Positions 1 through 64,000 of a stretch of DNA of 64,000 nt are shown one piece after another. Source of the DNA: Pontibacter mucosus (GTDB lineage Bacteria; Bacteroidota; Bacteroidia; Cytophagales; Hymenobacteraceae); NCBI RefSeq assembly GCF_003054055.1, contig NZ_QBKI01000008.1, forward strand, positions 124,001-188,000. Reading direction: 5' to 3'. Numbering within the stretch: position 1 is the stretch's first letter; the number at the start of each line of letters is the position of its first letter. The notes below the pieces were generated by a model. It was given only the letters and a program-made list of their open reading frames with translations. It was not told the DNA's origin and made no database searches. Made by a program: the position numbers and the translations under genes.

Positions 1-1336
1 GGGCACCTTCTTTTACGCGCTCGTCAATTTCATCGAGCAGGTCGTCTACCTGGTTTGTGCTCGGACGCACCTCTATCTCTGGGTCCAGCAGGCCGGTTGG
101 GCGGATGATCTGCTCTACAATCACACCTTCGGATTTCTGTATCTCATAGTCGCCAGGCGTGGCGCTCACAAACACCACCTGGTGCATCAGGCTCTCAAAC
201 TCGTTGAAGGTGAGCGGGCGGTTGTCCATGGCCGCCGGCAAGCGGAAGCCATACTCTACCAGTGCCACCTTGCGCGAGCGGTCGCCGCCCCACATGGCGC
301 GCACCTGCGGCACGGTTACGTGGCTCTCGTCTATCACCATCAGGAAATCGTCCGGGAAATAATCAAGCAGACAGAACGGGCGGGCGCCTGGAGCACGGCG
401 GTCGAAGTAGCGGGAGTAGTTCTCAATGCCGGAGCAGTAGCCCAGCTCCCGGATCATCTCCAGGTCGAACTCGGTGCGCTCTTTGATGCGCTTGGCCTCT
501 ACCGGGCGATCCTCCTTCAGGAAATAGTCGTGCTGGGCCACCATGTCGAACTGGATCTCTTTGATAGCCTGGTGCAGCGTGTCCTTGCCGGTCACGAAAA
601 GGTTAGCCGGGTACAGCGTAACCGCTTTCTCGTCCGAGAGCTTCTTACCTGAGACCGGATCGATGCGATGAATGGCCTCCAGCTCGTCGCCGAAGAAGTA
701 TAAGCGGTAGGCAAAATCCGCGTAGGCCGGAAAGATGTCCACCGTGTCGCCTTTCACCCGAAATGTTCCACGTGTGAACTCAGCCTCGGTGCGGCTGTAA
801 AGAATCTGCACAAACGTATAAAGCAGGTTATTGCGGCTATAGCGTTGCCCCGGCGCCAGGTAAATCACGTTCTTGCCAAACTCCTCGGGGTTACCGATAC
901 CATAAATGCACGACACCGACGCCACCACCACAATATCGCGGCGACCCGAAAGCAAAGCCGAGGTAGTATGCAGGCGCAGCTTTTCAATCTCCTCGTTAAT
1001 TTGCAGGTCTTTCTCGATAAACACATCCGAGGAGGCGATATAAGCCTCCGGCTGGTAGTAGTCGTAGTAGGAGATGAAGTATTCGACAGCGTTATCCGGA
1101 AAGAACTGCTTAAACTCGCCGTACAGCTGCGCGGCCAGGGTTTTGTTGTGGCACAGCACCAGCGTGGGCTTGCCGGTGTTGGCAATCACATTGGCCATGG
1201 TAAAGGTTTTGCCCGTGCCCGTGGCTCCCAGCAATACCTGTACAGGCTCACCTTTGTTTATACCTTCTGTAAGTTGAGCGATGGCCTTGGGCTGGTCGCC
1301 TGTCGGCTGAAACTCAGATGTCAGTTTAAAATCCAT
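1..1336 (-). CDS. uvrB: UvrABC system protein B (excinuclease subunit), 3' end outside window
   Basis: Damage-verifying helicase subunit of nucleotide excision repair; it receives damaged DNA from UvrA and recruits the UvrC nuclease. The reverse-strand frame opens at the ATG at 1334-1336 (MDFKLTSEFQPTGDQPKAI) and stays open to base 1, about 445 residues of the usual 660-680. Visible are the N-terminal Q-motif-like GDQPKAI, Walker A GATGTGKT near residue 38, the beta-hairpin tip region with YYDYYQPEAY near residue 92, and the DEAD-type box in MVIDESHV. The C-terminal UvrC-interaction region lies outside. It is a single gene preceded by a 345-bp gap. Identification is secure; only the C-terminus is unseen. 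Confidence 0.97.
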   Translation of the reverse strand, partial: MDFKLTSEFQPTGDQPKAIAQLTEGINKGEPVQVLLGATGTGKTFTMANVIANTGKPTLVLCHNKTLAAQLYGEFKQFFPDNAVEYFISYYDYYQPEAYIASSDVFIEKDLQINEEIEKLRLHTTSALLSGRRDIVVVASVSCIYGIGNPEEFGKNVIYLAPGQRYSRNNLLYTFVQILYSRTEAEFTRGTFRVKGDTVDIFPAYADFAYRLYFFGDELEAIHRIDPVSGKKLSDEKAVTLYPANLFVTGKDTLHQAIKEIQFDMVAQHDYFLKEDRPVEAKRIKERTEFDLEMIRELGYCSGIENYSRYFDRRAPGARPFCLLDYFPDDFLMVIDESHVTVPQVRAMWGGDRSRKVALVEYGFRLPAAMDNRPLTFNEFESLMHQVVFVSATPGDYEIQKSEGVIVEQIIRPTGLLDPEIEVRPSTNQVDDLLDEIDERVKEGA

Positions 1337-1456
1337 TTGTTGATTTTACGGATTAGTAAAGATAAACTATAACATGTAAACTATACTGTAAGTTTACCCT
1401 CTTGCCAATTTATACTTGCCATGGCACAGCGTGTTACGCCACACTTTGGCCACGAA

Positions 1457-1483
1457 AAAAGCCTGTTGCAGAACAACAGGCTT
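1457..1483 (-). terminator. Orphan hairpin terminator upstream of uvrB
   Basis: A 10-bp stem (aagcctgttg / caacaggctt) has the pentaloop cagaa and is followed on the minus strand by a run of six T. No gene ends here: the Kelch gene already has its own terminator at 1625-1658, so this one would end a transcript starting inside 1484-1622, or act as a back-up. Confidence 0.6.
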
Positions 1484-1624
1484 AGTGTACTAAAATTACA
1501 GAAAATTCTTCTCCGGAAAGGGTTTTCAAGCTCCACGCCATCCACACAAAGTATAGCCAGGCTTTAAAGTATACCCTTTACCATACATAACTTCCAGTGA
1601 GCGGTTTAGGTTACGAGTTCCCAT

Positions 1625-1658
1625 AAAAAAGGCAGCCCGAAATCTCTTCCGGGCTGCC
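1625..1658 (-). terminator. Terminator of the DUF4270-Kelch operon
   Basis: A GC-rich stem (ggcagcccg / cgggctgcc) is followed on the minus strand by six T, 24 bases after the Kelch stop codon. Confidence 0.8.
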
Positions 1659-1681
1659 TGAAAGTATAATTTTTTTGCTCG

Positions 1682-2689
1682 TTACTCGTTGGCTGTAGTT
1701 GGGTTAAGCCTCCACAGATCGTCGAAACGGGTGGCGCCACTGTTGCCAAGGCCGATGTAGCCATATTCGCCTACACCAAAGCCAATGGCTCCCATGCGGA
1801 TACCTGCCTTAAAGTCGCCCAGCCTGGTCCACTGATCTGCCGCGGGGTCATACTTCCATACATCATTCAGCGGGGCACCGTTGTTGCCGCCCACTACATA
1901 GCCAAAGTTATGGATGCTGAAGGTGGCCGCATACGTACGCCCGCTCGGGAAGGTCTGGTTCGGACGGTCGTCGCTGGTCAGCCCTTTCAGGGATTTCCAC
2001 TGGCCGGTGGCAGGGTCAAACTCCATCAGGTCGGTCTGAAACAAGCTGTTGTTCTGGCCTCCGCCAATGTAGCCCTTGCCGTTTACCGTGAAAGCAAAAC
2101 CGTTCAATCGCTTCGCCCCTATCAGGCCAATCTGCTCCACCCAGGTGCTGGTGGCAGGATCATACTTCCAGAAGTCTTTCTGGTAATTGCCATCAAAGCC
2201 TGCGCCCACATAGCCCGCGTTCTCAAACGACAGGGCAACGGCACCGTAGCGGCCGGTGGCCGGGAAATCCGCTATTTGTGTCCATGTCAGGGCAACCGGG
2301 TCATACTCGTAAAAGTCCTTCAGGTAGTTCACGCCGTCGTAGCCGGTGCCCACGTAGCCTTTGCCAGCCGCAGAGAAAGCAACAGCGGCACTACGCGCGT
2401 CCCCCGGAAAATCAGGGAGCCTCACCCAGTTGTTCATGGCAGGATCATACATCCAGAAGTCTTTCAGGCGCTTGGTGCCGTCGTAGCCGGTGCCCACGTA
2501 TACTTTGCCATCGATGGTAAAAGAGACAGCGCTGTTACGGGCCACACCGGCAAAGTCCGATTGCTTTTGCCAGTTGCCCGGCGCCGGGGCATCGTCTTTG
2601 GTTTCCGTATCGCAGGAGGATAGCAGGCCCACCGATAGCAGCAGGGCCATCAGCATAAACAGGCGGGTGGATTTAAACTGTTTTTTCAT
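1682..2689 (-). CDS. Kelch-repeat lipoprotein
   Basis: Predicted 335-residue surface or periplasmic lipoprotein of unknown substrate. A lipoprotein signal peptide ends at LLSSC (Cys about residue 26). The rest consists of six Kelch-type blades of about 45-50 residues, with recurrent GKVYVGTGYDG, DFWMYDP and W-hydrophobic-DFP elements, which predict a six-bladed beta-propeller of the galactose-oxidase/Kelch fold. No catalytic Cys-Tyr pair of galactose oxidase is evident, so a binding or scaffolding role is more likely. The start lies 9 bases after the stop of the DUF4270 gene, so the two are almost surely co-transcribed and may form one surface assembly. Exact function unknown. Confidence 0.85.
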   Translation of the reverse strand: MKKQFKSTRLFMLMALLLSVGLLSSCDTETKDDAPAPGNWQKQSDFAGVARNSAVSFTIDGKVYVGTGYDGTKRLKDFWMYDPAMNNWVRLPDFPGDARSAAVAFSAAGKGYVGTGYDGVNYLKDFYEYDPVALTWTQIADFPATGRYGAVALSFENAGYVGAGFDGNYQKDFWKYDPATSTWVEQIGLIGAKRLNGFAFTVNGKGYIGGGQNNSLFQTDLMEFDPATGQWKSLKGLTSDDRPNQTFPSGRTYAATFSIHNFGYVVGGNNGAPLNDVWKYDPAADQWTRLGDFKAGIRMGAIGFGVGEYGYIGLGNSGATRFDDLWRLNPTTANE

Positions 2690-2698
2690 AGTTGTAGG

Positions 2699-4099
2699 TT
2701 ATTGGATAGTAGTATAGTAGATGCGGAGGCGTACATTTTTAAGAGCAGGGCTCGGAGCACCCACCACCAGACGGCTCACGCCACCCTGCACCTCAGCGGC
2801 CGTTGGGGCCAGGTACAGCGGCTTATTCAGTTCTCTTCCATCTTTCAGCCTGCTGATCAGGTACTCTGTAATAGAGAACTCGTAACGGCCATCGGTAGCG
2901 GTTTCGCTGGATTTGATAAAGTTGGAGGTCAGCAACTGCGGGCTTCTCGGATCTGGATACTCCATAGGGAGCGGCGAGTACTGCACATTGTTTCCGGCTG
3001 TTTGGTACAGCCCCATCGAGGCCGGTACTGGGAACGGATAAGTGGTGGAAGCGCCTCTGAAAGGCTCCACAACCAGCGTAGCCTTGTTGATGAGCTCCGG
3101 ACGCACAATCTCACGCAGCTTATCCAGGTGCGGAATGTCTATCCGGATAAAGAGCCCCGTTCCGCTCTGAGCCACGGCGATTTCGCCGGCCTGGCTTGCT
3201 GGCAGTTCCTTAGCATTCTGAAGCCCCTCCAGCGGGGTACCTGTATAGTCTCCCTCATACCGGTTGTACTGCAGCGGCGCGTTGGCCAGCGGGAAGTCCA
3301 TCGTTTTTACCGTTCTGGCGCCCCCCGAGGCGGAAGGCTCAGAAAAGTATAGCCGCACAATGGCGCCCGAAGTAGGGAAGCCAATCACAGCGTTACCGGC
3401 AGTAGACGTAATAGCCAGCCCTTTGAAGTAGGCCACAAAATTAGTGACATCCTTTATCTTCTCGTCGCCGGCCTTGTGCAGGTCGAACCACCTTTTGCCC
3501 AGATCATCGCTCAGGTCGATGATCAGAGTATCCTTCCTAACAGGCCTTGGTGCGAACGTATACGTAGCCAGCGGCTCTGGCTGCAGGGTTGCTTTGGTGG
3601 TATTGTAAAGGGCAGCGTTCTGGTAGAAGTATGAATTTGGCTCCTCCTGCGGCACAGTGGGCGGAAGAGCGCGTGCCGTTAGCGCGGAGGTAAGCTCATG
3701 TATGCTAAGCGTCAGACTCTGCGTGGTGTCGCCGTAGTAATAGCCCGAAGTGGGCAAGTGCAGCTTTATGGAATCAAAAGCTGCCTCTGCGTTTAGGGTT
3801 GGCAGCGCCGATGGGCCAACCTGAAAGTAGGTGGAGGCGCGCAGGGTACCGGTTTGCGGGGTAGTATACTGCCCCACAAGCATGCTCCCTCTGCCGGAGG
3901 TAGCAATAGAGTCTGCTTTTACAGTCGTCAGGTTTAGGGTAAGCGTGTCCACGAAGGTACCAGACACGTTATCCTCAACCAGTTCCAGGCCCAGCTCGTT
4001 CGGGTCCTCGCAAGAGGCCAGCAACAGCACAGCGCCCAGGCAGTAAAGCAGGTGGTTAAACTTTTTCCTGAAAAGGGATTTTTTTGTAGGGAATTGCAT
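2699..4099 (-). CDS. DUF4270 family lipoprotein
   Basis: Predicted 466-residue lipoprotein of the Bacteroidota family DUF4270, function unknown. I take the ATG at 4097-4099: it gives MQFPTKKSLFRKKFNHLL, then a hydrophobic stretch and lipobox LLLASC, whereas the longer reading frame (to 4219) only adds 40 residues with no signal character. Family hallmarks are the post-Cys EDPNELGLEL segment, then the DTLTLNLTTVKADSIATS stretch, and a long beta-rich body ending in LRIYYTTIQ. First gene of a two-gene operon with the downstream Kelch lipoprotein. DUF4270 proteins are usually outer-membrane or surface-attached; a pairing with a propeller suggests a surface complex (inference). Confidence 0.85.
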   Translation of the reverse strand: MQFPTKKSLFRKKFNHLLYCLGAVLLLASCEDPNELGLELVEDNVSGTFVDTLTLNLTTVKADSIATSGRGSMLVGQYTTPQTGTLRASTYFQVGPSALPTLNAEAAFDSIKLHLPTSGYYYGDTTQSLTLSIHELTSALTARALPPTVPQEEPNSYFYQNAALYNTTKATLQPEPLATYTFAPRPVRKDTLIIDLSDDLGKRWFDLHKAGDEKIKDVTNFVAYFKGLAITSTAGNAVIGFPTSGAIVRLYFSEPSASGGARTVKTMDFPLANAPLQYNRYEGDYTGTPLEGLQNAKELPASQAGEIAVAQSGTGLFIRIDIPHLDKLREIVRPELINKATLVVEPFRGASTTYPFPVPASMGLYQTAGNNVQYSPLPMEYPDPRSPQLLTSNFIKSSETATDGRYEFSITEYLISRLKDGRELNKPLYLAPTAAEVQGGVSRLVVGAPSPALKNVRLRIYYTTIQ

Positions 4100-4364
4100 A
4101 TGAAAATGACCTTGAAAACAGGTTTTCCTCAACTGAGCAGAGGCGGCCTTTTTTGTGCTTGCCTCACCTGGCCTTGAAGAGAAACATCGTGTAAAGATTC
4201 CTTTTGAAACCATAGCCACGGGGCTACAATTAATTCAGCTTCAAATATAACACTAAATTTTTCTTCATCAGAAAGATATTACCTCCTGTAAACTGCAAAC
4301 ACAGCAGATTATTGTGCCGTAATGCAGCGTTCGCCAGCCGCAGCGGAACCGCAACCTGCGGGGT

Positions 4365-4391
4365 AAACAAAAGGCCCGCCAAGCAGGCCTT
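4365..4391 (-). terminator. Terminator of the small lipoprotein gene
   Basis: Stem aaggcc / ggcctt with partly paired interior, followed by a T-rich run on the minus strand, 55 bases downstream of the stop at 4446. Confidence 0.55.
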
Positions 4392-4445
4392 CTGATTTTT
4401 TCACCTTATTTAATCGATCACATTACACTTATTCACTTCACATTA

Positions 4446-4820
4446 TTAACTGGCCCCGGGCTCGCCGCAAACACCTGCCACCCGCACAGGTGGGTACAGC
4501 ATCGCATTGGCAGTGCAGCGTGGGCCGTCGGAGCCGTTCAGCTCCAGGCGCAGGCTCACCTTCTGGCCGGGCTGCCTGTACTGCTCAGGCAGGTTGCTGG
4601 TCGTAACATAGCCGCCATGCAGCTGCCCTACATAGCTCCCGGCCCTGGTGGCCACGTCCTCGGTGTCATCCTCCAGCTTCAGGATATACCAGCCGGGAGC
4701 GCAGTCCTGGGCCACCACCTCTGCCATGGTGCAAGCCGGCACCGGCGCTGCTTTGTTGCAGCCCGATACCAGCAGCGCAAGGCAGAGGTAAAGTAAGATG
4801 ATGCAGCCGATGGTTTTCAT
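4446..4820 (-). CDS. Small lipoprotein of unknown function
   Basis: 124-residue predicted lipoprotein starting MKTIGCIILLYLCLALLVSG followed by the lipobox Cys; this start gives a clean signal peptide, while the frame open to 4856 would add 12 residues ahead of it. The mature part has three further Cys (PACTM, AQDCAPGWY, PRCTAN) plus one in VAGVCGEPG, so two disulfides are plausible. It looks like a small all-beta domain. I do not recognise the family. It stands alone, with its own terminator, between the DUF4270 operon and the sigma/anti-sigma operon. Confidence 0.7.
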   Translation of the reverse strand: MKTIGCIILLYLCLALLVSGCNKAAPVPACTMAEVVAQDCAPGWYILKLEDDTEDVATRAGSYVGQLHGGYVTTSNLPEQYRQPGQKVSLRLELNGSDGPRCTANAMLYPPVRVAGVCGEPGAS

Positions 4821-4904
4821 GTTGATACGCAGGGACGATGGGTACTTAGCTGCCACTTTGCCGGAGGCAGCACTGATTCATAGCTCAGAAAATGGCACTG
4901 ATTT

Positions 4905-5009
4905 TTAAAGTATAGCCAGGATTAGAAGCACCAGCAGCAGGTACCACCCGTACAGGTTCTCTTGAGCCGCAAACAGAAGTAATTCCAGTATGTCCAGCAG
5001 TGGCTTCAT
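4905..5009 (-). CDS. Possible 34-residue membrane micropeptide
   Basis: A short frame starts MKPLLDILELLLFAAQENLY and ends with a strongly hydrophobic LLLVLLILAIL tail before TAA. It fills the gap between the barrel gene (stop 5090) and the small lipoprotein (start 4820), in the same direction. An AAGGAT lies about 20 bases upstream of the ATG, too far for a normal ribosome site, although Bacteroidota often do without one. The stop overlaps an AAGTATA motif copy. A single-membrane-helix peptide is possible; a chance frame is equally so. Confidence 0.3.
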   Translation of the reverse strand: MKPLLDILELLLFAAQENLYGWYLLLVLLILAIL

Positions 5010-5089
5010 AAGCGGCGGCTTTTATCCTTCTACAATATGATGACCCGTAAACGGGGCCGAGCGTTGCAGGCTTGCGAAGAAAAATATAC

Positions 5090-6748
5090 TTACCTGCGGC
5101 CAGCGCCCAGCTCGTAGTTTAGCGCCATGTTGATGCCTATGGTGTACGGCTTGCCTTGCGGTGCCTGGGCTTTGTCTGAACCCGTGAGCAGCGTATCGAA
5201 GTAGGCCCTGTACTCCGGACCGATGGCCACGGACAGGTTATTGGAGAGGCGCTTACCCACACCGGCTGTCGCATTGCCGGACCATTGCAGTTTCCGGAAC
5301 GGGGAGTTCTCATCGTTCAGGCCGTAGTCAATGTCTTTTACCTCCGCCGAGGAAGCTAGCACAGATGTTTGCAGCAGGATATTGGCCGCCACGCCTCCTC
5401 CGGCGTACCAGAACCAGTCCTTGCCCAGATTGCCCTCGTATTGTGCCCCAACAGGCACAGTGAGGTGACGGTAACGGTAAGTGACATTGAACTCGTCGGT
5501 TTTAGCCAGGCTGAGCGAGTCAGAGGCGTAGTTGCTGCTGAGGGTGGGCACAAAAACGGTGCTCTCCGCCGCAGCTTTCCCCTGTCTTGAGCCCGGGTTG
5601 CGCCAGAACTGCTGCATCACGTAGCTCGACTTGGAGCGGGCTGTACTTTGCATAAAGCCCAAGCCGCCCAGCAGCTTCCATTTCTTCCCGACTCTCATAC
5701 CTGCCTTCACTTCCACACCGAATGAGAAGCCCGGCTCCATTTCCTGGTCATGCTCCTCGCGAGCCTCATCCATCAGCCGTGAAGACTGCTCCATAGCCGT
5801 AGAAGGCGCAAGGGATGCAAAGCTGGTTACCGGCCCCATTGTCTGGGCAGGGGAACTGATGTTCTGCTCGAAGTAGCTCGGGGCATAAGCCATACCCAGC
5901 GACCACCTTCCTCCGGCGCTCGCGCCCTGCTCCGGTTCAGAAACCCCGACAGCTGCCAGCGCTTTGTTATCCGATTTGTAAGTTTGCAGCACGGATTCCT
6001 GCTCTTTCCGGATTTGCTTCATGCGGCTGATCACAGCCTCGTTCAAGGCTCTAAAATCATCAACCGGATTTGGTACAGCCTCCGCGAAGCCCTGATTTCT
6101 ACCTGAAGACATAAGGCCGGCAGCAGAGTTTGATCTGTCAAGAAAAGAGGCGTTTATACTTCCAGAACTTATGGCGCGGCTCAGGTTTATACTTTGCCTG
6201 TTTCCGTTGTGCTGGCTTGCAGCGGTATACTTGCCTGCCCGTGTACTGTACCAGGCGCCCGGCGCTGTTGTTTCTGCCTTGGCCATACTTTCAGCCTCTG
6301 TCGCAGCTGCTTCTGCCACAGGGGCAGCGGAGGCGATTGACTGCGACGGTGCTTTCTGACGTGGCTGCTCCTCCTGCGGCCTTACAGCTGCCTGCATGGC
6401 GGAGGCAATAGCTTCGTCCGGGGCCACGGCTTCTGCTGCTGCCTTCTGCTCTGGCGCAACAGCGGCGATGCCCTGCATCTGAGGCTGTGCTCCGGCTAAC
6501 GGACTTTCAGGCTGCCCGCCGAAGTAGTAGGCGGCAAACCCGCCCGCCACAAGCAGCAGGGTAATACAGGCAGCGGCCAGCTGCCTGTAAAACAACATCC
6601 CTCGCTTGTATTGTCCGTTTTCCTGTACCGTCAGGCTATGGTCTATGCGCGCCCATAGGTCTGCAGACGGAGAGGCCTCAGCGTCCTGCAGGCGACGGCG
6701 AAACTCTTCCTCAAAGTTTCCTCGCTTATGGTTAGTTGCTGATGACAT
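5090..6748 (-). CDS. Anti-sigma-like N-terminus joined to outer-membrane beta-barrel
   Basis: 552 residues in three parts. Residues 1-50 are cytoplasmic-type and charged (NFEEEFRRRLQDAE), with a DLWARIDHSL motif common in Bacteroidota anti-sigma partners. A transmembrane helix follows at about 53-72 (LAAACITLLLVAGGFAAYYF), then a long Ala/Gln/Glu/Ser-rich linker to about residue 270, then a C-terminal porin-like barrel (alternating strands such as YRHLTVPVGAQYEG, AIGPEYRAYFDTLL). It overlaps the ECF sigma gene upstream by 17 bases, so the two are translationally coupled and this is presumably its regulator. One chain with an inner-membrane helix and an outer-membrane barrel would span the envelope. 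The barrel could instead be periplasm-facing and unrelated to sensing. Confidence 0.75.
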   Translation of the reverse strand: MSSATNHKRGNFEEEFRRRLQDAEASPSADLWARIDHSLTVQENGQYKRGMLFYRQLAAACITLLLVAGGFAAYYFGGQPESPLAGAQPQMQGIAAVAPEQKAAAEAVAPDEAIASAMQAAVRPQEEQPRQKAPSQSIASAAPVAEAAATEAESMAKAETTAPGAWYSTRAGKYTAASQHNGNRQSINLSRAISSGSINASFLDRSNSAAGLMSSGRNQGFAEAVPNPVDDFRALNEAVISRMKQIRKEQESVLQTYKSDNKALAAVGVSEPEQGASAGGRWSLGMAYAPSYFEQNISSPAQTMGPVTSFASLAPSTAMEQSSRLMDEAREEHDQEMEPGFSFGVEVKAGMRVGKKWKLLGGLGFMQSTARSKSSYVMQQFWRNPGSRQGKAAAESTVFVPTLSSNYASDSLSLAKTDEFNVTYRYRHLTVPVGAQYEGNLGKDWFWYAGGGVAANILLQTSVLASSAEVKDIDYGLNDENSPFRKLQWSGNATAGVGKRLSNNLSVAIGPEYRAYFDTLLTGSDKAQAPQGKPYTIGINMALNYELGAGRR

Positions 6749-7310
6749 GTTCCTTAACTTTTTGCTCCTGGCGCAGCAGCATACCCTGTAGTATGGCCCT
6801 GGCTCGTGAGTATTGTGACTTAGAAGTTCCCTCTGAAATGCCCAGCAGCTCGCCTATCTCCTTATGGTTGTAGCCCTCAATGGCGTACAGGTTAAACACC
6901 ATGCGGTAGCGGGGAGCCAGGCTCTGGATCATGCCCATCAGTTCGCTCATCGTGTAGCCGCTCAGGCTTACGTCTTCAGAGCTTATGTTGGCCACTTCCT
7001 CCGCTTCATGCGACACCGTGAGCAACTGCTTGCTGCGCAGGTGCTTCAGGGCGGTGTTTATCACGATGCGGCGGATCCAGAACTCAAGCGGGCAATCCTT
7101 TTTAAAGCTGGCAATATGGTTGAACACCTTCACAAAGGCGTCCTGCATGATATCCTCAGCTTCAAAGGTGGTGGGGGCGTAGCGCAGGCAGACAGCCATC
7201 ATCTTCTTTGAGTATAGGTCATAGAGCAGACGCTGCATGTCGCGCTTGCCCGCGATGCACCCCTCTATGAGTTTATCCTCGTCCGACTTTGGTTTTGTAA
7301 AAAGCTTCAA
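6732..7310 (-). CDS. RNA polymerase ECF sigma factor
   Basis: 192-residue sigma-70 family factor of the extracytoplasmic-function type. Region 2 spans about residues 20-90 (LYDLYSKKMMAVCLRYA, EAEDIMQDAFVKVF, FWIRRIVINTALKHLR). Region 4 spans about 125-180 (LAPRYRMVFNLYAIEGYNHK, EIGELLGISEGTSKSQYSRA, helix-turn-helix). It should direct RNA polymerase to an unknown regulon and be held inactive by the product of the overlapping downstream gene, whose start codon lies inside this frame (17-base overlap). The 356-bp upstream gap holds its promoter. Confidence 0.92.
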   Translation of the reverse strand: MKLFTKPKSDEDKLIEGCIAGKRDMQRLLYDLYSKKMMAVCLRYAPTTFEAEDIMQDAFVKVFNHIASFKKDCPLEFWIRRIVINTALKHLRSKQLLTVSHEAEEVANISSEDVSLSGYTMSELMGMIQSLAPRYRMVFNLYAIEGYNHKEIGELLGISEGTSKSQYSRARAILQGMLLRQEQKVKEHVISN

Positions 7311-7666
7311 GCGCGCCTTGCTTACGTTTCCTTTTCTCTATGATTCCTGCCGCGCGGGTATGGTTGCAAGCAGGTTAAAATATTTTTCAGGGGCAGGCAA
7401 GCCCCTGACAGAGACCTGCTTTCCGGATCTAAAGATAGGAAAATCCTGTAGGAGCATCAGCAGCGCCCGCTGTGTTTATACCAGATTTTACCAAACAAAA
7501 TACCATCCGGCACCCAGCAGGCAGATTTATACTTTAGCAAGGGGCGTGAAAAGTATAGGCACCTATAAAAGTAAAGCCTCCCGGGGAGGGAGGCTCTCTT
7601 CTTTCGCAGCAAGCTTTTGTAGTGTTGTAAATCATCTTAAACCTCGCTCAAAAGATCTTTGGTGTC
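7311..7666. other. Intergenic gap between ECF sigma gene and YkvA-like gene
   Basis: No gene seen. It contains two AAGTATA/TATACTT copies (about 7527 and 7550), the terminator at 7571-7595, and by position the minus-strand promoter of the sigma/anti-sigma operon, for which no clear consensus could be assigned. Confidence 0.5.
7571..7595 (-). terminator. Terminator downstream of the YkvA-like gene
   Basis: Stem agcctccc / gggaggct with a 5-base loop, followed on the minus strand by a T-rich stretch, about 70 bases after the stop codon. Confidence 0.6.
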
Positions 7667-8095
7667 TTAGTAAGGCATTTTAATATAAAGCAGCTTGTAG
7701 CAAAGTATGGCAATTATCGTCAACAATAAAATCCAGGTATAACTGATGGCTCTTAGCGCCAACACAGATTCATTCATGTCCTCTATGGCGTTCAGCCTCG
7801 CTTCGTCCCGCACTTTATCGGGCAGCAACCTGTACGAAGCGGTCAGTCCCACTGCTACGATGACCACGTCATCCAGGTAACCAAAAACCGGTGTAAGGTC
7901 GGGCAGCAAATCCAGCGGGCTTACTGCATATACCAGCGATAAAGCCAGGAGCACTCTTACATACCACTTCACGCGCGCATCGCGGTACGCCAGGTACAAC
8001 GCGTAAATCTCAGTATGGAATAGGTGTGCTTTTTGTTTAAGGGTGTATAAATGCGTCATGCAGTAGGGTTTAGGTGCTTCCCTACTTAAACGCAT
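7667..8095 (-). CDS. YkvA/DUF1232 family membrane protein
   Basis: 142 residues; a start at the internal Met 13 (8059, MTHLYTLKQKAH) is equally plausible. The DUF1232 core is clear at about residues 43-75: WYVRVLLALSLVYAVSPLDL followed by LPDLTPVFGYLDDVVIV, with the hallmark SPLDLLPDxxPxxGYLDD. A second hydrophobic segment at the C-terminus (SYTWILLLTIIAILCYKLLY) predicts a small membrane protein. The family's role is unknown. Single gene with its own terminator. Confidence 0.85.
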   Translation of the reverse strand: MRLSREAPKPYCMTHLYTLKQKAHLFHTEIYALYLAYRDARVKWYVRVLLALSLVYAVSPLDLLPDLTPVFGYLDDVVIVAVGLTASYRLLPDKVRDEARLNAIEDMNESVLALRAISYTWILLLTIIAILCYKLLYIKMPY

Positions 8096-8162
8096 CTAAC
8101 ACAGGGTAAAGTTGCAGTGCAAGAGGCTTTTATTACGTGCCCAGTAATTGTATAACAAAATA

Positions 8163-8897
8163 TTATAAATTCCAAATACTCCAGGCAGCTTCAGCCTGCA
8201 GGTGCAGCATGGGCAGCCCGTTGAGCACCTTGGCACCCTTGCCGGCAGCATGCTGCAAAAACAGGGTCTGCTCCGGGTTATACACCAGGTCGTAGAAGTA
8301 ATGTCGGCTCGTTATACTTTCGTAGGGCAGCTCCGGCGCCTCCAGCACCTGCGGGTACATGCCCAGCGGCGTGGTGTTGATGATGAGGTTATACTTTTGG
8401 ATCAGCTCCGAGGTAAGCTGGGCATAGCTTAGCTGATCCTCCCCTGCTTGCCTGGAGACGCGCTTGTAAGGAATCTGCAGCGCATCCAGTGCGGCCCACA
8501 CGGCTTTGGCAGCCCCGCCCGTGCCCAGCACCAGCGCCTGCCCCCGCTCCTGCTCCGGGTAAAATGCCTCCAGCGAGTCCCGGAAGCCGATATAGTCGGT
8601 GTTGTAGCCTTTAGTACGGCCCCCGCTTATCTTAATGGTGTTCACCGCCCCGATTTTGGCGGCAGCTTCGTCGAGCTCATCCAACAGCGGGATCACCTGC
8701 TCTTTGTAGGGCACCGTTACGTTCAGGCCCACCAGTTCGGGCTCCTGCAGAAGCAGCTGCGGCAGTTCCTCCGCTGAGGGCAGCTCGTACAGTTCATAGA
8801 CGGCATCCGTCACGCCCTCTCGCAGAAACTTCTCTGTAAAATATTTCTTGGAAAACGAGTGGCCAAGCTTTTTACCGATGAGACCGAACTTTCGCAT
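8163..8897 (-). CDS. aroE: Shikimate dehydrogenase (NADP)
   Basis: Reduces 3-dehydroshikimate to shikimate in the chorismate pathway. 244 residues, slightly short for the family (about 270). The shikimate-binding HSFSKKYF is near residue 13, NVTVPYKEQV with the catalytic Lys near 62, NTDYIGF near 97, a Rossmann loop LGTGGAAKAVW near 124, and the NTTPLGMYP motif near 175. It begins 8 bases downstream of the DUF368 gene's stop, so the two form an operon; no functional link is evident beyond cell-wall/isoprenoid versus aromatic metabolism. Confidence 0.95.
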   Translation of the reverse strand: MRKFGLIGKKLGHSFSKKYFTEKFLREGVTDAVYELYELPSAEELPQLLLQEPELVGLNVTVPYKEQVIPLLDELDEAAAKIGAVNTIKISGGRTKGYNTDYIGFRDSLEAFYPEQERGQALVLGTGGAAKAVWAALDALQIPYKRVSRQAGEDQLSYAQLTSELIQKYNLIINTTPLGMYPQVLEAPELPYESITSRHYFYDLVYNPEQTLFLQHAAGKGAKVLNGLPMLHLQAEAAWSIWNL

Positions 8898-8905
8898 AGC
8901 AGGGT

Positions 8906-9850
8906 TTATACTTTAGTCGTGTTATTGTCTGTGTAATGGTCGATGAGGTACACGAACAGGAAGCCGAAGATGGCCAGCAGCACGCCGTAGAGCAAGTATG
9001 GCTCATGACCGGTCAGGGCCTCGTAAGTGCCTGGCAGCACATTTTCCTGCACCAGCGGTTTTAACTCGCCGTGGCGGTCGGTGTACGTCTCCATGGTCTG
9101 TTTCCAGGGCCATACTTTGTTCAGGGAGCCGATCATAAAGCCCGTCAGCAGCGCCACGGTTACGTTGTGGTAGTTCTTCAGCATCCAGTTAAGCACATGC
9201 GAGAAGAGCAGGATACCGGTAATACACCCCAGGCCGAAAGTAAGTATAACGCTTATCCGGAGCTCTTTGAGCGCCAGCATGATAAACTCATACTTGGCCA
9301 GCAGCACCAGGATAAAGCTCCCGGAGATGCCGGGCAGGATCATGGCGCAAATGGCGATGGCTCCCGAAAGGAACACAAACCAGTAGGCATCGGGGGTTTG
9401 TGCGGGCGTGGCTACCGTAATGTAGTAAGCCAAGGCAACCCCCAGCAAACCAGCCAGCACCACCCCCAGGGTCCAGCGGGTGATCTTTTTGGCCACCACC
9501 ACGGCAGAGGCCACAATCAGCCCGAAGAAAAAGGCCCACAGCATTTCCGAGTGATACTCCAGCAAGTATAAAATCAGCCTGGAGAGCGAAACAATAGACA
9601 GGCCAATGCCCGCCAGCAGCACTACCAGGAAGTTGCCGTTGATGTGTTTCCAGAACCCGCTGATGTTGAAGCGCAGCAGGAGCCTCAGCGCCTCGCCATT
9701 AACGGAGCGGATGGAGCCCAGCAGCTCCTCGTAGATACCGGTGATAAAGGCAATGGTACCTCCCGAAACGCCCGGCACGACGTCGGCGGCGCCCATGCCC
9801 ACGCCCTTCGAGAACAGCAGCAAATACTCTTTCAGCGATCTTCTTTTCAT
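8906..9850 (-). CDS. DUF368 family polyprenyl-phosphate translocase-like membrane protein
   Basis: 314 residues, 8-9 predicted membrane helices. The family signature GAADVVPGVSGGTIAFITGI sits near residues 20-39 and its inverted-repeat counterpart MILPGISGSFILVLLAKYEF near 170. DUF368 proteins have been implicated in recycling undecaprenyl phosphate across the cytoplasmic membrane (the PopT group), so this one probably returns the lipid carrier for wall and glycan synthesis. It leads a two-gene operon with aroE. The upstream ComA-like gene ends in its own terminator. Confidence 0.85.
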   Translation of the reverse strand: MKRRSLKEYLLLFSKGVGMGAADVVPGVSGGTIAFITGIYEELLGSIRSVNGEALRLLLRFNISGFWKHINGNFLVVLLAGIGLSIVSLSRLILYLLEYHSEMLWAFFFGLIVASAVVVAKKITRWTLGVVLAGLLGVALAYYITVATPAQTPDAYWFVFLSGAIAICAMILPGISGSFILVLLAKYEFIMLALKELRISVILTFGLGCITGILLFSHVLNWMLKNYHNVTVALLTGFMIGSLNKVWPWKQTMETYTDRHGELKPLVQENVLPGTYEALTGHEPYLLYGVLLAIFGFLFVYLIDHYTDNNTTKV

Positions 9851-9885
9851 ATGTGCTAAAGCTATACGTTGGTGTAGCCTCCCTT

Positions 9886-9925
9886 AAAAAGAAATTGCCC
9901 GCACGGCCACACCGACGGGCAATTT
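9886..9925 (-). terminator. Terminator of the ComA-like gene
   Basis: A 10-bp stem (aaattgcccg / cgggcaattt) with a 14-base loop, followed by TTTCTTTTT on the minus strand. It separates the ComA-like gene from the DUF368-aroE operon. Confidence 0.75.
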
Positions 9926-9944
9926 ATACTTTCATACTTATACT

Positions 9945-10727
9945 TTAAATCTGCAGACCGTTGTTTTCCATGTTCAGGAAATGGTCGAAGGTATCGCCAC
10001 GCAGGCCCAGGCGGATGGTCTCCAGCGGAATAACCTCGCTTGGGGCGATGTTGCCCAGGTTTACGTTCGCTCCCAGCAGCTTGATGAACCATACTTGCTG
10101 CGCCTTCTGCGGGGCTTCCCACAGGATTTTCTCGAAAGGCACCTGCGTCAGGATTTCCTCTACCAGACCGCTGCGCACCTCACCGGTGGAACGGAACAAG
10201 CCAACGTTACCTCCCTCGCGGGCCTCGCCAATCACTTTCCAGGCGCCTGCCTCCAGCTCGGCCTTCATCAGCCTGATCCACATATAGGGCGGGATGATTT
10301 TCTCGGCATCCTTGGAGCCCACCTCCGACAGCACCGTTACCTGCTCTGCCAGCTTGGCGATATACTCGCACTTTGCCTCATGCGGCATTTCCAGCGAGCC
10401 GTCCGACACCTCGGCAAAGGTCATCTCATACTTGTCCAGCACCCGGCGGTAATCGTCGAACTGGTTGCGGGCAATAAAGGCCTCAAACAAGGTACCTCCA
10501 AAGTATGTGGGGATACCGGCAGCCCTGTACACTTCCAGCTTCCTTTTAAGGTTAGGCGTCACGTAGGACGTGGCCCAGCCCAGCTTCACAATATCAACAT
10601 ACTCTCCGGCTACCTCCAGGAAGTCCTCTACTTCCCGTATGCTCAGGCCTTTGTCCATGGCCATGGTAAAACCACGCTCACGCGGCTTTGCCTCGCGCTC
10701 CGGAATGCTTTTAAGGGTGTAATTCAT
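9945..10727 (-). CDS. Phosphosulfolactate synthase (ComA) family protein
   Basis: 260 residues matching the ComA family, which adds sulfite to phosphoenolpyruvate to give phosphosulfolactate, first step of coenzyme M synthesis in methanogens. The protein shows the expected TIM-barrel pattern: RGFTMAMDKGLSIREVEDFL near residue 18, VDIVKLGWATSYV near 43, GIPTYFGGTLFEAF near 71, EVSDGSLEMP near 106, EVGSKD near 136, and GANVNLGNIAPSEVIPLETI near 225. In Bacteroidota coenzyme M is not made, so the product may feed a sulfonated metabolite (for example sulfonolipid precursors) or be something else; that is inference. It starts 6 bases after the stop of the TPR gene, implying co-transcription. Confidence 0.8.
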   Translation of the reverse strand: MNYTLKSIPEREAKPRERGFTMAMDKGLSIREVEDFLEVAGEYVDIVKLGWATSYVTPNLKRKLEVYRAAGIPTYFGGTLFEAFIARNQFDDYRRVLDKYEMTFAEVSDGSLEMPHEAKCEYIAKLAEQVTVLSEVGSKDAEKIIPPYMWIRLMKAELEAGAWKVIGEAREGGNVGLFRSTGEVRSGLVEEILTQVPFEKILWEAPQKAQQVWFIKLLGANVNLGNIAPSEVIPLETIRLGLRGDTFDHFLNMENNGLQI

Positions 10728-10733
10728 CTGATT

Positions 10734-12131
10734 CTATTTGCGGTACTGATCAATTAATCGGGCCAATGCACGCTGCGACTCCAGCTCGGGGAAGAACTCG
10801 AACAGCAGCTTGTGCTTGTCGAAGTCCAAAATTAATGCATTTTCCAGATAATTGTATGCCTCGCGGTATTTTCCTGCAGAAAGCATGTAGGCGCAGGCCC
10901 TGTAATACAGCTCTGCCTCACGGGGTTGCAGCTCTATGGCGTTCAGAATAATGTCCGTGGCCTCTTCAAAATTACCTTGCTCGTAAAGTATAACCGACCA
11001 GTTCAGGTAGATATTCTTGTCATCCGGGCGAATCTCGGCAGCGCGCTCATAGCTCTCCAGCGCCGACACCACATGGCCCACATGGTACTCCGCGCCAGCC
11101 AGGGCCACCCAATAGTCGGCGCTGTCGTCGTAGAGGTCCACAGCCTTCTTAAAAAAGTGAATGGCCTCGTACCATTTGCCCTGCGCATCCAGGATCACGC
11201 CGATGCCAAACCAGGCCTCGTCCATTTCCGGGTCCAGGTCCACCGACTTCTGGTAATAGCGCCGGGAGAGGTCCCACTGCCGCAGCTTTTCGTAGCACTC
11301 GCCTATATTGCAGTAGATCTCCGCGTTTGGCTTGCCGTGCTCTATCATGGCATTAAAAGCATCAATCGCCTTGCTATACTCGCCCGTAAACACCAGGGCG
11401 TTGGCCATGTTGTTGTAGGCCGTAATAAAGTCGGGGCGGATGATGGTGGCGTAATCGTAGGCACCTATGGCCTTATCGTAGGCGCCCATCTTGTTGTACA
11501 CGTTGCCCAGGTTAAACCAGGCCACGTACGAGTACGGGTCGTCGTCGACGAACTTCTGGAAGAACGGCACATTCTCACTCACGGTGTTGGTCACGTCCAA
11601 GCAATAAAGTATCTCCTGCATGGCCGCCTCGTTCTCCAGGTTCAGCTCGATGCATTTTTTATAGTACTTCACAGCCGACGCCAGTTTCCCCCAGGTTTGG
11701 TAGGCAAGCGCTATGTTGAAGTATATGTCATCACGGTCATCGGCATAGGCCAGGGCCTTTTTAAAGTAATCGATGGCATCGCGAAACTCGCCACGCTGGG
11801 TATAGATAATGCCCCGGGTCAATTGCACGTCGGCGTTCTCCGGATCCACCTCCGCCACTTTGTTGATTAGCTCCAGGGCCTCGTTAAAGCTGCCGGACAT
11901 GGCCAGCAGTTGCGCCTTGTCTATCTGCAGATCCATCGAGAAGGGATACTGCGTTAAAGCAGCATCGCAGGCAGCCAGGGCCTTCTTATACTCAAAGTTC
12001 GCCGTGTAGTGATCTATAATATACTCAAAATCAGTGAGGTCGAAAAACGCCGTCTCATTGCCACTGAGCGTGCGCTCGTAACGCTGTATGAGCTCTAGCT
12101 CCTCGCTGTGTTCGTCAAAGTCTTCTTTCAT
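10734..12131 (-). CDS. Tetratricopeptide repeat protein
   Basis: 465 residues made almost wholly of TPR units, about ten in tandem from residue 35 on (for example AYQTWGKLASAVKYYKKCIE, NMANALVFTGEYSKAIDAFN, IGVILDAQGKWYEAIHFFKK). There is no signal peptide and an acidic N-terminus (MKEDFDEHSEELELIQRYER), so it is likely a cytoplasmic protein-protein scaffold. The stop is 6 bases from the ComA-like start. The partner proteins are unknown. Confidence 0.88.
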   Translation of the reverse strand: MKEDFDEHSEELELIQRYERTLSGNETAFFDLTDFEYIIDHYTANFEYKKALAACDAALTQYPFSMDLQIDKAQLLAMSGSFNEALELINKVAEVDPENADVQLTRGIIYTQRGEFRDAIDYFKKALAYADDRDDIYFNIALAYQTWGKLASAVKYYKKCIELNLENEAAMQEILYCLDVTNTVSENVPFFQKFVDDDPYSYVAWFNLGNVYNKMGAYDKAIGAYDYATIIRPDFITAYNNMANALVFTGEYSKAIDAFNAMIEHGKPNAEIYCNIGECYEKLRQWDLSRRYYQKSVDLDPEMDEAWFGIGVILDAQGKWYEAIHFFKKAVDLYDDSADYWVALAGAEYHVGHVVSALESYERAAEIRPDDKNIYLNWSVILYEQGNFEEATDIILNAIELQPREAELYYRACAYMLSAGKYREAYNYLENALILDFDKHKLLFEFFPELESQRALARLIDQYRK

Positions 12132-12196
12132 CTCCAGTATCCAACCAGCTGCTCTGGGCAGCTTTTTTCTTACTACATATTAACACTGCAAATAGT

Positions 12197-13189
12197 TTAT
12201 TTGGCCGCCTGCAGTGCACCTTTGGCCATCATCCCCTGTAGCTCATGGCACACCCAGCTCACCGACTTTGACACGGGCCTGAACTGAAGCCCGATTGCCT
12301 TCTGGATTTTATCGCTGTTGAAGAAATGGGTTTTACGCGACACCCTTGCCGTGTCCTTCGTAATAAGGGGCCGGCTGCCGGTTAGCCAGGCACGGGCGTG
12401 CTCCAGCCGCCATACCACCTCCGCCAGCGGGCCGGGCACTTTCACACCGGGGGCTTTCTTGCTGAAGCAACGCGCCACCATCTCAAAAAATGCCTTATAG
12501 CTTAGCCGCTCTGAGTTTAAGATAAACCTTTCTCCGGAGATACCCGAGAAGGTTAGCTGCAGCATGGCCTCCACCACATCCCGCACATCCACAAAATTCG
12601 CTTCCCCCGCGGTATAAAAGGGGCGCTCCCGGTAGACATACCGGAACAGCTGGGTGCTGCTGCGGCTCCAATCGGCCGGGCCAAGTATGATGGATGGGTT
12701 CACGATAACGGCATCCAGGCCTTCTGCCACACCGCGCCATACTTCCAGCTCCCCGAAGTACTTGGAGCTGGCATAGGCCGATGTCCTCTCAGCCGGATCC
12801 CACTTGGCCTTCTCTGTCAGGTTCTCCTTTTCTTTGGGCCGTCCGATGGCAGCAATGGAGCTTACGTGGCACAGCTTTATACTTCCGGCCTCCAGGCACG
12901 CATCCACGATGTTGGCGGTACCCTCTATGTTCACCTGTTTCAGCAGCTCCTCGTCCTGCGGCGCGTACGACACCAGCCCGGCACTATGGAACACATACTT
13001 TACATCCACCAGCTCGGCCCGCAACAGGGCAGGGTCCAGAATGTCGCCCTCCACCCACTGCACCTGGTCTGCCCCGGCCACGGCCGGCACCGTGCCACGG
13101 TAAAGCGCCTTTACCTGGTGGCCCCGTCGCAAAAGCTCCGGTATCAGAAAACTGCCGATGAGGCCACTGCCGCCCGTTACGAATACCAT
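12197..13189 (-). CDS. NAD-dependent epimerase/dehydratase (extended SDR)
   Basis: 330 residues. A Rossmann glycine motif VTGGSGLIGSF is at the N-terminus, the active-site Tyr-Lys pair is in SAYASSKYFGELE near residue 145, and VNPSIILGP lies near 164. The overall pattern resembles the dihydroflavonol-reductase/NAD-dependent epimerase group acting on sugar nucleotides or small alcohols; the substrate cannot be assigned. It lies 40 bases after the PHP phosphatase and 65 bases before the TPR gene, all in one direction, so a longer operon (phosphatase-epimerase-TPR-ComA) is possible. Confidence 0.88.
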   Translation of the reverse strand: MVFVTGGSGLIGSFLIPELLRRGHQVKALYRGTVPAVAGADQVQWVEGDILDPALLRAELVDVKYVFHSAGLVSYAPQDEELLKQVNIEGTANIVDACLEAGSIKLCHVSSIAAIGRPKEKENLTEKAKWDPAERTSAYASSKYFGELEVWRGVAEGLDAVIVNPSIILGPADWSRSSTQLFRYVYRERPFYTAGEANFVDVRDVVEAMLQLTFSGISGERFILNSERLSYKAFFEMVARCFSKKAPGVKVPGPLAEVVWRLEHARAWLTGSRPLITKDTARVSRKTHFFNSDKIQKAIGLQFRPVSKSVSWVCHELQGMMAKGALQAAK

Positions 13190-13229
13190 ATGTTGATGTG
13201 GAAGTATAAAGTATAAAACAAGATGATAA

Positions 13230-13979
13230 TTATAGTTGCCTGTTGCGAAGCGGCAAGGCCAGGGCCTTTACGAGGTATTTTGAACTTAGCACCTTATGCA
13301 GGGTAGCTATATGCTTCAGCCCGTGCGTGTCGGTGCCCAGGAAGTCTACATACCCTTGCTCTATCAGACGCTCCGCTACATCCCTGGCGCCGGGAGAGTA
13401 ATAGCCTGCCAGCGAGTTGAGGTTGGGCTGAAACAGCACCCCAAGCTCCCGCAACGCCACCAGCTCCTCGAACTTGCCATAGAAATAGGTATAACGCTCC
13501 GGGTGCGCCAGCACGGGCTGGTACCCTTTGGAGCGCATCTTAAAGATAGTTTCCCGCAGGTTCAGGGGCTCATTCAGGAAAGACGTCTCGAACAGCAGGT
13601 AGTTTTTACCAAATGTGAGCAACTCCTCGTCGTTGTCCAGCTTGTCCAGCAGGCCCTCGTCCAGGTAATACTCTGCCGCACAGTCCAGCTCTATCTCAAT
13701 TCCAGCCTCCTCCACGGCCTGCCGCAGCAGCTGCAGCTTCTCGCGGATGATCTCAGGCGTGTTCTTGTAGAAGTCGCTCATGATGTGCGGCGTCATGATC
13801 AGCTTACGGTAGCCCAGCTCCTTCATGCCCCGCACCAGCTCCAGCGACTGCTCCAGGCTATCAGAACCATCGTCTATACCCGGAAGTATATGCGAATGCA
13901 TGTCCGCGCCGAGCTCGCCAAGCGATACACCCAGCACAGGCTCACTTCCTCCAAACAGGTTCTTTATAAACTGTATCAT
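13230..13979 (-). CDS. CpsB/YwqE-type tyrosine-protein phosphatase (PHP domain)
   Basis: 249 residues from the ATG at 13977-13979 (MIQFIKNLFGG); the frame continues to 14027 but the extra 16 residues look non-coding. Metal-binding PHP motifs are ADMHSHILPGIDDGS near residue 25, MTPHIM near 64, LAHPERY near 157 and GTDTHG near 215. The family dephosphorylates tyrosine kinases of the Wzc/CpsD type that control capsule and exopolysaccharide export, though no such kinase lies in this window. Confidence 0.9.
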   Translation of the reverse strand: MIQFIKNLFGGSEPVLGVSLGELGADMHSHILPGIDDGSDSLEQSLELVRGMKELGYRKLIMTPHIMSDFYKNTPEIIREKLQLLRQAVEEAGIEIELDCAAEYYLDEGLLDKLDNDEELLTFGKNYLLFETSFLNEPLNLRETIFKMRSKGYQPVLAHPERYTYFYGKFEELVALRELGVLFQPNLNSLAGYYSPGARDVAERLIEQGYVDFLGTDTHGLKHIATLHKVLSSKYLVKALALPLRNRQL

Positions 13980-14123
13980 CTTACCAACGTTGGCGCCTAC
14001 GGCCCTGCTGTGGGTGCAGAACGGCAAACAAACTTCAAAATAACAGAAATAAAATTCACTGTCAAAATAAAGCGGCCATCACACAGGTGCCTCTTTTACA
14101 TACGTTTAAATCTATATAGGTGA

Positions 14124-14154
14124 TTGGTGCTTTGGGTGCAATTATATAGTTTTG
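14124..14154 (+). promoter_or_regulatory. Probable promoter of the acyl-CoA dehydrogenase gene
   Basis: TTG at 14124-14126, a 20-base spacer and TAGTTTTG at 14147-14154 fit the Bacteroidota housekeeping consensus TTG-N19/20-TAnnTTTG. It lies 75 bases before the start codon. Confidence 0.5.
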
Positions 14155-14229
14155 TAAACATCGGATATTCTTATCCCGTTATACTTCCGACACATATCAC
14201 CTTAACTACTTTCAACCCAAAACTATTAC

Positions 14230-15369
14230 ATGGAATTAAAAACAACTGAAAACCAGCGCATGATTGCGGACATGGTTCGCGACTTTGGCGCCAGGCACAT
14301 CAAACCCAAGATGCGTGAGTGGGACGAGACCCAGGAATTCCCGGTGGCGCTGTTCCGGCAGCTGGGCGAGCTGGGGCTGATGGGCGTGCTCGTGCCGACC
14401 GAGTACGGCGGCTCGGGCTTCGGCTACCTGGAGTACGTGACGGCCATCGCAGAGCTGTCCAAAATCGACGGTTCCATCGGCCTTTCGATGGCAGCGCATA
14501 ACTCCCTGTGCACCGGCCACATCCTGGCGTTCGGCAACGAGGAGCAGAAAAGGAAATACCTGCCCAAGCTGGCCACGGGCGAGTGGATCGGGGCCTGGGG
14601 CCTGACAGAACCCAACACCGGCTCCGATGCCGGTAACATGCGTACCGTGGCCGTACAGGATGGCGATCATTGGGTTATCAACGGAGCCAAGAATTTTATC
14701 ACGCATGGCAAATCAGGCAATGTGGCCGTGGTAATTGTGCGCACCGGCGAAGTTGGCGACTCACATGGCATGACCGCCTTCGTTATCGAAAAGGGTACAC
14801 CGGGCTTCAGCGCAGGTCGCAAGGAGGACAAACTAGGCATGCGTGCCTCCGAAACCACGGAGCTTATCTTCCAGGACTGCCGTGTGCATAAAGACCAGAT
14901 CCTGGGCGAGGTTGGCGATGGCTTCGTGCAGGCCATGAAAGTGCTGGATGGTGGCCGCATCTCCATCGCGGCACTTTCGCTGGGCATTGCACAGGGTGCC
15001 CTGGAGGCAGCCTTGGCCTACTCCAAAGAGCGCCATCAGTTTAACAAACCCATCTCCAGCTTTCAGGGGATAGCCTTCAAATTAGCCGACATGGCCACAG
15101 AGGTAGAGGCAGCCTCGCTGCTTACCTACCAGGCTGCCGATATGAAGAACCGGGGGCTGAATGTGAACAAGGAATCGGCAATGGCGAAGCTTTTTGCCTC
15201 AGAAGTGGCGGTACGCGTGGCAAACGAGGCGGTACAGATATTCGGCGGCTACGGCTTCACGAAAGATTACCCCGCCGAGAAGTACTACCGCGATGCCAAG
15301 CTATGCACCATCGGCGAGGGAACCAGCGAGATACAGAAGCTTGTTATTTCCAGAGCCATACTCAAATAA
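14230..15369 (+). CDS. Acyl-CoA dehydrogenase
   Basis: 379 residues, full length for the family. This FAD flavoprotein oxidises acyl-CoA to trans-2-enoyl-CoA in beta-oxidation, passing electrons to ETF. Recognisable are GAWGLTEPNTGSDAGNMRT near residue 115 (flavin and substrate contacts), GGRISIAALSLGIAQGA near 240, QIFGGYGFTKDYPAEKYYRD near 335, and GEGTSEIQKLVISR at the C-terminus, whose Glu is the usual catalytic base of short-chain enzymes. It is a single gene with its own promoter and terminator. Confidence 0.95.
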   Translation: MELKTTENQRMIADMVRDFGARHIKPKMREWDETQEFPVALFRQLGELGLMGVLVPTEYGGSGFGYLEYVTAIAELSKIDGSIGLSMAAHNSLCTGHILAFGNEEQKRKYLPKLATGEWIGAWGLTEPNTGSDAGNMRTVAVQDGDHWVINGAKNFITHGKSGNVAVVIVRTGEVGDSHGMTAFVIEKGTPGFSAGRKEDKLGMRASETTELIFQDCRVHKDQILGEVGDGFVQAMKVLDGGRISIAALSLGIAQGALEAALAYSKERHQFNKPISSFQGIAFKLADMATEVEAASLLTYQAADMKNRGLNVNKESAMAKLFASEVAVRVANEAVQIFGGYGFTKDYPAEKYYRDAKLCTIGEGTSEIQKLVISRAILK

Positions 15370-15371
15370 AG

Positions 15372-15412
15372 AAGTGGCACAAAAGACCGGTTTAGCTTTT
15401 TGCGCCACTTTT
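15372..15412 (+). terminator. Terminator of the acyl-CoA dehydrogenase gene
   Basis: Outer stem aagtggc / gccactt extends inwards through acaaaa / tttttg, 2 bases after the stop codon, and is followed by a short T run. Confidence 0.6.
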
Positions 15413-15455
15413 GGGAAATAAAACATGGCTGGCTAATAAATATTTAGCGCTTGCA

Positions 15456-15485
15456 TTGACTTAAGTATAATATTGTTTAAATTTG
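15456..15485 (+). promoter_or_regulatory. Promoter of rpsU-xerC-raiA
   Basis: A perfect Bacteroidota housekeeping promoter: TTG at 15456-15458, exactly 19 bases, then TAAATTTG at 15478-15485, 33 bases before the rpsU ATG. The spacer includes an AAGTATA copy. Confidence 0.75.
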
Positions 15486-15518
15486 CGTCCCTAAATCCAA
15501 AGAGAAGCGAGGAAAAAT

Positions 15519-15713
15519 ATGATTATTGTAAACGTAAAAGATAACGAGTCTGTAGACCGTGCTCTGAAGAGATTCAAGAAGAAATTTGAGAGAACTGGTG
15601 TTTTGAAAGAACTGCGCTCAAGAGCGTATTTCGAGAAGCCTTCTGTTACCAAAAGAAAGCAGAAAGAAAGAGCTGTGTACAAGCAGCAGATGTTTGCTAA
15701 CGAAAACTACTAG
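15519..15713 (+). CDS. rpsU: 30S ribosomal protein S21
   Basis: 64 residues, the usual length. The basic helical sequence has VKDNESVDRALKRFKKKFER at the N-terminus and KPSVTKRKQKERAV near residue 42. S21 sits near the anti-Shine-Dalgarno end of 16S rRNA and affects initiation. It is preceded by a strong promoter and an AGCGAGGA purine tract 6-13 bases before the ATG. Followed by xerC and raiA, an order common in Bacteroidota. Confidence 0.97.
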   Translation: MIIVNVKDNESVDRALKRFKKKFERTGVLKELRSRAYFEKPSVTKRKQKERAVYKQQMFANENY

Positions 15714-15739
15714 TATCTCTAACAAGATATACTATTTTT

Positions 15740-15788
15740 CCATACTTTAGTATACCTGGGTTATTTGACCAGGTATACTAAAGTATGG
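15740..15788 (+). promoter_or_regulatory. Perfect 20-bp hairpin between rpsU and xerC that encloses the xerC start codon
   Basis: Arms at 15740-15759 and 15769-15788 are exact reverse complements around a 9-base loop (gttatttga). The second arm contains the xerC ATG (15785-15787). In mRNA the start codon would be paired, so the hairpin may limit xerC translation, attenuate read-through from rpsU, or both. There is no long T run after it. The arms contain the CATACTT/AAGTATG variant of the dispersed heptamer. Confidence 0.6.
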
Positions 15789-16663
15789 ATTTGTTTTTCA
15801 AGTATTTACAGTACGAGAAGCGGTATAGCCCGCATACCCTTACCTCTTATCATACCGATCTGGGGCAGTTTGCCGGTTACCTGAAAGAGGTATACCAGAT
15901 CTCCGATGCCGCTGAGGCCGATCACACCATTATCCGCTCCTGGATACTGACACTGGTGCAGAACAACATCAAGCCACGTTCTATCAACCGGAAGATCGCC
16001 TGCCTCCGCTCCTACTACAAATTTTTGCTGGCGCAGGAACGCATCAAGGTAAACCCCATGCTGCGTATCAAGGCGCCCAAGGCCAGTAAGCGGCTACCCG
16101 CCTTTGTGCAGGAGGAGCCATTCAACAATTTACTCGACAGCTTTACATTTGAGGATACCTTCGAGGGGCAGCGCGACAGGCTGATCCTGGAGTTTCTGTA
16201 TGGCACCGGCATACGCCTCGCCGAGCTTATCAACATCGAGCCCCCTGACATAAACCTAAGTGCTAAAACAGTACGTGTGCTGGGCAAGGGTAACAAGGAG
16301 CGCATCGTGCCCCTGAACGACTCGCTCTTATTGGCGCTAGATGCCTACAAAACTGAGAAAAAGCATTTTTTAGGTGATAACAATTCGGTAAAATTGCTCG
16401 TTACCAATAAAGCACGGCCTCTTTACCCGAAGTTTGTGTATCGTGTCGTAAAAAAATATATCAGCTTGATTACCACATCCGAACACAATAGCCCGCATGT
16501 GCTGCGACACTCATTCGCCACTCACTTGCTCAATAAGGGAGCCGATCTTAACGCGATCAAAGATCTGCTTGGCCATGCCAGCCTGGCTGCTACCCAGGTT
16601 TACACGCACAATTCCATCGAGCAACTCAAATCTATTTTTGAGAAGGCTCACCCAAAAGCATAA
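15785..16663 (+). CDS. xerC: Tyrosine recombinase XerC-type
   Basis: 292 residues; with its XerD partner it resolves chromosome dimers at dif. The N-terminal SAM-like domain (about 1-90) starts MDLFFKYLQYEKRYSPHTL. Catalytic residues are Arg in GTGIRLAELI near 143, Lys in VLGKGNKERIVPL near 167, His/Arg in HVLRHSFATHLL near 237-250, His in LLGHASLAAT near 263, and Tyr in TQVYTH near 272. The start codon lies in a hairpin arm. It could be called XerD by similarity alone; position after rpsU favours XerC. Confidence 0.93.
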   Translation: MDLFFKYLQYEKRYSPHTLTSYHTDLGQFAGYLKEVYQISDAAEADHTIIRSWILTLVQNNIKPRSINRKIACLRSYYKFLLAQERIKVNPMLRIKAPKASKRLPAFVQEEPFNNLLDSFTFEDTFEGQRDRLILEFLYGTGIRLAELINIEPPDINLSAKTVRVLGKGNKERIVPLNDSLLLALDAYKTEKKHFLGDNNSVKLLVTNKARPLYPKFVYRVVKKYISLITTSEHNSPHVLRHSFATHLLNKGADLNAIKDLLGHASLAATQVYTHNSIEQLKSIFEKAHPKA

Positions 16664-16691
16664 TAAGTTTAACTTTTTAATTGTAAAGCAT

Positions 16692-16994
16692 ATGAAGCTA
16701 CAGATGCATTCCATCCACTTCGAGGCAGACAAACAACTTACTGACTTTGTACAGCAGAAAGTGAACAAACTCGAAACATTCTATGATCGCATTGTGGAAG
16801 GCGAAGTGTTTCTTAAACATAACAACAAGGATGGCGTGGACAACAAGACCGTAGAGATCAAGTTGTTTGTGCCAGGCTCTACTCTATTCTCGCAGGAGGA
16901 CGCCCCCTCGTTTGAAGCTGCCGCCGACGCTGCCGTTGAGGCGATGCGACGCCAGCTAAAGCGCTTTAAGCAAAAACAAATGGCCCACCACTAA
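16692..16994 (+). CDS. raiA: Ribosome hibernation/translation-inhibitor protein (RaiA/HPF short form)
   Basis: 100 residues starting MKLQMHSIHFEADKQLTDFV at the ATG at 16692; upstream in-frame codons belong to the xerC 3' region. It has the beta-alpha-beta-beta-beta-alpha pattern of the S30EA/HPF short family (IHFEADKQLTDFVQQKVNKL, then EAAADAAVEAMRRQLKRFKQ). Such proteins bind the 30S decoding centre and silence or dimerise ribosomes in starvation. It lies 28 bases after xerC in the rpsU operon. Confidence 0.9.
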   Translation: MKLQMHSIHFEADKQLTDFVQQKVNKLETFYDRIVEGEVFLKHNNKDGVDNKTVEIKLFVPGSTLFSQEDAPSFEAAADAAVEAMRRQLKRFKQKQMAHH

Positions 16995-16999
16995 GACTT

Positions 17000-17057
17000 A
17001 TACTTTCTGGAAAGTATAAAAAAGCGGGGCCTGCTACAGAATAGCAGGCCCCGCTTT
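17000..17057. terminator. Bidirectional terminator between raiA and metK, with nested TATACTT inverted pair
   Basis: A 16-bp perfect stem (17021-17036 with 17042-17057) around the pentaloop cagaa, flanked by A and T runs, serves both converging genes. Directly before it, ttatacttt-ctgg-aaagtataa (about 16999-17018) forms another small hairpin from two inverted copies of the dispersed heptamer. Confidence 0.85.
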
Positions 17058-17080
17058 TTTGTTTACCAAACCAAGCCATT

Positions 17081-18385
17081 TTACAGGCCAAACTCGGCTT
17101 TAATCTTGTCTACATAATCAAGTTTCTCCCAGGTGAAGGTCTCGAACTCCCGCACTTCTTTCTTGCCGTTTACCAACACCTCTACTTGCTTCGTACCCGG
17201 TGTTCTGCCCATGTGCCCATAGGCTGCCGTCTCAGAGAAAATAGGGTTCTGCAAACCAAAACGCTGCACAATAGCATAAGGGCGCATGTCGAAAAGCTTG
17301 TTTACCTTTTCGGCAATCTCGCCATCGCTCATAGTGTTGCCGTTTGCGTCTTTCACCTTCGTAGAGCCATAGGTGGTAACATACAGGCCAACTGGCTTAG
17401 CCACGCCAATGGCGTAAGCTACCTGTACCAGCGCCTGGCTGGCTACACCGGCCGCCACCAGGTTCTTGGCGATATGGCGGGCAGCATACGCCGCAGAACG
17501 GTCTACCTTAGAAGAGTCCTTTCCAGAGAAAGCTCCCCCGCCGTGTGCACCTTTTCCCCCATACGTGTCCACAATAATCTTACGTCCTGTCAGGCCAGTA
17601 TCGCCGTGCGGTCCACCGATTACAAACTTACCCGTTGGGTTAATGTGGTAGACGATGTCCGCGTTGAAAAGATCCCGGATACGCTCAGGCAGCTGCTTCA
17701 GTACGCGGGGAATCAGAATGTTGTCAACATCCTCTTTTATCCTGGCCAGCATCTGGCGCTCCGCCTCGTTTTTCGCCTCCGTACTATCGTTATCAGCCTT
17801 TACAAACTCGTCGTGCTGGGTAGAGATCACTATGGTGTCGATCTTCTCGGGCACGTGGTTGTCGCTGTAGCGGATGGTAACCTGAGACTTTGCGTCTGGC
17901 CGCAGGTAAGTCATCACTTTTCCTTCTTTGCGAATCGCAGCCAGTTCCTGCAGCAGCAGGTGCGAAATGCTTAACGCAAGCGGCATGAAGTTATCTGTCT
18001 CGTCGGTGGCATACCCGAACATCATGCCCTGGTCGCCGGCCCCCTGGTCTTCCGGGTTGGCGCGCTCAACGCCCTGGTTTATATCTGCAGACTGCTCATG
18101 GATGGCCGAAATAACCCCGCAAGCATCTGCATCAAACATATATTCCGACTTGGTATAGCCAATTCGCTTTATAACATCGCGTGCTACCTTCTGTACGTCT
18201 ACGTAAGCCTCCGACTTCACTTCCCCGCTCAACACCACCAGGCCGGTGGTAACGAGGGTCTCACAGGCTACCTTAGACTGCGGGTCTTGCTTTAAGAATT
18301 CATCCAACAGCGCATCCGAAATCTGATCGGCCACTTTATCCGGGTGCCCTTCTGACACAGACTCAGATGTAAATAAATAAGGCAT
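17081..18385 (-). CDS. metK: S-adenosylmethionine synthetase
   Basis: 434 residues; makes SAM from methionine and ATP. Motifs include [20 protein letters not shown] at the N-terminus, [14 protein letters not shown] near residue 117, and the nucleotide-binding [13 protein letters not shown] near 259 followed by [20 protein letters not shown]. The length is at the long end for MetK, typical of Bacteroidota enzymes. It stands alone and converges on raiA. I see no SAM riboswitch in the 249 bases before its start. Confidence 0.97.
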
Positions 18386-18634
18386 ATTTTTCTATGGGTT
18401 TAGGTACAAAGTATAAACCGACTGCCCCCTTTGGCAGCGGGTACAAAGCTAAGACAAATCTGCCACACTTGAAACTGATAGAGGGCACTCTACAGTGGCA
18501 TGTAATAATTTAACAGCATAAAGGTTACGCCCCCGCAAAACTTGCTTTGGTAGGGAGCAGCAAGCAGAACAACACAACCTTTGAAAACGCCCCCCGTTCA
18601 TTTACATCAAATTGTATTTTTTTAGATAACCTAT

Positions 18635-19438
18635 ATGAAACGCCTATTAACTATATTTTGCCTTTTAACCTTTCTGGCAGGACAAGTACATGCCCAAGAT
18701 GACTCTCCTTATAAGACTAGCTTCAAAGTGGATGCCCCCATTATAGTGGCCGGCATGGGCCTCAGTGCTTATGGCCTGAAACTGATGAAGGACAAAGATG
18801 GACTGAGCGAGGAGGAAATCCTCTCCCTGAGCAAGGATGACGTAAACGGCTTCGACCGCTTTGCCGCCGGCTACCACTCAGACAATGCCAAGAAAATCAG
18901 CGATTATCCCTTTTACGCCTCCTTTGCTACTCCCTTTCTGATGCTCCTGAATGACAACGTTGGTAGCAAGGCTGGCCAGGTGTTGGTACTCTATGTAGAG
19001 ACGATGGCAGTGACCGGTGCATTTTTTACCATGACCAATGGCAACATAGCGCGTGAGCGCCCGCTGGTATACAGCCCGGATGTCGACATTTCGGATAAGA
19101 ATGACGCAAACGCCCGCAACTCCTTTTATGCCGGCCACACAGCCGCCACGGCCAGCGCCACCTTCTTCGCGGCCAAAATATTCCACGACTTCAACCCTGA
19201 CTCCCCTGCCCGCCCCTATGTATGGGCCGCCGCTGCTGCAGTACCTGCCGCTGTGGGCTACCTGCGCCTGAAGGCCGGCAAGCACTTTTTAAGCGATAAC
19301 CTGCTGGGCTATACCATGGGCGCGGCCGCCGGTATACTGGTGCCGCAGCTGCACAAGAAGACGAACAAGCGCAACATTAGCCTTATGCCTGTGTCGGGCA
19401 AATACTTTAACGGTGCGTTGATGACGTATACTTTCTAA
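18635..19438 (+). CDS. Secreted PAP2-family phosphatase
   Basis: 267 residues with a signal peptide ending VHAQ (about residue 21). The acid phosphatase/PAP2 motifs are present: ARERPLVY near 144 (Arg-Pro of motif 1), NSFYAGHTAA near 166 (Ser-Gly-His type, here YAGH), and RLKAGKHFLSDNLLG near 214 with catalytic His and Asp. It should hydrolyse phosphomonoester or lipid-pyrophosphate substrates in the periplasm. It diverges from metK. Related enzymes dephosphorylate undecaprenyl pyrophosphate or phosphatidate; which applies is not visible. Confidence 0.88.
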   Translation: MKRLLTIFCLLTFLAGQVHAQDDSPYKTSFKVDAPIIVAGMGLSAYGLKLMKDKDGLSEEEILSLSKDDVNGFDRFAAGYHSDNAKKISDYPFYASFATPFLMLLNDNVGSKAGQVLVLYVETMAVTGAFFTMTNGNIARERPLVYSPDVDISDKNDANARNSFYAGHTAATASATFFAAKIFHDFNPDSPARPYVWAAAAAVPAAVGYLRLKAGKHFLSDNLLGYTMGAAAGILVPQLHKKTNKRNISLMPVSGKYFNGALMTYTF

Positions 19439-19762
19439 GGACTATACTGTCGCCGTGTTTCCTATACATTCCCCTGCTTTTATCTCTTCATCTTAGGGTA
19501 GTGAAACTAGTTTTGAGGTTATACAGGACATAGTGGTAGATACTTTTTCAACGGTATTGCTGTTGACAGAGGAATCATTATTCTGGTGCTAGAATTGTGT
19601 ATATAAGTCTCCAAGTTCTAGCTATTTAAAATAAACAATGAATAGAGTTCTAAAGGAGATCTATACCTGGTAAGATATGGAAACATAAGAAAAGGCCACC
19701 CATAAGGGTGGCCTTTTCTTATGTTTCCTACAATAAGCATTGCAGGAAGAATTTTATTATTG
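19439..19762. other. Intergenic gap between PAP2 gene and the SusCD block
   Basis: AT-rich, no gene seen. It contains a TATACTT copy in the end of the upstream gene and the strong terminator at 19679-19728. Base composition drops here to that of the following SusCD block. Confidence 0.5.
19679..19728. terminator. Perfect 23-bp hairpin terminator after the first SusD gene
   Basis: Arms 19679-19701 and 19706-19728 are exact reverse complements with a 4-base loop (ataa). It lies 34 bases downstream of the SusD stop (minus strand). The T-rich inner arm is unusual, and the symmetric structure would serve both strands. Confidence 0.8.
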
Positions 19763-21346
19763 TTACTTGTTGAGGTCAGGGTTGTTAAGCACTTCTGCCT
19801 GTGGAATCTCAAACGTCAACTCGTCAGAGTCCCATGCAAAAGTTTGACCTGGCAGGAAGATGTGATTCTCACCTCTGGTCACATTAACTTTGTTTCGCTT
19901 AATGGCTAAGTAAGCTTTACCTTCACCCCACAACTCAATTCGAGTCTGCAGCAAAATTTCATCCTTTAGGGCCTGGCCACCAATGCCATTCAGATAAGAA
20001 TCATACTCTGCATAAGCACCTTCCTCAAATCTGTTTTGCATCAGCATCTTCAGAGCATCTTTCGCTTGAGCTTCTTGACCTAATCTTGCGTGTGCTTCAG
20101 CTTTCAGCAGGATCATCTCCTCTATACGCATGTACACGTAATCCGTGATGACATTCCTCTGGCCGCCAATCTTTCTAGCTGGGTCAAAGAACTTATTAAG
20201 TGGCATCAGGTCAAAATCGCCCTCCTCATAGCCATCTTCTTTATAAGCAGCTTCAAGACCACCACCAATTGGATCGAACCAGTTCTTTCTATAGTCATCC
20301 TTACGAATGGCATTATACAAGTTAATATCAATGGTTTTAGGATCTCCAGCCCAAGCATAGCTATAAGTAAAGATATCTATTTGTCCCCACCATGAAACCA
20401 GGTCCAGTCCATTTGCTAATGTGAGGTCTACACCCCACATCCAGCTTGGAGTGGTCACGTTGTTGAATCCTGACTGAGGGTTTGTTAAAGCACCTGTACT
20501 TGGGTTTATTTGAGCATAAAGCTCACCCTTGTTAGTAATGCGATATCCACTTGCTATCAGGTCATCGGTAAGGGTTACGACCTGCTGCAGGTCAGCTTGT
20601 GTGCCTCTGGCTGCCAGCGCATAAGCCAATAAACCTTTTGCCACAGTCTGGTCTATTTGATCTTTAGAGGAGCGGTTAAAGTCTTCCAAGTAGCTGATTG
20701 CCTCTGTAAGATCATCAACGATAAGATTATATACTTCTTCAGAAGTAGCCTTTGGCTGATTCGGAACCTGCGTATTTGTATAAATAGGAAGAATTTTCTC
20801 TGAGCCGGTACCGTATCCTGGAGAATACAATTGAGCAAGATAGAAGTAGGCATAAGCACGCATAGCTTTAGCTTGTCCCATTATATGGCGCTGCAGTGGT
20901 TCTGTCTGCTCAGCATCAGTTCCACCCAGTGCATCGATTACCGTGTTGGCCCCAAAGATGATACGGTAGTAGTATCTCCATGGCATGTAACCTTCGTTCT
21001 GCGTATAGTCCTTCGTGTCCTGATACTGAGCGATACTAGAATACCATCCATAAGTTGCACCAGCCAGTACCATGTCCGAGGAAAGCATATCCATGTAAAT
21101 ATCCCAACTCTTCTGGCCAAAGTCATCGTGCTGCAGGTCTGTACCGCCTGTGCCGGTGTTATACATGGTAGCGTATAAACCTGCAATGTTACCATTCAAA
21201 AGCGATGGATCTTTTGCTGCAGCGTCAGCAAGCTGCTCAGGCGATATTTCGTCTCCAGAGGGCTTTACATCCAAGTACTCTTTTTCACAACTGCTTAGCG
21301 AAAGAGTGAGAGCAGCCGCTCCTATTATATATAAATTTTTCTTCAT
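19763..21346 (-). CDS. SusD/RagB family nutrient-binding lipoprotein (pair 1)
   Basis: 527 residues. The lipoprotein signal peptide MKKNLYIIGAAALTLSLSSC is followed by EKEYLDVKP, the standard SusD opening. TPR-like helices such as QAKAMRAYAYFYLAQLYSPG (near 145) and EEMILLKAEAHARLGQEAQA (near 410) and the C-terminal ELWGEGKAYLAIKR (near 475) are family hallmarks. It caps the SusC channel at the cell surface and binds glycan or peptide. It starts 14 bases after its SusC partner. No glycosidase or sulfatase lies nearby to suggest a substrate. Composition is AT-richer than that of flanking genes. Confidence 0.93.
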   Translation of the reverse strand: MKKNLYIIGAAALTLSLSSCEKEYLDVKPSGDEISPEQLADAAAKDPSLLNGNIAGLYATMYNTGTGGTDLQHDDFGQKSWDIYMDMLSSDMVLAGATYGWYSSIAQYQDTKDYTQNEGYMPWRYYYRIIFGANTVIDALGGTDAEQTEPLQRHIMGQAKAMRAYAYFYLAQLYSPGYGTGSEKILPIYTNTQVPNQPKATSEEVYNLIVDDLTEAISYLEDFNRSSKDQIDQTVAKGLLAYALAARGTQADLQQVVTLTDDLIASGYRITNKGELYAQINPSTGALTNPQSGFNNVTTPSWMWGVDLTLANGLDLVSWWGQIDIFTYSYAWAGDPKTIDINLYNAIRKDDYRKNWFDPIGGGLEAAYKEDGYEEGDFDLMPLNKFFDPARKIGGQRNVITDYVYMRIEEMILLKAEAHARLGQEAQAKDALKMLMQNRFEEGAYAEYDSYLNGIGGQALKDEILLQTRIELWGEGKAYLAIKRNKVNVTRGENHIFLPGQTFAWDSDELTFEIPQAEVLNNPDLNK

Positions 21347-21360
21347 ATTAATCAGTCAAA

Positions 21361-24300
21361 TTAAATTTTAACTTTTAAGCCTGCTGTAAAGGTAGATAGC
21401 GGAGAATAGCGGTAGGTGCTTGAGCTACCTGCTTCTGCAGTTGAGGGGTTAAAGCCTTTACGGGCTGTGTTAATCCAAAGATTATCACCAGATAACCAAA
21501 TAGATAGGCCACCAATACCATACTTGCTTACGAAGTTGCCAGGTACAGTATATGTTAGACGCACATTGTTCAGCACCAGGAAGTTTGCCTTGGTTAGGAA
21601 GCGCGTTGAAGATGAGGCTACGTTTGTATCGTATCCGCGTGAAAGGCGAGGCACATCTGTAATATCGCCTTCTTTCTGCCATCTATCCATAATGTCCTCG
21701 TGCCAGTTGTTACGCCCAGCTAGGTCGTTATGCATCAGGTTAGCATAAGCACCATCATAAGCATAACCTCCAAAGCTATACAGCATCTGAGCACTCAGGT
21801 CGAAGCCTTTATATCCAGCAGATATGTTAAAGGCGCCACGCACATCTGGAATAGCAGACTTCCCGTTGTACTTCAGCGTAGCAGCTGAATATGTCTTGGT
21901 AGTAGCTGTCTTCAGGTCACCCTCGTTTACATCAGGATTGTTGTACAGGTAGTCAGACAGGTTTGCAATTCCTTCGCCCTGATCCAGCGCTCCGTTACCG
22001 TTAGCATCGTTGTAAACAACATTCCACATACCTCTACCATCCTGTGGATCTACACCAGCCCACTCGCGCAGGTAAAAATCATAGATAGAATGCCCCTTAG
22101 ACCAAGCATACTGACCTTGCACATCTATTGGCTTAGGTTTACCTGTTACAGGATCAAGAGGCATCTCTGTGATTTTATTAGAGAAAATCTCTCCATTAAC
22201 CCCTATGCTTAAGCGGTAGTCTTTTCCTTGGAATACATCACCAGTCACATCAAATTCTAAACCTTGGTTTCTCAGGTTGCCGTCATTCACTTGAATCAAC
22301 GCATAACCAATAGATGGGCCTAGTCTTCTCTCGAAAATTAGGTCTGTTGTGTTCTTGATGTAGTAATCAATAGAACCATAAATACGGTTATTTGCGACTT
22401 CGAAATCAATACCTGTTTGGAACTGCTTGGACGTTTCCCAAGTCAGATCCTGATTGCCTTTTGTAGAGAAGGCAAAAGCTGGGTTATCATTAAGGTTATT
22501 TATGTTATAAATATCATAACCCGGATAGAAACCTACACCAGCTTGATCACCAATCAGACCATAGCTAGCCTTCAACTTCAGCATGTCAAAGATGTTCTGA
22601 CTGCTCATGAAGTCTTCACTGGTAATCATCCAACCAGCACCAATTGAACCGAATGTGCCCCACTTGTCTTTTCTAAAGCGAGAAGAACCATCTCTTCTGA
22701 TAGTAGCAGATAGGAAATATTTATTATCGAAGTCGTAGTTAACCTGACCGAAGTAGCTTTCAAGGGTGTACTGATGTGTAGCCCCGGTAGATGGGTTATG
22801 AATCACCGCATTGCTCAGATCTTCGATGTTAGGGTCAACTAGATTTTGCCCAGAAGCAGTTTGAACATTACGCTTCCAATCTGTTACTTCATGGGCAGCA
22901 AGCGCCTCCACGTTATGTAAACCGAAAGTTTTATTGTAGCGCAGTAGGTTCAGCAGGTTATAGGAGAAAACTTCTGTACCACGGTGGAAAAGGCTACCAT
23001 TCTGTGTAGCTGAGCTACCGTAGTATTTGTTACCCCTGTTTACAAATTTGTTGTTGAAATATTGCGCACCTAGCCTATTCTCCAGTGTCAGGCCCTCTGC
23101 AATATTCACGTTCAGGCTCGCATTACCGTTTAACTCGTTACGGTTACTTCGGTTGGTATCATAAGTAGCATCTGCAATAGCGTTAGTAAGTGCACCAAAG
23201 CCACGGCCTACACCATAGTCATACTGATTTCCACCAAAGATTGGGTCTGTGATAAAATTACCTTCTGCATCTCTACTAAATAGCGGGTAGATAGACGGAA
23301 TATTATCTACAAACCAGAAGATGCTTCCAGAGTCTTCGCTCTGCCCATTATTGTTTGTCTCAGAACGAGAGTAGTTAAAGTTAAAGTTACCAGTCAGCCA
23401 GCTGTTAATCTCCTGGTTTAGATTCAAACGCGCAGTAAGACGCTCGTAGTCAGAATTGATTAGATACCCTACGTCCTTCAGATAGCCAAAAGAGGAGTAA
23501 TAATGTGTTTTATCAGAAGAACCACCAAACTTCACATTTACCTCAGAACGATTAGAGTTTTGGAAGCCATAGTCTTCCCAGTTCTCAGGGTTATATTTTC
23601 TTTCTACACCAGGTCTAACAGTTCTAGTCACTGGGTCTATAATTTCAGCAGCAGTACCACTCCAGAGGTTGTACTTAGGATTAATTCCTGAGCTTGAAAA
23701 CAATGAAGAATTTGCATAAGTTGTCGCACGGGCATCATCGTAGCCACCTGCAGCTACACCATAGTTGTATAAGCTCTCCCAGGTCAAACCAACATACTGC
23801 TCAGGAGATTTGATGGTCTGGTAGCGTGGAAGCAAAGCTTGGTTCGTACCAAAGTTGGCATCAACCTCAATGTAGTTGTCTTTACCTCTACCTGTCTTAG
23901 TTGTGATAACAATAACGCCATTTGCACCTCTAGAACCATAGATGGCTGTAGCTGCAGCATCTTTTAGTACTGTAGTGGACTCAATATCAGCAGGGTTTAT
24001 AGAGTTAATGCTGCCATTAAAAGGAACACCGTCTACTACATATAATGGATCACGGTTACCGTTCACAGAACCGATACCACGAATACGTACCGTCGCCTCA
24101 GTACCTGGCTGACCGCTCGTATTAACAATTCTCACGCCTGAAACCTCACCGGCAAGTGCCTGAGAAACGTTTGACACACTTTTGGACTCCAGTCTCTCCG
24201 CACTCACCACTTTCGCCGTACCTGTGAAGGACTCTTTTGTTGTGGTAGAGTAACCTACTACTACAATCTCTTCCAGTGCTTTGGCATCCTCAGATAGAGA

Positions 24301-24582
24301 CACATTTATAGTGCTTCTGCCTGACACGTTTACCTCCTGAGCCACATAACCCAAGAAGTTAAAAATCAGTGTTGCATCTCCAGAGGGCACATTTACAGAA
24401 TAATTGCCCTCAATCCCCGTAGTAGTACCTGTTGTGGTACCTTTCACAATGACAGCAACTCCAGGTAGCGGTTGTCCACTACTGGCATCGGTCACCTTAC
24501 CCGTAACAGTTTGGCTTTGCGCCCACGCCTGATTCACAAGCGCAAGAAGCATCACCAAACTAAATAATAGAACTTTTCTCAT
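21361..24582 (-). CDS. SusC/RagA family TonB-linked outer-membrane protein (pair 1)
   Basis: 1073 residues. A signal peptide ends NQAWAQ, followed by a carboxypeptidase-regulatory-like domain (residues about 22-100, GKVTDASSGQPLPGVAVIVK), a TonB-dependent plug (about 105-230, GQPGTEATVRIRGIGSVNG, PLYVVDGVPF, ATAIYGSRGANGVIVITTK), then a barrel to the C-terminus (STFTAGLKVKI). It imports oligomers with the downstream SusD, driven by TonB. The 5' end and about 300 bases upstream are near-duplicates of those of the second SusC gene, while much of the barrel differs, which suggests tandem duplication with later divergence of the binding region. Confidence 0.95.
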   Translation of the reverse strand: MRKVLLFSLVMLLALVNQAWAQSQTVTGKVTDASSGQPLPGVAVIVKGTTTGTTTGIEGNYSVNVPSGDATLIFNFLGYVAQEVNVSGRSTINVSLSEDAKALEEIVVVGYSTTTKESFTGTAKVVSAERLESKSVSNVSQALAGEVSGVRIVNTSGQPGTEATVRIRGIGSVNGNRDPLYVVDGVPFNGSINSINPADIESTTVLKDAAATAIYGSRGANGVIVITTKTGRGKDNYIEVDANFGTNQALLPRYQTIKSPEQYVGLTWESLYNYGVAAGGYDDARATTYANSSLFSSSGINPKYNLWSGTAAEIIDPVTRTVRPGVERKYNPENWEDYGFQNSNRSEVNVKFGGSSDKTHYYSSFGYLKDVGYLINSDYERLTARLNLNQEINSWLTGNFNFNYSRSETNNNGQSEDSGSIFWFVDNIPSIYPLFSRDAEGNFITDPIFGGNQYDYGVGRGFGALTNAIADATYDTNRSNRNELNGNASLNVNIAEGLTLENRLGAQYFNNKFVNRGNKYYGSSATQNGSLFHRGTEVFSYNLLNLLRYNKTFGLHNVEALAAHEVTDWKRNVQTASGQNLVDPNIEDLSNAVIHNPSTGATHQYTLESYFGQVNYDFDNKYFLSATIRRDGSSRFRKDKWGTFGSIGAGWMITSEDFMSSQNIFDMLKLKASYGLIGDQAGVGFYPGYDIYNINNLNDNPAFAFSTKGNQDLTWETSKQFQTGIDFEVANNRIYGSIDYYIKNTTDLIFERRLGPSIGYALIQVNDGNLRNQGLEFDVTGDVFQGKDYRLSIGVNGEIFSNKITEMPLDPVTGKPKPIDVQGQYAWSKGHSIYDFYLREWAGVDPQDGRGMWNVVYNDANGNGALDQGEGIANLSDYLYNNPDVNEGDLKTATTKTYSAATLKYNGKSAIPDVRGAFNISAGYKGFDLSAQMLYSFGGYAYDGAYANLMHNDLAGRNNWHEDIMDRWQKEGDITDVPRLSRGYDTNVASSSTRFLTKANFLVLNNVRLTYTVPGNFVSKYGIGGLSIWLSGDNLWINTARKGFNPSTAEAGSSSTYRYSPLSTFTAGLKVKI

Positions 24583-24900
24583 AAAGTTAGATTAGATTGA
24601 TTGGTAAAATAGTTTATGGTTGTTTCTCAAATATAGGTCGATGTTATAACACTTCCCACAGCCATTTTAAAAAAACATTCCAAAAATTTAACCTAACCTT
24701 AATTTTGCCGCAAAAGGCAAGCTTGTTGCATATTCAACCAACTGTATATAAACCACTTACCTCACCCTACTAATCAATTTGGCATTTTTCTTATACAGCT
24801 TCAAAAACCTGTGTCAAAGAAAATATTCAGACATTCCGCTATAGGAAATTGCTGTTACAACTTCCTTTGACCTTGAGGTTTACTAACATACTGTATTAAG
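24583..24900 (-). repeat. Duplicated SusC leader, copy 1, with candidate promoter
   Basis: This stretch matches 29942-30260 closely by eye, including the block acttcccacagccat (24651-24665), the run through gcaagcttgttgcatattca, ctgtatataaaccacttac, and the dyad attccgctataggaaat (24833-24849). On the minus strand TATATTTG (24628-24635) fits the TAnnTTTG box, though no TTG sits 19 bases upstream; the conserved GGCTGTGGGAAGT may replace it. Copy number two, same orientation. Confidence 0.75.
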
Positions 24901-25243
24901 TTTGGAATTACACTTTTAAAGCATCTAGACTTAACTATATTTAGTTAATGTTAGTCTACTTTGAAATGCATGAATTATTCATCAGCAGTATTAATCATCC
25001 CTTATTGTAAGGGGCTTTTTTATAAAAGTGTTTCATTAAATAATTCTTTATTTAACACTAGTATTTCACTTTTCTGATTCTCTTATTGCTTGATCTAGAA
25101 TGTCAGATTTCACTGCAAATAATGTATGATCATTACTGATAAGACACAAAAAAGCGCCTTAGTGAAATTCTAAGGCGCTTTAAAACTTACACCTCTATAA
25201 ATTGGTAGAGGTTTTTTTACTTGTTACATTAAGTATCAAGGCA
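24901..25243. other. Intergenic remainder between the two SusCD pairs
   Basis: AT-rich, no gene seen. It holds a small hairpin (ccctta / taaggg near 24997-25012) followed by seven T on the plus strand, and the SusD terminator at 25148-25181. Confidence 0.45.
25148..25181 (-). terminator. Terminator of SusCD pair 2
   Basis: A 12-bp perfect stem (aaagcgccttag / ctaaggcgcttt) with a 7-base loop, followed on the minus strand by T residues, 63 bases after the SusD stop. Confidence 0.8.
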
Positions 25244-26767
25244 TTACAGTGGGTTCTGTTTCATACCCGGATTTCTGTTAGCATTTAACTCATCCTGTGG
25301 AATCAACCACTGCCAGCGGTTATCGCCTGCTGGAACTGAAAACAAGTTATTTACAAGAGTCGCATCGTGGTTAGCACCAGTTCTGTCAAGTGCGCTATTC
25401 GTGCGCTTCAGATCTAAGAAGCGGAAACCTTCGCCCCACAGCTCAATACGACGCTGCAACAGGATTTCATCAATTAGATCCTGCCCAACCAGTTCAATTA
25501 GTGTGTACTCCTCGTCACGGGCCTCCATTAACTCAGCCAGTACCAGTGCAGCATCCACGCTTCTTCCAAGGCGAGCAAGCGCCTCCGCCTCAACCAAGTA
25601 CATCTCAGCAGCTCTCATGTACGGTACGTCACCAATACTACTGGCTCCACCGTCAGCCATAAACTTTCTGTTCATATAGGGCTTAGCCGAAAAGTTGGAC
25701 GGGATTACAAATCCATTCACATCATAACCTGTAGTCTTGCCGTCAGCATCCTTCACGGGCTCTGGCTTCGGATCCCAAAGCTGCTTACGCACATCAGTAT
25801 CCCCAATCTCAGCATACAGCTTGCTGTTGATGGCTTTAGGGTTTGACCTGATGTTAGTAGAACTAAAGTTAGCCGACATATAGGCGAAGAAAGAGTAAAA
25901 ATATGTTGTCTGGTCAGCAATTTGATCACTGCCCCACATCCACTCGCCATTCTCCACGTTGTTGAAGCCTGCCAGATAATCTTTAGTGCTCATCAACGAG
26001 TAAGCTTGGCGTGCCTCATTTGCGTACTGAGCAGCAGTTTCCCAGTCCTGCATCGTAAGGGCTACTCGTGCCTTGATACCTTTGACAACGTCAATATTGA
26101 AATGAGACTTAGCATTACGACCTTCTGGCAATAGCGAAATCGCCTCATCGAGGTCTTTATTAACCTGAGCGTATACTTCTTCTACAGATGCACGAGGTTG
26201 GCCCTCTGTTGTATTCTCCGTCAAAATTGGCACACCAGCCTGTTCATTAGTGCCTTTAGTAGCATCATAGCGCTCCGCAAAGATCTGCACTAGTTGGTGG
26301 TGAGCCCAAGCCCTGTAAGCCAGTGCCTGCCCCTTAATCTCCTCTTTATCCGCATCAGAACCATCCACATTATCAATGTTGTTGATGATCATGTTTGCGT
26401 TAGCTATTAGCTTATAGTAGAACCTATAGGTGAAGTAGACTGTAGTGGCATTTGCATTGCGGTGTGTTAGCCATTTATAGGTGTTATTGAACCAGCCATT
26501 ACCGGCTGCAGTCATCACCACGTCTTCACCCAGCATATCCATATTAATCATTACTGACCCCTGACCAGCTTGATCTTGGGTACTGTATTGCATAAACATG
26601 GCTCTGTGGATACCATTAAGGGCAGCCCAAGCGTTGGCAGTAGTCGTAAACACTGATTGTTCAGAAACAGCATCCGTTGGCTGTGTCTCCAGGTAGTCCT
26701 TTTCGCAGGAGGAGAAAACCAGCATGCAGGCTGCAAGCGAACTATATAATACTTTTTTCATTTTCAA
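25244..26767 (-). CDS. SusD/RagB family nutrient-binding lipoprotein (pair 2)
   Basis: 507 residues, lipobox FSSC at about residue 20 followed by EKDYLETQPTDAVSEQ. SusD helices are seen in GQALAYRAWAHHQLVQIFAE (near 150) and RAAEMYLVEAEALARLGRSV (near 385), and the family C-terminal signature is RRIELWGEGFRFLDLKRTNS (near 437). It is clearly related to the pair-1 SusD but well diverged. It starts 3 bases after its SusC partner, so translation is probably coupled. Confidence 0.93.
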   Translation of the reverse strand: MKMKKVLYSSLAACMLVFSSCEKDYLETQPTDAVSEQSVFTTTANAWAALNGIHRAMFMQYSTQDQAGQGSVMINMDMLGEDVVMTAAGNGWFNNTYKWLTHRNANATTVYFTYRFYYKLIANANMIINNIDNVDGSDADKEEIKGQALAYRAWAHHQLVQIFAERYDATKGTNEQAGVPILTENTTEGQPRASVEEVYAQVNKDLDEAISLLPEGRNAKSHFNIDVVKGIKARVALTMQDWETAAQYANEARQAYSLMSTKDYLAGFNNVENGEWMWGSDQIADQTTYFYSFFAYMSANFSSTNIRSNPKAINSKLYAEIGDTDVRKQLWDPKPEPVKDADGKTTGYDVNGFVIPSNFSAKPYMNRKFMADGGASSIGDVPYMRAAEMYLVEAEALARLGRSVDAALVLAELMEARDEEYTLIELVGQDLIDEILLQRRIELWGEGFRFLDLKRTNSALDRTGANHDATLVNNLFSVPAGDNRWQWLIPQDELNANRNPGMKQNPL

Positions 26768-26770
26768 AAA

Positions 26771-29700
26771 TTAAAGGGTAACGTTCAAACCAACTGTGTA
26801 GATACGAGCAGGTGAATATGTATTGGAAGTAACACCTGAGTAAGACTGATTAACGTTCATGCCATCACGTTTTGAGAACAGACCAAGGTTCTCTCCTGAA
26901 GCGAATACGCTGGCATTCTTTAGGAACACCTTAGAAGTGATGTTTGAAGGCAGTACGTAGTTCAGGTTTACAGATCTGATGTTCAGGTAAGAAGCATCAA
27001 TCAACCAACGGTCTGACTGCGCATTATACTGCGTAGCAGCCGTCAGGTCCATGCGAGGCACATCTGTTACGTCGCCTGCGTTTTGCCAGCGGTTCAGAAT
27101 ATCTGTATGCAGCGCACCACCTTGCGTACCGGCGTTCATCAGAGAAGCATAATTCGCATCGTATACTTTGCCGCCCACCTGGTAAGTCAGTAACACAGAT
27201 AGTGACAGGTTTTTGTAAGCGAAAGTGTTTGTGATACCACCTGCAAAATCAGGAATAGCAGAACCCGCGTAGTGGTACTTGGCACCGTTAGCCTGCGTTG
27301 TTACTCTTTTACCGTCCAGATCATATGCGTTTTTATCTTCTGGGTTATCAGCGATAAACACACCGTTACCGGTATTCGGGTCTACACCATACCAGTCGCG
27401 CAGCCAGTAATCATATACTGATCTACCAACCATATACTTCTTAGTACCGCTGATGATCTCTTCCTGGCCTTCTGGCAGTTGCTTAATCTCATTCTTGTAA
27501 GACGAAACGTTCACGCTCACATTCCATGTAAAGTCTTGCGCTTTTACAGCATCAGCAGATATTTGAGCTTCCACGCCAGTGTTGGCCATAGTACCAACGT
27601 TTTGCCATCTGGTTAGCACACCGCTTGAAAGTGGGAGCGGCACTTGAAACAACAGGTTCTCAGACTCTCTCTTGAAATATTCTACACTACCATTAATTCT
27701 GCCGAACAAGTCGAACTCAACACCAACGTCATAGCTATTGTTAGATTCCCACAGCAAGTCTTGGCTGGCAAGGCTTTCCTGAAGGAAGCCTGGCTCAGCA
27801 GCGTTATTGTAACCTAAGCCATAAAGCGCCTGCCAACCGTAGTAGTTGTTTGCACCGCTTGAGGTTAAGATAGCGTCATTGCCAACCTGCCCATAAGATC
27901 CTCTCAGTTTCAACATATCAACCCAAGCTGGCATAACGATGAAATCTTCTCTATCAAGGCGCCATGATGCACCTACTGACCAGAAATCACCCCATCGTAC
28001 ATCTTGGTAGAACCTTGATGATCCATCGCGGCGGTAAGACCCAGATACCGTATATTTATCATCAAATGTGTAGTTCAGACGGGAGAAGTAGCCTTCTGTT
28101 CTATAAAGATCCGTGCGTGAGTCAAGGCTATTAGTTGTTGTAAAGTTACCCAACTCAGTGTTACCTTCTACAATTAGGCCCTGACGCATGCCGTACAGGT
28201 ATTTATATTGATAATTGTAGTTTTCGTGCCCTAACAACACCTCTACATAGTGCCTGTCGTTGAAAGTCTTAGCATAGTTCAACAACTGGTTCAGGTTGTA
28301 GCTAGTTGTAGTTGAGCTGGTGCGGTTTGCTCTGCCGGCTGGCGCGCCATCCCCTACCTTATTGTTGTCATACTCTGCTGCCAAGTAGTTAGAAATATCT
28401 ACACTAAGGTTAGTAGTGAATTTAAAATCCTTTAGGAAGGTAATTTCACCGTAAGTTCTAGCACTTAACACATTGCGATTGTACAGATTGTTGTTCCACA
28501 TGGTCTCTGCCACTACGTGGCGGCCTACACTTGCACTGCTCCCACGATTTGGCAAGCCTAGTTCAGACAAATTGCCGTAGTCGTAGATCTTGCCACCGTT
28601 CTGGTCCAGTAGGTAAGCACCTGTAACAGGATCGTGGGCATATACAGGATAAATAGGGCCCATGTTACGAGCAAAGAAGAATGGGTTAACATAACCTGTA
28701 CTACTTCCTGTATTTGCTTGGTTAGATTCAGTGATAGTACCTGCTATGTTCAGACCTGTTTTAAACCAGTCTGTAGCCTGTGTGTTTACATTTACACGAC
28801 CAGTGAATCGCTCATAGTCCGACTTAATCACAAAGCCTTTTTCATTCAAGTAACCTAAAGAAACAAAGTAATCGCTCTTATCATTACCACCGCTGAAGTT
28901 TAAGCCATAGTCGCTTCGGCTACCGTTACGCTCAATTGGGTCAAACCAATCCAAGTCATCTGCATAAAGTAGTCTTGCCTCAGGATTGATTTTGCCATCT
29001 AGCCCAACAATTTCATTATCAGCAACATTAAAAGGGTTATAACCTAATATACCCTTCACTCCGTTAGTTGCCGCAAGGTTGGCCTCGTCCATAGTTTTAG
29101 GATCCTCAGTGGCATATACAAGGGAGTTCCGTTGTGCTTCCCAAACCAACGGATAATACTCATAGGCATTTACACGATCATACTCCTTCAGGCCTCTGTT
29201 TGTAACACCCTGAGAAATCTTCAGGTTGATCTGGTTGCGGCCACTCTTACCTTTTTTGGTTGTAACCATTACCACACCGTTAGCGGCACGAGCACCGTAG
29301 AGTGCTGAAGAAGAGGCATCTTTTAGAATGGAGATACTTTCGATGTCGTCTACGTTCAGGTTCGCAATGCTGCCTGAGTAAGGGACACCGTCTACTACAT
29401 ATAGCGGATCGTTGGAAGAGTAAACAGAACCGATACCACGAATACGGATATCAGGACCAGAACCTGGCTGTCCGCTACCTGAGTTTGCCTGGACACCCGC
29501 AGCCTGACCAGCAATGGCATTTGTAATGTTAGTTACTGGACGCTGTGCAATTTTTTCACTTGAAATTTGCGCTGCAGAACCGGTAAAAGAACCTTTATCA
29601 GCAGTACCATAGGCAACTACCACCACTTCTTCAAGTTGCTTGTCATCTACCCCTAAACTTACGTTTATGGTTGATGCATTGTCAATTCCGCGCTCTACTG

Positions 29701-29941
29701 TTTGGTAGCCAATAAAGCGAAAAATCAAGGTATTACTTCCGGCAGGTACGTTAATGCTGTAATGGCCATCCACCCCGGTTGTAGTTCCTACGGTTGTTCC
29801 TTTCACAATGACGGCAACACCTGGCAATGGTTGTCCACTGCTGGTATCGGCCACCTTACCTGTTACAGTTTGGTTTTGCGCCCACGCTTGGTTCACAAGC
29901 ACAAGGAGCATCACCAAACCTAATAATAGAACTTTTCTCAT
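26771..29941 (-). CDS. SusC/RagA family TonB-linked outer-membrane protein (pair 2)
   Basis: 1056 residues. Same architecture as pair 1: signal peptide ending NQAWAQ, carboxypeptidase-regulatory-like domain (GKVADTSSGQPLPGVAVIVK), plug (GQPGSGPDIRIRGIGSVYSS, PLYVVDGVPYSGSI, SSALYGARAANGVVMVTTKK) and a barrel ending in ARIYTVGLNVTL. The first ~70 residues are nearly identical to pair 1, whereas the extracellular-loop-rich barrel differs. Expected to import a different but related oligomer with the adjacent SusD. Confidence 0.95.
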   Translation of the reverse strand: MRKVLLLGLVMLLVLVNQAWAQNQTVTGKVADTSSGQPLPGVAVIVKGTTVGTTTGVDGHYSINVPAGSNTLIFRFIGYQTVERGIDNASTINVSLGVDDKQLEEVVVVAYGTADKGSFTGSAAQISSEKIAQRPVTNITNAIAGQAAGVQANSGSGQPGSGPDIRIRGIGSVYSSNDPLYVVDGVPYSGSIANLNVDDIESISILKDASSSALYGARAANGVVMVTTKKGKSGRNQINLKISQGVTNRGLKEYDRVNAYEYYPLVWEAQRNSLVYATEDPKTMDEANLAATNGVKGILGYNPFNVADNEIVGLDGKINPEARLLYADDLDWFDPIERNGSRSDYGLNFSGGNDKSDYFVSLGYLNEKGFVIKSDYERFTGRVNVNTQATDWFKTGLNIAGTITESNQANTGSSTGYVNPFFFARNMGPIYPVYAHDPVTGAYLLDQNGGKIYDYGNLSELGLPNRGSSASVGRHVVAETMWNNNLYNRNVLSARTYGEITFLKDFKFTTNLSVDISNYLAAEYDNNKVGDGAPAGRANRTSSTTTSYNLNQLLNYAKTFNDRHYVEVLLGHENYNYQYKYLYGMRQGLIVEGNTELGNFTTTNSLDSRTDLYRTEGYFSRLNYTFDDKYTVSGSYRRDGSSRFYQDVRWGDFWSVGASWRLDREDFIVMPAWVDMLKLRGSYGQVGNDAILTSSGANNYYGWQALYGLGYNNAAEPGFLQESLASQDLLWESNNSYDVGVEFDLFGRINGSVEYFKRESENLLFQVPLPLSSGVLTRWQNVGTMANTGVEAQISADAVKAQDFTWNVSVNVSSYKNEIKQLPEGQEEIISGTKKYMVGRSVYDYWLRDWYGVDPNTGNGVFIADNPEDKNAYDLDGKRVTTQANGAKYHYAGSAIPDFAGGITNTFAYKNLSLSVLLTYQVGGKVYDANYASLMNAGTQGGALHTDILNRWQNAGDVTDVPRMDLTAATQYNAQSDRWLIDASYLNIRSVNLNYVLPSNITSKVFLKNASVFASGENLGLFSKRDGMNVNQSYSGVTSNTYSPARIYTVGLNVTL

Positions 29942-30260
29942 AAAGTTAGATTAGGTTGATTGGTAAAATAATTGATTGTTGTGCGTAAAAATTATAATTA
30001 AGAATGATACTTCCCACAGCCATTAAAAAAAAACATCCCTAAAACTTAACCTAATCTTAATTTTGACGTAAAAAGCAAGCTTGTTGCATATTCAATCGAC
30101 TGTATATAAACCACTTACAACTCCTTAGCGATCAGTTTGTCATTTTTCTCATATCGCTTAAAAAAGCGCTTCAGAGAAAATATTCAGACATTCCGCTATA
30201 GGAAATCTCTGTTATAACTCCTTTTGAGCTTGGAGCTTACCTACATCCTGTATTAGGCGA
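29942..30260 (-). repeat. Duplicated SusC leader, copy 2
   Basis: Near-copy of 24583-24900. Shared are acttcccacagccat (30009-30023), the poly-A then ttaaccta block, gcaagcttgttgcatattca, and the dyad attccgctataggaaat (30190-30206). The AT-rich -7 region differs (TATAATTT instead of TATATTTG). Beyond 30260 the sequence turns unique and contains AAGTATA copies again. Confidence 0.75.
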
Positions 30261-30322
30261 GTAATTATACTTTTCATGTATACTAAAAAGTATATGTAGC
30301 ACGTTTATACTTGATGCGGCAC

Positions 30323-30362
30323 AAAAAAGGCGCGTCAGACTTATGCCTGACGCGCCTTTTTT
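30323..30362. terminator. Terminator of the S9 peptidase gene
   Basis: A 16-bp stem (30323-30338 with 30347-30362), GC-rich core ggcgcgtcag and A/T ends, on the minus-strand side 18 bases after the peptidase stop codon. Confidence 0.85.
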
Positions 30363-30379
30363 ACAAAGCTAGAAGAGTG

Positions 30380-32785
30380 TTATTTTTTCTCTTTCAGATT
30401 CTGCTCAAACAGCTTAAAGATACGCTTGTACTCATCCGTCCAGCTGGCTGGCTCCGTGAAGCCATGGTCCTCTACCGGGTATACAGCCAGTTCCCAGTTG
30501 TCTTTGCCCAGCTCGATCAAACGCTGCGACAGCCGCACCACATCCTGAAAATGCACATTCGTATCCACCATGCCATGGCAGATTAACAGCGCACCTTTCA
30601 GGCCTTCCGCATAGTAGATCGGGGAGCTCTTGGCATAGGCCGTGCTATCGGTGTATGGGGTGTTGAGGATATTGGAAGTATAGCCGTGGTTATAGTGTGC
30701 CCAATCGGTTACGGAGCGTAGTGCGGCACCAGCGGCAAACACATCCGGCTCCGTGAACATGGCCATCAGGGTAATAAAGCCGCCGTAGGAGCCGCCGTAG
30801 ATGCCAATGCGTTTCGGGTCTACGTTATACTTTTCTACCAGGTGCTTGGCCCCGTCCACGTGGTCGCTTAGGTCTTTGCCACCCATAAATTGATAGATGC
30901 CGGTGCGCACGTCGCGGCCATAGCCGGCGCTGCCTCGGTAATCGATGTCCAACACGGTATAGCCCTGGTCGGCCAGGAAGTTGTGGAACATGTATTCGCG
31001 GAAATAAGAGCTCCACCACTTGTGCGCGTTCTGCAGGTAGCCGGCACCGTGCACGAAAATCACGGCCGGACCGTTCTGCACCGCGTTCTCCGGACGGTAC
31101 AGGCGGGCGTATACATCCACCCCATCCTGTGCTTTAAAGGTAATCACCTGCGGCTCGCGCCAGTCGTAGGACTTGAACTCGTCGGTCAGGGAGTTGGTGA
31201 TTTGACGTGGCTTGGCGCCTTTCTTGTTGTCCATCACAAACAGCTCCCAGGGCTTGTTGCTGTAAGAGTAGCGGATTGCCAGCTTCTTCTCGTCCGGCGA
31301 CAGTTCTACCTCGTGGGCTCCGGTCATACTGGTGAGCTGCACCATCTCCCCGCCATTTACCGGCATGCGGTAGAAGTGCTTCTCGCCCGGGTGTACTTTG
31401 TTAGCCGTGAAGTAGAAATGCTTTTTATCATTGGATAGGCGCACATCCGACACCTCGTACTTGCCGCTGGTCAGGGCTTTCTTCTGGCCGGTGTTCACAT
31501 TTACGGCATACAGGTGCGAGTAGCCGCTCTCCTCCGAGTGGAACCACACGCGCTCGTTGTCTGGCATCCAGCCGATGGTACCAGGGCCATAGCTAATGCC
31601 CGGGCCGTTGATCCAGGCCTCGTCGCGCTGGCGGTCCAGCACGGTGAGTTTCGAAGTTGCCGGGTCCAGCTTCAGGATCCAGCGGTCTTTGTTATCGGCG
31701 GATCGGGCCACCACCACGGCGTGTTTGCCATTGTCAGACCAGTAGGTGCCATAGATGGCCGCGGCACGCGGCTCCGGCTTTTTGGTTTTGCTGTCTGCGG
31801 CAGAGGTAGACGCACTGGCCTTTGCCTCCTGCTGCAGCAGGTAAGCCGGTTGGTCGTAGATACCTTCCACGTCGTTCATCAGCACGGCATAGGCCGTGTC
31901 GCGCTGCGTGTCGTACACAAAGAACTCGTACGTACTTTGGGCATCGCCTACCTTGGTGCGGGTGTTGATGTCCTCGGTGTAACCGGAGGCAGTCACAAAA
32001 TCCGGCACGATGGCCACTTTGGCGTTCTTCGGACGCGTGATCAGCTGGTAGGTGATAAAACGCTCATTCGGCCCCAGCACCACGCTGCTCACGATCTTAT
32101 CCTCTATGTAAATCTCTTTCGGGCGGGCAGGCGCGTCCAGTTTCTGCTGCTTCTCGGCGGCTTCCTTGTCTTCCTTGCGCTCGCGCACGATTTGGAGCAG
32201 GGTCAGTTGCTGCTCCTTCAGCCAGTCGCGCTGCGGGTTCTTGCCTTCCTCTGCCGGCTTGCGGCCTTTCCTGAAGTCCGTGAGCTGCGCCGTCTGGCCC
32301 GAGCCGATGCTCCAGGCGAAAAGGTTGCTATCCTTGGTATACACCACCTTCTGCTCGTTGTGGCTGAAGGCCGGACTGCTTTCGCGCTCCACGGTGTTGG
32401 TCACCTGCTGCGATTTGCCGGTTTTTACATCGTACAGGAAAATGTCTCCGTTCTGCTCGTATACTTTCTTGGTACGGGCGCGGTTATACACCCCACGCTG
32501 GGCCGGCAGGCTGCGACGCTCCTGGGCACTTACCTTCTGCAGGTTTCGGCCGTCGGCGCTCACGCTGTAGAGCGAGTCTTTGCGGTTGCCCTCGGGGTTC
32601 CAGTCGAAGTAAATCTTCTTGCCGTCTTCAGACCAGAACACGTTGCTCGGAGAGGTGCCGATCCACTTTGGGTCGCGCATGATCTTCTCCACGCTCAGTT
32701 CCAGCTTACTGTCTTGCGCCTGTAGCTCGGCGCTGCCGATTAGCAGCAAAGCCATAAACGCCACGGCCTTTTGTTTCAGTTGCAT
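30380..32785 (-). CDS. Secreted S9 family peptidase (prolyl oligopeptidase/DPP IV group)
   Basis: 801 residues with a signal peptide ending LQAQ (about 24). An N-terminal beta-propeller with TolB/WD-like blades (about 40-510: VFWSEDGKKIYFDWNPEG, SGYSHLYAVNVNTGQKKAL) is followed by an alpha/beta-hydrolase domain (about 540-801). The catalytic Ser is in GIYGGSYGGFITL near 665, Asp in CHGMVDTNVHFQD near 747, His in VEDHGF near 778. It cleaves after Pro or Ala in exported peptides, probably in the periplasm. The start is MQLKQKAVAFMALLL. Next to the amidase gene, but each has its own terminator. Confidence 0.93.
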   Translation of the reverse strand: MQLKQKAVAFMALLLIGSAELQAQDSKLELSVEKIMRDPKWIGTSPSNVFWSEDGKKIYFDWNPEGNRKDSLYSVSADGRNLQKVSAQERRSLPAQRGVYNRARTKKVYEQNGDIFLYDVKTGKSQQVTNTVERESSPAFSHNEQKVVYTKDSNLFAWSIGSGQTAQLTDFRKGRKPAEEGKNPQRDWLKEQQLTLLQIVRERKEDKEAAEKQQKLDAPARPKEIYIEDKIVSSVVLGPNERFITYQLITRPKNAKVAIVPDFVTASGYTEDINTRTKVGDAQSTYEFFVYDTQRDTAYAVLMNDVEGIYDQPAYLLQQEAKASASTSAADSKTKKPEPRAAAIYGTYWSDNGKHAVVVARSADNKDRWILKLDPATSKLTVLDRQRDEAWINGPGISYGPGTIGWMPDNERVWFHSEESGYSHLYAVNVNTGQKKALTSGKYEVSDVRLSNDKKHFYFTANKVHPGEKHFYRMPVNGGEMVQLTSMTGAHEVELSPDEKKLAIRYSYSNKPWELFVMDNKKGAKPRQITNSLTDEFKSYDWREPQVITFKAQDGVDVYARLYRPENAVQNGPAVIFVHGAGYLQNAHKWWSSYFREYMFHNFLADQGYTVLDIDYRGSAGYGRDVRTGIYQFMGGKDLSDHVDGAKHLVEKYNVDPKRIGIYGGSYGGFITLMAMFTEPDVFAAGAALRSVTDWAHYNHGYTSNILNTPYTDSTAYAKSSPIYYAEGLKGALLICHGMVDTNVHFQDVVRLSQRLIELGKDNWELAVYPVEDHGFTEPASWTDEYKRIFKLFEQNLKEKK

Positions 32786-33153
32786 GGTTGGTTTTATTAG
32801 GTTTAGGTAGTTTAGTTTAAGGTTCTGTCTTCAAAATAAAGTATAAACAGAGAAGTTAACAAAAAACCGCCTGCAGGAACTGACGCCTTTGGGCAGTTTT
32901 TATACTTCCTGGGCAGGCAAAGTATAGACAGTAAAGTATAAACAGGTTAACTATACTTGGCCGGGAGCGGATTTATACTTAGGAACATGGAGCGACATCA
33001 GATACGCTTGCAGCGTGTTTTAAACAGCAAATGCTAAAGCCTCCGAAGCATTCATCGGCAAACATTACCGAAGGACTAAAAGTATAGATTTCAAAGTATA
33101 AACACGCGGTTTATACTTTGAAATCTATACTTGCTGCCGAAGCCCGCTATACT
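32786..33153. repeat. Intergenic cluster of eleven AAGTATA/TATACTT copies
   Basis: Between 32839 and 33154 I count eleven copies of the heptamer in both orientations, the densest cluster in the window, four of them in the 24-bp hairpin at 33080-33132. No gene is seen. The gap carries the S9 peptidase promoter region (right-hand side of its ATG) and the amidase terminator. Confidence 0.7.
33080..33132 (-). terminator. 24-bp perfect hairpin built from AAGTATA copies, downstream of the amidase gene
   Basis: Arms 33080-33103 and 33109-33132 are exact reverse complements around acgcg. Each arm holds two AAGTATA units, one at its outer end. On the minus strand it is followed by TTTTAG, 22 bases after the amidase stop, so it probably terminates that transcript; the T run is short. 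Confidence 0.6.
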
Positions 33154-34827
33154 TTAGGACTTCTTCTTTTTAGTAAATGCCATACTTGGGTGCTGCTCCT
33201 CGTGCGGCGTTATACTTTGGTAGAAGCTGGCAAAGCGCAGCAGCTCGGCCTCGCCAAAGAGTTTGCCCATAAACGTGATGGTGGTTGGCATGCCATTTTT
33301 CTGAAAACCGTTTGGCACCACCACGCACGGATGGCCCGTCAGGTTCGTCACGATGAGGTTGCTGCTGGCGAAGGAGGGGCTGATGTACACGTCCACGTCC
33401 TGGAGTTTCTCCTGCATCTGCTGCACCAGCAAGGTGCGCACGCGCTGCGCCTGCAGGTACTCCACGGCAGGTATAAAACGGGCAGTGCGGAAGATGTTGG
33501 GCCAGGCGTTTTTATGCTGCGCCACCAGGAGGCTGTCGCGGCCGCTACGGGTAAGCTCGTCAAAGGCCGCAGCCCCCTCCACCGAAATGGTCAATAGCAG
33601 GTCGCTGGCCGGTAGGTCGGGCAGGGAGATCGGCACCAGCTCTACGCCAGCCTTGCAGAGCGCCTCCAGCGCAGCCTGGTCGTTTTCCTGAAAGCCATAC
33701 TTCTTGGCAAAGTCCTCCTTCAGGTAGCCTACGCGTAATTTCTTCGGGTTTATACTTGGCGTATAGTTAAAGGGCGCATCGTACACCGATTGGTCTTTCC
33801 CGTCAGGCCCGTAGATGGCGTTGAACACAATGGCGCAGTCTTCGGCGGTGCGGGCAATCGGCCCGATCTTATCCATAGACCAGCTCAGGGCCATGGCGCC
33901 GTGGCGACTCACGCGGCCGTAAGTAGGCCGGAGTCCCGTGGTACCACAAGCCGTAGAAGGCGAAACAATGGAACCGAGGGTTTCCGTGCCGATGGCATAG
34001 GGCAACAAACCAGCTGCCACCGCCGCGGCAGAGCCCGCCGAAGAGCCGCTGGAGCCTTTGCTCACATCCCATGGAGAGCGGGTTTTGCCGCCGTACCACA
34101 CATCGCCCATGGCCAGGGCACCCAGCGTCAGTTTGGCCACCAGCACCCCACCGGCGTCCTGCAGGCGCTGCACTACCGTCGCGTCCTCGTCCAGCACCTG
34201 GTCTTTGTAAGGCGTGGCGCCCCAGGTGGTTTTATACTTGCGCGTGGAGAGCAAATCCTTCACCCCAAACGGGATGCCGTGGAGCATGCCTTTATACTTG
34301 CCAGCTTTGATCTCCTGGTCGGCTTGGCGGGCCTGCTGCAGTGCCAGCTCCTCGGTAAGGGAGGTAACGCACTCCAGCGCCGGACCATACTTCTTCAGGC
34401 GGTCGAGGTAGAACCTGGTGAGTTCCTCGGAGGTGATTTGCTGGGTGCGCACCAGTTCGGCCAGTTGCGGAATAGTATAAAACGCCAGTTCCTCGCGCTT
34501 TTTCGGAAGTTTTACGTTTTGCGGCCGCTCCACCTCAAAGGCAGATTTACCAGTAGGGAAAGTATAACCCACCGGAATGGGGTTGAACATCAGGGCCGGA
34601 GGAACGCTGTTGGGCAGGTTTTGCTGGCGCAGCGCCTCGTAGCTTTTTTTAAAATCTTCCAGCTCCGAAACGGTGGAGTCGAGCTGTGCCTCCGTAAAGT
34701 TCAGGCCGATAAGCTTCTGTGCCTCCTGCAGCACATTCACCGTAATTGCATTATCTGCCACTCTGGCCACAAAAGCCCCTGACATAAAGCAGGCGACGCC
34801 AAGTAGGGCTATGGTTCTGTTTTTCAT
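33154..34827 (-). CDS. Secreted amidase (amidase-signature family)
   Basis: 557 residues from the ATG at 34825-34827 (MKNRTIALLGVACFMSGAFV), chosen because it begins a hydrophobic export signal; the frame open to 34947 adds 40 non-signal residues. The Ser-cisSer-Lys triad is visible: Lys in GIPFGVKDLL near 200, cis-Ser in KGSSGSSAGSAAA near 280, nucleophile Ser in GTETLGSIVSPS near 305. It resembles GatA-like hydrolases acting on unknown amides; the exported form argues against a role in tRNA amidation. Single gene with a hairpin after the stop. Confidence 0.9.
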   Translation of the reverse strand: MKNRTIALLGVACFMSGAFVARVADNAITVNVLQEAQKLIGLNFTEAQLDSTVSELEDFKKSYEALRQQNLPNSVPPALMFNPIPVGYTFPTGKSAFEVERPQNVKLPKKREELAFYTIPQLAELVRTQQITSEELTRFYLDRLKKYGPALECVTSLTEELALQQARQADQEIKAGKYKGMLHGIPFGVKDLLSTRKYKTTWGATPYKDQVLDEDATVVQRLQDAGGVLVAKLTLGALAMGDVWYGGKTRSPWDVSKGSSGSSAGSAAAVAAGLLPYAIGTETLGSIVSPSTACGTTGLRPTYGRVSRHGAMALSWSMDKIGPIARTAEDCAIVFNAIYGPDGKDQSVYDAPFNYTPSINPKKLRVGYLKEDFAKKYGFQENDQAALEALCKAGVELVPISLPDLPASDLLLTISVEGAAAFDELTRSGRDSLLVAQHKNAWPNIFRTARFIPAVEYLQAQRVRTLLVQQMQEKLQDVDVYISPSFASSNLIVTNLTGHPCVVVPNGFQKNGMPTTITFMGKLFGEAELLRFASFYQSITPHEEQHPSMAFTKKKKS

Positions 34828-35038
34828 GCTGCTAGGATTTGAGTTTCCGAATATAAAGGTTTTAGAACATAAAAGGCAGATTTCTGCAGCCTGAGTTTCC
34901 CGCCTCTTTCCAACGAATACCGACAAGACTAAGTGGACGGTACACACCGCTTAAATTTTGTAAAAGTTATACTTTGCCTTACCCCTGAAATAAATTGCCT
35001 AAAAGTGTTAGTTTGCAACAGCAAAAACCAATCTACCT

Positions 35039-35923
35039 ATGAACAGACGATTACACCTGCTGCTGGCGCTATTGCTGGTGCTAACACAACTAATGCCCGC
35101 ACTCGCCAACGGCGGAAAGGAAGAGAACGCGCTCCTCTGGAAGATCACGGGCAAGGGCCTGAAAAAGCCGTCTTACCTGTATGGCACCATCCACGCCGTG
35201 TGCCCCGACAAAATGGTGATTTCGGAGACGCTGCAGAAAGCGCTCGGGCAGACGGAGCAATTATCGCTGGAGCTGGATATGGACGACCCGGACATGATGT
35301 CCCAGTTCATGATGCTGTCCACCCTGCCAGAAGGGCAATCCCTGAAGGCCATGTTCACCAAGGAGGAGTATGAGGCGGTGGGAGCACTTTTCAAGAGCAC
35401 CTACGGGGCAGACCTGCAGTTTGTGGATAACCTCAAGCCTTTTGTACTGTACTCCATGCTGATACCAGTACTTACCGAGTGCACCCCCGAGTCGTATGAG
35501 CAGAAGCTGATGAACCTGGCGCACAGCCAGCAGAAGGAGGTTTTGGGGATAGAGTCCGTGCAGGAGCAAATGGCCGTGGTAGATGAGCTGCCCAACAAGT
35601 TTTACGTGGACATGGTTACCCGCACGGCCACCAACCTGGCCAAATCCAGGGCCGAGTACAGCGAAATGGTGGATCTATACTTTGCACAGGACTTAAAGGG
35701 CCTGCAGGAGCTCATGCAGCGCGACTACCCGGAAGAGGATTACAGAAAGTTTAACGAGGCGTTCCTGGTTAAGCGCAACAGAAACTGGATACCGGTGATG
35801 GAGCGCATGGCGAAGGCCAAACCTACCTTTTTTGCCGTTGGCGCGGCACACCTGTCAGGTGAGGAGGGCGTTGTGGCGCTGCTGCGTAAGCAGGGCTACA
35901 AAGTGGAGCCTGTTCAGAAATAA
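35039..35923 (+). CDS. TraB/GumN family protein
   Basis: 294 residues, signal peptide ending PALANG (about 24). Family motifs are YLYGTIHAVCPDK near residue 47 (GTIH), LSLELDMDDP near 77, and FFAVGAAHLSGEEGVVALLR near 263. This fold is related to Tiki-type metalloproteases; the conserved His and Glu residues hint at a metal-dependent hydrolase, but the activity in bacteria is unproven. It is a single gene with a shared terminator to the right. Confidence 0.88.
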   Translation: MNRRLHLLLALLLVLTQLMPALANGGKEENALLWKITGKGLKKPSYLYGTIHAVCPDKMVISETLQKALGQTEQLSLELDMDDPDMMSQFMMLSTLPEGQSLKAMFTKEEYEAVGALFKSTYGADLQFVDNLKPFVLYSMLIPVLTECTPESYEQKLMNLAHSQQKEVLGIESVQEQMAVVDELPNKFYVDMVTRTATNLAKSRAEYSEMVDLYFAQDLKGLQELMQRDYPEEDYRKFNEAFLVKRNRNWIPVMERMAKAKPTFFAVGAAHLSGEEGVVALLRKQGYKVEPVQK

Positions 35924-35939
35924 CATTTAACCTAAACCC

Positions 35940-35981
35940 AAAAAGCGGCCAGGTTCTGTAACACGTACCTGGCCGCTTTTT
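35940..35981. terminator. Bidirectional terminator between TraB and TM2 genes
   Basis: A 15-bp stem (35940-35954 with 35967-35981) with a 12-base loop and A/T ends, between converging genes. Confidence 0.85.
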
Positions 35982-36016
35982 TTATGTCTTTCTTCTACTT
36001 AAAGTATAACAGCACC

Positions 36017-36370
36017 CTAGCGCCCGTAGCGCATCATGGCCACTACCTGGTCCGCCTCCTTCACGTTATACTCGTAGGCCAGCCGCTTGTGGTTCACCAG
36101 GTCTATGATGGTACCGATGAGGCAGAGCCCGCCGGTAAAGAAGTAAAGTAGCCCCATACCAATCTGCCCGGTCAAAAAGCGCTGGATGCCGGCCACGCCA
36201 AAGAAACCGATCAGCGTGGTGATCAGCAACAGCATGGGCTCGCGGCGGCGGGAGCGGTAGATGTTGGCGAACTGACGCGCCTCATCTTCGGTCATAGGTT
36301 GCACCAGGGTCTGCACATAACCCATTTCATCCGGCTCCAGGTCCGGCATCAGGTGGAGTATACTTGCCAT
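36017..36370 (-). CDS. TM2 domain-containing membrane protein
   Basis: 117 residues. A charged N-terminal half (MTEDEARQFANIYRSRRREP) precedes two membrane helices, LLLITTLIGFFGVAGIQRFL and MGLLYFFTGGLCLIGTIIDL, joined by the TM2 loop with GIQRFLTGQIGMGLLYFFTG. The family has no agreed function. It lies 6 bases after the DUF2752 gene, a common partner of TM2 genes in Bacteroidota. Confidence 0.9.
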   Translation of the reverse strand: MASILHLMPDLEPDEMGYVQTLVQPMTEDEARQFANIYRSRRREPMLLLITTLIGFFGVAGIQRFLTGQIGMGLLYFFTGGLCLIGTIIDLVNHKRLAYEYNVKEADQVVAMMRYGR

Positions 36371-36376
36371 ATAGTT

Positions 36377-36694
36377 TTATTTTGATGGTTTTACACTAAC
36401 ATAACAGTAATGAAAGTATAGCAGCCTGCCGCAGCGCCACAGCAGCAACAGCACTGCCGGAACAGTGAGCGGGTGCGCCTCCCACGATGCGCGCCACTCG
36501 CCCCGGGCCAGGAACGCCACGCCATGCCCCAGCCCACAGCCGGGACAGCCGCTTTCCAGCACCCAACTGAACGGGCAAAAGCTTAGCAGGTGGTCGCCTC
36601 TGGGGTCCATGAGCGCCAGCAGCGTGAGCCCTACACCCCACAGCAGCGCCTCCAGCGGCGCCTTTCCAATCGTTTGCTGTATCCTGCCCCGCAT
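36377..36694 (-). CDS. DUF2752 family membrane protein
   Basis: 105 residues. The family signature is CPFSWVLESGCPGCGLGHGV (about residues 38-57), with Cys residues spaced as in DUF2752, followed by a membrane segment HPLTVPAVLLLLWRCGRLLY. The N-terminus has a first helix (ALLWGVGLTLLALMD). Function unknown. First gene of the operon with TM2. Confidence 0.88.
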   Translation of the reverse strand: MRGRIQQTIGKAPLEALLWGVGLTLLALMDPRGDHLLSFCPFSWVLESGCPGCGLGHGVAFLARGEWRASWEAHPLTVPAVLLLLWRCGRLLYFHYCYVSVKPSK

Positions 36695-36790
36695 AAAGTA
36701 GTATTTAAGCGGATTGAATGTAGTATAATTTTCTGATAATCAAAACACAGCTTGGGGATATTTGGCCTGATTAGGAGCGGCAGGGGCAAA

Positions 36791-36819
36791 AAAAAAGCTC
36801 CACAGAATGGAGCTTTTTT
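36791..36819. terminator. Terminator of the PepSY-like gene
   Basis: A 12-bp stem with A/T ends (36791-36802 with 36808-36819) around the pentaloop cagaa, 25 bases after the stop at 36844. Confidence 0.85.
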
Positions 36820-36843
36820 AAGCTTACTATATGACGTTCACAG

Positions 36844-37200
36844 TTATTCTTGACCTGAATCGGCGGCACCGCCTTTCTCATTCATTCTTACAACGCCTTC
36901 CTGACCTTCTGCATTGGTCATGGTGATTTCGTAAACCACCTCAGCGTTGGCAGCGCCCTCCTCTGGAGTTATCTTGTAGATTTCACCTACAGTCCAGTCT
37001 TTGTATACATCGCTTTTCAGAGCGTTCTTCACGGCTTCCGGCAACTGATCCTGCGTTACTAACTCGCGGTTGCCCTCAGCTTGTTGTTCTGTCTGCTGCT
37101 GTTGCTGCTGACCTTGGTTCTGGCCCTGCGTCTGCGCAACGGCATCCAGCGATGCAAATCCTAACAATCCTACTGCTGCTATTATGAATGTTGTTTTCAT
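36844..37200 (-). CDS. Secreted PepSY-like protein
   Basis: 118 residues with a signal peptide ending DAVAQ (about 23), a Gln-rich linker (GQNQGQQQQQQTEQQAEG) and a C-terminal domain (about 48-110) with QLPEAVKNALKSDVYKDWTV and a beta strand VYEITMTNAEGQEGVVRMNE, resembling the PepSY-like domain of Bacteroidota. Probably periplasmic; role unknown. A gap of 299 bases separates it from the divergent DUF2892 gene. Confidence 0.75.
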   Translation of the reverse strand: MKTTFIIAAVGLLGFASLDAVAQTQGQNQGQQQQQQTEQQAEGNRELVTQDQLPEAVKNALKSDVYKDWTVGEIYKITPEEGAANAEVVYEITMTNAEGQEGVVRMNEKGGAADSGQE

Positions 37201-37499
37201 GTTTTATGGTAGTGTAGTTCAAAATCGTACTCGGCAGGTATAGTGACAGAATCGTGCCAAACTCATAACAAAGCCTATAGCATTGATTTTTAGCCTTTAG
37301 AAGCCATAGCATAAAATCACAGGTTGTAGAATAAGCCTTGCATACTGTGCTGCAATTCCCCAATGTGTGGAAATTTTCCACAACCTAATCTTTCGCTGTT
37401 GTGGCTACAGAAAAAATTCTACCGGAAGAACAGGCTCCCGCATCTTAACAAAAGCCCCGCCCTGAAGTATAACAACAAAAAGCATTTACTTCAGATAAT

Positions 37500-37709
37500 A
37501 TGGAATGTAACGTAGGAATTGTGGAGCAAAAAGCGCGCGTGCTGGCCGGCCTGGCGCTGATTGGAATCGGGGCTTACTATGACTCTAAGCCGCTGGCGGC
37601 CGCCGGGCTGATACCCATACTTACCGGCATGCTGCGCTGGTGCCCGCTAAATGCAGCAATTGGGTACAACGGATGTGAGCCTGAGCAACGGCGGCATGAC
37701 AAAAACTAA
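37500..37709 (+). CDS. DUF2892 family small membrane protein
   Basis: 69 residues matching the YgaP-type DUF2892 pattern: NVGIVEQKARVLAGLALIGI, then a second short hydrophobic stretch and the GMLRWCPLNAAIGYNGCE tail where most members read GxCPLYxxLGxxT. Two membrane helices are expected. It heads a three-gene operon; its last 14 bases overlap the DUF393 start. Confidence 0.85.
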   Translation: MECNVGIVEQKARVLAGLALIGIGAYYDSKPLAAAGLIPILTGMLRWCPLNAAIGYNGCEPEQRRHDKN

Positions 37710-38091
37710 CGCATCAGGCCTGTCGCACCCCATGCTGGTGTACGATGGCGACTGTAGTTTCTGTAAGTACTGGGTAAACAGATGGCGCCGCAAAACGGGC
37801 GACAAGGTGAAGTATACTTCCTTTCAGGAGCTCCCGGAGGAGTTTCGCGGGACCACGCATGCGCAGTTTCGCAGGTCGGTGTACCTCTTTACAACCTATG
37901 GGCAGCGGCTGCACGGCGCTGCGGCCGTGGCTGCCCTGCTGCACCTGAGTGGCCACAGCACCTGGAACTGGCTGTACCACCGCCTGCCGCTGGCCGGCAA
38001 AGTGGCGGAGGCTGGCTACAGGATCGTGGCAGACAACCGTGACTTTTTCTTCAGACTCACGAAGCTATTCTTCAGAGACAATCCCCGATAA
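37696..38091 (+). CDS. DUF393 (DCC family) thiol-disulfide oxidoreductase-like protein
   Basis: 131 residues starting at ATG 37696 (MTKTNASGLSHPMLVYDGDC), which gives the canonical opening; the longer frame only adds residues from inside the DUF2892 gene. The DxDCxxC signature is VYDGDCSFCKYWVNRWRR, with two Cys like a thioredoxin CxxC site. RSVYLFTTYGQRLHGAAAVA and the LYHRLPLAGKVAEAGYRIVA segment fit the family. A redox or lipid-linked role is possible, unproven. Confidence 0.87.
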   Translation: MTKTNASGLSHPMLVYDGDCSFCKYWVNRWRRKTGDKVKYTSFQELPEEFRGTTHAQFRRSVYLFTTYGQRLHGAAAVAALLHLSGHSTWNWLYHRLPLAGKVAEAGYRIVADNRDFFFRLTKLFFRDNPR

Positions 38092-38101
38092 CCCGCCAAC
38101 C

Positions 38102-38629
38102 ATGCGCAGACTTATACTTTACATCGCCACCAGCCTCGATGGCTACATTGCCCGGCCTAACGGCGACACCAGCTGGCTGCACGACGAGAGGTATAGCCTG
38201 GAGGGCGAGGACTTCGGGTATGGCGCCCTGCTGCAAAGTATAGATACTACGCTGATGGGCTACAAAACCTACCAGGTTATACTTGGTTTTGATATGCCTT
38301 TCCCCTACCCCGATAAGACGAACTATGTGCTCAGCCGCAGCCCCCATGCTGACACAGCCCATGTACGGTTTGTGCGGGATGATGCCACCATTTTTGTTCA
38401 GAACCTAAAGCGGCAGCAGGGGAAGAACATCTGGCTGATTGGCGGAGGACAAATAAACACACTCCTGCTAAAGGCAGGCCTGATAGATGAGTTCATCATT
38501 ACCTACGAGCCCGTTATACTTGGGGACGGCATCCCCCTATTCGCCCAGGGCACCCCGGAGAAACAGCTGCACGTGCTGGAGAGCAGGAGCTTCCGGAACG
38601 GCTTTGTACAGCTATGGATGCAGCCGTAA
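38102..38629 (+). CDS. Dihydrofolate reductase family protein (RibD C-terminal fold)
   Basis: 175 residues from ATG 38102 (MRRLILYIATSLDGYIARPN), the classic start of the YyaP/RibD-C group. TTLMGYKTYQVIL near 45, KNIWLIGGGQINTLLLKAGL near 103 and DEFIITYEPVILGDGIPLF near 125 are diagnostic. These are NADPH-binding reductases of uncertain substrate, distinct from FolA. It is the third gene of the operon, 10 bases after DUF393. Confidence 0.9.
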   Translation: MRRLILYIATSLDGYIARPNGDTSWLHDERYSLEGEDFGYGALLQSIDTTLMGYKTYQVILGFDMPFPYPDKTNYVLSRSPHADTAHVRFVRDDATIFVQNLKRQQGKNIWLIGGGQINTLLLKAGLIDEFIITYEPVILGDGIPLFAQGTPEKQLHVLESRSFRNGFVQLWMQP

Positions 38630-38630
38630 A

Positions 38631-38670
38631 AAAACAGCCGCCCGCACGCGCATTGGCGTGGCGGCGGCTG
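38631..38670 (-). terminator. Terminator of the 78-residue gene on the minus strand
   Basis: A stem of cagccgcc / ggcggctg with a structured interior and seven T on the minus strand; it may also slow transcription out of the plus-strand operon. Confidence 0.6.
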
Positions 38671-38713
38671 CTCCCCCATCATTTTTTAAGTAGTAGTAAT
38701 CAGTAGGCTGGTG

Positions 38714-38950
38714 TTAAACCACATCAGTGGTGGGTTTTTCATCCAGTGGGCAGCTTGGGTAAATGGGTTCCTCTGCCTTGTGCTCTTTTTCCAGCCTATG
38801 CTTGCGCAATATGCGTTCCTCGTCCAGCAGCCCCTGCTCCAGGGCGTCGGTAAACTCGTGGGTGAAGCCCAGGTTATCGCTTACGGAGTTTAAGCTGTAG
38901 TTCCAGGTGTCGGAAATTGCCCCTGTAGAAGTTCTTCTGTGTCGTCTCAT
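38714..38950 (-). CDS. Small protein of unknown function
   Basis: 78 residues. The ATG at 38948-38950 (MRRHRRTSTGAISDTWNYSL) is preceded by AAGGAG with an 8-base spacing, one of the few clear Shine-Dalgarno sites in the window; it decides the start over a GTG three codons upstream. It is charged and soluble (EFTDALEQGLLDEERILRKH), without signal peptide or membrane helix. I do not recognise the family. It has a terminator downstream. Confidence 0.6.
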   Translation of the reverse strand: MRRHRRTSTGAISDTWNYSLNSVSDNLGFTHEFTDALEQGLLDEERILRKHRLEKEHKAEEPIYPSCPLDEKPTTDVV

Positions 38951-39285
38951 CTCACACACTCCTTTCTTGTTAAATAAAACTTTAAACCGGGCAAATACCT
39001 TTAAACTTATTAAAGACTATTTACAATTTATTATACGAAAGTTACTGTGCTTAGTACGCCCAAACAGTTTATTTTAATACAATTTTTTCTCGTCCAACAA
39101 CAGGTATAATCCGCCAGCAAAAGCTGCCACAGAACCATACAAGTGCTTTTTAAACGAACACTTGTTAGCCACCTCCGACCAAACGCCCTTTATTATCTAC
39201 AAAAAGGAGGATTGTATCGGTGCAAAAGCAAAAGGCCGGTACAGACAAGTGCTGCACCGGCCCCGGCAACGGCTAAAGCGCCTGC
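38951..39285. other. Intergenic gap between small gene and DEAD-box helicase
   Basis: AT-rich, no gene. It holds the helicase terminator (39234-39262) and, by position, the promoter of the 78-residue gene. Nothing else is recognised. Confidence 0.5.
39234..39262 (-). terminator. Terminator of the DEAD-box helicase gene
   Basis: Stem ggccggt / accggcc with a 15-base loop, then TTTTGCTTTT on the minus strand, 24 bases after the stop. Confidence 0.65.
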
Positions 39286-40551
39286 TTATTTTTTCTTCTT
39301 TGCCTTGGCTTTTGCCTTCTTGCTTTTGGCTGCTTTGGCTTTTTGCTCTCCCTCCTCAGCCTCTTTCAGCAGGGCCTTCCAGTCGTACTTAGCATCCGCG
39401 CTGAAGTCCAGTGTGGCCTCGTAATCCTCCTTCTCCACTTCCAGCACCTTGATATCCTTGGTAAGATACTGCTGTATCTCCTCCAGTATAGGTCTTTCCT
39501 CCAGGGCGCAGAAACTAACGGCAATACCCTTCTCGGTACCACGGCCGGTCCGGCCCACGCGGTGCACATAGTTCTCCGGCTGCTCGGGCAGGTCGTAGTT
39601 CACCACATACTCCACCCCGGGGATGTCTATGCCGCGCGCGCTCACGTCGGTGGCGATCAGCAGTTTCACCTCGCCTTTCTTAAACCGGCGCATGACCTCC
39701 AAGCGGTCTTGCTGCTCCTTGCCGCCGTGTATGCTTTCCGCCTTTATCCCCACGCGGTCCATAGCCGCCACCACACGCTCGGCGCGCACCTTGGTGCGCA
39801 CGAAGGCTAGGATCTTCTTATCCGGGTTTTCCTTCACCACACGCTCCAGAAAAAAGCGCTTGTCGTCCATCTCCACAAACATCACCGAGTGATCCACGTT
39901 TTTCGACACAGGGTCTTTGGGTGAGATCTGGATGCGTACCGGCTTGTTCACCAGCGAGTAAGCCAGCTCCTTTATCTTTTCATTGATGGTGGCCGAGAAG
40001 AACAGCGTCTGGCGCTTGCGGGGCAGCTTGCTCGTAAGCTGGCGGATGTCGTGGATAAAGCCCAGGTCCAGCATGTGGTCGGCCTCATCCAGTATCAGGA
40101 CCTCCACTCGGTGCAGGTGCAGGTGCCCCTGGCTTACCAGGTCGAACAGGCGGCCCGGCGTGGCTACCAGCACATCAATGCCCTCTTCCAGTTTCGCAAT
40201 CTGCGGCCCCTGCTCCACCCCGCCAAACACGCAAAAGGTTTCCACGCGGGTGCCGCGGCCAATCTCATTAAACACCTCGGTTATCTGCAGGGCAAGCTCC
40301 CGGGTGGGCACCATCACCACGCACTTAATGCCGTCGCCGCGCTTGCGGTTCTTGCCAAACTGCAGCCTGTCGAGCACCGGAATAGCGAAAGCAGCCGTTT
40401 TGCCTGTACCTGTTTGGGCAATAGCCAGCACGTCCTCGCCTTTCATGATGGGCGGAATGGCCTTAAACTGAATATCAGTCGGTTTTTTAAAGCCCAGCTT
40501 GCTCAGGCTTTTCTTTATCTCGTCGGAAATGCGGTAATCTTCAAACTTCAT
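39286..40551 (-). CDS. DEAD-box ATP-dependent RNA helicase (RhlE-like)
   Basis: 421 residues. All core motifs are present: Q motif FKKPTDIQFKAIPP near 22, Walker A AQTGTGKT near 46, PTRELALQ near 84, LDEADHMLD near 153, SAT near 184, and the helicase-C motifs FVRTKVRAERVV, ATDVSARGIDIPGVEYVVNY and HRVGRTGRG near 325-355. A Lys/Ala-rich tail (KAKAAKSKKAKAKAKKKK) replaces any specific RNA-binding domain. It likely works in ribosome assembly or mRNA decay, often at low temperature. Single gene. Confidence 0.95.
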   Translation of the reverse strand: MKFEDYRISDEIKKSLSKLGFKKPTDIQFKAIPPIMKGEDVLAIAQTGTGKTAAFAIPVLDRLQFGKNRKRGDGIKCVVMVPTRELALQITEVFNEIGRGTRVETFCVFGGVEQGPQIAKLEEGIDVLVATPGRLFDLVSQGHLHLHRVEVLILDEADHMLDLGFIHDIRQLTSKLPRKRQTLFFSATINEKIKELAYSLVNKPVRIQISPKDPVSKNVDHSVMFVEMDDKRFFLERVVKENPDKKILAFVRTKVRAERVVAAMDRVGIKAESIHGGKEQQDRLEVMRRFKKGEVKLLIATDVSARGIDIPGVEYVVNYDLPEQPENYVHRVGRTGRGTEKGIAVSFCALEERPILEEIQQYLTKDIKVLEVEKEDYEATLDFSADAKYDWKALLKEAEEGEQKAKAAKSKKAKAKAKKKK

Positions 40552-40729
40552 GGTGTAGCGGTATTATACTTTGCCTTGCCTATACATACGGCATAAGCAA
40601 GGTGCAAAGGTAGAGCTAATTATTGATTGTTGAGCGGTCGTCAGACGCAACAGAGGAGGGTATTGCCCGCCTGAGCTTTGGCCTTCTCCTGCAAATCATA
40701 AAAAAATATGGCGCCGGGCTAAACTTTTT

Positions 40730-40746
40730 TAATAGTAATACTATTA
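40730..40746. promoter_or_regulatory. Candidate TetR operator
   Basis: The 17-base palindrome TAATAGTAATACTATTA is perfect around its central A and lies 82 bases before the TetR gene. Its length and symmetry suit a TetR dimer, so autoregulation of the whole export operon is a reasonable inference. Confidence 0.5.
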
Positions 40747-40827
40747 CACATAAAAGCTTCCGTCACATTTTTTAGAGCAGTTGCTCGTGGGAAGTATGAC
40801 CAAAGACGCACCTTCAACACTTAATGT

Positions 40828-41505
40828 ATGGCCACCAGTATCCAGATAAACCTGAAGCACCAATCGTACCTGCGGGAGCCTGAAGGCACCGAGCTAGGCC
40901 GAAAAATCATTGCCGAAAGTATAAGGCTGCTGGACGTGCTGGGCTACGAGGATTTCACGTTTAAGAAACTGGCGGGCGAGATAGGCTCCACCGAGGCCTC
41001 CGTTTACCGCTACTTCGAAAACAAGCACAAACTGCTGGTTTACCTGGTGTCCTGGTACTGGGCCTGGCTGCACTACTTGGTCACCCTCCAGACACGGAAC
41101 ATTGCCGACCCGCGCAAGCGCCTGAGCCGGGCCATCGAGGTGATTGCCAGGGCCGGTGAGGCCGATGACCCCACTGTGTGGCACATTGACGAGCGCGCGC
41201 TGCACCGGGTAGTAGTGGCCGAGGCCTCCAAAGTATACCACACCAAAGAAGTGGACGCCGAGAACAAGGAAGGTTATTTCCTGGAGATGAAGCACTTGTG
41301 CCAGCGCCTGGCCCAGATTGTGCTGGAGATCAACCCGGACTATCCTTACCCGCACGCCCTGATGAGCACCGTGCTGGAGGCGGCGCATCAGCAGCTGTTT
41401 TTCGCGCAGCACCTGCCCTCGCTCACAAACGTCCGCTCCGAGAAGTACACGGAAACAGTGGCCTTCCTGAAACAGTTGGTTTTTGCCGCAGTAGACAACT
41501 CCTAA
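40828..41505 (+). CDS. TetR family transcriptional regulator
   Basis: 225 residues. The N-terminal helix-turn-helix is clear (about 22-70: LGRKIIAESIRLLDVLGYED, FTFKKLAGEIGSTEASVYRY, FENKHKLLVYLVSWYW). The C-terminal ligand domain is family-diverse. It lies 21 bases upstream of the ABC gene and should control the export operon, probably through the palindrome at 40730-40746. Confidence 0.9.
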   Translation: MATSIQINLKHQSYLREPEGTELGRKIIAESIRLLDVLGYEDFTFKKLAGEIGSTEASVYRYFENKHKLLVYLVSWYWAWLHYLVTLQTRNIADPRKRLSRAIEVIARAGEADDPTVWHIDERALHRVVVAEASKVYHTKEVDAENKEGYFLEMKHLCQRLAQIVLEINPDYPYPHALMSTVLEAAHQQLFFAQHLPSLTNVRSEKYTETVAFLKQLVFAAVDNS

Positions 41506-41526
41506 CCTCCTTACCTCCAAATCCGA

Positions 41527-43266
41527 ATGGATGCCAATTCAACGCATAAAAAACTGCCGCCTACCAAGCGCTTCCTGCAACTGCTGTCTATAGAGCGCCG
41601 GGAAATCCTGTACATGTACGTGTACGCCATCGCCGCGGGCCTTATCACCCTGATGGTGCCTTTAGGCATACAGAGCATCATCGGCTTTGTGTCGAGTGGG
41701 CAGGTGACCACCTCGGTGGTCGTGCTGATAAGCCTGATTGTGCTGGCCCTGCTGATTGTGGGCGGGTTGCAGGTTATGCAGCTCTGGCTGGTGGAGTTCA
41801 TCCAGCAGCGCCTGTTTGCCCGGACGGCCTCCGAGTTTGCCTACCGCATTCCCCGCTTTCAGCCGGAGGCCTTGCTAAAGTATAACCCCCCGGAGCTTAT
41901 GAACCGCTTTTTTGATGTGGTAACGCTCCAGAAGGGCCTGGCCAAGATTCTGGTGGACTTTTCCACAGCCGTGATACAAATCGTGTTTGGCCTCCTCCTG
42001 CTGTCGCTCTACCACCCATACTTTATTTTCCTGGGCCTGCTCCTGTTCATCGTGCTGATTCTGATCATCTGGCTTACGGGGGGCAAGGGCATTGATACAA
42101 GTATAAAAGAATCCACATACAAGTATAAGATGGTGGCGTGGCTCGAGGAAATGGCCCGCTCCATGAGCACCTTTAAGCTGGTGGGGCACACCAACCTGCC
42201 CATGGACCGCACCAACAGCTATGTAAAGAATTACCTTAAGGTGCGCCGGGAGCACTTTAAGGTGCTCATGACGCAGTACTATAGCTTTGTGGGCTTTAAA
42301 ACCTTTATCACGGGCGGCCTGCTGGTGCTGGGCTGTATTCTGGTGGTGCAGCAGGAAATCAACATCGGCCAGTTCGTGGCCTCTGAGATCATCATCATCA
42401 TGATCATGAACGCGGTGGAGAAGGTGATCATGAAACTGGACACGGTGTACGACGTGATGACGAGCCTGGACAAGCTCGGGCTGGTAAGCGATCTGCCGGT
42501 AGAGGAGTTTAAAGGCATAAAGCTCGATGAGCTGCCCCTGAACGGAGGGCTGAGCATACACGCCCGCAACCTAGGCTACAGGTTCCGGGATACCAAGAAA
42601 GTGGCGCTGGAGGGGCTTAACTTCACTATACAACCCTCTGAGCGGGTATGCCTGGCAGGCTTCAACAGCTCCGGGAAAAGCACCCTGATCAGCATCATAC
42701 TTGGCCTGCTGCCGTCCTACGAGGGGAGCCTGTCCTTTAACGGCATTTCCATGCACGACCTGCACAAGGGCAACCTGCGCAGCCTGATTGGCGACAACAT
42801 CGGTAAGGAGCAGGTATTTGACGGAACGCTGTTGGAGAACATTACCCTGGGCCGCAACCTGCCCATGCAGGACGTGCTCTGGGCGGTGGAGATTACGGGC
42901 CTGGCGCCCTTTGTGCACACAACGCCCGGCGGCCTGCAGGCCAGCCTCACGGGCGGCAGCATGCGCCTGCCGGGCACCATCGCGCGTAAGATAGTGATGG
43001 CCCGCAGCCTGGTGCAGCGCCCCAAACTTTTGATCGTCGACAATTACTGGGCAGGACTGGAGAAGAAGGAACGGCTGGAGTTCCTGCGCCTGCTCACTGC
43101 CCCACAGTTCGACTGGACCATGATCATCGTGTCGAACGACAAGGACATCATGCGCCTGTGCGACCGCACACTCCTGCTTCAGAACGGGCAGTTGGCTGCC
43201 GACGGACACTACGAGGAGATAAAGCACCTGGAAGTAATGCAGGAACTAATAGACGTAACCGGCTAA
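41527..43266 (+). CDS. ABC transporter with fused membrane and degenerate nucleotide-binding domains
   Basis: 579 residues. A type-I exporter membrane domain with five to six helices (about 25-300) is followed by a nucleotide-binding domain (about 345-579). Walker A is intact (GFNSSGKST near 378). The rest is not: the Q-loop reads IGDNIGKEQVFDGT (usual Gln replaced by Gly), the signature LTGGSMRLPG instead of LSGGQ, Walker B LLIVDNYW (catalytic Glu replaced by Asn), and the H-loop IIVSNDKD (His replaced by Asn). With HlyD and TolC genes directly downstream it forms a type I-like export system. No peptidase or cyclic-peptide domain. ATP hydrolysis by a homodimer is doubtful. Confidence 0.88.
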   Translation: MDANSTHKKLPPTKRFLQLLSIERREILYMYVYAIAAGLITLMVPLGIQSIIGFVSSGQVTTSVVVLISLIVLALLIVGGLQVMQLWLVEFIQQRLFARTASEFAYRIPRFQPEALLKYNPPELMNRFFDVVTLQKGLAKILVDFSTAVIQIVFGLLLLSLYHPYFIFLGLLLFIVLILIIWLTGGKGIDTSIKESTYKYKMVAWLEEMARSMSTFKLVGHTNLPMDRTNSYVKNYLKVRREHFKVLMTQYYSFVGFKTFITGGLLVLGCILVVQQEINIGQFVASEIIIIMIMNAVEKVIMKLDTVYDVMTSLDKLGLVSDLPVEEFKGIKLDELPLNGGLSIHARNLGYRFRDTKKVALEGLNFTIQPSERVCLAGFNSSGKSTLISIILGLLPSYEGSLSFNGISMHDLHKGNLRSLIGDNIGKEQVFDGTLLENITLGRNLPMQDVLWAVEITGLAPFVHTTPGGLQASLTGGSMRLPGTIARKIVMARSLVQRPKLLIVDNYWAGLEKKERLEFLRLLTAPQFDWTMIIVSNDKDIMRLCDRTLLLQNGQLAADGHYEEIKHLEVMQELIDVTG

Positions 43267-43269
43267 AGT

Positions 43270-44634
43270 ATGGCTTCAGAGCTAAACAAGATGGATAACA
43301 CAGACCACGAGCTGGAGGTAATGGCGGAGGTGCAGACGCCGCGCCTGGGCCGCACCCTTACGTACTGGCTCGGCGGAATCTTCCTGATCATTATCCTTTC
43401 GCTATTCCTCCCCTGGACGCAGAACATCCGCTCGCAGGGAACGCTTACGGCACTAACCCCACAGGACAGGCCCCAAACCGTAGAGGCGACCATTGCAGGC
43501 CGTATAGAGCAGTGGCACGTGATGGAGGGGGCTTACGTGAAGAAGGGCGACACCATTGCCAGCCTCTCGGAGGTGAAGGAAAAGTACATGGACCCGGACC
43601 TGCTGGTGCGCCTGGAGGAGCAGGTACAGGCCAAAGAGGGAGCCATGGAAGCCAACCTGGCCAAGGAAAGGGCCATGCAGGAGCAGATAAAGGCACTGCG
43701 CGAGGGCCTTAGCTTTAGCCTTCAGAAAGCGCGTAACAAGGTAGGGCAAACACGCCTGAAACTGCAAAGCGACAGCATGGAGGTGGTAGCGCAGCGCACC
43801 GAGCTGACTATAGCCGAGGCCCAGTTTGAGCGCCAGGAGAACTTGTATAAGCAGGGCCTGAAGTCGCTGACGGAGCTGGAGCAGCGCCGCCTGAAGCTAC
43901 AGGAAGCGCAGGCTAAGCTGCTCTCGCTTATCAATAAGTATGAGGCCGCACAGGCCGAGCTGCAGAACGCCCGCACCGAGCTAAACTCGCTGCAGGCAGA
44001 GTATGGCGACAAGGTTGCCAAAGCCGAAGCCGAACTCAGCGCCACCCGCTCTTACACCTTTGCCACGCAGGCAGACGTGGCCAAGCTGCAGAACGAGCTC
44101 AGCAGCACCCGCATCCGCAGCCAGTACTATCAGATTGTGGCGCCCCAGGATGGCTATGTGGTACAGACCCTGAAAGCGGGTATCGGTGAGACGATAAAGG
44201 AGGGCGAGGCGCTGGCTACCATCATGCCGCGCGACCCGCAGCTGGCCGCAGAGCTGTACATCGACGCCCTGGACCTGCCGCTCATCAAACCCGGCGATGA
44301 GGTGCGCCTGCAGTTCGAGGGGTGGCCCACCATTGTCTTCTCCGGATGGCCGGGAGCCACCTTTGGCACCTTTGGGGGCCGGGTGGCTGTAATAGACAAC
44401 ACCGGCACCAACGGCCGCTACCGCATGCTGGTAGTGCCCGACTCCGATGCTACGTCCTGGCCTGAGCCGCTCCGCGTAGGCTCGGGTGTGTATGGTTGGG
44501 CGATGCTGAAAACGGTGCCGATCTGGTACGAGATCTGGCGCCAGCTTAACAATTTTCCCCCTGACTATACTGAAACCCAGGGAGCCTCTACAGCCAATGG
44601 AAAAAAGACGTCTGAAGTCTCTCAAAAGGAATAA
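43270..44634 (+). CDS. HlyD family periplasmic adaptor (membrane fusion protein)
   Basis: 454 residues. One N-terminal membrane helix (YWLGGIFLIIILSLFLPWTQ, about 33-52), a lipoyl-like half (TIAGRIEQWHVMEGAYVKKG near 73-92), a long alpha-helical hairpin (about 110-285, rich in Glu/Gln/Ala/Lys), the second lipoyl half (VAPQDGYVVQTLKAGIGETI near 293) and a beta-barrel domain. It bridges the ABC protein and TolC. It begins 3 bases after the ABC stop. Confidence 0.9.
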   Translation: MASELNKMDNTDHELEVMAEVQTPRLGRTLTYWLGGIFLIIILSLFLPWTQNIRSQGTLTALTPQDRPQTVEATIAGRIEQWHVMEGAYVKKGDTIASLSEVKEKYMDPDLLVRLEEQVQAKEGAMEANLAKERAMQEQIKALREGLSFSLQKARNKVGQTRLKLQSDSMEVVAQRTELTIAEAQFERQENLYKQGLKSLTELEQRRLKLQEAQAKLLSLINKYEAAQAELQNARTELNSLQAEYGDKVAKAEAELSATRSYTFATQADVAKLQNELSSTRIRSQYYQIVAPQDGYVVQTLKAGIGETIKEGEALATIMPRDPQLAAELYIDALDLPLIKPGDEVRLQFEGWPTIVFSGWPGATFGTFGGRVAVIDNTGTNGRYRMLVVPDSDATSWPEPLRVGSGVYGWAMLKTVPIWYEIWRQLNNFPPDYTETQGASTANGKKTSEVSQKE

Positions 44635-44641
44635 CCTTCGC

Positions 44642-46078
44642 ATGCGCATCCTCTATACCATCCTTGTAGCGCTTACCGCCCTGTTTATACTTGGCACAAG
44701 CCGTGCTGCTGCGCAGATGCCGGACTCTGCGCAGCAGGTGCTTACGCTGCAGGAGTTTCACCAACTCATCCTGCTGCACCACCCGGTAGCCTCGCAGGCG
44801 GCGCTGCTGACGGAGCAGGCACGCCAGGAGCTGCGCATTGCCCGGGGCGCCCTCGACCCGGTTATCTCCAGCAAAGTATACCGCAAGGAGTTTGGAGGCA
44901 AAGAGTACTACAACCTCTGGAGCAACACGCTGCAGGTACCGCTGTGGTTTGGCCCGGAGCTGAAGGCAGGCTTCGAGAAGAACACAGGCGCGAACCTGAA
45001 CCCCATGGACTATACCCCCTCCGAGGGGCTGAGCTCTGTAGGGATTTCGGTGCCGCTGGGCCAGGGCCTGTTTATAGACGAGCGCCGCGCCACCATACGG
45101 CAGGCCCGCCTGATGCAGGAGATTGCCGAGGCAGACCGCATTAAACTCATCAACAAGCTGCTGCTGCAGGCTACCAAGGACTATTGGGACTGGCTTTTAT
45201 ACTTTCGGCAGGTACAGCTTTACGAGGAGGCAGTAGAGCTGGCCGATTTCAGGCTGAAGGCGGTGCGCACCCGCGTACAGGAAGGCGACTTGGCCGCTAT
45301 AGACACGGTGGAGGCGCTGACAGAGGTACAGGCACGGCAGGTGCTGCTGCAGGAGGCCCTGCTGGGGTATAACAACGCCCGCCTGCTGGTGGCCACCCAC
45401 CTGTGGGCCGAGGACGAAACGCCGCTGGAGCTGCAGGAGCAAACCATACCCGCCCTTACCGGCAGCGAGATCGCGTCGCTGTCGCAGAGCGACCTGCAGC
45501 AGCTGCTGGAGACAGCCAAAGCCAACCACCCCGACCTGCGCAAGCTCAGCCTGAAAGGCCAGCAGCTACAACTGGATCAGCGCGTGGCCGCCGATAAGCT
45601 CAAGCCCAAGCTGAACGCAGAGTATAACCTGCTGCAAAGCGATTTTTACATGAGGCCCGAGGCCATAGACCGCAGCTTTATGGGGGAGAATTACAAACTG
45701 GGTCTCAGCTTTAGCCTGCCCCTGTTCCTGCGGCAGGAGCGCGGCAAACTGCAGCTTACCAAGGCAAAGCAGCAGGCCAATGCCCTGGAGCTAACCCAAA
45801 CCGCGCGCGAAGTGGAGAACGGCATACAGGCCGCTTACAACGAGTGGCTGGCGCTGGAGGAGCAGATAAGGCTGCAGGAGCAAATGGTGGCAAACGCCAA
45901 CACCTTGCGCAACGGCGAAGTAATCCGCTTTCAGAATGGCGAAAGCTCGCTGTTCCTGGTAAACTCCCGGGAGATGAAGCTGATGGAGGCGCAGGTAAAG
46001 CTTTATACGTTACGGGCAAAGTATGCCAAGGCCCGCACCTTCCTCTACTGGTCTGCCGGAAGTATAGAAATGGAGTAG
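44642..46078 (+). CDS. TolC family outer-membrane export channel
   Basis: 478 residues from the ATG at 44642, which gives a signal peptide MRILYTILVALTALFILGTS ending AAAQ and lies 7 bases after HlyD; an ATG at 44597 in the same frame would overlap HlyD by 38 bases. TolC-type coiled-coil halves are visible (LREAR-like LLTEQARQELRIARGALDPV near 45, IRLQEQMVANANTLRNGEVI near 410) around beta segments. Completes a TetR-ABC-HlyD-TolC export operon. Confidence 0.88.
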   Translation: MRILYTILVALTALFILGTSRAAAQMPDSAQQVLTLQEFHQLILLHHPVASQAALLTEQARQELRIARGALDPVISSKVYRKEFGGKEYYNLWSNTLQVPLWFGPELKAGFEKNTGANLNPMDYTPSEGLSSVGISVPLGQGLFIDERRATIRQARLMQEIAEADRIKLINKLLLQATKDYWDWLLYFRQVQLYEEAVELADFRLKAVRTRVQEGDLAAIDTVEALTEVQARQVLLQEALLGYNNARLLVATHLWAEDETPLELQEQTIPALTGSEIASLSQSDLQQLLETAKANHPDLRKLSLKGQQLQLDQRVAADKLKPKLNAEYNLLQSDFYMRPEAIDRSFMGENYKLGLSFSLPLFLRQERGKLQLTKAKQQANALELTQTAREVENGIQAAYNEWLALEEQIRLQEQMVANANTLRNGEVIRFQNGESSLFLVNSREMKLMEAQVKLYTLRAKYAKARTFLYWSAGSIEME

Positions 46079-46335
46079 GCTGATTGCTACGTTCCTATAG
46101 CCCCTGTTTCTCAGCTATGCATGTTGTTAGGCAGGGGCTCGCTGTTTTACCCCTTTTACTGGGCTTGGTTTCTTTTTTAGCCTTCCTTGTTGTATAAAAA
46201 GACGAATATATCCCTACTTTTGCTCCCGCGCACGACCCTACTAATCCACATGAAAACAGACCGATCCCACTCCGTGGGCAACCCGCCCAACCCCTCTGCC
46301 AGCTGCAATTTTTTATCTTTTATACTTTAACATTC

Positions 46336-46782
46336 ATGAAACAACTTTACACCCTCACGCTGGTGCTGCTGCTAAGCTGTACATCGGCATTTGCACAGGA
46401 CAATGCCAAAATCAAGGACATCCGGGAGCTGCTCCACCTGACCAAGGCCGGGGAGCTTGGCATGCAGGCCATCCAAACAAGTATGGAATCCATGCGCAGA
46501 ACAAACACATCCGTTCCGGCAGAGCTGTGGGACGAGTTTGAAAAAGCCTTCACGGCTGAGGATCTTGTCAATCTGAACATCCCCATATACGACAAGCACT
46601 ACACGCACCAGGATATCAAAGACATGATCGCCTTGTACAAAACTCCCCTTGGGCAGAAGATGCTGGAAAAAACACCTTTGGTAATGCAGGAGTCTATGAT
46701 GAAGGGGCAGCAGTACGGCCAGGAAGTTGCCATGCGTATTATCCAGAAAATGCAGGCAGAAGGAAAACTTCCTAAAAACTAA
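46336..46782 (+). CDS. DUF2059 family secreted protein
   Basis: 148 residues with a signal peptide ending SAFAQ (about 21). The DUF2059 core is recognisable: IRELLHLTKAGELGMQAIQT near 29 and YDKHYTHQDIKDMIALYKTP near 84, followed by LGQKMLEKTPLVMQESMMKG. Role unknown. It stands alone after the export operon, about 257 bases downstream. A TATACTT copy lies 10 bases before its ATG. Confidence 0.85.
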   Translation: MKQLYTLTLVLLLSCTSAFAQDNAKIKDIRELLHLTKAGELGMQAIQTSMESMRRTNTSVPAELWDEFEKAFTAEDLVNLNIPIYDKHYTHQDIKDMIALYKTPLGQKMLEKTPLVMQESMMKGQQYGQEVAMRIIQKMQAEGKLPKN

Positions 46783-46812
46783 GCTACCAAACCGGTAAAA
46801 CCTATAAGAAGC

Positions 46813-46853
46813 AACAGGCACCACTCCCCATTCCAGGAGGTGGCGCCTGTTTC
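46813..46853 (+). terminator. Terminator of the DUF2059 gene
   Basis: Outer stem aacaggc / gcctgtt with inner pairing ccac / gtgg, followed by a T-rich stretch on the plus strand. Confidence 0.65.
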
Positions 46854-46871
46854 GTTTTAACCATACTTTGG

Positions 46872-47693
46872 CTACCCTTTCCGGCCAAACCACTGCTGCA
46901 CGGTGCTGGCAAGCCCGGCAAAGTCACTGCCGCCGGAGCCGTACGTGTCGTAGGCGAATTTGAGGATAATGCCGGAAACCACCACCAGGAACAGCACCCG
47001 CACAAAACCTACGCCGCGCTTGAGCGCCGTGCGTGTGCCCAGCTGCGAGCCGATGATGCTGCACACGGCCATCGGTACGGCCACCTCGTAGAGCACATGC
47101 CCGTTCCAGGCGAAGTACAGCAGAGCCGAGAGGTTGGTGGCTACGTTCACCACCTTGGCCGCCGCTGAGGCCGCCAGAAAGTTAAACCCAAACAGGCCGA
47201 TAAAGATGAAGATGAGAAAGCTGCCCGTGCCGGGGCCGAAAAAGCCGTCGTAAAAGCCGATGGCCGCGCCAACCAGCAAGCCATACAGCCGCTCTTTCGA
47301 TTCGGTGAGCCTGGGCGCGTGCAGCGACCCAAAATCCTTCCTGATAAACGTATAAACGGCTACCAGCACCAACAGCACCAGGATAAGCGGCTTCAGCAGA
47401 TTGGCATCGAGCTGGCTCAGGGCACGGGCGCCCAGGAAAGAGCACACAAAAGCCGCCGCAGCCGCCGGAAGTATGGCCAGGTAGTTGATCCTGACGCTGC
47501 GCACATACTTTACCATCGCCGCCGTGGTGCCTGCAATACCCGCAAACTTGCCGGTACCGAACACCGTGGGCAGCGGCACACCGGGCAAAAACACCAGCAG
47601 GGCCGGCACCTGAATCAGTCCGCCCCCTCCTACCACCGAATCTATGAAACCCGCCATAAAGGCAAACAGGCACAGGTAAAGAATCTCTTCCAC
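46872..47693 (-). CDS. TauE/SafE family anion permease
   Basis: 273 residues if translation starts at the GTG at 47691-47693 (MEEILYLCLFAFMAGFIDSV), the usual family opening; the frame runs on to 47750, but that part contains two AAGTATA copies and looks intergenic. Eight membrane helices are predicted. FIDSVVGGGGLIQVPALLVF near 14 and the inverted-repeat counterpart GFYDGFFGPGTGSFLIFIFI near 145 are diagnostic. It may export sulfite, sulfolactate or another organic sulfonate. Confidence 0.87.
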   Translation of the reverse strand: MEEILYLCLFAFMAGFIDSVVGGGGLIQVPALLVFLPGVPLPTVFGTGKFAGIAGTTAAMVKYVRSVRINYLAILPAAAAAFVCSFLGARALSQLDANLLKPLILVLLVLVAVYTFIRKDFGSLHAPRLTESKERLYGLLVGAAIGFYDGFFGPGTGSFLIFIFIGLFGFNFLAASAAAKVVNVATNLSALLYFAWNGHVLYEVAVPMAVCSIIGSQLGTRTALKRGVGFVRVLFLVVVSGIILKFAYDTYGSGGSDFAGLASTVQQWFGRKG

Positions 47694-47853
47694 AGAAAGT
47701 ATAAAGTATAAAAAAGTGGCACAAGATACGGCACGGCAACCTGAGCCCAAGCACCTGTCCTCCTATTTTTATTTTATCGCCTTATACTTTGATAAAGGGC
47801 ACTTCTTAGGCAAAAACGCTGTTGAACTTCTGCAAAACAGAAAGGCATCACCC

Positions 47854-49080
47854 GTGATAAAAAAACTCTTTATTTATACTTTGCTGCTCGGCACCCTGCT
47901 GGGCCATACTTCCTGCGAAGAAGAGGCCTCGGCCGCTGCCCCGGTAGCCGAAGAGCAGCCCACACCAGCCCCGCCCGTAGCCGAAGACCTGTATGTGTCG
48001 TCGGAGCTGCTGCTGAGCGTGCCGAAGGAAATGCTGCAGCAGTTGGTTTCAAAGCAAGGCTTTGGCAGCTACGGCCACGAGATAAAGTATGGCGTGTCGG
48101 TTTTCAGGCTGATTTACACCACCACTTACCAGGGCCAGCCCATCCACGCCTCCGGACTGGTGTGCCTGCCGCAAAACATGAGTGCGCCGGCCCCTGTTAT
48201 CAGTGCCCAGCATGGTACTATTTTCACCGAGAAGGATGCTCCCTCAAATTTTGAGGGGCTGTCGGGCTTTGAGCTCTTTGCCTCGGCCGGCTACATCACG
48301 CTGATTCCGGATTACATCGGGTTTGGGGCCTCCAAGAACATCTTCCACCCCTACTACGACCAGAAGCACTCAGGCCTGGCAGTAGTTGACCTGATCAAGG
48401 CGGCCAAGACGCTTTATGAAAAGGAAAAAGTGGCGGCAGACGACAAGCTCTTCCTGGTGGGCTATTCGGAAGGCGGCTACGTCACATTGGCTGCGCAGAA
48501 AGAGATCGAAACGAACCCGGAGCACGGGCTGCAAGTGACGGCTTCGGCGGCAGGCGCAGGAGGCTACGACTTGATGGAGATGCTCAGCGGCATTAAAACC
48601 GGGCAATCCTACCCTTACCCGGCCTACCTGGCGTATGTGCTGCAGTCTTACAACCTCACGAACAAGTGGAACAGGCCGCTTTCGGAGTTCTTTCAGGAGC
48701 CTTACGCCAGCAGGCTGCCATCCTTGTTCGACGGCAGCAAGAGCGGCAGCGCCATTAACCGCGAGCTTACCACCGATCCCAAAAAGCTCTTTAACCCCGA
48801 GTTCTTTGCCGACCTGCAGCAGGATGGGGCGGAACAGGCCCTGAAGCAGGCGCTCCTGGCCAACAGCTTCCACGATTGGGTGCCGCAGCGCCCTACCCGC
48901 CTCTACCACGGCACTGCCGACAACATTGTGCCGATCAGCAACTCCCGCGCCACCTACGAGCGATTTAAGGCGGGCGGCGCCAAACAGCTGGAGTTTATCC
49001 CGCTAGAAGGCAAAGGCCATGGTTCTGCGCTTGCCCCCATGCTGCAGTCGCTGGTGCCCTGGCTGCAGGGCTTTAAATAG
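47854..49080 (+). CDS. Secreted alpha/beta-hydrolase lipoprotein
   Basis: 408 residues from a GTG start at 47854, which gives MIKKLFIYTLLLGTLLGHTS and a lipobox Cys; longer frames lack a signal. The fold belongs to the secretory-lipase-like alpha/beta hydrolases: oxyanion region SAQHGTIF near 114, nucleophile GYSEGGYVTLAA near 205, Asp in HGTADNIVPISNS near 352, His in GKGHGSA near 387. It likely cleaves esters at the cell surface. Divergent from TauE. Confidence 0.83.
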   Translation: MIKKLFIYTLLLGTLLGHTSCEEEASAAAPVAEEQPTPAPPVAEDLYVSSELLLSVPKEMLQQLVSKQGFGSYGHEIKYGVSVFRLIYTTTYQGQPIHASGLVCLPQNMSAPAPVISAQHGTIFTEKDAPSNFEGLSGFELFASAGYITLIPDYIGFGASKNIFHPYYDQKHSGLAVVDLIKAAKTLYEKEKVAADDKLFLVGYSEGGYVTLAAQKEIETNPEHGLQVTASAAGAGGYDLMEMLSGIKTGQSYPYPAYLAYVLQSYNLTNKWNRPLSEFFQEPYASRLPSLFDGSKSGSAINRELTTDPKKLFNPEFFADLQQDGAEQALKQALLANSFHDWVPQRPTRLYHGTADNIVPISNSRATYERFKAGGAKQLEFIPLEGKGHGSALAPMLQSLVPWLQGFK

Positions 49081-49135
49081 GGTTTACCGCTAGCACCCTA
49101 GCCGGCGCGATGTATACGTAAAGTATAGAAAGGCA

Positions 49136-49165
49136 AACAGCCAGCCCCAATAGGAGCCGGCTGTT
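49136..49165. terminator. Shared terminator between hydrolase and LysM genes
   Basis: Stem of aacagcc / ggctgtt with one interior mismatch between two converging genes. Confidence 0.6.
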
Positions 49166-49190
49166 CTACCTTCAACACAAACAGGTATTT

Positions 49191-49529
49191 TTAGTCTCTT
49201 GGAATCACAAAGCGCTGACCGGGACGAATCAAGTCTGGGTTGTCGCCGATCTTGTCTTTGTTGGCATTGTAAATCTTGGTCCAGGCGTTGGCATCGCCGT
49301 AGTGCTTCTTGGCAATCTTAGAGAGCGAATCGCCGCTCTGCACAGTATACACGTCCTGGCCTGGCCCGGCATCAGTGGCTTTGTTCATGCCGCTCTGGCC
49401 GAAAAAGTCCTTGTTCTGTTGTCCTGGCTGGGTGCCCGGTTGCGTCTGCATGTTCTTCGACGACGGCGCATTAGGCGATGGTTTGGCGGGCTCCTTCTTT
49501 CCCTTCTTAAAAAAATCTGACAGTCCCAT
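49191..49529 (-). CDS. LysM domain protein
   Basis: 112 residues without a signal peptide; a basic, Pro/Gln/Ser-rich stretch (residues 8-45) is followed by one LysM domain (about 60-112: VYTVQSGDSLSKIAKKHYGD, NANKDKIGDNPDLIRPGQRF). LysM binds peptidoglycan N-acetylglucosamine. The layout matches the small YgaU-like LysM proteins. Cytoplasmic or envelope location is unclear. Confidence 0.88.
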   Translation of the reverse strand: MGLSDFFKKGKKEPAKPSPNAPSSKNMQTQPGTQPGQQNKDFFGQSGMNKATDAGPGQDVYTVQSGDSLSKIAKKHYGDANAWTKIYNANKDKIGDNPDLIRPGQRFVIPRD

Positions 49530-49702
49530 ATTATTGTCTTTTTAAATCAAACTTGGTTACATAGCGATGGATACAGATAGCCATGCATAAAATAAGATAC
49601 GCCGTATCAGCCACTTAGTTGTGCCAACCTTTGCAACGACAATACAGAGCAGGCCGTAAGCAACATTCAGAACAAGATGTTAAATAAAAAACTATGGAAA
49701 CA

Positions 49703-50107
49703 ATGAAAAAAGGTTGGCATGGGCTGTTGGCAGTGCTGCTGGCCATACTAATAACAAGCTGCGGTGGCAACAAGGAAGAAGTAGGCTCGGAAACTATGAT
49801 TGCAGGCACCAGCAGCAAAACATGGGTAGCCGATAAGGAGCGCGACGCCACCGGCGATAAGGAGAAGCTAACAGACGCGGAGAAGGACCAGACCATGCAG
49901 TTTTACGCGGATGGCCGCTTTGCGCTGGGAGCAGGCGCTGCGCTGCAAACCGGCACCTGGACGTTTGACCAATCCGCCAAGCGCCTGACGCTGCAGTTTG
50001 AAGGGGCAGATATGTCGGAGAACTTTGAGGTGATAAAGCTGGACGACGATGAACTGGACCTGAGAGCCTCAGACGGGTCTGTGATGGAAATGGAGCTGAA
50101 GAAATAA
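49703..50107 (+). CDS. Small lipoprotein, lipocalin-like
   Basis: 134 residues from the ATG at 49703 (MKKGWHGLLAVLLAILITSC, lipobox Cys); an ATG three codons earlier is less suitable. The mature chain has a KTWVADKERDATGDK segment and strands QTGTWTFDQSAKRLTLQFEG and VIKLDDDELDLRASDGSVME, as in Bacteroidota lipocalin-like lipoproteins. No catalytic motif; probably a surface or periplasmic binding protein. Confidence 0.7.
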   Translation: MKKGWHGLLAVLLAILITSCGGNKEEVGSETMIAGTSSKTWVADKERDATGDKEKLTDAEKDQTMQFYADGRFALGAGAALQTGTWTFDQSAKRLTLQFEGADMSENFEVIKLDDDELDLRASDGSVMEMELKK

Positions 50108-50182
50108 CTTTTCAGCACCTTCTAAAGTATAGAAATACGGTTTCGATTACAGCGGCAGCCTGCGCACAGCGGGTTGCCGCTT

Positions 50183-51364
50183 TTATTTTGCCCGGAGCAG
50201 CGGGCGCATGGAAAGCAGCCCCAGCAGCGGCCCGACTGCCAAAAGTATAAACACGCCCCGCAAAGGCATTACGGAGAGCAGGTAACCCGTAAGCTGTATG
50301 CTGACAATCGTAATAGCGAAGCCGATGGAAGTGACCACCGTGAGGGCCGTACCCACCAGTTGTGGCGGTGCGGCGCGGGCCGTAAGCGCAGAAAACTGCG
50401 GTGAGTCGCCGGCCACCACCACGCCCCAGAACAGCAGGAAGGGCAACAGCAGTTGGGGTAGCTGCAGCACCCACACGCTTGCCACGCAGCACAGCCCCGA
50501 CAAGAGCAACTGCACAAAGGCCACACGCCCGCTTCCCCAGCGCTGCGACAGGTAACCGCCCGCCACACAGCCTACAGCCCCGGCCGCTATCACCAGGAAG
50601 CAAAACACCGACAGCTGCCCCGGTGCCCACTCCGGAAAGGCGTAGGCAAGTATAACCGGCACAAAGGCCCACAAAGTATAAAGCTCCCACATGTGCCCAA
50701 AGTAGCCCAGCGCGGCCGCCCGCAGCTCCCCTACCCGGAATACCCGTAGCATATTGCCCACCTCAAACCGGGCACCCTTACTCAGGTAGGGTCCGTTGGG
50801 CACGAGCAGGTACATCGCCAGGCCACCGGCGGCGGCAAGTATACTTATCGCCAGCAGCATCGTCTGCCAGGGCAGCGACGCCCCCAGCCCCCGCAGCAAG
50901 TATGGAAAGGCAGTGCCCAGCACCAGTGCGCCCACCAGGTAACCGATGGCTTTGCCCAGCCCGCCACTGTACCAACTGGCTGCTATCTTCATACCCACCG
51001 GGTAAATGCCCGCCAGCAAAAACCCTGTAATGCCGCGCAACAGCAGCACGCCGGTTATACTTGTGGCGCCTGCCAGCAGCACATTGGCCAGCGCCCCCAG
51101 CAGCGAGCACAGCAGGAAAAGCAAACGCGGCGATATCCTGTCCGCCAGGGAGAAAAAGGCAAAGCAGAGCGTGCCAAGTATAAATCCCAGCTGCACGGAG
51201 GAAGTTAGCAGGCCGAGCGCCTCGCCCTTTAGCCCCAGCGATGCCTGCAGCTCTGGCAGCACTGCGTTTCCGGCAAACCACAGCGAGGTGCCTGCAAACT
51301 GCGAGAGCACAATGACGGGTAGTATGCGGGCAGGTGCTGGTGCCGCTATGGCGGTTTTGGTCAT
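50183..51364 (-). CDS. Major facilitator superfamily transporter
   Basis: 393 residues, about 12 predicted helices. The MFS pattern is seen in LGLLTSSVQLGFILGTLCFA (near 47), the loop FSLADRISPRLLFLL (near 70), and GITGFLLAGIYPVGMKIAAS (near 109) with Gly-rich helix 5. The C-terminal half repeats the pattern (GAVGCVAGGYLSQRWGSGRV). Substrate unknown. Single gene. Confidence 0.88.
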   Translation of the reverse strand: MTKTAIAAPAPARILPVIVLSQFAGTSLWFAGNAVLPELQASLGLKGEALGLLTSSVQLGFILGTLCFAFFSLADRISPRLLFLLCSLLGALANVLLAGATSITGVLLLRGITGFLLAGIYPVGMKIAASWYSGGLGKAIGYLVGALVLGTAFPYLLRGLGASLPWQTMLLAISILAAAGGLAMYLLVPNGPYLSKGARFEVGNMLRVFRVGELRAAALGYFGHMWELYTLWAFVPVILAYAFPEWAPGQLSVFCFLVIAAGAVGCVAGGYLSQRWGSGRVAFVQLLLSGLCCVASVWVLQLPQLLLPFLLFWGVVVAGDSPQFSALTARAAPPQLVGTALTVVTSIGFAITIVSIQLTGYLLSVMPLRGVFILLAVGPLLGLLSMRPLLRAK

Positions 51365-51583
51365 GCAGGTGAGCGTTCTAAAAGGATAAAGATAGGGCAG
51401 ATTTTGCTATTGAAAGTATGGCATGCGCCAGAGGAGACTGGCGGGTTAAAAATTATGCCTGTTGCCCTGTATAAATTATAAAACAGCGAAAGCTTTTGGT
51501 TGATTGCCTACCAGAGTCCCTGATTCAGTTGAAGGAGCTCCAGACTGTTGTCATACCTAGCCTTTAAGTATACAACCACTAAA

Positions 51584-51618
51584 CCAACTCTCTAACTCTT
51601 AAACTCCCAAACTCTCTA
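51584..51618. repeat. Degenerate CTAACTC-type pyrimidine tract
   Basis: Imperfect repeats of the kind aactctctaactc in tandem, ending at the stop codon of the hydrolase gene. A similar tract (aacttt ctaactt units) lies at 62965-63013. Confidence 0.5.
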
Positions 51619-52392
51619 ACTCCCCAGGATTGTCTCCGCGAATTTCTCCAGGGCTTTGCGGGTTTCGTAGGTTCGCTCAAACATGCCCATGTGGCCGGTC
51701 TTCTCCAGGAAGTAGACCATACTGTTGCCAGGCAGGTGACACTGTTCCAGCGCCTTGTCCAGCGGCACGGCACCATCCTCCTTGCCAAAGATGAACAGTA
51801 CCGGGCACTTTATTTCGCGCAGCACCTGGCTACGGTCGGGGCGGTCACGCATGGCGGCCAGGGCCCCGGTTATACTTTCCCTTGGGGTGGCTTTGCCGAT
51901 GTTTTTCATCAGCTCTATCTCCTGTTGCAGACGCGCACGGTTTCCCTCGTAAAAGAGTGGCTCTATGAAGGGGTTGATAAAGTTGTCCACGCCGTGGCGC
52001 TCCACAAAATCTATACTTTTGTTGCGTTGCTCTTTCTTCTCGTCGGTGTCGGGCAGGGCGGAGGAGTGGAAAAGGCAGAGGCCGCGGAGCAAGTGGCCAT
52101 ACTTCCCGGCAAAGGCCATCCCCACGTAGCCACCCATCGAGTGGCCTACCAGGAGGCAGCTCTTTATATTTAGCTCGTCCAGCTGCCGCTTCACCTCGTC
52201 GGCCATACTTTCCATACTATAGCTGCTGATATTTTCGGTGTTATCGCCGAAGCCGGGCAGGTCCAGGGCCAGGATTCTGAACTTCTGCTGCAGCGGCTGG
52301 GTAAACTCGGCCCATACTTCTTTGCTCTCGCAGAAGCCGTGCAGGAAAACCAGCGTATCGCCGGAGCCGTGGTCGGTGTAGGTGTTTGTCAT
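51616..52392 (-). CDS. Alpha/beta-hydrolase
   Basis: 258 residues. HGFCESKEVWAEF near residue 19 carries the oxyanion HG, LDLPGFGDN near 46, nucleophile in VGHSMGGYVG near 83, acid in FGKEDGAVPLD near 205, His in EKTGHMGMFE near 235. Cytoplasmic type, no signal. Resembles haloalkane-dehalogenase/BioH-like carboxylesterases; the substrate is unknown. The 3' end borders the pyrimidine tract. Confidence 0.9.
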   Translation of the reverse strand: MTNTYTDHGSGDTLVFLHGFCESKEVWAEFTQPLQQKFRILALDLPGFGDNTENISSYSMESMADEVKRQLDELNIKSCLLVGHSMGGYVGMAFAGKYGHLLRGLCLFHSSALPDTDEKKEQRNKSIDFVERHGVDNFINPFIEPLFYEGNRARLQQEIELMKNIGKATPRESITGALAAMRDRPDRSQVLREIKCPVLFIFGKEDGAVPLDKALEQCHLPGNSMVYFLEKTGHMGMFERTYETRKALEKFAETILGS

Positions 52393-52444
52393 CAGATCAG
52401 GATTTTCATTGATAGCAAAGTTAATGGATACGGAATATTTACAG

Positions 52445-52493
52445 CACCGGGTCCAACCACCCCTGCCCCTCCTTATCCAAGGAGGGGAGCTTT
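52445..52493 (+). repeat. Left 49-base inverted repeat of the DUF559 unit
   Basis: Starts caccgggtccaaccacccct and ends aaggaggggagcttt. It differs from the reverse complement of 52921-52969 at one base (t versus g in the small loop of the internal hairpin). Confidence 0.85.
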
Positions 52494-52563
52494 TTCATAC
52501 TTGTTTTTCTATCTTCCGTTTAGCAAGATGCTTTTTTCGTAACAATGGCACAATTTCGTAAGG

Positions 52564-52920
52564 ATGGCACAACATAATCGTAAATACCTAAAGGATAACC
52601 GTAAAGTATTACGTAGCAATTTAACTCCTGCTGAAGCCGAATTATGGAAATATCTGAAAGATGTAAGCATGGAAGGCAGGAAGTTTAGACGACAGCATAG
52701 TGTCGGGAATTACATACTCGATTTCTACTGCCCATCGGAGTATTTAGCTGTTGAGTTAGATGGCCAGGTGCACAACCATGCTGCAGCCGAGTATGCAGAT
52801 CGTGAAAGAGACTTATACTTGAACAATCTAAATATTAAGGTTCTTCGTTTTGAGAATAAAGACGTGTTTGAAAACCTAGAGGCTACACTACAAGTAATCC
52901 GTAGCAACTTTAGGAAGTAG
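52564..52920 (+). CDS. DUF559 family endonuclease-like protein
   Basis: 118 residues, the usual family length. The DUF559 (VSR/PD-(D/E)xK-like) fold shows RRQHSVGNYILDFYCPSEYL (about 42-61) and AVELDGQVHNH near 62, whose Asp and Glu-x-Asp residues are candidate metal ligands, followed by RERDLYLNNLNIKVLRFEN and a Lys/Arg-rich end. It likely nicks or cuts DNA. Codons are visibly more AT-rich (aaa, tta, aat) than in neighbouring genes, a sign of transfer. It fills the space between two 49-base inverted repeats; the stop lies one base before the right one. Confidence 0.85.
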   Translation: MAQHNRKYLKDNRKVLRSNLTPAEAELWKYLKDVSMEGRKFRRQHSVGNYILDFYCPSEYLAVELDGQVHNHAAAEYADRERDLYLNNLNIKVLRFENKDVFENLEATLQVIRSNFRK

Positions 52921-52969
52921 AAAGCTCCCCTCCTTGGCTAAGGAGGGGCAGGGGTGGTTGGACCCGGTG
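52921..52969 (-). repeat. Right 49-base inverted repeat of the DUF559 unit
   Basis: Contains cccctccttggctaaggag hairpin arms and ggggtggttggacccggtg; begins directly after the DUF559 stop codon. Confidence 0.85.
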
Positions 52970-53083
52970 TTGCAGGCTCGACATCATCAGCAGGGACGGA
53001 GGCATGTTCATGTCTGCAGAAGATGCAGCGTAAGGTCTCTACAAATCCTGTCCATCCTAAAATCCTGTAAATCCTGATTCAGA

Positions 53084-53120
53084 CAAAAAAAGCCCCGCAG
53101 CTTTTATACTGCGGGGCTTT
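53084..53120 (-). terminator. Terminator of dxs
   Basis: A 12-bp stem (aaagccccgcag / ctgcggggcttt), 8-base loop, seven T on the minus strand, 29 bases after the stop. Confidence 0.85.
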
Positions 53121-53149
53121 GCTCTGGATCCTTACTGTTATTCTTCAGT

Positions 53150-55066
53150 TTATACTTTCACCGGCACACCAGCCAGCTCGCGTACAGTGTTCTCTATGTC
53201 GGTTGGGGCGAAACCTGCCTCGTGCTGTAGTTCCAACTGAGAGCCGTGCTCGAAGATGCGGTCCGGGATGCCCAGGCGCTTCACCTGCGACGTATAGCCG
53301 TTATCGACCATAAACTCCAGCACCGCGCTTCCAAAACCGCCTTGCAGGCAGCCGTCTTCCACGGTAATCACTTTTTCATACTTGGAGAAGATGTGGTGCA
53401 GCAGTTCCTCGTCCAGCGGCTTGGCAAAGCGCATGTCGTAATGGCCTGGGTGGATACCGTCGTGCGCCAGCTTCTGGCAAACCTCCACGGCGTAGTTGCC
53501 CACGTGCCCGAAAGTAAGTATAGCTACTTCCTCGCCTTCCTGAATAGTGCGGCCTTTGCCTACCTGTATAGGCGCTAGCGGTGTGCGCCAGTTCGGCATC
53601 ACCCCCTCGCCGCGTGGGTAGCGGATCGTGAACGGGCCCATGTTCTCCTGCGAGGCCGTGTACATCAGGTTACGCAGCTCCTGCTCGTTCATCGGCGCCG
53701 ACACCACCATGTTCGGGATGCAGCGCATGTAGGCAACGTCGTAAGCGCCGTGATGCGTTGGGCCGTCGGCACCGGCAAAACCGGCACGGTCGAGGCAGAA
53801 GACCACATTCAGGTTCTGCAGGCACACATCGTGCACTACCTGGTCGTAGCCGCGCTGCATAAACGAGCTGTAGATGTTACAGAACGGTACCAGTCCCTGC
53901 GTCGCTAAACCAGCAGAAAAAGTTACAGCGTGCTGCTCGGCAATGCCCACATCAAAAGCGCGGTCAGGCATGGCGGCCATCATGATGTTCAGCGAACAGC
54001 CCGATGGCATGGCAGGCGTAATGCCCATGATTTTGGGATTCTGCTCGGCCAGCTCCACCAAGGTATGGCCAAACACGTCCTGGTATTTTGGTGGCTGCGG
54101 CGCGTCGTAGTGCTTTTTGTAGATCTCGCCGGTGATTTTATCGAAGGTACCCGGGGCGTGCCACTTGGTCTGCTCTTTCTCGGCCAGGGCAAAGCCTTTG
54201 CCTTTGGTGGTGAGCACGTGCAGGATCTTCGGACCCGGGATATGCTTCAGGTCTTCCATCACCGATACCAGGTGGTTGATGTCGTGGCCGTCGATTGGGC
54301 CGAAGTAGCGGAAGTTAAGACCCTCAAACAGGTTGCTCTGCTTCAGGATGGCTGCCTTCACGCCGCTCTCAATCTTGGAGACGATGGTGCGGGCATCCGG
54401 ACCAAACTTGCTGATCTTGCCCAGTATTTTCCACACCTCATCACGCATTTTGTTGTAGGTGCGGGAGGTGGTGATGTCGGTTAAATATTCTTTCAGGGCG
54501 CCCACGTTCGGGTCGATGCTCATGCAGTTGTCGTTGAGCACCACCAGCAGGTTGGCATTGGCCACGCCGCCGTGGTTCAGCGCCTCGAAGGCCATGCCGC
54601 CCGTCATGGCACCGTCGCCGATCACGGCAATGTGCTGGCGCTTATCCTCGCCCTTATACTTGGAGGCCACGGCCATACCCAGTGCCGCCGAGATGGACGT
54701 GCTGGAGTGGCCTACGCCAAAGGTATCGTACTCGCTTTCCTTGCGCTTCGGAAAACCGGAGATGCCGCCATACTTGCGGTTGGTATGGAACACCTCGCGG
54801 CGCCCCGTCAGGATTTTATGCCCGTATGCCTGGTGCCCCACATCCCACACCAACTGGTCGTAAGGCGTGTTAAACACATAGTGCAAGGCTGTTGTAAGCT
54901 CCACCACACCAAGGCTGGCGCCAAAGTGGCCGCCGTGGATCGATACTACATCGATGATATACTGCCTCAGCTCCTGAGTTACCTGCAGCAACTGCTCCGG
55001 CTTCAGATTTCGCAGATCGGCAGGCGAGTTGATGGAGGCAAGCAGCTCTCCGGGTTTGATTATCAT
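53150..55066 (-). CDS. dxs: 1-deoxy-D-xylulose-5-phosphate synthase
   Basis: 638 residues from ATG 55066 (MIIKPGELLASINSPADLRN), the typical start; the frame to 55123 adds 19 residues without family support. Thiamine-diphosphate enzyme that makes DXP from pyruvate and glyceraldehyde 3-phosphate for the MEP isoprenoid pathway. Motifs: GGHFGASLGVVELTTALHYV near 44, DVGHQAYGHKILTGR near 74, GDGAMTGGMAFEALNHGG (ThDP/Mg site) near 152, DGHDINHLV near 255, the transketolase pyrimidine domain (AEQHAVTFSAGLA near 375, DRAGFAGADGPTHHGAYD near 428). A single gene. Confidence 0.97.
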   Translation of the reverse strand: MIIKPGELLASINSPADLRNLKPEQLLQVTQELRQYIIDVVSIHGGHFGASLGVVELTTALHYVFNTPYDQLVWDVGHQAYGHKILTGRREVFHTNRKYGGISGFPKRKESEYDTFGVGHSSTSISAALGMAVASKYKGEDKRQHIAVIGDGAMTGGMAFEALNHGGVANANLLVVLNDNCMSIDPNVGALKEYLTDITTSRTYNKMRDEVWKILGKISKFGPDARTIVSKIESGVKAAILKQSNLFEGLNFRYFGPIDGHDINHLVSVMEDLKHIPGPKILHVLTTKGKGFALAEKEQTKWHAPGTFDKITGEIYKKHYDAPQPPKYQDVFGHTLVELAEQNPKIMGITPAMPSGCSLNIMMAAMPDRAFDVGIAEQHAVTFSAGLATQGLVPFCNIYSSFMQRGYDQVVHDVCLQNLNVVFCLDRAGFAGADGPTHHGAYDVAYMRCIPNMVVSAPMNEQELRNLMYTASQENMGPFTIRYPRGEGVMPNWRTPLAPIQVGKGRTIQEGEEVAILTFGHVGNYAVEVCQKLAHDGIHPGHYDMRFAKPLDEELLHHIFSKYEKVITVEDGCLQGGFGSAVLEFMVDNGYTSQVKRLGIPDRIFEHGSQLELQHEAGFAPTDIENTVRELAGVPVKV

Positions 55067-55438
55067 ATAGTTATCCTTATAGGCCACTAACAAAAAGTAC
55101 GGGTAAATGTTTAAAAAGCACAAATGCCGTACTCTTTACCAAAGCGCAAAGTTAAAAATAAAAAGACACTGGCTGCCACTTTATGTGGCAAAACAAGTGT
55201 ACGCGTCTTATAGATAAAGGTATCTGCATATACATATAAAAGCGTACTCGTTGAAGCCGCCCTACCTGCCTATGCCACTATAACTTAATATATTGCAGTA
55301 TACAGGCGTGTGGTTAAATTGTTGTACCTTTTGCTTCGGCCCTTTCAGGTAGAACAGCAGAATGGGCGTATACAATCCACTGAAAATGTTTATTTTTGCC
55401 ATCTGCGCAGCCAAACGCGCCCAAAATGAGTTGATAAG
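55067..55438. other. Divergent gap between dxs and scpA
   Basis: AT-rich, promoters of both genes expected. On the minus strand TAACTTTG (55147-55154) fits the -7 box of dxs but has no TTG at the right spacing. A 26-codon frame (55362-55442) ends in a TGA overlapping the scpA GTG; it may be a leader but is most likely chance. Confidence 0.45.
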
Positions 55439-56215
55439 GTGAGTTTCGAGATTAGATTACCGTTGTTTGAGGGTCCGTTCGACCTGCTGCTCTTTTTTAT
55501 TGAGCGCGATGAGCTCGACATACACGACATCCCGATCTTTCAGATCACGAATGAGTTTATGGGTTACCTGCAGGAGCTGGAGCAGCTGAACCTGGAAGTC
55601 GCCAGCGACTTTATACTTACCGCCGCCACGCTCATGCGCATTAAGGCTAAGATGCTGCTGCCGCGCGTGGAGAAGGATGAGGAGGGCAACGAGATAGACC
55701 CACGCCAGGAACTGGTGCAGCACCTGCTGGAGTACAAGAAGTATAAAAGCGTGGTGCCGGAGCTGTCGGTGATGGAGGACCAGCGCCTGGCGCAGGAAAA
55801 CCGCGGCAACATACACCACGAACTGCAGCAGATCGCCAATGCCAACCACTTTGAGTATGAGCTGCAGGACCTGAGCCTCTACAAGATCATGCGCGTGTTC
55901 GAAAAAGTGATGACGCGCTACGAGGAAGAGCAGAACAGACCCAAGCACACCGTTATCCAGTACCCGTATACGATTGAGGGGCAGCGCGACATTATCCTGC
56001 GTATGGTAAAGCAGCGCGACCGCGTTACCTTTTCCAGTCTGATAGAGGAGTTCCCGGACAAGATCGGCATGATCTTTAACTTCCTGGCCATACTGGACAT
56101 GCTGCAGCTCAACCAGATCGGCATCGAGGTAGGCGAGGGCTTTAACGATTTTATCATCACCGTGGCCGAAGGGCAGGCAGCCCAGGTGACACAACTACTC
56201 GTAGAGCAAGCGTAA
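55439..56215 (+). CDS. scpA: Segregation and condensation protein A
   Basis: 258 residues from a GTG start at 55439, giving MSFEIRLPLFEGPFDLLLFF, the standard ScpA (kleisin) N-terminal helix. VASDFILTAATLMRIKAKML near 59 and a winged-helix C-terminus (FSSLIEEFPDKIGMIFNFLA near 198) complete the kleisin pattern. It links the Smc heads and ScpB in chromosome condensation; scpB is not adjacent here. The flippase-like gene starts 103 bases later. Confidence 0.95.
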   Translation: MSFEIRLPLFEGPFDLLLFFIERDELDIHDIPIFQITNEFMGYLQELEQLNLEVASDFILTAATLMRIKAKMLLPRVEKDEEGNEIDPRQELVQHLLEYKKYKSVVPELSVMEDQRLAQENRGNIHHELQQIANANHFEYELQDLSLYKIMRVFEKVMTRYEEEQNRPKHTVIQYPYTIEGQRDIILRMVKQRDRVTFSSLIEEFPDKIGMIFNFLAILDMLQLNQIGIEVGEGFNDFIITVAEGQAAQVTQLLVEQA

Positions 56216-56318
56216 AACACTGTTTAAGGAGCCCCGCGCCCCTGCATTCTTCCATCGCGTGCCCGGCTTGGCAAAACACCATCTATAAAGTGAGCCGGGT
56301 AGACCATGATGATTTTAA

Positions 56319-57395
56319 ATGGATCAGAACCAAAAAACCATAGTAAAGAGCTTTAGCCCGATCAAGATACTGGTGCCTGTCGTGCTGGGGCTTGGGGCTA
56401 CGGCCTGGCTCTTTATCAAAGACGACAAGATTGGGGAGCTGAAAGGGATTGCCGAGGCCAACATCTGGTGGTTAGTAGCAGCCCTGCTGGTGCTGCTCAT
56501 CCGCGACTTTGGCTACATCTACCGCATCCGATCCCTCACCGATAAATTCCTGACCTGGCGTAACAGCCTCGATGTGATCATGCTCTGGGAATTTGCCTCT
56601 GCCGTTACCCCCTCGGTGGTGGGCGGCACCACGGTGGCCACCATCATCCTCAACAAGGAAGGAATTCCGCTGGGCAAGTCGCTGGCCTACGTGATGCTCA
56701 CGGCCGTGCTGGACAACATGTTTTTCATCGTGGCCGCGCCGATTGCCCTCCTGGCAACGCAGGGGGAAGTGTTCCCGACCTTTAACCTGGACCCTTCTGA
56801 CGTGGACAAGCTGAAAATGGCCTTTTACATCAGCTACTCCCTCATAGCGATCTATACTTTCATCATGATCTACGCGCTGTTTGTGCGCCCGCGCGCCTTT
56901 AAGTGGTTGCTGCTTAAGATCACGTCTTACAGCTTCCTGCGCAAATGGCGCGTAAGCGCGTTTCAGCACGGCAATGAGATCGTGTGGGCCTCGGAGCAAC
57001 TCAAAGGGAAGAACTTCGGCTATTGGGCCAGCGCCATCCTTTCCACCATTTTTGTGTGGGTAGCGCGCTACTTCCTGCTCAACTGCCTTATTGCCGCCTT
57101 TGTGGATGTCACCTTCAGCGAGCACATGCTCATCATCTCCCGCAACCTCATTTTCTGGATTGTGATGCTGATCGCCATTACGCCGGGCGGCGCCGGTATC
57201 GTGGAGATGGCTTTCCCTAGCTTCTTTGGGCTGTTTTTGGGTGGCTTTGCCAGCGTGGTGGTGGTGCTCTACCGCCTCATCACGTACTACCCATACCTGG
57301 TGCTGGGCTCCATCTTCCTGCCCAAGTGGATAGCCAAAGTGTTCGGCAACAAAGCGCAGGAAGAAGAGGCACTGGCCTCCGAAATGAACCGCTAA
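56319..57395 (+). CDS. Lysylphosphatidylglycerol-synthetase-TM/flippase-like membrane protein
   Basis: 358 residues with about eight membrane helices of the UPF0104/LPG_synthase_TM type. Diagnostic are FASAVTPSVVGGTTVATIIL near 92 and ITPGGAGIVEMAFPSFFGLF near 286. It lacks the soluble aminoacyl-transferase domain of MprF, so it may only translocate or organise lipids. No stronger assignment is possible. Confidence 0.85.
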   Translation: MDQNQKTIVKSFSPIKILVPVVLGLGATAWLFIKDDKIGELKGIAEANIWWLVAALLVLLIRDFGYIYRIRSLTDKFLTWRNSLDVIMLWEFASAVTPSVVGGTTVATIILNKEGIPLGKSLAYVMLTAVLDNMFFIVAAPIALLATQGEVFPTFNLDPSDVDKLKMAFYISYSLIAIYTFIMIYALFVRPRAFKWLLLKITSYSFLRKWRVSAFQHGNEIVWASEQLKGKNFGYWASAILSTIFVWVARYFLLNCLIAAFVDVTFSEHMLIISRNLIFWIVMLIAITPGGAGIVEMAFPSFFGLFLGGFASVVVVLYRLITYYPYLVLGSIFLPKWIAKVFGNKAQEEEALASEMNR

Positions 57396-57499
57396 CACCT
57401 GACTGCAAAGTTTGTCGGCAGAGGCACCTCCACGGCTACCAGTATACCTCAGGTTCCAACACTTGCCTTACCTTTGCGGTTGAAGCATAAAGTATAGCC

Positions 57500-58642
57500 A
57501 TGAAAGTTATCGTTGTAGGGGGAGGTATAGGCGGTTTGTGCGCAGCCATCGCGTTGCAGCAAGCCGGATTTGAAGCGGAAGTATACGAGGCGGCGCCGGA
57601 ACTGAAGCCGGTTGGCGCCGGGGTGGGGCTGGCCGCCAATGCTATGCAGGGCCTGCAGCGCCTGGGCGTGGCCGACGAGGTGGTGGCCAGAGGCAGGCAG
57701 CTGGAGGCCCTCACTATCTTTGACGAGCGCGGAGGCATCATCAGCAACATGGATACCCGGCCGCTCAGCCGCAAGTACGGCATCAACAACTTCGTGATTC
57801 ACCGCCCCGACCTGCACGATGCGCTGGCCCAGCGCCTGCAGCCGGGCACGTTATACTTAAACAAGCGCTGCCAACGTATTAACCAGCAAGGCAACCAGGT
57901 ACAGCTATACTTTACCGACGGCACCACCGCCACGGCTGACCTGCTTATTGCCGCCGATGGCATCAACTCTGCCATACGGCAACAACTGCTGCCCCAGAGA
58001 AAGCCCCGCTACGCCGGTTATACTTGCTGGCGCGGCGTGATAGAGAATCCGGGAGTGGCGATAAACGAGAAGATTTCGGCGGAAACCTGGGCACCGCAGG
58101 GGCGGGTGGGCATTGCTCCCCTTAAAGACGACAAAGTATACTGGTATGCCTGCATCAACGCGCCGCAAAACAGCGAGCAGATGCGCCGGACGCAGCCCAC
58201 CGACCTGGCAGAACACTTCGCGGACCTCCCTCCTGCCGTACCCGCTATATTGGGCGCAACGCCTCCCGAGCAGCTTATCTGGGGCGACATTGCCGACCTG
58301 AGACCCCTGAAGCGTTTTGCCTACGGCCGGGTACTGCTACTGGGCGACGCTGCGCATGCCACCTCGCCCAACATGGGCCAGGGCGCCTGTCAGGCCATTG
58401 AGGACGCCGTGGTGCTGGGGCAGTGCCTGCAGCAGGAGAAAAGTATAGAAAGGGCTCTAATACAGTATGAGCAACGACGGCTGGCCCGCACCGCCAAGGT
58501 AATCCGTCTCTCGCGGCTGCTGGGGGCGGTGTCGCAGTGGGAAAACCCGGTGCTGCGCGGCCTCCGCAAGGTGACCTTCGGGGCTATGCCCACAGCAGTT
58601 ACCCAAAGCCAGATGGAGTGGCTCTATCAGGTTGACTTTTAG
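57500..58642 (+). CDS. FAD-dependent monooxygenase
   Basis: 380 residues, class A flavoprotein hydroxylase fold. FAD motif GGGIGGLCAAIALQQAGFEA near 8, ADLLIAADGINSAIRQQL near 150 (DG motif), and GDAAHATSPNMGQGACQAIE near 283 (FAD ribityl and substrate site). Closest by pattern to zeaxanthin-epoxidase/salicylate-hydroxylase-like enzymes; the substrate cannot be read from sequence. Five or more AAGTATA/TATACTT copies lie within the gene. Confidence 0.92.
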   Translation: MKVIVVGGGIGGLCAAIALQQAGFEAEVYEAAPELKPVGAGVGLAANAMQGLQRLGVADEVVARGRQLEALTIFDERGGIISNMDTRPLSRKYGINNFVIHRPDLHDALAQRLQPGTLYLNKRCQRINQQGNQVQLYFTDGTTATADLLIAADGINSAIRQQLLPQRKPRYAGYTCWRGVIENPGVAINEKISAETWAPQGRVGIAPLKDDKVYWYACINAPQNSEQMRRTQPTDLAEHFADLPPAVPAILGATPPEQLIWGDIADLRPLKRFAYGRVLLLGDAAHATSPNMGQGACQAIEDAVVLGQCLQQEKSIERALIQYEQRRLARTAKVIRLSRLLGAVSQWENPVLRGLRKVTFGAMPTAVTQSQMEWLYQVDF

Positions 58643-58756
58643 CAGGCTATACTTTTGATATACCCCAAGCCGTTTCCCTTTCCTATGCGGAACGGGAATT
58701 TATGTGTAGATTCAACCATTCTTAGTGCTCAAAATCATACTTCAAATTTATCCTTC

Positions 58757-59272
58757 ATGCTTAGATACACACTGCTTTTCGCCTTCGCGCTGCTGCTTTT
58801 TGGCTGCTCCGGCTCTAACCAGGAGCTTAACCAGAAACTGAAAGCCGCTGTAACCGAGGGCGAGGCCGGTGCAGCAGGGTATAAAACCATCCAAATGGCC
58901 GAACTGACGGATTTTGACTGGGATGTGATGTACTACTTTCAGCCGAACGAGGATCAGAAAGCCATCAGCGACGTGATTGGGTTTAAGTGGGAAGGTGCCG
59001 AAGTACCGGATAATCACCGCCGCCTGCTGTTTGTGAAGGGCGAGGAAGTGGCCTCGTATGTAGACTACTACTACAACGATTTCCCGCTTTTTGTGTATGG
59101 CTGCGGCGATGACAAGTGGATTTACCCTAAAAGCCGCGCTACCTTTGCCAGCTTTAAGTACTGCAGCGGAAACCAGGAAGTATACGCCTTTATCCCCGAG
59201 CCCTGTGTGGATAACATCCGGATGCTGATGGACAACCCCTGCCCGGAGGGCGAGGCAGCCTCCGCAGAGTAA
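58757..59272 (+). CDS. Lipoprotein of unknown function
   Basis: 171 residues from ATG 58757 (MLRYTLLFAFALLLFGC), which places the lipobox Cys after a hydrophobic core; earlier Met codons in the frame give no signal. The mature protein is soluble and aromatic-rich (DFDWDVMYYFQPNEDQKAIS, VDYYYNDFPLFVYGCGDDKW), with four further Cys that could form two disulfides. I do not recognise the family. Confidence 0.75.
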   Translation: MLRYTLLFAFALLLFGCSGSNQELNQKLKAAVTEGEAGAAGYKTIQMAELTDFDWDVMYYFQPNEDQKAISDVIGFKWEGAEVPDNHRRLLFVKGEEVASYVDYYYNDFPLFVYGCGDDKWIYPKSRATFASFKYCSGNQEVYAFIPEPCVDNIRMLMDNPCPEGEAASAE

Positions 59273-59276
59273 CACA

Positions 59277-59302
59277 AAAGCCGGCTACTGACCGGCTTTT
59301 TT
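59277..59302. terminator. Terminator of the lipoprotein gene
   Basis: Stem aaagccgg / ccggcttt with a 7-base loop and T run, 5 bases after the stop. Confidence 0.8.
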
Positions 59303-59381
59303 AATTTAGAAACTCAACTTACTGCCTGGTAGAAGTGTAAACCCAGCCCTTGCTGGGAACCATATTACACTTGCTGGAATT

Positions 59382-59410
59382 CCCCTCCTTGGAGGGGTTA
59401 GGGGTGGGTT
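59382..59410 (+). repeat. Solo palindromic element related to the DUF559 inverted repeats
   Basis: The sequence cccctccttggagggg followed by ttaggggtgggtt has the same two blocks as the DUF559-unit repeats: a C/G-rich hairpin of cccctcc / ggagggg and a ggggtgg-tt tail. No DUF559 gene is nearby, so it looks like a non-autonomous copy of the same repeat family. Confidence 0.6.
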
Positions 59411-59425
59411 AATCGCAACTTAGGA

Positions 59426-59953
59426 TTAGGAGTACCTGGCGTGCTGCGGGTGCAGCTTCCAGTAGATCATCTCGTCGTCCCGCACCACTTCCTGCATGCC
59501 CAGTTTTTCCAGCAGGCGGATAGAGGCAGCGTTTTCCAGGAGGCAGTTCGCCGTGACGCATTTTACCTGCGGCTGCCGGAAGGCCCACGCCACCAGTGCC
59601 TGGGCCGTTTCGAGTCCGTAACCGCGCTGCTGTTCCTGCTCGATGATGGAATAGCCGATATCCACAACACCGTCTTTGTTCGGAGCCCCTTTAAAACCGG
59701 CATCCCCTATCACCGTGGCGTTGTGTTTCAGCACAATCATCCACGACTCAAAGCCGGTTGGTTCGGGTAGTTGCTCCAGCCGTTTAATGATGCGGGGCAA
59801 GGTGTCCATACTTTCCTGGTCGGGCCAGATGCGGGTGGGCTGCAGGCCAACCTCGGCAAGTATACCGGTGTTGCCAGCCCGAAGCGCCCGCGCTACGTCT
59901 AAGGTAAACGGGATAAGTACAAGCCTTTGGGTGTGGATAGGTGGTACGGGCAT
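59426..59953 (-). CDS. GNAT family acetyltransferase (RimJ/RimL-like)
   Basis: 175 residues. The acetyl-CoA site is EQEQQRGYGLETAQALVAWA near 110 (Q/RxxGxG/A type, RGYGLE) and the C-terminal motif CLLENAASIRLLEKLGMQEV near 137 is typical of RimL-like enzymes. Starts MPVPPIHTQRLVLIPF, the usual RimJ/RimL opening. It acetylates an amine of unknown identity. It is a lone gene. Confidence 0.9.
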   Translation of the reverse strand: MPVPPIHTQRLVLIPFTLDVARALRAGNTGILAEVGLQPTRIWPDQESMDTLPRIIKRLEQLPEPTGFESWMIVLKHNATVIGDAGFKGAPNKDGVVDIGYSIIEQEQQRGYGLETAQALVAWAFRQPQVKCVTANCLLENAASIRLLEKLGMQEVVRDDEMIYWKLHPQHARYS

Positions 59954-59967
59954 GGGGCAGCTTTAGC

Positions 59968-60180
59968 TTATGCTCGGTTGAATGAACGGCGCCTCATAAA
60001 AAAGATAACCGGCCCTACCACAGGCAGCAGCAGCGTACCGAGCATCCAAGCCAACGTATAGGGCGCATTTAGTCTGCTGCTAAGCAGGATCATCGTCCAG
60101 GCGGTCATGAACAGGATCACGTGAAACGCTATAAAAATCTGCCAAATAATCACCCCAGTCTGGGCTGAGACAAGTTCCAT
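59968..60180 (-). CDS. Small membrane protein with PLDc_N domain
   Basis: 70 residues with two membrane helices (IFIAFHVILFMTAWTMILLS and YTLAWMLGTLLLPVVGPVIF) and the PLDc_N pattern: helix, NAPYTLAWMLGTLLLPVVGP, then basic RRRSFNRA. These proteins resemble the N-terminus of cardiolipin synthase without its catalytic domains. It ends 15 bases before the GNAT start (same strand), so the two may be co-transcribed. Confidence 0.8.
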   Translation of the reverse strand: MELVSAQTGVIIWQIFIAFHVILFMTAWTMILLSSRLNAPYTLAWMLGTLLLPVVGPVIFFMRRRSFNRA

Positions 60181-60375
60181 GTGCGGTTGAGTTAAGTTTG
60201 CTATCCGAAGATGAGTATTCTTAATACAAGCCTAAGTATAAGCGTTTTTCCCTGATTTTAAAAGTATGGACTTGTAAGACAGAAGGGTAATGCTATTTGC
60301 GGTTCGGAAAGGCTATCCGTGGAAGTATAAGGATGCTTTTGGGCTCGCTGTTCAGGGTTTCAATCTACGTACCTA

Positions 60376-60837
60376 CTATAAGGTCGGGCAGACGTTATTC
60401 GCATGGCGAACAGTCAGCCGCCACCTGCCATCTTTCTTCATCCAAATGTTGGTATACCGGCGTTGTATCCTCTTTTCGGCGTTGGGTGCGCCCTTGGCTG
60501 GAACAACAATTTCACTGCCCATAACCACCACCATATCATCAAAAAACAGGAACGTTTCCGGAGTCCGTTCAAAGGATGTATACCGGATTACCCCCTGCTT
60601 TATCAGGTCAAGCAACTCTTGCTTCTCTTTCACGATTCGGTTAGTAGGATGATTCACTGTCACCTCATCATCCATCAAACTATCCAATGCTAAGGCATCA
60701 CCATTCAATATGGCCATGGCATGCGCCTGATCCAACGCCTTGATTTCTGCTTGCAATGTCGCGTTCAGGTTATCCTGTTGTGCAAGTGCCGAACTAAGGA
60801 ACAGGAAGGTTAAAATGAAAAGTAAAGCGTATTTCAT
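60376..60837 (-). CDS. Secreted NTF2-like (DUF4440) protein
   Basis: 153 residues, signal peptide ending SALAQ (about 19). The SnoaL/DUF4440 pattern is KALDQAHAMAILNGDALALD near 33, SLMDDEVTVNHPTNRIVKEK near 53, YTNIWMKKDGRWRLTVRHAN near 127. Likely a periplasmic small-molecule-binding or enzyme fold; no activity assigned. Confidence 0.85.
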   Translation of the reverse strand: MKYALLFILTFLFLSSALAQQDNLNATLQAEIKALDQAHAMAILNGDALALDSLMDDEVTVNHPTNRIVKEKQELLDLIKQGVIRYTSFERTPETFLFFDDMVVVMGSEIVVPAKGAPNAEKRIQRRYTNIWMKKDGRWRLTVRHANNVCPTL

Positions 60838-60932
60838 AGCAGGTTGGCTTTAAAACTCCATGTACCAATTTATAGACAGTACGAGCTTCTCTGCCTTTAA
60901 GTGGAGTCGAGCGTATGGCTAACCTTTACATG

Positions 60933-61171
60933 CCGCAAGTTTAGCGAAGCGTAACTTGTGGCTGTACATGAGGCAAGTTTCCCCGAAATGCTTCGGGACA
61001 GGCCAACTTGCTTTCTGCGCCAGCAGAAAAGTATACCTTCAACCATCCTTCACACTATACCTTAGCCAAAGTATAAAGTATAGCAGCAGTTTGCAGTCCT
61101 TGCTTTTGCAAAGCAAAGACTGCAAACTGCTGCTATACTTAACCACAAGTTACGCTTCGCTAAACTTGCGG
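60933..61171. mobile_element. MITE-like element with 29-base perfect terminal inverted repeats
   Basis: Termini 60933-60961 and 61143-61171 are exact reverse complements (ccgcaagtttagcgaagcgt... type). Inside are a REP-like hairpin (gcaagttt...cccgaa / ttcggg...aacttgc, about 60973-61011) and a 31-bp hairpin. No coding capacity. It fills the gap after the GNAT gene, ending 13 bases from its stop codon. Confidence 0.6.
61076..61140. repeat. 31-bp hairpin with AAGTATA at both outer ends
   Basis: Arms 61076-61106 and 61110-61140 pair with one mismatch around a 3-base loop (tgc). The arms begin and end exactly with the dispersed heptamer, as in the hairpin at 33080-33132. Confidence 0.75.
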
Positions 61172-61183
61172 TATGCGGCGCCT

Positions 61184-61711
61184 TTACCTATCCCTCAACT
61201 CTAGCTTCATCATAATATCCGTTTGCTCGTCATTTCCCAGCCTGAAGATGTGCTTGTCGAAGGCAACGAAGCCGTTCTTTTTATAAAAGTTGATGGCTCT
61301 GAGGTTTTCTTCCCAGACGCCCAGCCAGACATAGTCGGCGTTTGTCTCCCTGGCCACTTGGATGGCCTTGTTGTAGAGCAGTTGCCCAACGCTTTTGCCG
61401 TGGTATGCCTTCAGCACATAAATCCGCTCAATCTCAACGGCTCTGTCGTCTTTCAATTCTGTCTGCGATTGGCCAAAGTTCAGCTTTAAATACCCGATGA
61501 CAGTACTACCAAGCATCGCAAAGTAAAATGCCGAGTTTGGGTTGTTCAGTTCGGTGGTCAGCTTTTCTAGGGAAAGCTCTTCAGCCAGGTACTTCGCCAT
61601 GTTCTCTTCTGTGTTGTTTGCCGAGAAGGTTTCGAAGAAGGTTTGCCTGCTGATAGTTTGCAGTTGACTGAGGTCGTTGAAGCTTACCTCTACTATGCTG
61701 GTGTCTTCCAT
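61184..61711 (-). CDS. GNAT family acetyltransferase
   Basis: 175 residues from ATG 61711 (MEDTSIVEVSFNDLSQLQTI), preferred over one eight codons upstream. The acetyl-CoA loop is LKAYHGKSVGQLLYNKAI near 100 (usual RGxGxG replaced by HGKSVG), and DYVWLGVWEENLRAINFYKK near 124 is the second GNAT motif. The pattern matches small spermidine/YjaB-like acetyltransferases. It lies downstream of asd, behind that gene's terminator. Confidence 0.85.
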   Translation of the reverse strand: MEDTSIVEVSFNDLSQLQTISRQTFFETFSANNTEENMAKYLAEELSLEKLTTELNNPNSAFYFAMLGSTVIGYLKLNFGQSQTELKDDRAVEIERIYVLKAYHGKSVGQLLYNKAIQVARETNADYVWLGVWEENLRAINFYKKNGFVAFDKHIFRLGNDEQTDIMMKLELRDR

Positions 61712-61733
61712 ACTTTTAAAAACTTTCTTTAAC

Positions 61734-61791
61734 AAAAAATGGGGACCCGGAAGTCCCCATCAGTTCGCTTCCGGACATGGAAGTCCGGAAG
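61734..61791 (-). terminator. Terminator of asd, with a second hairpin
   Basis: An 8-bp stem (atggggac / gtccccat) followed by six T on the minus strand ends asd. Next to it (61768-61791) cttccggac / gtccggaag forms a second hairpin; both contain the block ccgga and look like a repeat. Confidence 0.8.
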
Positions 61792-61853
61792 AGCAATTTA
61801 TACTTATACTTTGTCGTGCTACGTGATACGTGTGTCGTGATACGCAACCAAAC

Positions 61854-62843
61854 CTACACCAGCTCGTGCTTCACCAGGTACTCGGCAATCTGCACGGCAT
61901 TGGTGGCGGCGCCTTTGCGCAGGTTATCGGCCACAATCCACATGTTCACGGTGCGCGGCTGGGTTTCGTCGAGGCGCACGCGACCTACCAGCACCTCGTC
62001 TTTGCCGTGCGCGTCTTTTGGCATCGGGTACTGCAGGTTCTTCACATCGTCTACTACCTTCACGCCTTCGGTCTGGTTCAGGATGCGGTATACTTCGTCC
62101 AGCGTAAAATCCTTCTCAAACTCCACGTTCACCGACTCGGAGTGGCCACCCATTACCGGGATGCGCACCGCCGTGGCCGTCACGCGGATAGAGTCGTCGC
62201 CCATTATCTTCTTGGTTTCCAGGATCATCTTCATCTCCTCCTTGGTATAGCCGTTGTCCTGGAATACGTCGATGTGCGGCAGCACGTTCAGGTCGATTGG
62301 GTAAGGGTATGCCTTCTCACCTTCCTTGCCCGCACGCTCGTTCATGAGCTGCTCCACCGCCTTCACACCCGTACCCGTCACCGACTGGTAGGTGCTCACC
62401 ACAATGCGGGTGGCCTTTAGCTCCTCGTGCAGCTTGTTCAGGGCCACCACCATCTGGATGGTCGAGCAGTTCGGATTGGCAATAATCTTATCTTCTTTCG
62501 TCAGTTCTTTGGCGTTAATTTCGGGCACTACCAGTTTCTTGGTCGGGTCCATGCGCCAGGCCGAGGAGTTATCCACCACCACGGTACCCACTTCTGCAAA
62601 CTTTGGGGCCCACTCGGTAGAGGTGCTGCCGCCGGCAGAGAAAATGGCAATGTGCGGGGCAGCCGCAATCGCGTCCTGCATCCCGATAACCTTTATCTGT
62701 TTACCCTTAAACTCCATCTGTTTACCAACAGACCTCTCAGAAGCAACCAACATCAACTCTGTTACCGGGAAGTCGCGCTCCGCCAGTACTTTCAAAATCT
62801 CGCCGCCTACCAATCCGGTGGCGCCAACTACTGCTACTTTCAT
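61854..62843 (-). CDS. asd: Aspartate-semialdehyde dehydrogenase
   Basis: 329 residues; reduces aspartyl phosphate to aspartate semialdehyde with NADPH, feeding lysine, diaminopimelate, threonine and methionine. N-terminal GATGLVGGEILKVLAERDFP (NADP loop), VASERSVGKQ near 37, catalytic Cys in NPNCSTIQMVVAL near 128, GGHSESVNVEF near 233 with a conserved His. Length and motifs are complete. Its promoter lies in the repeat-rich gap to the right. Confidence 0.96.
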   Translation of the reverse strand: MKVAVVGATGLVGGEILKVLAERDFPVTELMLVASERSVGKQMEFKGKQIKVIGMQDAIAAAPHIAIFSAGGSTSTEWAPKFAEVGTVVVDNSSAWRMDPTKKLVVPEINAKELTKEDKIIANPNCSTIQMVVALNKLHEELKATRIVVSTYQSVTGTGVKAVEQLMNERAGKEGEKAYPYPIDLNVLPHIDVFQDNGYTKEEMKMILETKKIMGDDSIRVTATAVRIPVMGGHSESVNVEFEKDFTLDEVYRILNQTEGVKVVDDVKNLQYPMPKDAHGKDEVLVGRVRLDETQPRTVNMWIVADNLRKGAATNAVQIAEYLVKHELV

Positions 62844-62927
62844 TGTTTAGGGTATATAATTAATGGTTTAATTGATGATTGTTAAATGGTTAGATTGTTG
62901 ATTGCTGATTGCTTGGTGCAAGGATTC

Positions 62928-62947
62928 GGACAGGTCGCGACCTGTCC
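62928..62947. repeat. 20-base perfect palindrome ggacaggtcgcgacctgtcc
   Basis: The palindrome is followed by ctacagg; I believe this form (acaggtcgcgacctgt with a ccctaca tail) recurs in Bacteroidota intergenic DNA as a REP-like element, but that is memory rather than something shown here. Confidence 0.55.
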
Positions 62948-62964
62948 CTACAGGCTATTCCTTC

Positions 62965-63013
62965 CAAACTTTCTAACTTATACCTTTCTAACTTCCCAAC
63001 TTTTTAACTTCTC
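62965..63013. repeat. Degenerate CTAACTT pyrimidine tract
   Basis: Tandem imperfect units of the type tttctaactt over about 49 bases, akin to the tract at 51584-51618. Confidence 0.5.
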
Positions 63014-63106
63014 CAGCCGCCTCCCGTAATAGTTCTAAAATTCAGAAAAGCGGCTGCGTTACCTTCTGACTCACAGCGTTTTCAGTACCTGTGAGCGTTT
63101 ATACTT

Positions 63107-63199
63107 TGGGCGTGTCCTTTCGCTTGCGCGAGCAGGCCGGGCTTTCGCCTCTACTCCTCGCTCACGCTGCGGGGTGCCGGCTCTATCCCTCACGCAATC
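63107..63199. repeat. GC-rich structured intergenic element starting gggcgtgtcc
   Basis: The order gggcgtgtcc, gcttgcgcgagc, ggccgggc, cctcgctcacgctgcgggg, ctatccctcacgca resembles a widespread Bacteroidota intergenic repeat as I remember it. It has at least two potential hairpins. Single copy in this window. Confidence 0.45.
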
Positions 63200-63231
63200 G
63201 CAATTTCGGAAGTTTTCAGCACAATTCAGGC

Positions 63232-64000
63232 ATGAAACAAACTTTACCACAATCGTTTGCGCAGAAAATTAACACCTTCATCGCAGCTTTTGCAAGCAAA
63301 AACTTCCGCTGTGGGGCTATTTCCAGCAGGAATTTCCTGCGCCATACTTACCTGGAAAGTATAAAGCCAGCATATAAGTCAGGCTTGGCAGGGGTTTTTA
63401 TACTTCTGCTGCTTCCGTTTTTGGCCGCCGCCCAGCTGCAGGAAACCTTCTCCGACGGCAACTTCACCCACAACCCTACCTGGAGCGGCGATGTCAATAG
63501 CTTTATCATCAACCCACAAAACCAGCTCCAATCTAGCGGCCCAGCGGTAACCGGCACCGTCCTGCAGCTTACCACTTCCTCGCAGGCAGCCGTGGGCACC
63601 ACCTGGGAGTTTTGGGCCAACCTCAGGCTGGCCACCTCCGCCAGCAATTACACCGACGTGTATCTGATTTCCGATAAAGAAGACCTGAAAGCCCCTGACG
63701 TGAACGGCTACTTTGTGCGCATCGGCAACACCGCCGACGAGGTGAGCCTCTACCGCAAAGACGCCGGCAAGGCCGCTACTATCATCATCAACGGGCAGGA
63801 CAAAACGGTGGCCACCAGCAACAACGTGGTGCGCGTGCGGGTAACCAGAAGTATAAATTTCGAATGGGAGCTAAGTATAGATGTTACCGGCACCGGCCAA
63901 AGCTACATGAGCCAGGGCACCGCCACCGACGCCACGCATAGGCGCTCTTTATACTTTGGCGTGCTGCTGCGCTATACTTCGGCCAATAGCCAGCGCTTCT
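63232..64000 (+). CDS. Large secreted surface protein, 5' part only
   Basis: Open from ATG 63232 to the end of the window (256 codons seen). About 55 leader residues precede a hydrophobic export segment (GLAGVFILLLLPFLAAAQ, near 58-75), after which QLQETFSDGNFTHNPTWSGD begins a beta-rich domain. The rest (VGTTWEFWANLRLATSASNY, DVYLISDKEDL, GYFVRIGNTADEVSLYRKDA) resembles the N-terminus of multi-domain Bacteroidota surface proteins that often carry lamin-tail and type IX secretion C-terminal domains, but the C-terminus is not visible. At least five AAGTATA/TATACTT copies lie in the seen part. Confidence 0.75.
   Translation, partial: MKQTLPQSFAQKINTFIAAFASKNFRCGAISSRNFLRHTYLESIKPAYKSGLAGVFILLLLPFLAAAQLQETFSDGNFTHNPTWSGDVNSFIINPQNQLQSSGPAVTGTVLQLTTSSQAAVGTTWEFWANLRLATSASNYTDVYLISDKEDLKAPDVNGYFVRIGNTADEVSLYRKDAGKAATIIINGQDKTVATSNNVVRVRVTRSINFEWELSIDVTGTGQSYMSQGTATDATHRRSLYFGVLLRYTSANSQRF

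Follow-up and report, generated by a model that had tools for sequence, protein, structure and literature searches.

Here we present evidence that many Pontibacter species carry thousands of copies of a seven-base word whose spelling depends on lineage and which is shielded from mutation; it resembles a self-recognition mark for the exchange of DNA. The word, AAGTATA, ranks first among heptamers in the window, that is, the whole 64,000-nucleotide stretch analysed (G000:C8:124001-188000 of the source genome, hereafter G000). An earlier note had counted about 130 copies by eye and the exact number is 131, laid out as follows:

1..64000, 63 copies on the plus and 68 (TATACTT) on the minus strand: dispersed AAGTATA, 131 copies by heptamer count.
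32839..33154, unstranded: tightest cluster; its 11 words, in both orientations, lie between genes called at 30380-32785 and 33154-34947.
13202..13215, plus strand: tandem pair of words with 7-base spacing; more pairs at 47697 and 61069.
37810..37819, unstranded: AAGTATACTT, opposite-strand words overlapping in TATA; second example at 50837.
19763..29941, minus strand: word-poor stretch, 4 words in 10.2 kb, with two SusD-like and two SusC/TonB-receptor-like genes.

The same note had described the copies as dispersed over the entire window, inside and outside genes. The excess in genes and spacers stands; the spread is uneven, with 4 words in 19763..29941 vs 127 in the remaining 53.8 kb. That stretch has a G+C content of 0.44, vs 0.54 across the rest of the window, and we infer that it was acquired from elsewhere. 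A search with Rfam at gathering thresholds gave 0 matches within the window. The window's metK protein shares 91% identity with its counterparts in Pontibacter virosus (L011) and P. populi (L012), two loci that apparently come from the same genomes as G028 and G066 and add no independent evidence.

Across G000 the word is in great excess on both strands, in genes and between them: 5911 + 5907 copies (11,818 in 5,231,950 bases), against 169 + 164 (333) for a control with reversed letters. In 464 kb of this genome, 1152 copies compare with 203 under an order-3 Markov model (5.7-fold) and with 595 under an order-4 model that was trained on word-containing DNA (1.9-fold); a Markov comparison was what the earlier note had proposed. 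That note had also found the variants CATACTT/AAGTATG common and had suggested AAGTAT as the core. AAGTATG/CATACTT is the top one-base neighbour in the window (47 copies), and the core reads AAGTAT plus A, or less commonly G, with a soft preference for a preceding A and a trailing AA. Called genes of G000 contain 536 copies, vs 58 ± 6 (maximum 72) in 100 synonymous-codon shuffles that leave every protein and its codon counts unchanged; the coding copies are therefore not explained by codon bias, as had been argued from the window. In the genes of a second species (G020) there are 339 words vs 44 ± 6 in such shuffles, and the non-cognate spelling AGGTATA is mildly over-represented (88 vs 43, maximum 60). 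Gene copies fall in all six frame and strand classes, with a slight sense excess in G000 (297 sense, 239 antisense). Density is 5.1 per kb outside called genes vs 1.5 inside, the genes being those of a home-made caller whose coding fraction of 0.73-0.75 is probably too low. Despite being AT-rich, the word becomes rarer in low-GC DNA: 5-kb bins with a GC content under 0.46 hold 0.8 words per kb (2 bins), followed by 1.46 (13 bins), 2.08 (42), 2.38 (90) and, above 0.56, 2.29 (13).

Substitution was compared between word and flank in G000 and its near relative G062 (168 kb aligned, 93.5% identical). Intact words were found in G062 at 280 of the 342 G000 sites, the other 62 being one base off (40), two to four bases off (15) or aligned with gaps (7); word gain and loss are mostly via point changes. 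Retention among relatives, which the earlier note had proposed to examine, is marked: counted in both directions, AAGTATA changes at 0.39 of the flanking rate (143/4669 vs 1753/22343, p 4e-31), and does so in open frames (0.42) as well as outside them (0.37). The corresponding ratio is 0.93 for composition-matched permutations, 0.98 for the one-letter neighbours pooled and 0.63 for AAGTATG, and the seemingly conserved single neighbours ATGTATA (0.51) and AACTATA (0.54) rest on small numbers. Six of seven further pairs conserve their own word to a similar degree (G020/G013, 0.42; G067/G005, 0.17; G016/G063, 0.35; G016/G059, 0.38; G010/G014, 0.49; G030/G066, 0.39), the pairs sharing G016 not being independent; the seventh does so weakly (G017/G060, 0.79), and controls lie at 0.84-1.15. 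For AAGTATA left over in the wordless pair G064/G024 the ratio was 1.64, from 19 words only. Wider comparisons gave 0.73-0.96 within the AAG clade (1.01 for G019), 0.28-0.63 in the AGG clade and 1.11-1.26 in the wordless sister clade, and several distant pairs showed weak conservation (0.95-0.96).

The word exists in dialects. These were called mostly from one locus per genome, 14-19 kb around a TPR gene found in 50/50 genomes (49 relatives and G000), by asking for the top heptamers with a cut-off of 0.75 words/kb. Three spellings recur among the 50 genomes, AAGTATA, AACTATA and AGGTATA, the last extending to AGGTATAG. By label there are 18 AAG, 13 AGG, 4 AAC, 3 AAG+AAC, 1 AAG+AGG and 11 wordless genomes, with G007 (11 AGGTATA in 14 kb), G019 (0.57) and G033 (0.62) borderline at this cut-off. 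P. populi uses AACTATA and P. virosus AGGTATA, and G023, G024, G036, G064 and G069 on the one hand and G025, G027 and G068 on the other represent wordless clades. On a tree of the proteins of the same locus, for which SH-aLRT is the only support measure, the labels need 10 changes, vs a mean of 27 after shuffling (0/200 shuffles that low). The AAC and AAG+AAC genomes together make up a supported group of seven, and a supported group of twelve comprises 12/13 AGG genomes. The related spellings thus track phylogeny at this one locus per genome, and the dialect pattern follows the tree. In the mixed genomes G026, G065 and G032, AAGTATA and AACTATA stand side by side, and both were still dense over more DNA of G065 and G026. 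Homologous sites swap spelling: from G032 to G017, 31 AAGTATA sites include 5 that read AACTATA, 0 AATTATA and 2 AAATATA, all small numbers.

Over 36 relatives in the genus, AAGTATA occurs at 1.3 to 38 times the reversed-letter control, and G065 carries 20,730 copies of ARSTATA in about 4.1 Mb. In a survey of 291 genomes of the order, including 6 of Pontibacter, the ratio of ARSTATA to its control lay between 5 and 12 in four Pontibacter genomes with words and reached no more than about 2.2 outside these (G087, 2.2; G229, 1.8); two genera of the same family (g24 and g25) gave 1.2-1.5. The P. virosus heptamer (z 11.3) was surpassed at none of 78 named loci from outside Pontibacter (3.5-21 kb) save by CA repeats in L043 and L082; the best after these was TCCGTAA in L032 (z 9.3). 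Wordless Pontibacter genomes (14-39 kb each) yielded no clear alternative word. Side observations that may point to other words in wordless genomes are CTCCGGAG in G025 and TATATA in G069.

The word is scarce on mobile DNA, as seen on the second contigs of three closed genomes and on one island. The second contig of G020 (whole, 73.8 kb) has 20 words (0.27/kb vs 1.74 for the whole genome), and its relaxase, TraG and TraM identify it as a conjugative plasmid. That of G001 has 11 words in 60 kb of its 116 kb (0.18/kb vs 1.27) and carries a transposase and an AbiEii-type gene. That of G019 has 36 words in 80 kb of its 204 kb (0.45/kb vs 0.82), of which 20 sit in a single 20-kb piece; three of its proteins were scanned and none was plasmid-specific. 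In G020, an island encoding HsdM, a D5-type protein and an ISL3 transposase contains 3 words over about 15 kb. Plasmids and islands may be word-poor simply as recent arrivals.

A short exact word present on both strands, a single spelling in each lineage, genomes in mixed states, conservation confined to the word and scarcity on plasmids and islands would together be the expected product of biased DNA exchange. We therefore propose that AAGTATA and the related spellings serve as lineage-specific marks of self when chromosomal DNA is exchanged, most probably as uptake sequences of natural transformation, and we consider the chances evenly balanced that they are such words spread by biased transformation. 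A sequence-specific DNA-binding protein other than a pilin would prefer word-bearing fragments, which would enter cells and recombine more frequently; through this preference, words born by point mutation would spread and mutated words would be restored. The reader itself, its position outside the cytoplasm and its link to transformation are putative parts of this scheme, and mixed genomes would be spelling switches in progress. Among the roles that the earlier note had listed, an uptake or recombination signal is the one best supported by the dialects, the word-specific conservation and the scarcity on plasmids and islands, whereas a promoter element and a polar segregation or Chi signal found no support.

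The promoter-like -7 element of Bacteroidota is not supported by the layout, as orientations are mixed and divergent spacers are poorer (4.4/kb in G000, 2.3/kb in G020) than convergent ones (5.9 and 6.9/kb). A polar segregation (KOPS) or Chi signal finds no strong polarity: sorted by the sign of GC skew in 20 stretches of 20 kb from the one chromosome of G020, copies number 396 vs 343, a slight excess at best. Known Chi words show strand bias, and this near balance weighs against a Chi-like recombination hot spot that promotes its own conversion. Such a hot spot would likewise account for word-poor plasmids and islands and for the conservation of the word; we nevertheless regard it as very unlikely.

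Neighbouring words are also clustered. G000 has 178 same-strand pairs within 30 bases, vs 62 opposite-strand pairs and about 36 same-strand pairs expected from density, with spacing peaks at 7, 8, 11, 14 and 19-22, mostly outside genes. Opposite-strand words sharing TATA are common in G000, in G020 and in the AACTATA dialect. Part of the same-orientation clustering comes from repeat-like spacers. Some clusters lie in intergenic repeats that look alike by eye (contig C1 near 23279 and 200749), some are located in hairpin loops, and the AGG dialect makes hexamer tandems. These repeats, loops and tandems are what speaks for reading the word as a side effect of codon use, of promoters, of biased mutation or of a small spreading repeat. 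Against that explanation stand the codon shuffles, the spacer densities, the lack of conservation of the pooled neighbours and the rarity of an AT-rich word in low-GC bins, and we consider it extremely improbable.

Same-orientation clustering is not predicted by a simple uptake drive, and counts against the uptake reading. Together with the spacing peaks, it would suit the binding site of an abundant chromosome-organising protein, whose sites would be kept by selection on chromosome structure and whose specificity would drift between lineages; the presence of words all round one chromosome, at 16 to 56 per 20 kb, fits as well. However, thousands of sites conserved in genes as strongly as outside them would need strong selection at each site, some lineages are wordless, and the spacing peaks correspond to no clear helical period (spectral scores under 2). 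On this balance a chromosome organiser appears unlikely.

Another process that could make and keep a word is known from cyanobacteria, in which highly iterated palindromes (HIPs) have alternates, are lost in some relatives and are accompanied by methyltransferases of matching specificity, according to the available part of PMC4390886. By analogy with HIP1, a methyltransferase and a coupled bias of mismatch repair would generate and maintain the Pontibacter word, a change of enzyme producing a change of dialect. AAGTATA, AACTATA and AGGTATAG are, however, not palindromes. Methyltransferases of PF01555, the one such family surveyed, occur in 31/50 genomes and in none of 12 word-rich ones (G003, G011, G013, G017, G022, G030, G032, G035, G060, G061, G062 and G066), a patchiness that excludes PF01555. 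Moreover, a process acting on all cellular DNA should mark resident plasmids too, yet the second contigs are word-poor. We hold a HIP1-like origin to be quite improbable.

For uptake words, competence genes are of direct interest. ComEC and DprA were found in 50/50 genomes and do not discriminate, as the wordless lineages have both, unbroken; on the uptake reading these lineages would thus have lost specificity and not uptake. The occurrence of both genes in every genome speaks for that reading, their integrity in wordless lineages against it. As a side observation, the 11 wordless genomes of the 50 are larger than the other 39 (median 5.8 vs 4.6 Mb). Genome size and words correlate at a Spearman coefficient of -0.79 over the 50 genomes, uncorrected for kinship, and the contrast reduces to only 4 independent pairs, about 3.9/4 of them in that direction (p 0.125, not significant). 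Larger wordless genomes would fit a loss of selectivity.

Stops in both ComEC and DprA occur in exactly two of the 50 genomes, G021 and G009, and G021 additionally has a fragmented double-HHH protein; G017 has a shorter ComEC frame without a stop (561 aa). Seven core locus genes remain intact in G021 and in G009. In G021 the number of long frames per 100 kb is slightly lower (40 vs 44-51), so that a contribution of general decay or error rate is conceivable. The joint loss suggests one dispensable process served by ComEC and DprA. No word decay was seen after this breakage in G021 (0.75) or G009 (0.35), so the loss of competence would be recent or the words independent of it, and this too counts against the uptake reading; G019, which shows word decay, has unbroken competence genes.

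No candidate reader emerged among the families surveyed (type IV pilins, PF18942, PF07075 and HHH_3). Type IV pilins (PF07963) were detected in 0/50 Pontibacter genomes vs 8/14 control genomes, with a 27-position model that can miss odd pilins, making a reader of the ComP/ComN type unlikely, and the pilin was rejected as reader. DUF5689 (PF18942), named in a Riemerella screen, is present in 22/50 genomes, absent from G000 and unmatched to dialect. PF07075 was found in 50/50 genomes with no stops among the matches listed and does not discriminate; HHH_3 proteins were likewise found in 50/50, among the matches listed.

The closest parallel is the DNA uptake sequence (DUS) of Neisseriaceae, which occurs in eight dialects, with one genome holding two dialects in equal numbers (PMC3630211, part available). 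Both systems have a short word in thousands of copies on both strands, lineage spellings and two-dialect genomes; unlike DUS of 10-12 bases, the Pontibacter word has 7-8, belongs to another phylum and comes with no detected type IV pilin, hence no ComP-type receptor (PMC3630211). Its copy numbers (11,818 in G000, 20,730 ARSTATA in G065) are among the highest. Integrated conjugative elements stand out by their atypical DUS distribution, as described in the part available of PMC7371117. The Pontibacter word would work like DUS, but the pilin reader was looked for in the 50 genomes and not detected. Pasteurellaceae uptake signal sequences (USS) are similarly over-represented with divergent spellings, and their accumulation is explained there by mutation and uptake bias; the predicted USS receptor is a type IV minor pilin, unlike in Pontibacter, in which none was detected (PMC12616744 and PMC1939737, in the parts available). 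Cyanobacterial HIP1 and alternate HIPs share the very high frequency and the replacements and losses among relatives and differ as palindromes linked to methyltransferases (PMC4390886). The TAACTGA repeats of marine Beggiatoaceae are also heptamers, sometimes in direct tandem, but form intergenic direct-repeat sets (169 in one genome), whereas the Pontibacter words are mostly single, also genic, and have dialects (PMC4679880, in the part available). Transformation of Riemerella anatipestifer, also of the Bacteroidota, requires ComEC, DprA and an HHH protein; relatives of all three are present in Pontibacter, PF18942 is patchy there, and no uptake word was noticed in the available part of that report (PMC8459023).

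No earlier report of the word, or of an uptake sequence in Pontibacter, appeared among the open-access papers listed. To our knowledge, the only established cases of dialect-forming uptake words across whole genomes are those of Neisseriaceae and Pasteurellaceae, with readers that are known or predicted to be minor pilins. It is a tentative view, which we rate at slightly under even chances, that Pontibacter represents an independently evolved self-recognition system of the Bacteroidota, with a non-pilin reader, a word of 7-8 bases spread by biased exchange, one-base changes of spelling and a role as species barrier. If true, this third unrelated case, without detectable pilins, would mean that self-words evolve repeatedly and would suggest a novel type of sequence-specific DNA reader. 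With three spellings, genomes of mixed state and losses of the word, the roughly 50 related species would make dialect switching and its effect on gene flow measurable, and the word would also serve to mark foreign DNA in Pontibacter.

The densest cluster of words in the window, 11 within about 320 bases, lies in the spacer past an S9-type peptidase gene. Two other stretches of Pontibacter DNA, one an island poor in words (AAGTATA or its lineage spellings, such as AGGTATA) and one a gene on a word-poor contig, are listed with it.

Window 30380-33153: S9-type peptidase gene and the spacer behind it, the site of the cluster
L214:1-15000 (genome G020): island that encodes an HsdM methylase (type I), an ISL3 transposase and a D5-type protein
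L224:4465-5259 (word-poor second contig of genome G001): acetyltransferase with a PF00302 match (chloramphenicol acetyltransferase family)

The G020 island holds three words, and its G+C content is largely 0.41-0.49. The second contig of G002, a genome classed as wordless (below 0.75 words per kb, mostly judged on one locus per genome), carries 14 copies of AGGTATA and 9 of AAGTATA in 20 kb (L235, G002:C2:1-20000), so that AGGTATA is denser there than at the host locus (8 copies in 19.4 kb).

Among the competence proteins surveyed in 50 genomes, ComEC and DprA are both interrupted by stops in the same two, G021 and G009, and the double-HHH protein is likewise broken in G021.

Genome G025 (L187 and L195) has no heptamer word and displays an excess of the palindrome CTCCGGAG (14 copies versus 0.9 expected in 39 kb), which is possibly a HIP-like word or reflects hairpin stems. 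High counts of TCCGGA were also observed in G002, G033 and G068. In G010 (L190-L194 and L182), hexamers of the AGGTATAG dialect form tandem arrays with spacings of 6, 12, 18 and up to 54. The words in such arrays seem to multiply through slippage.
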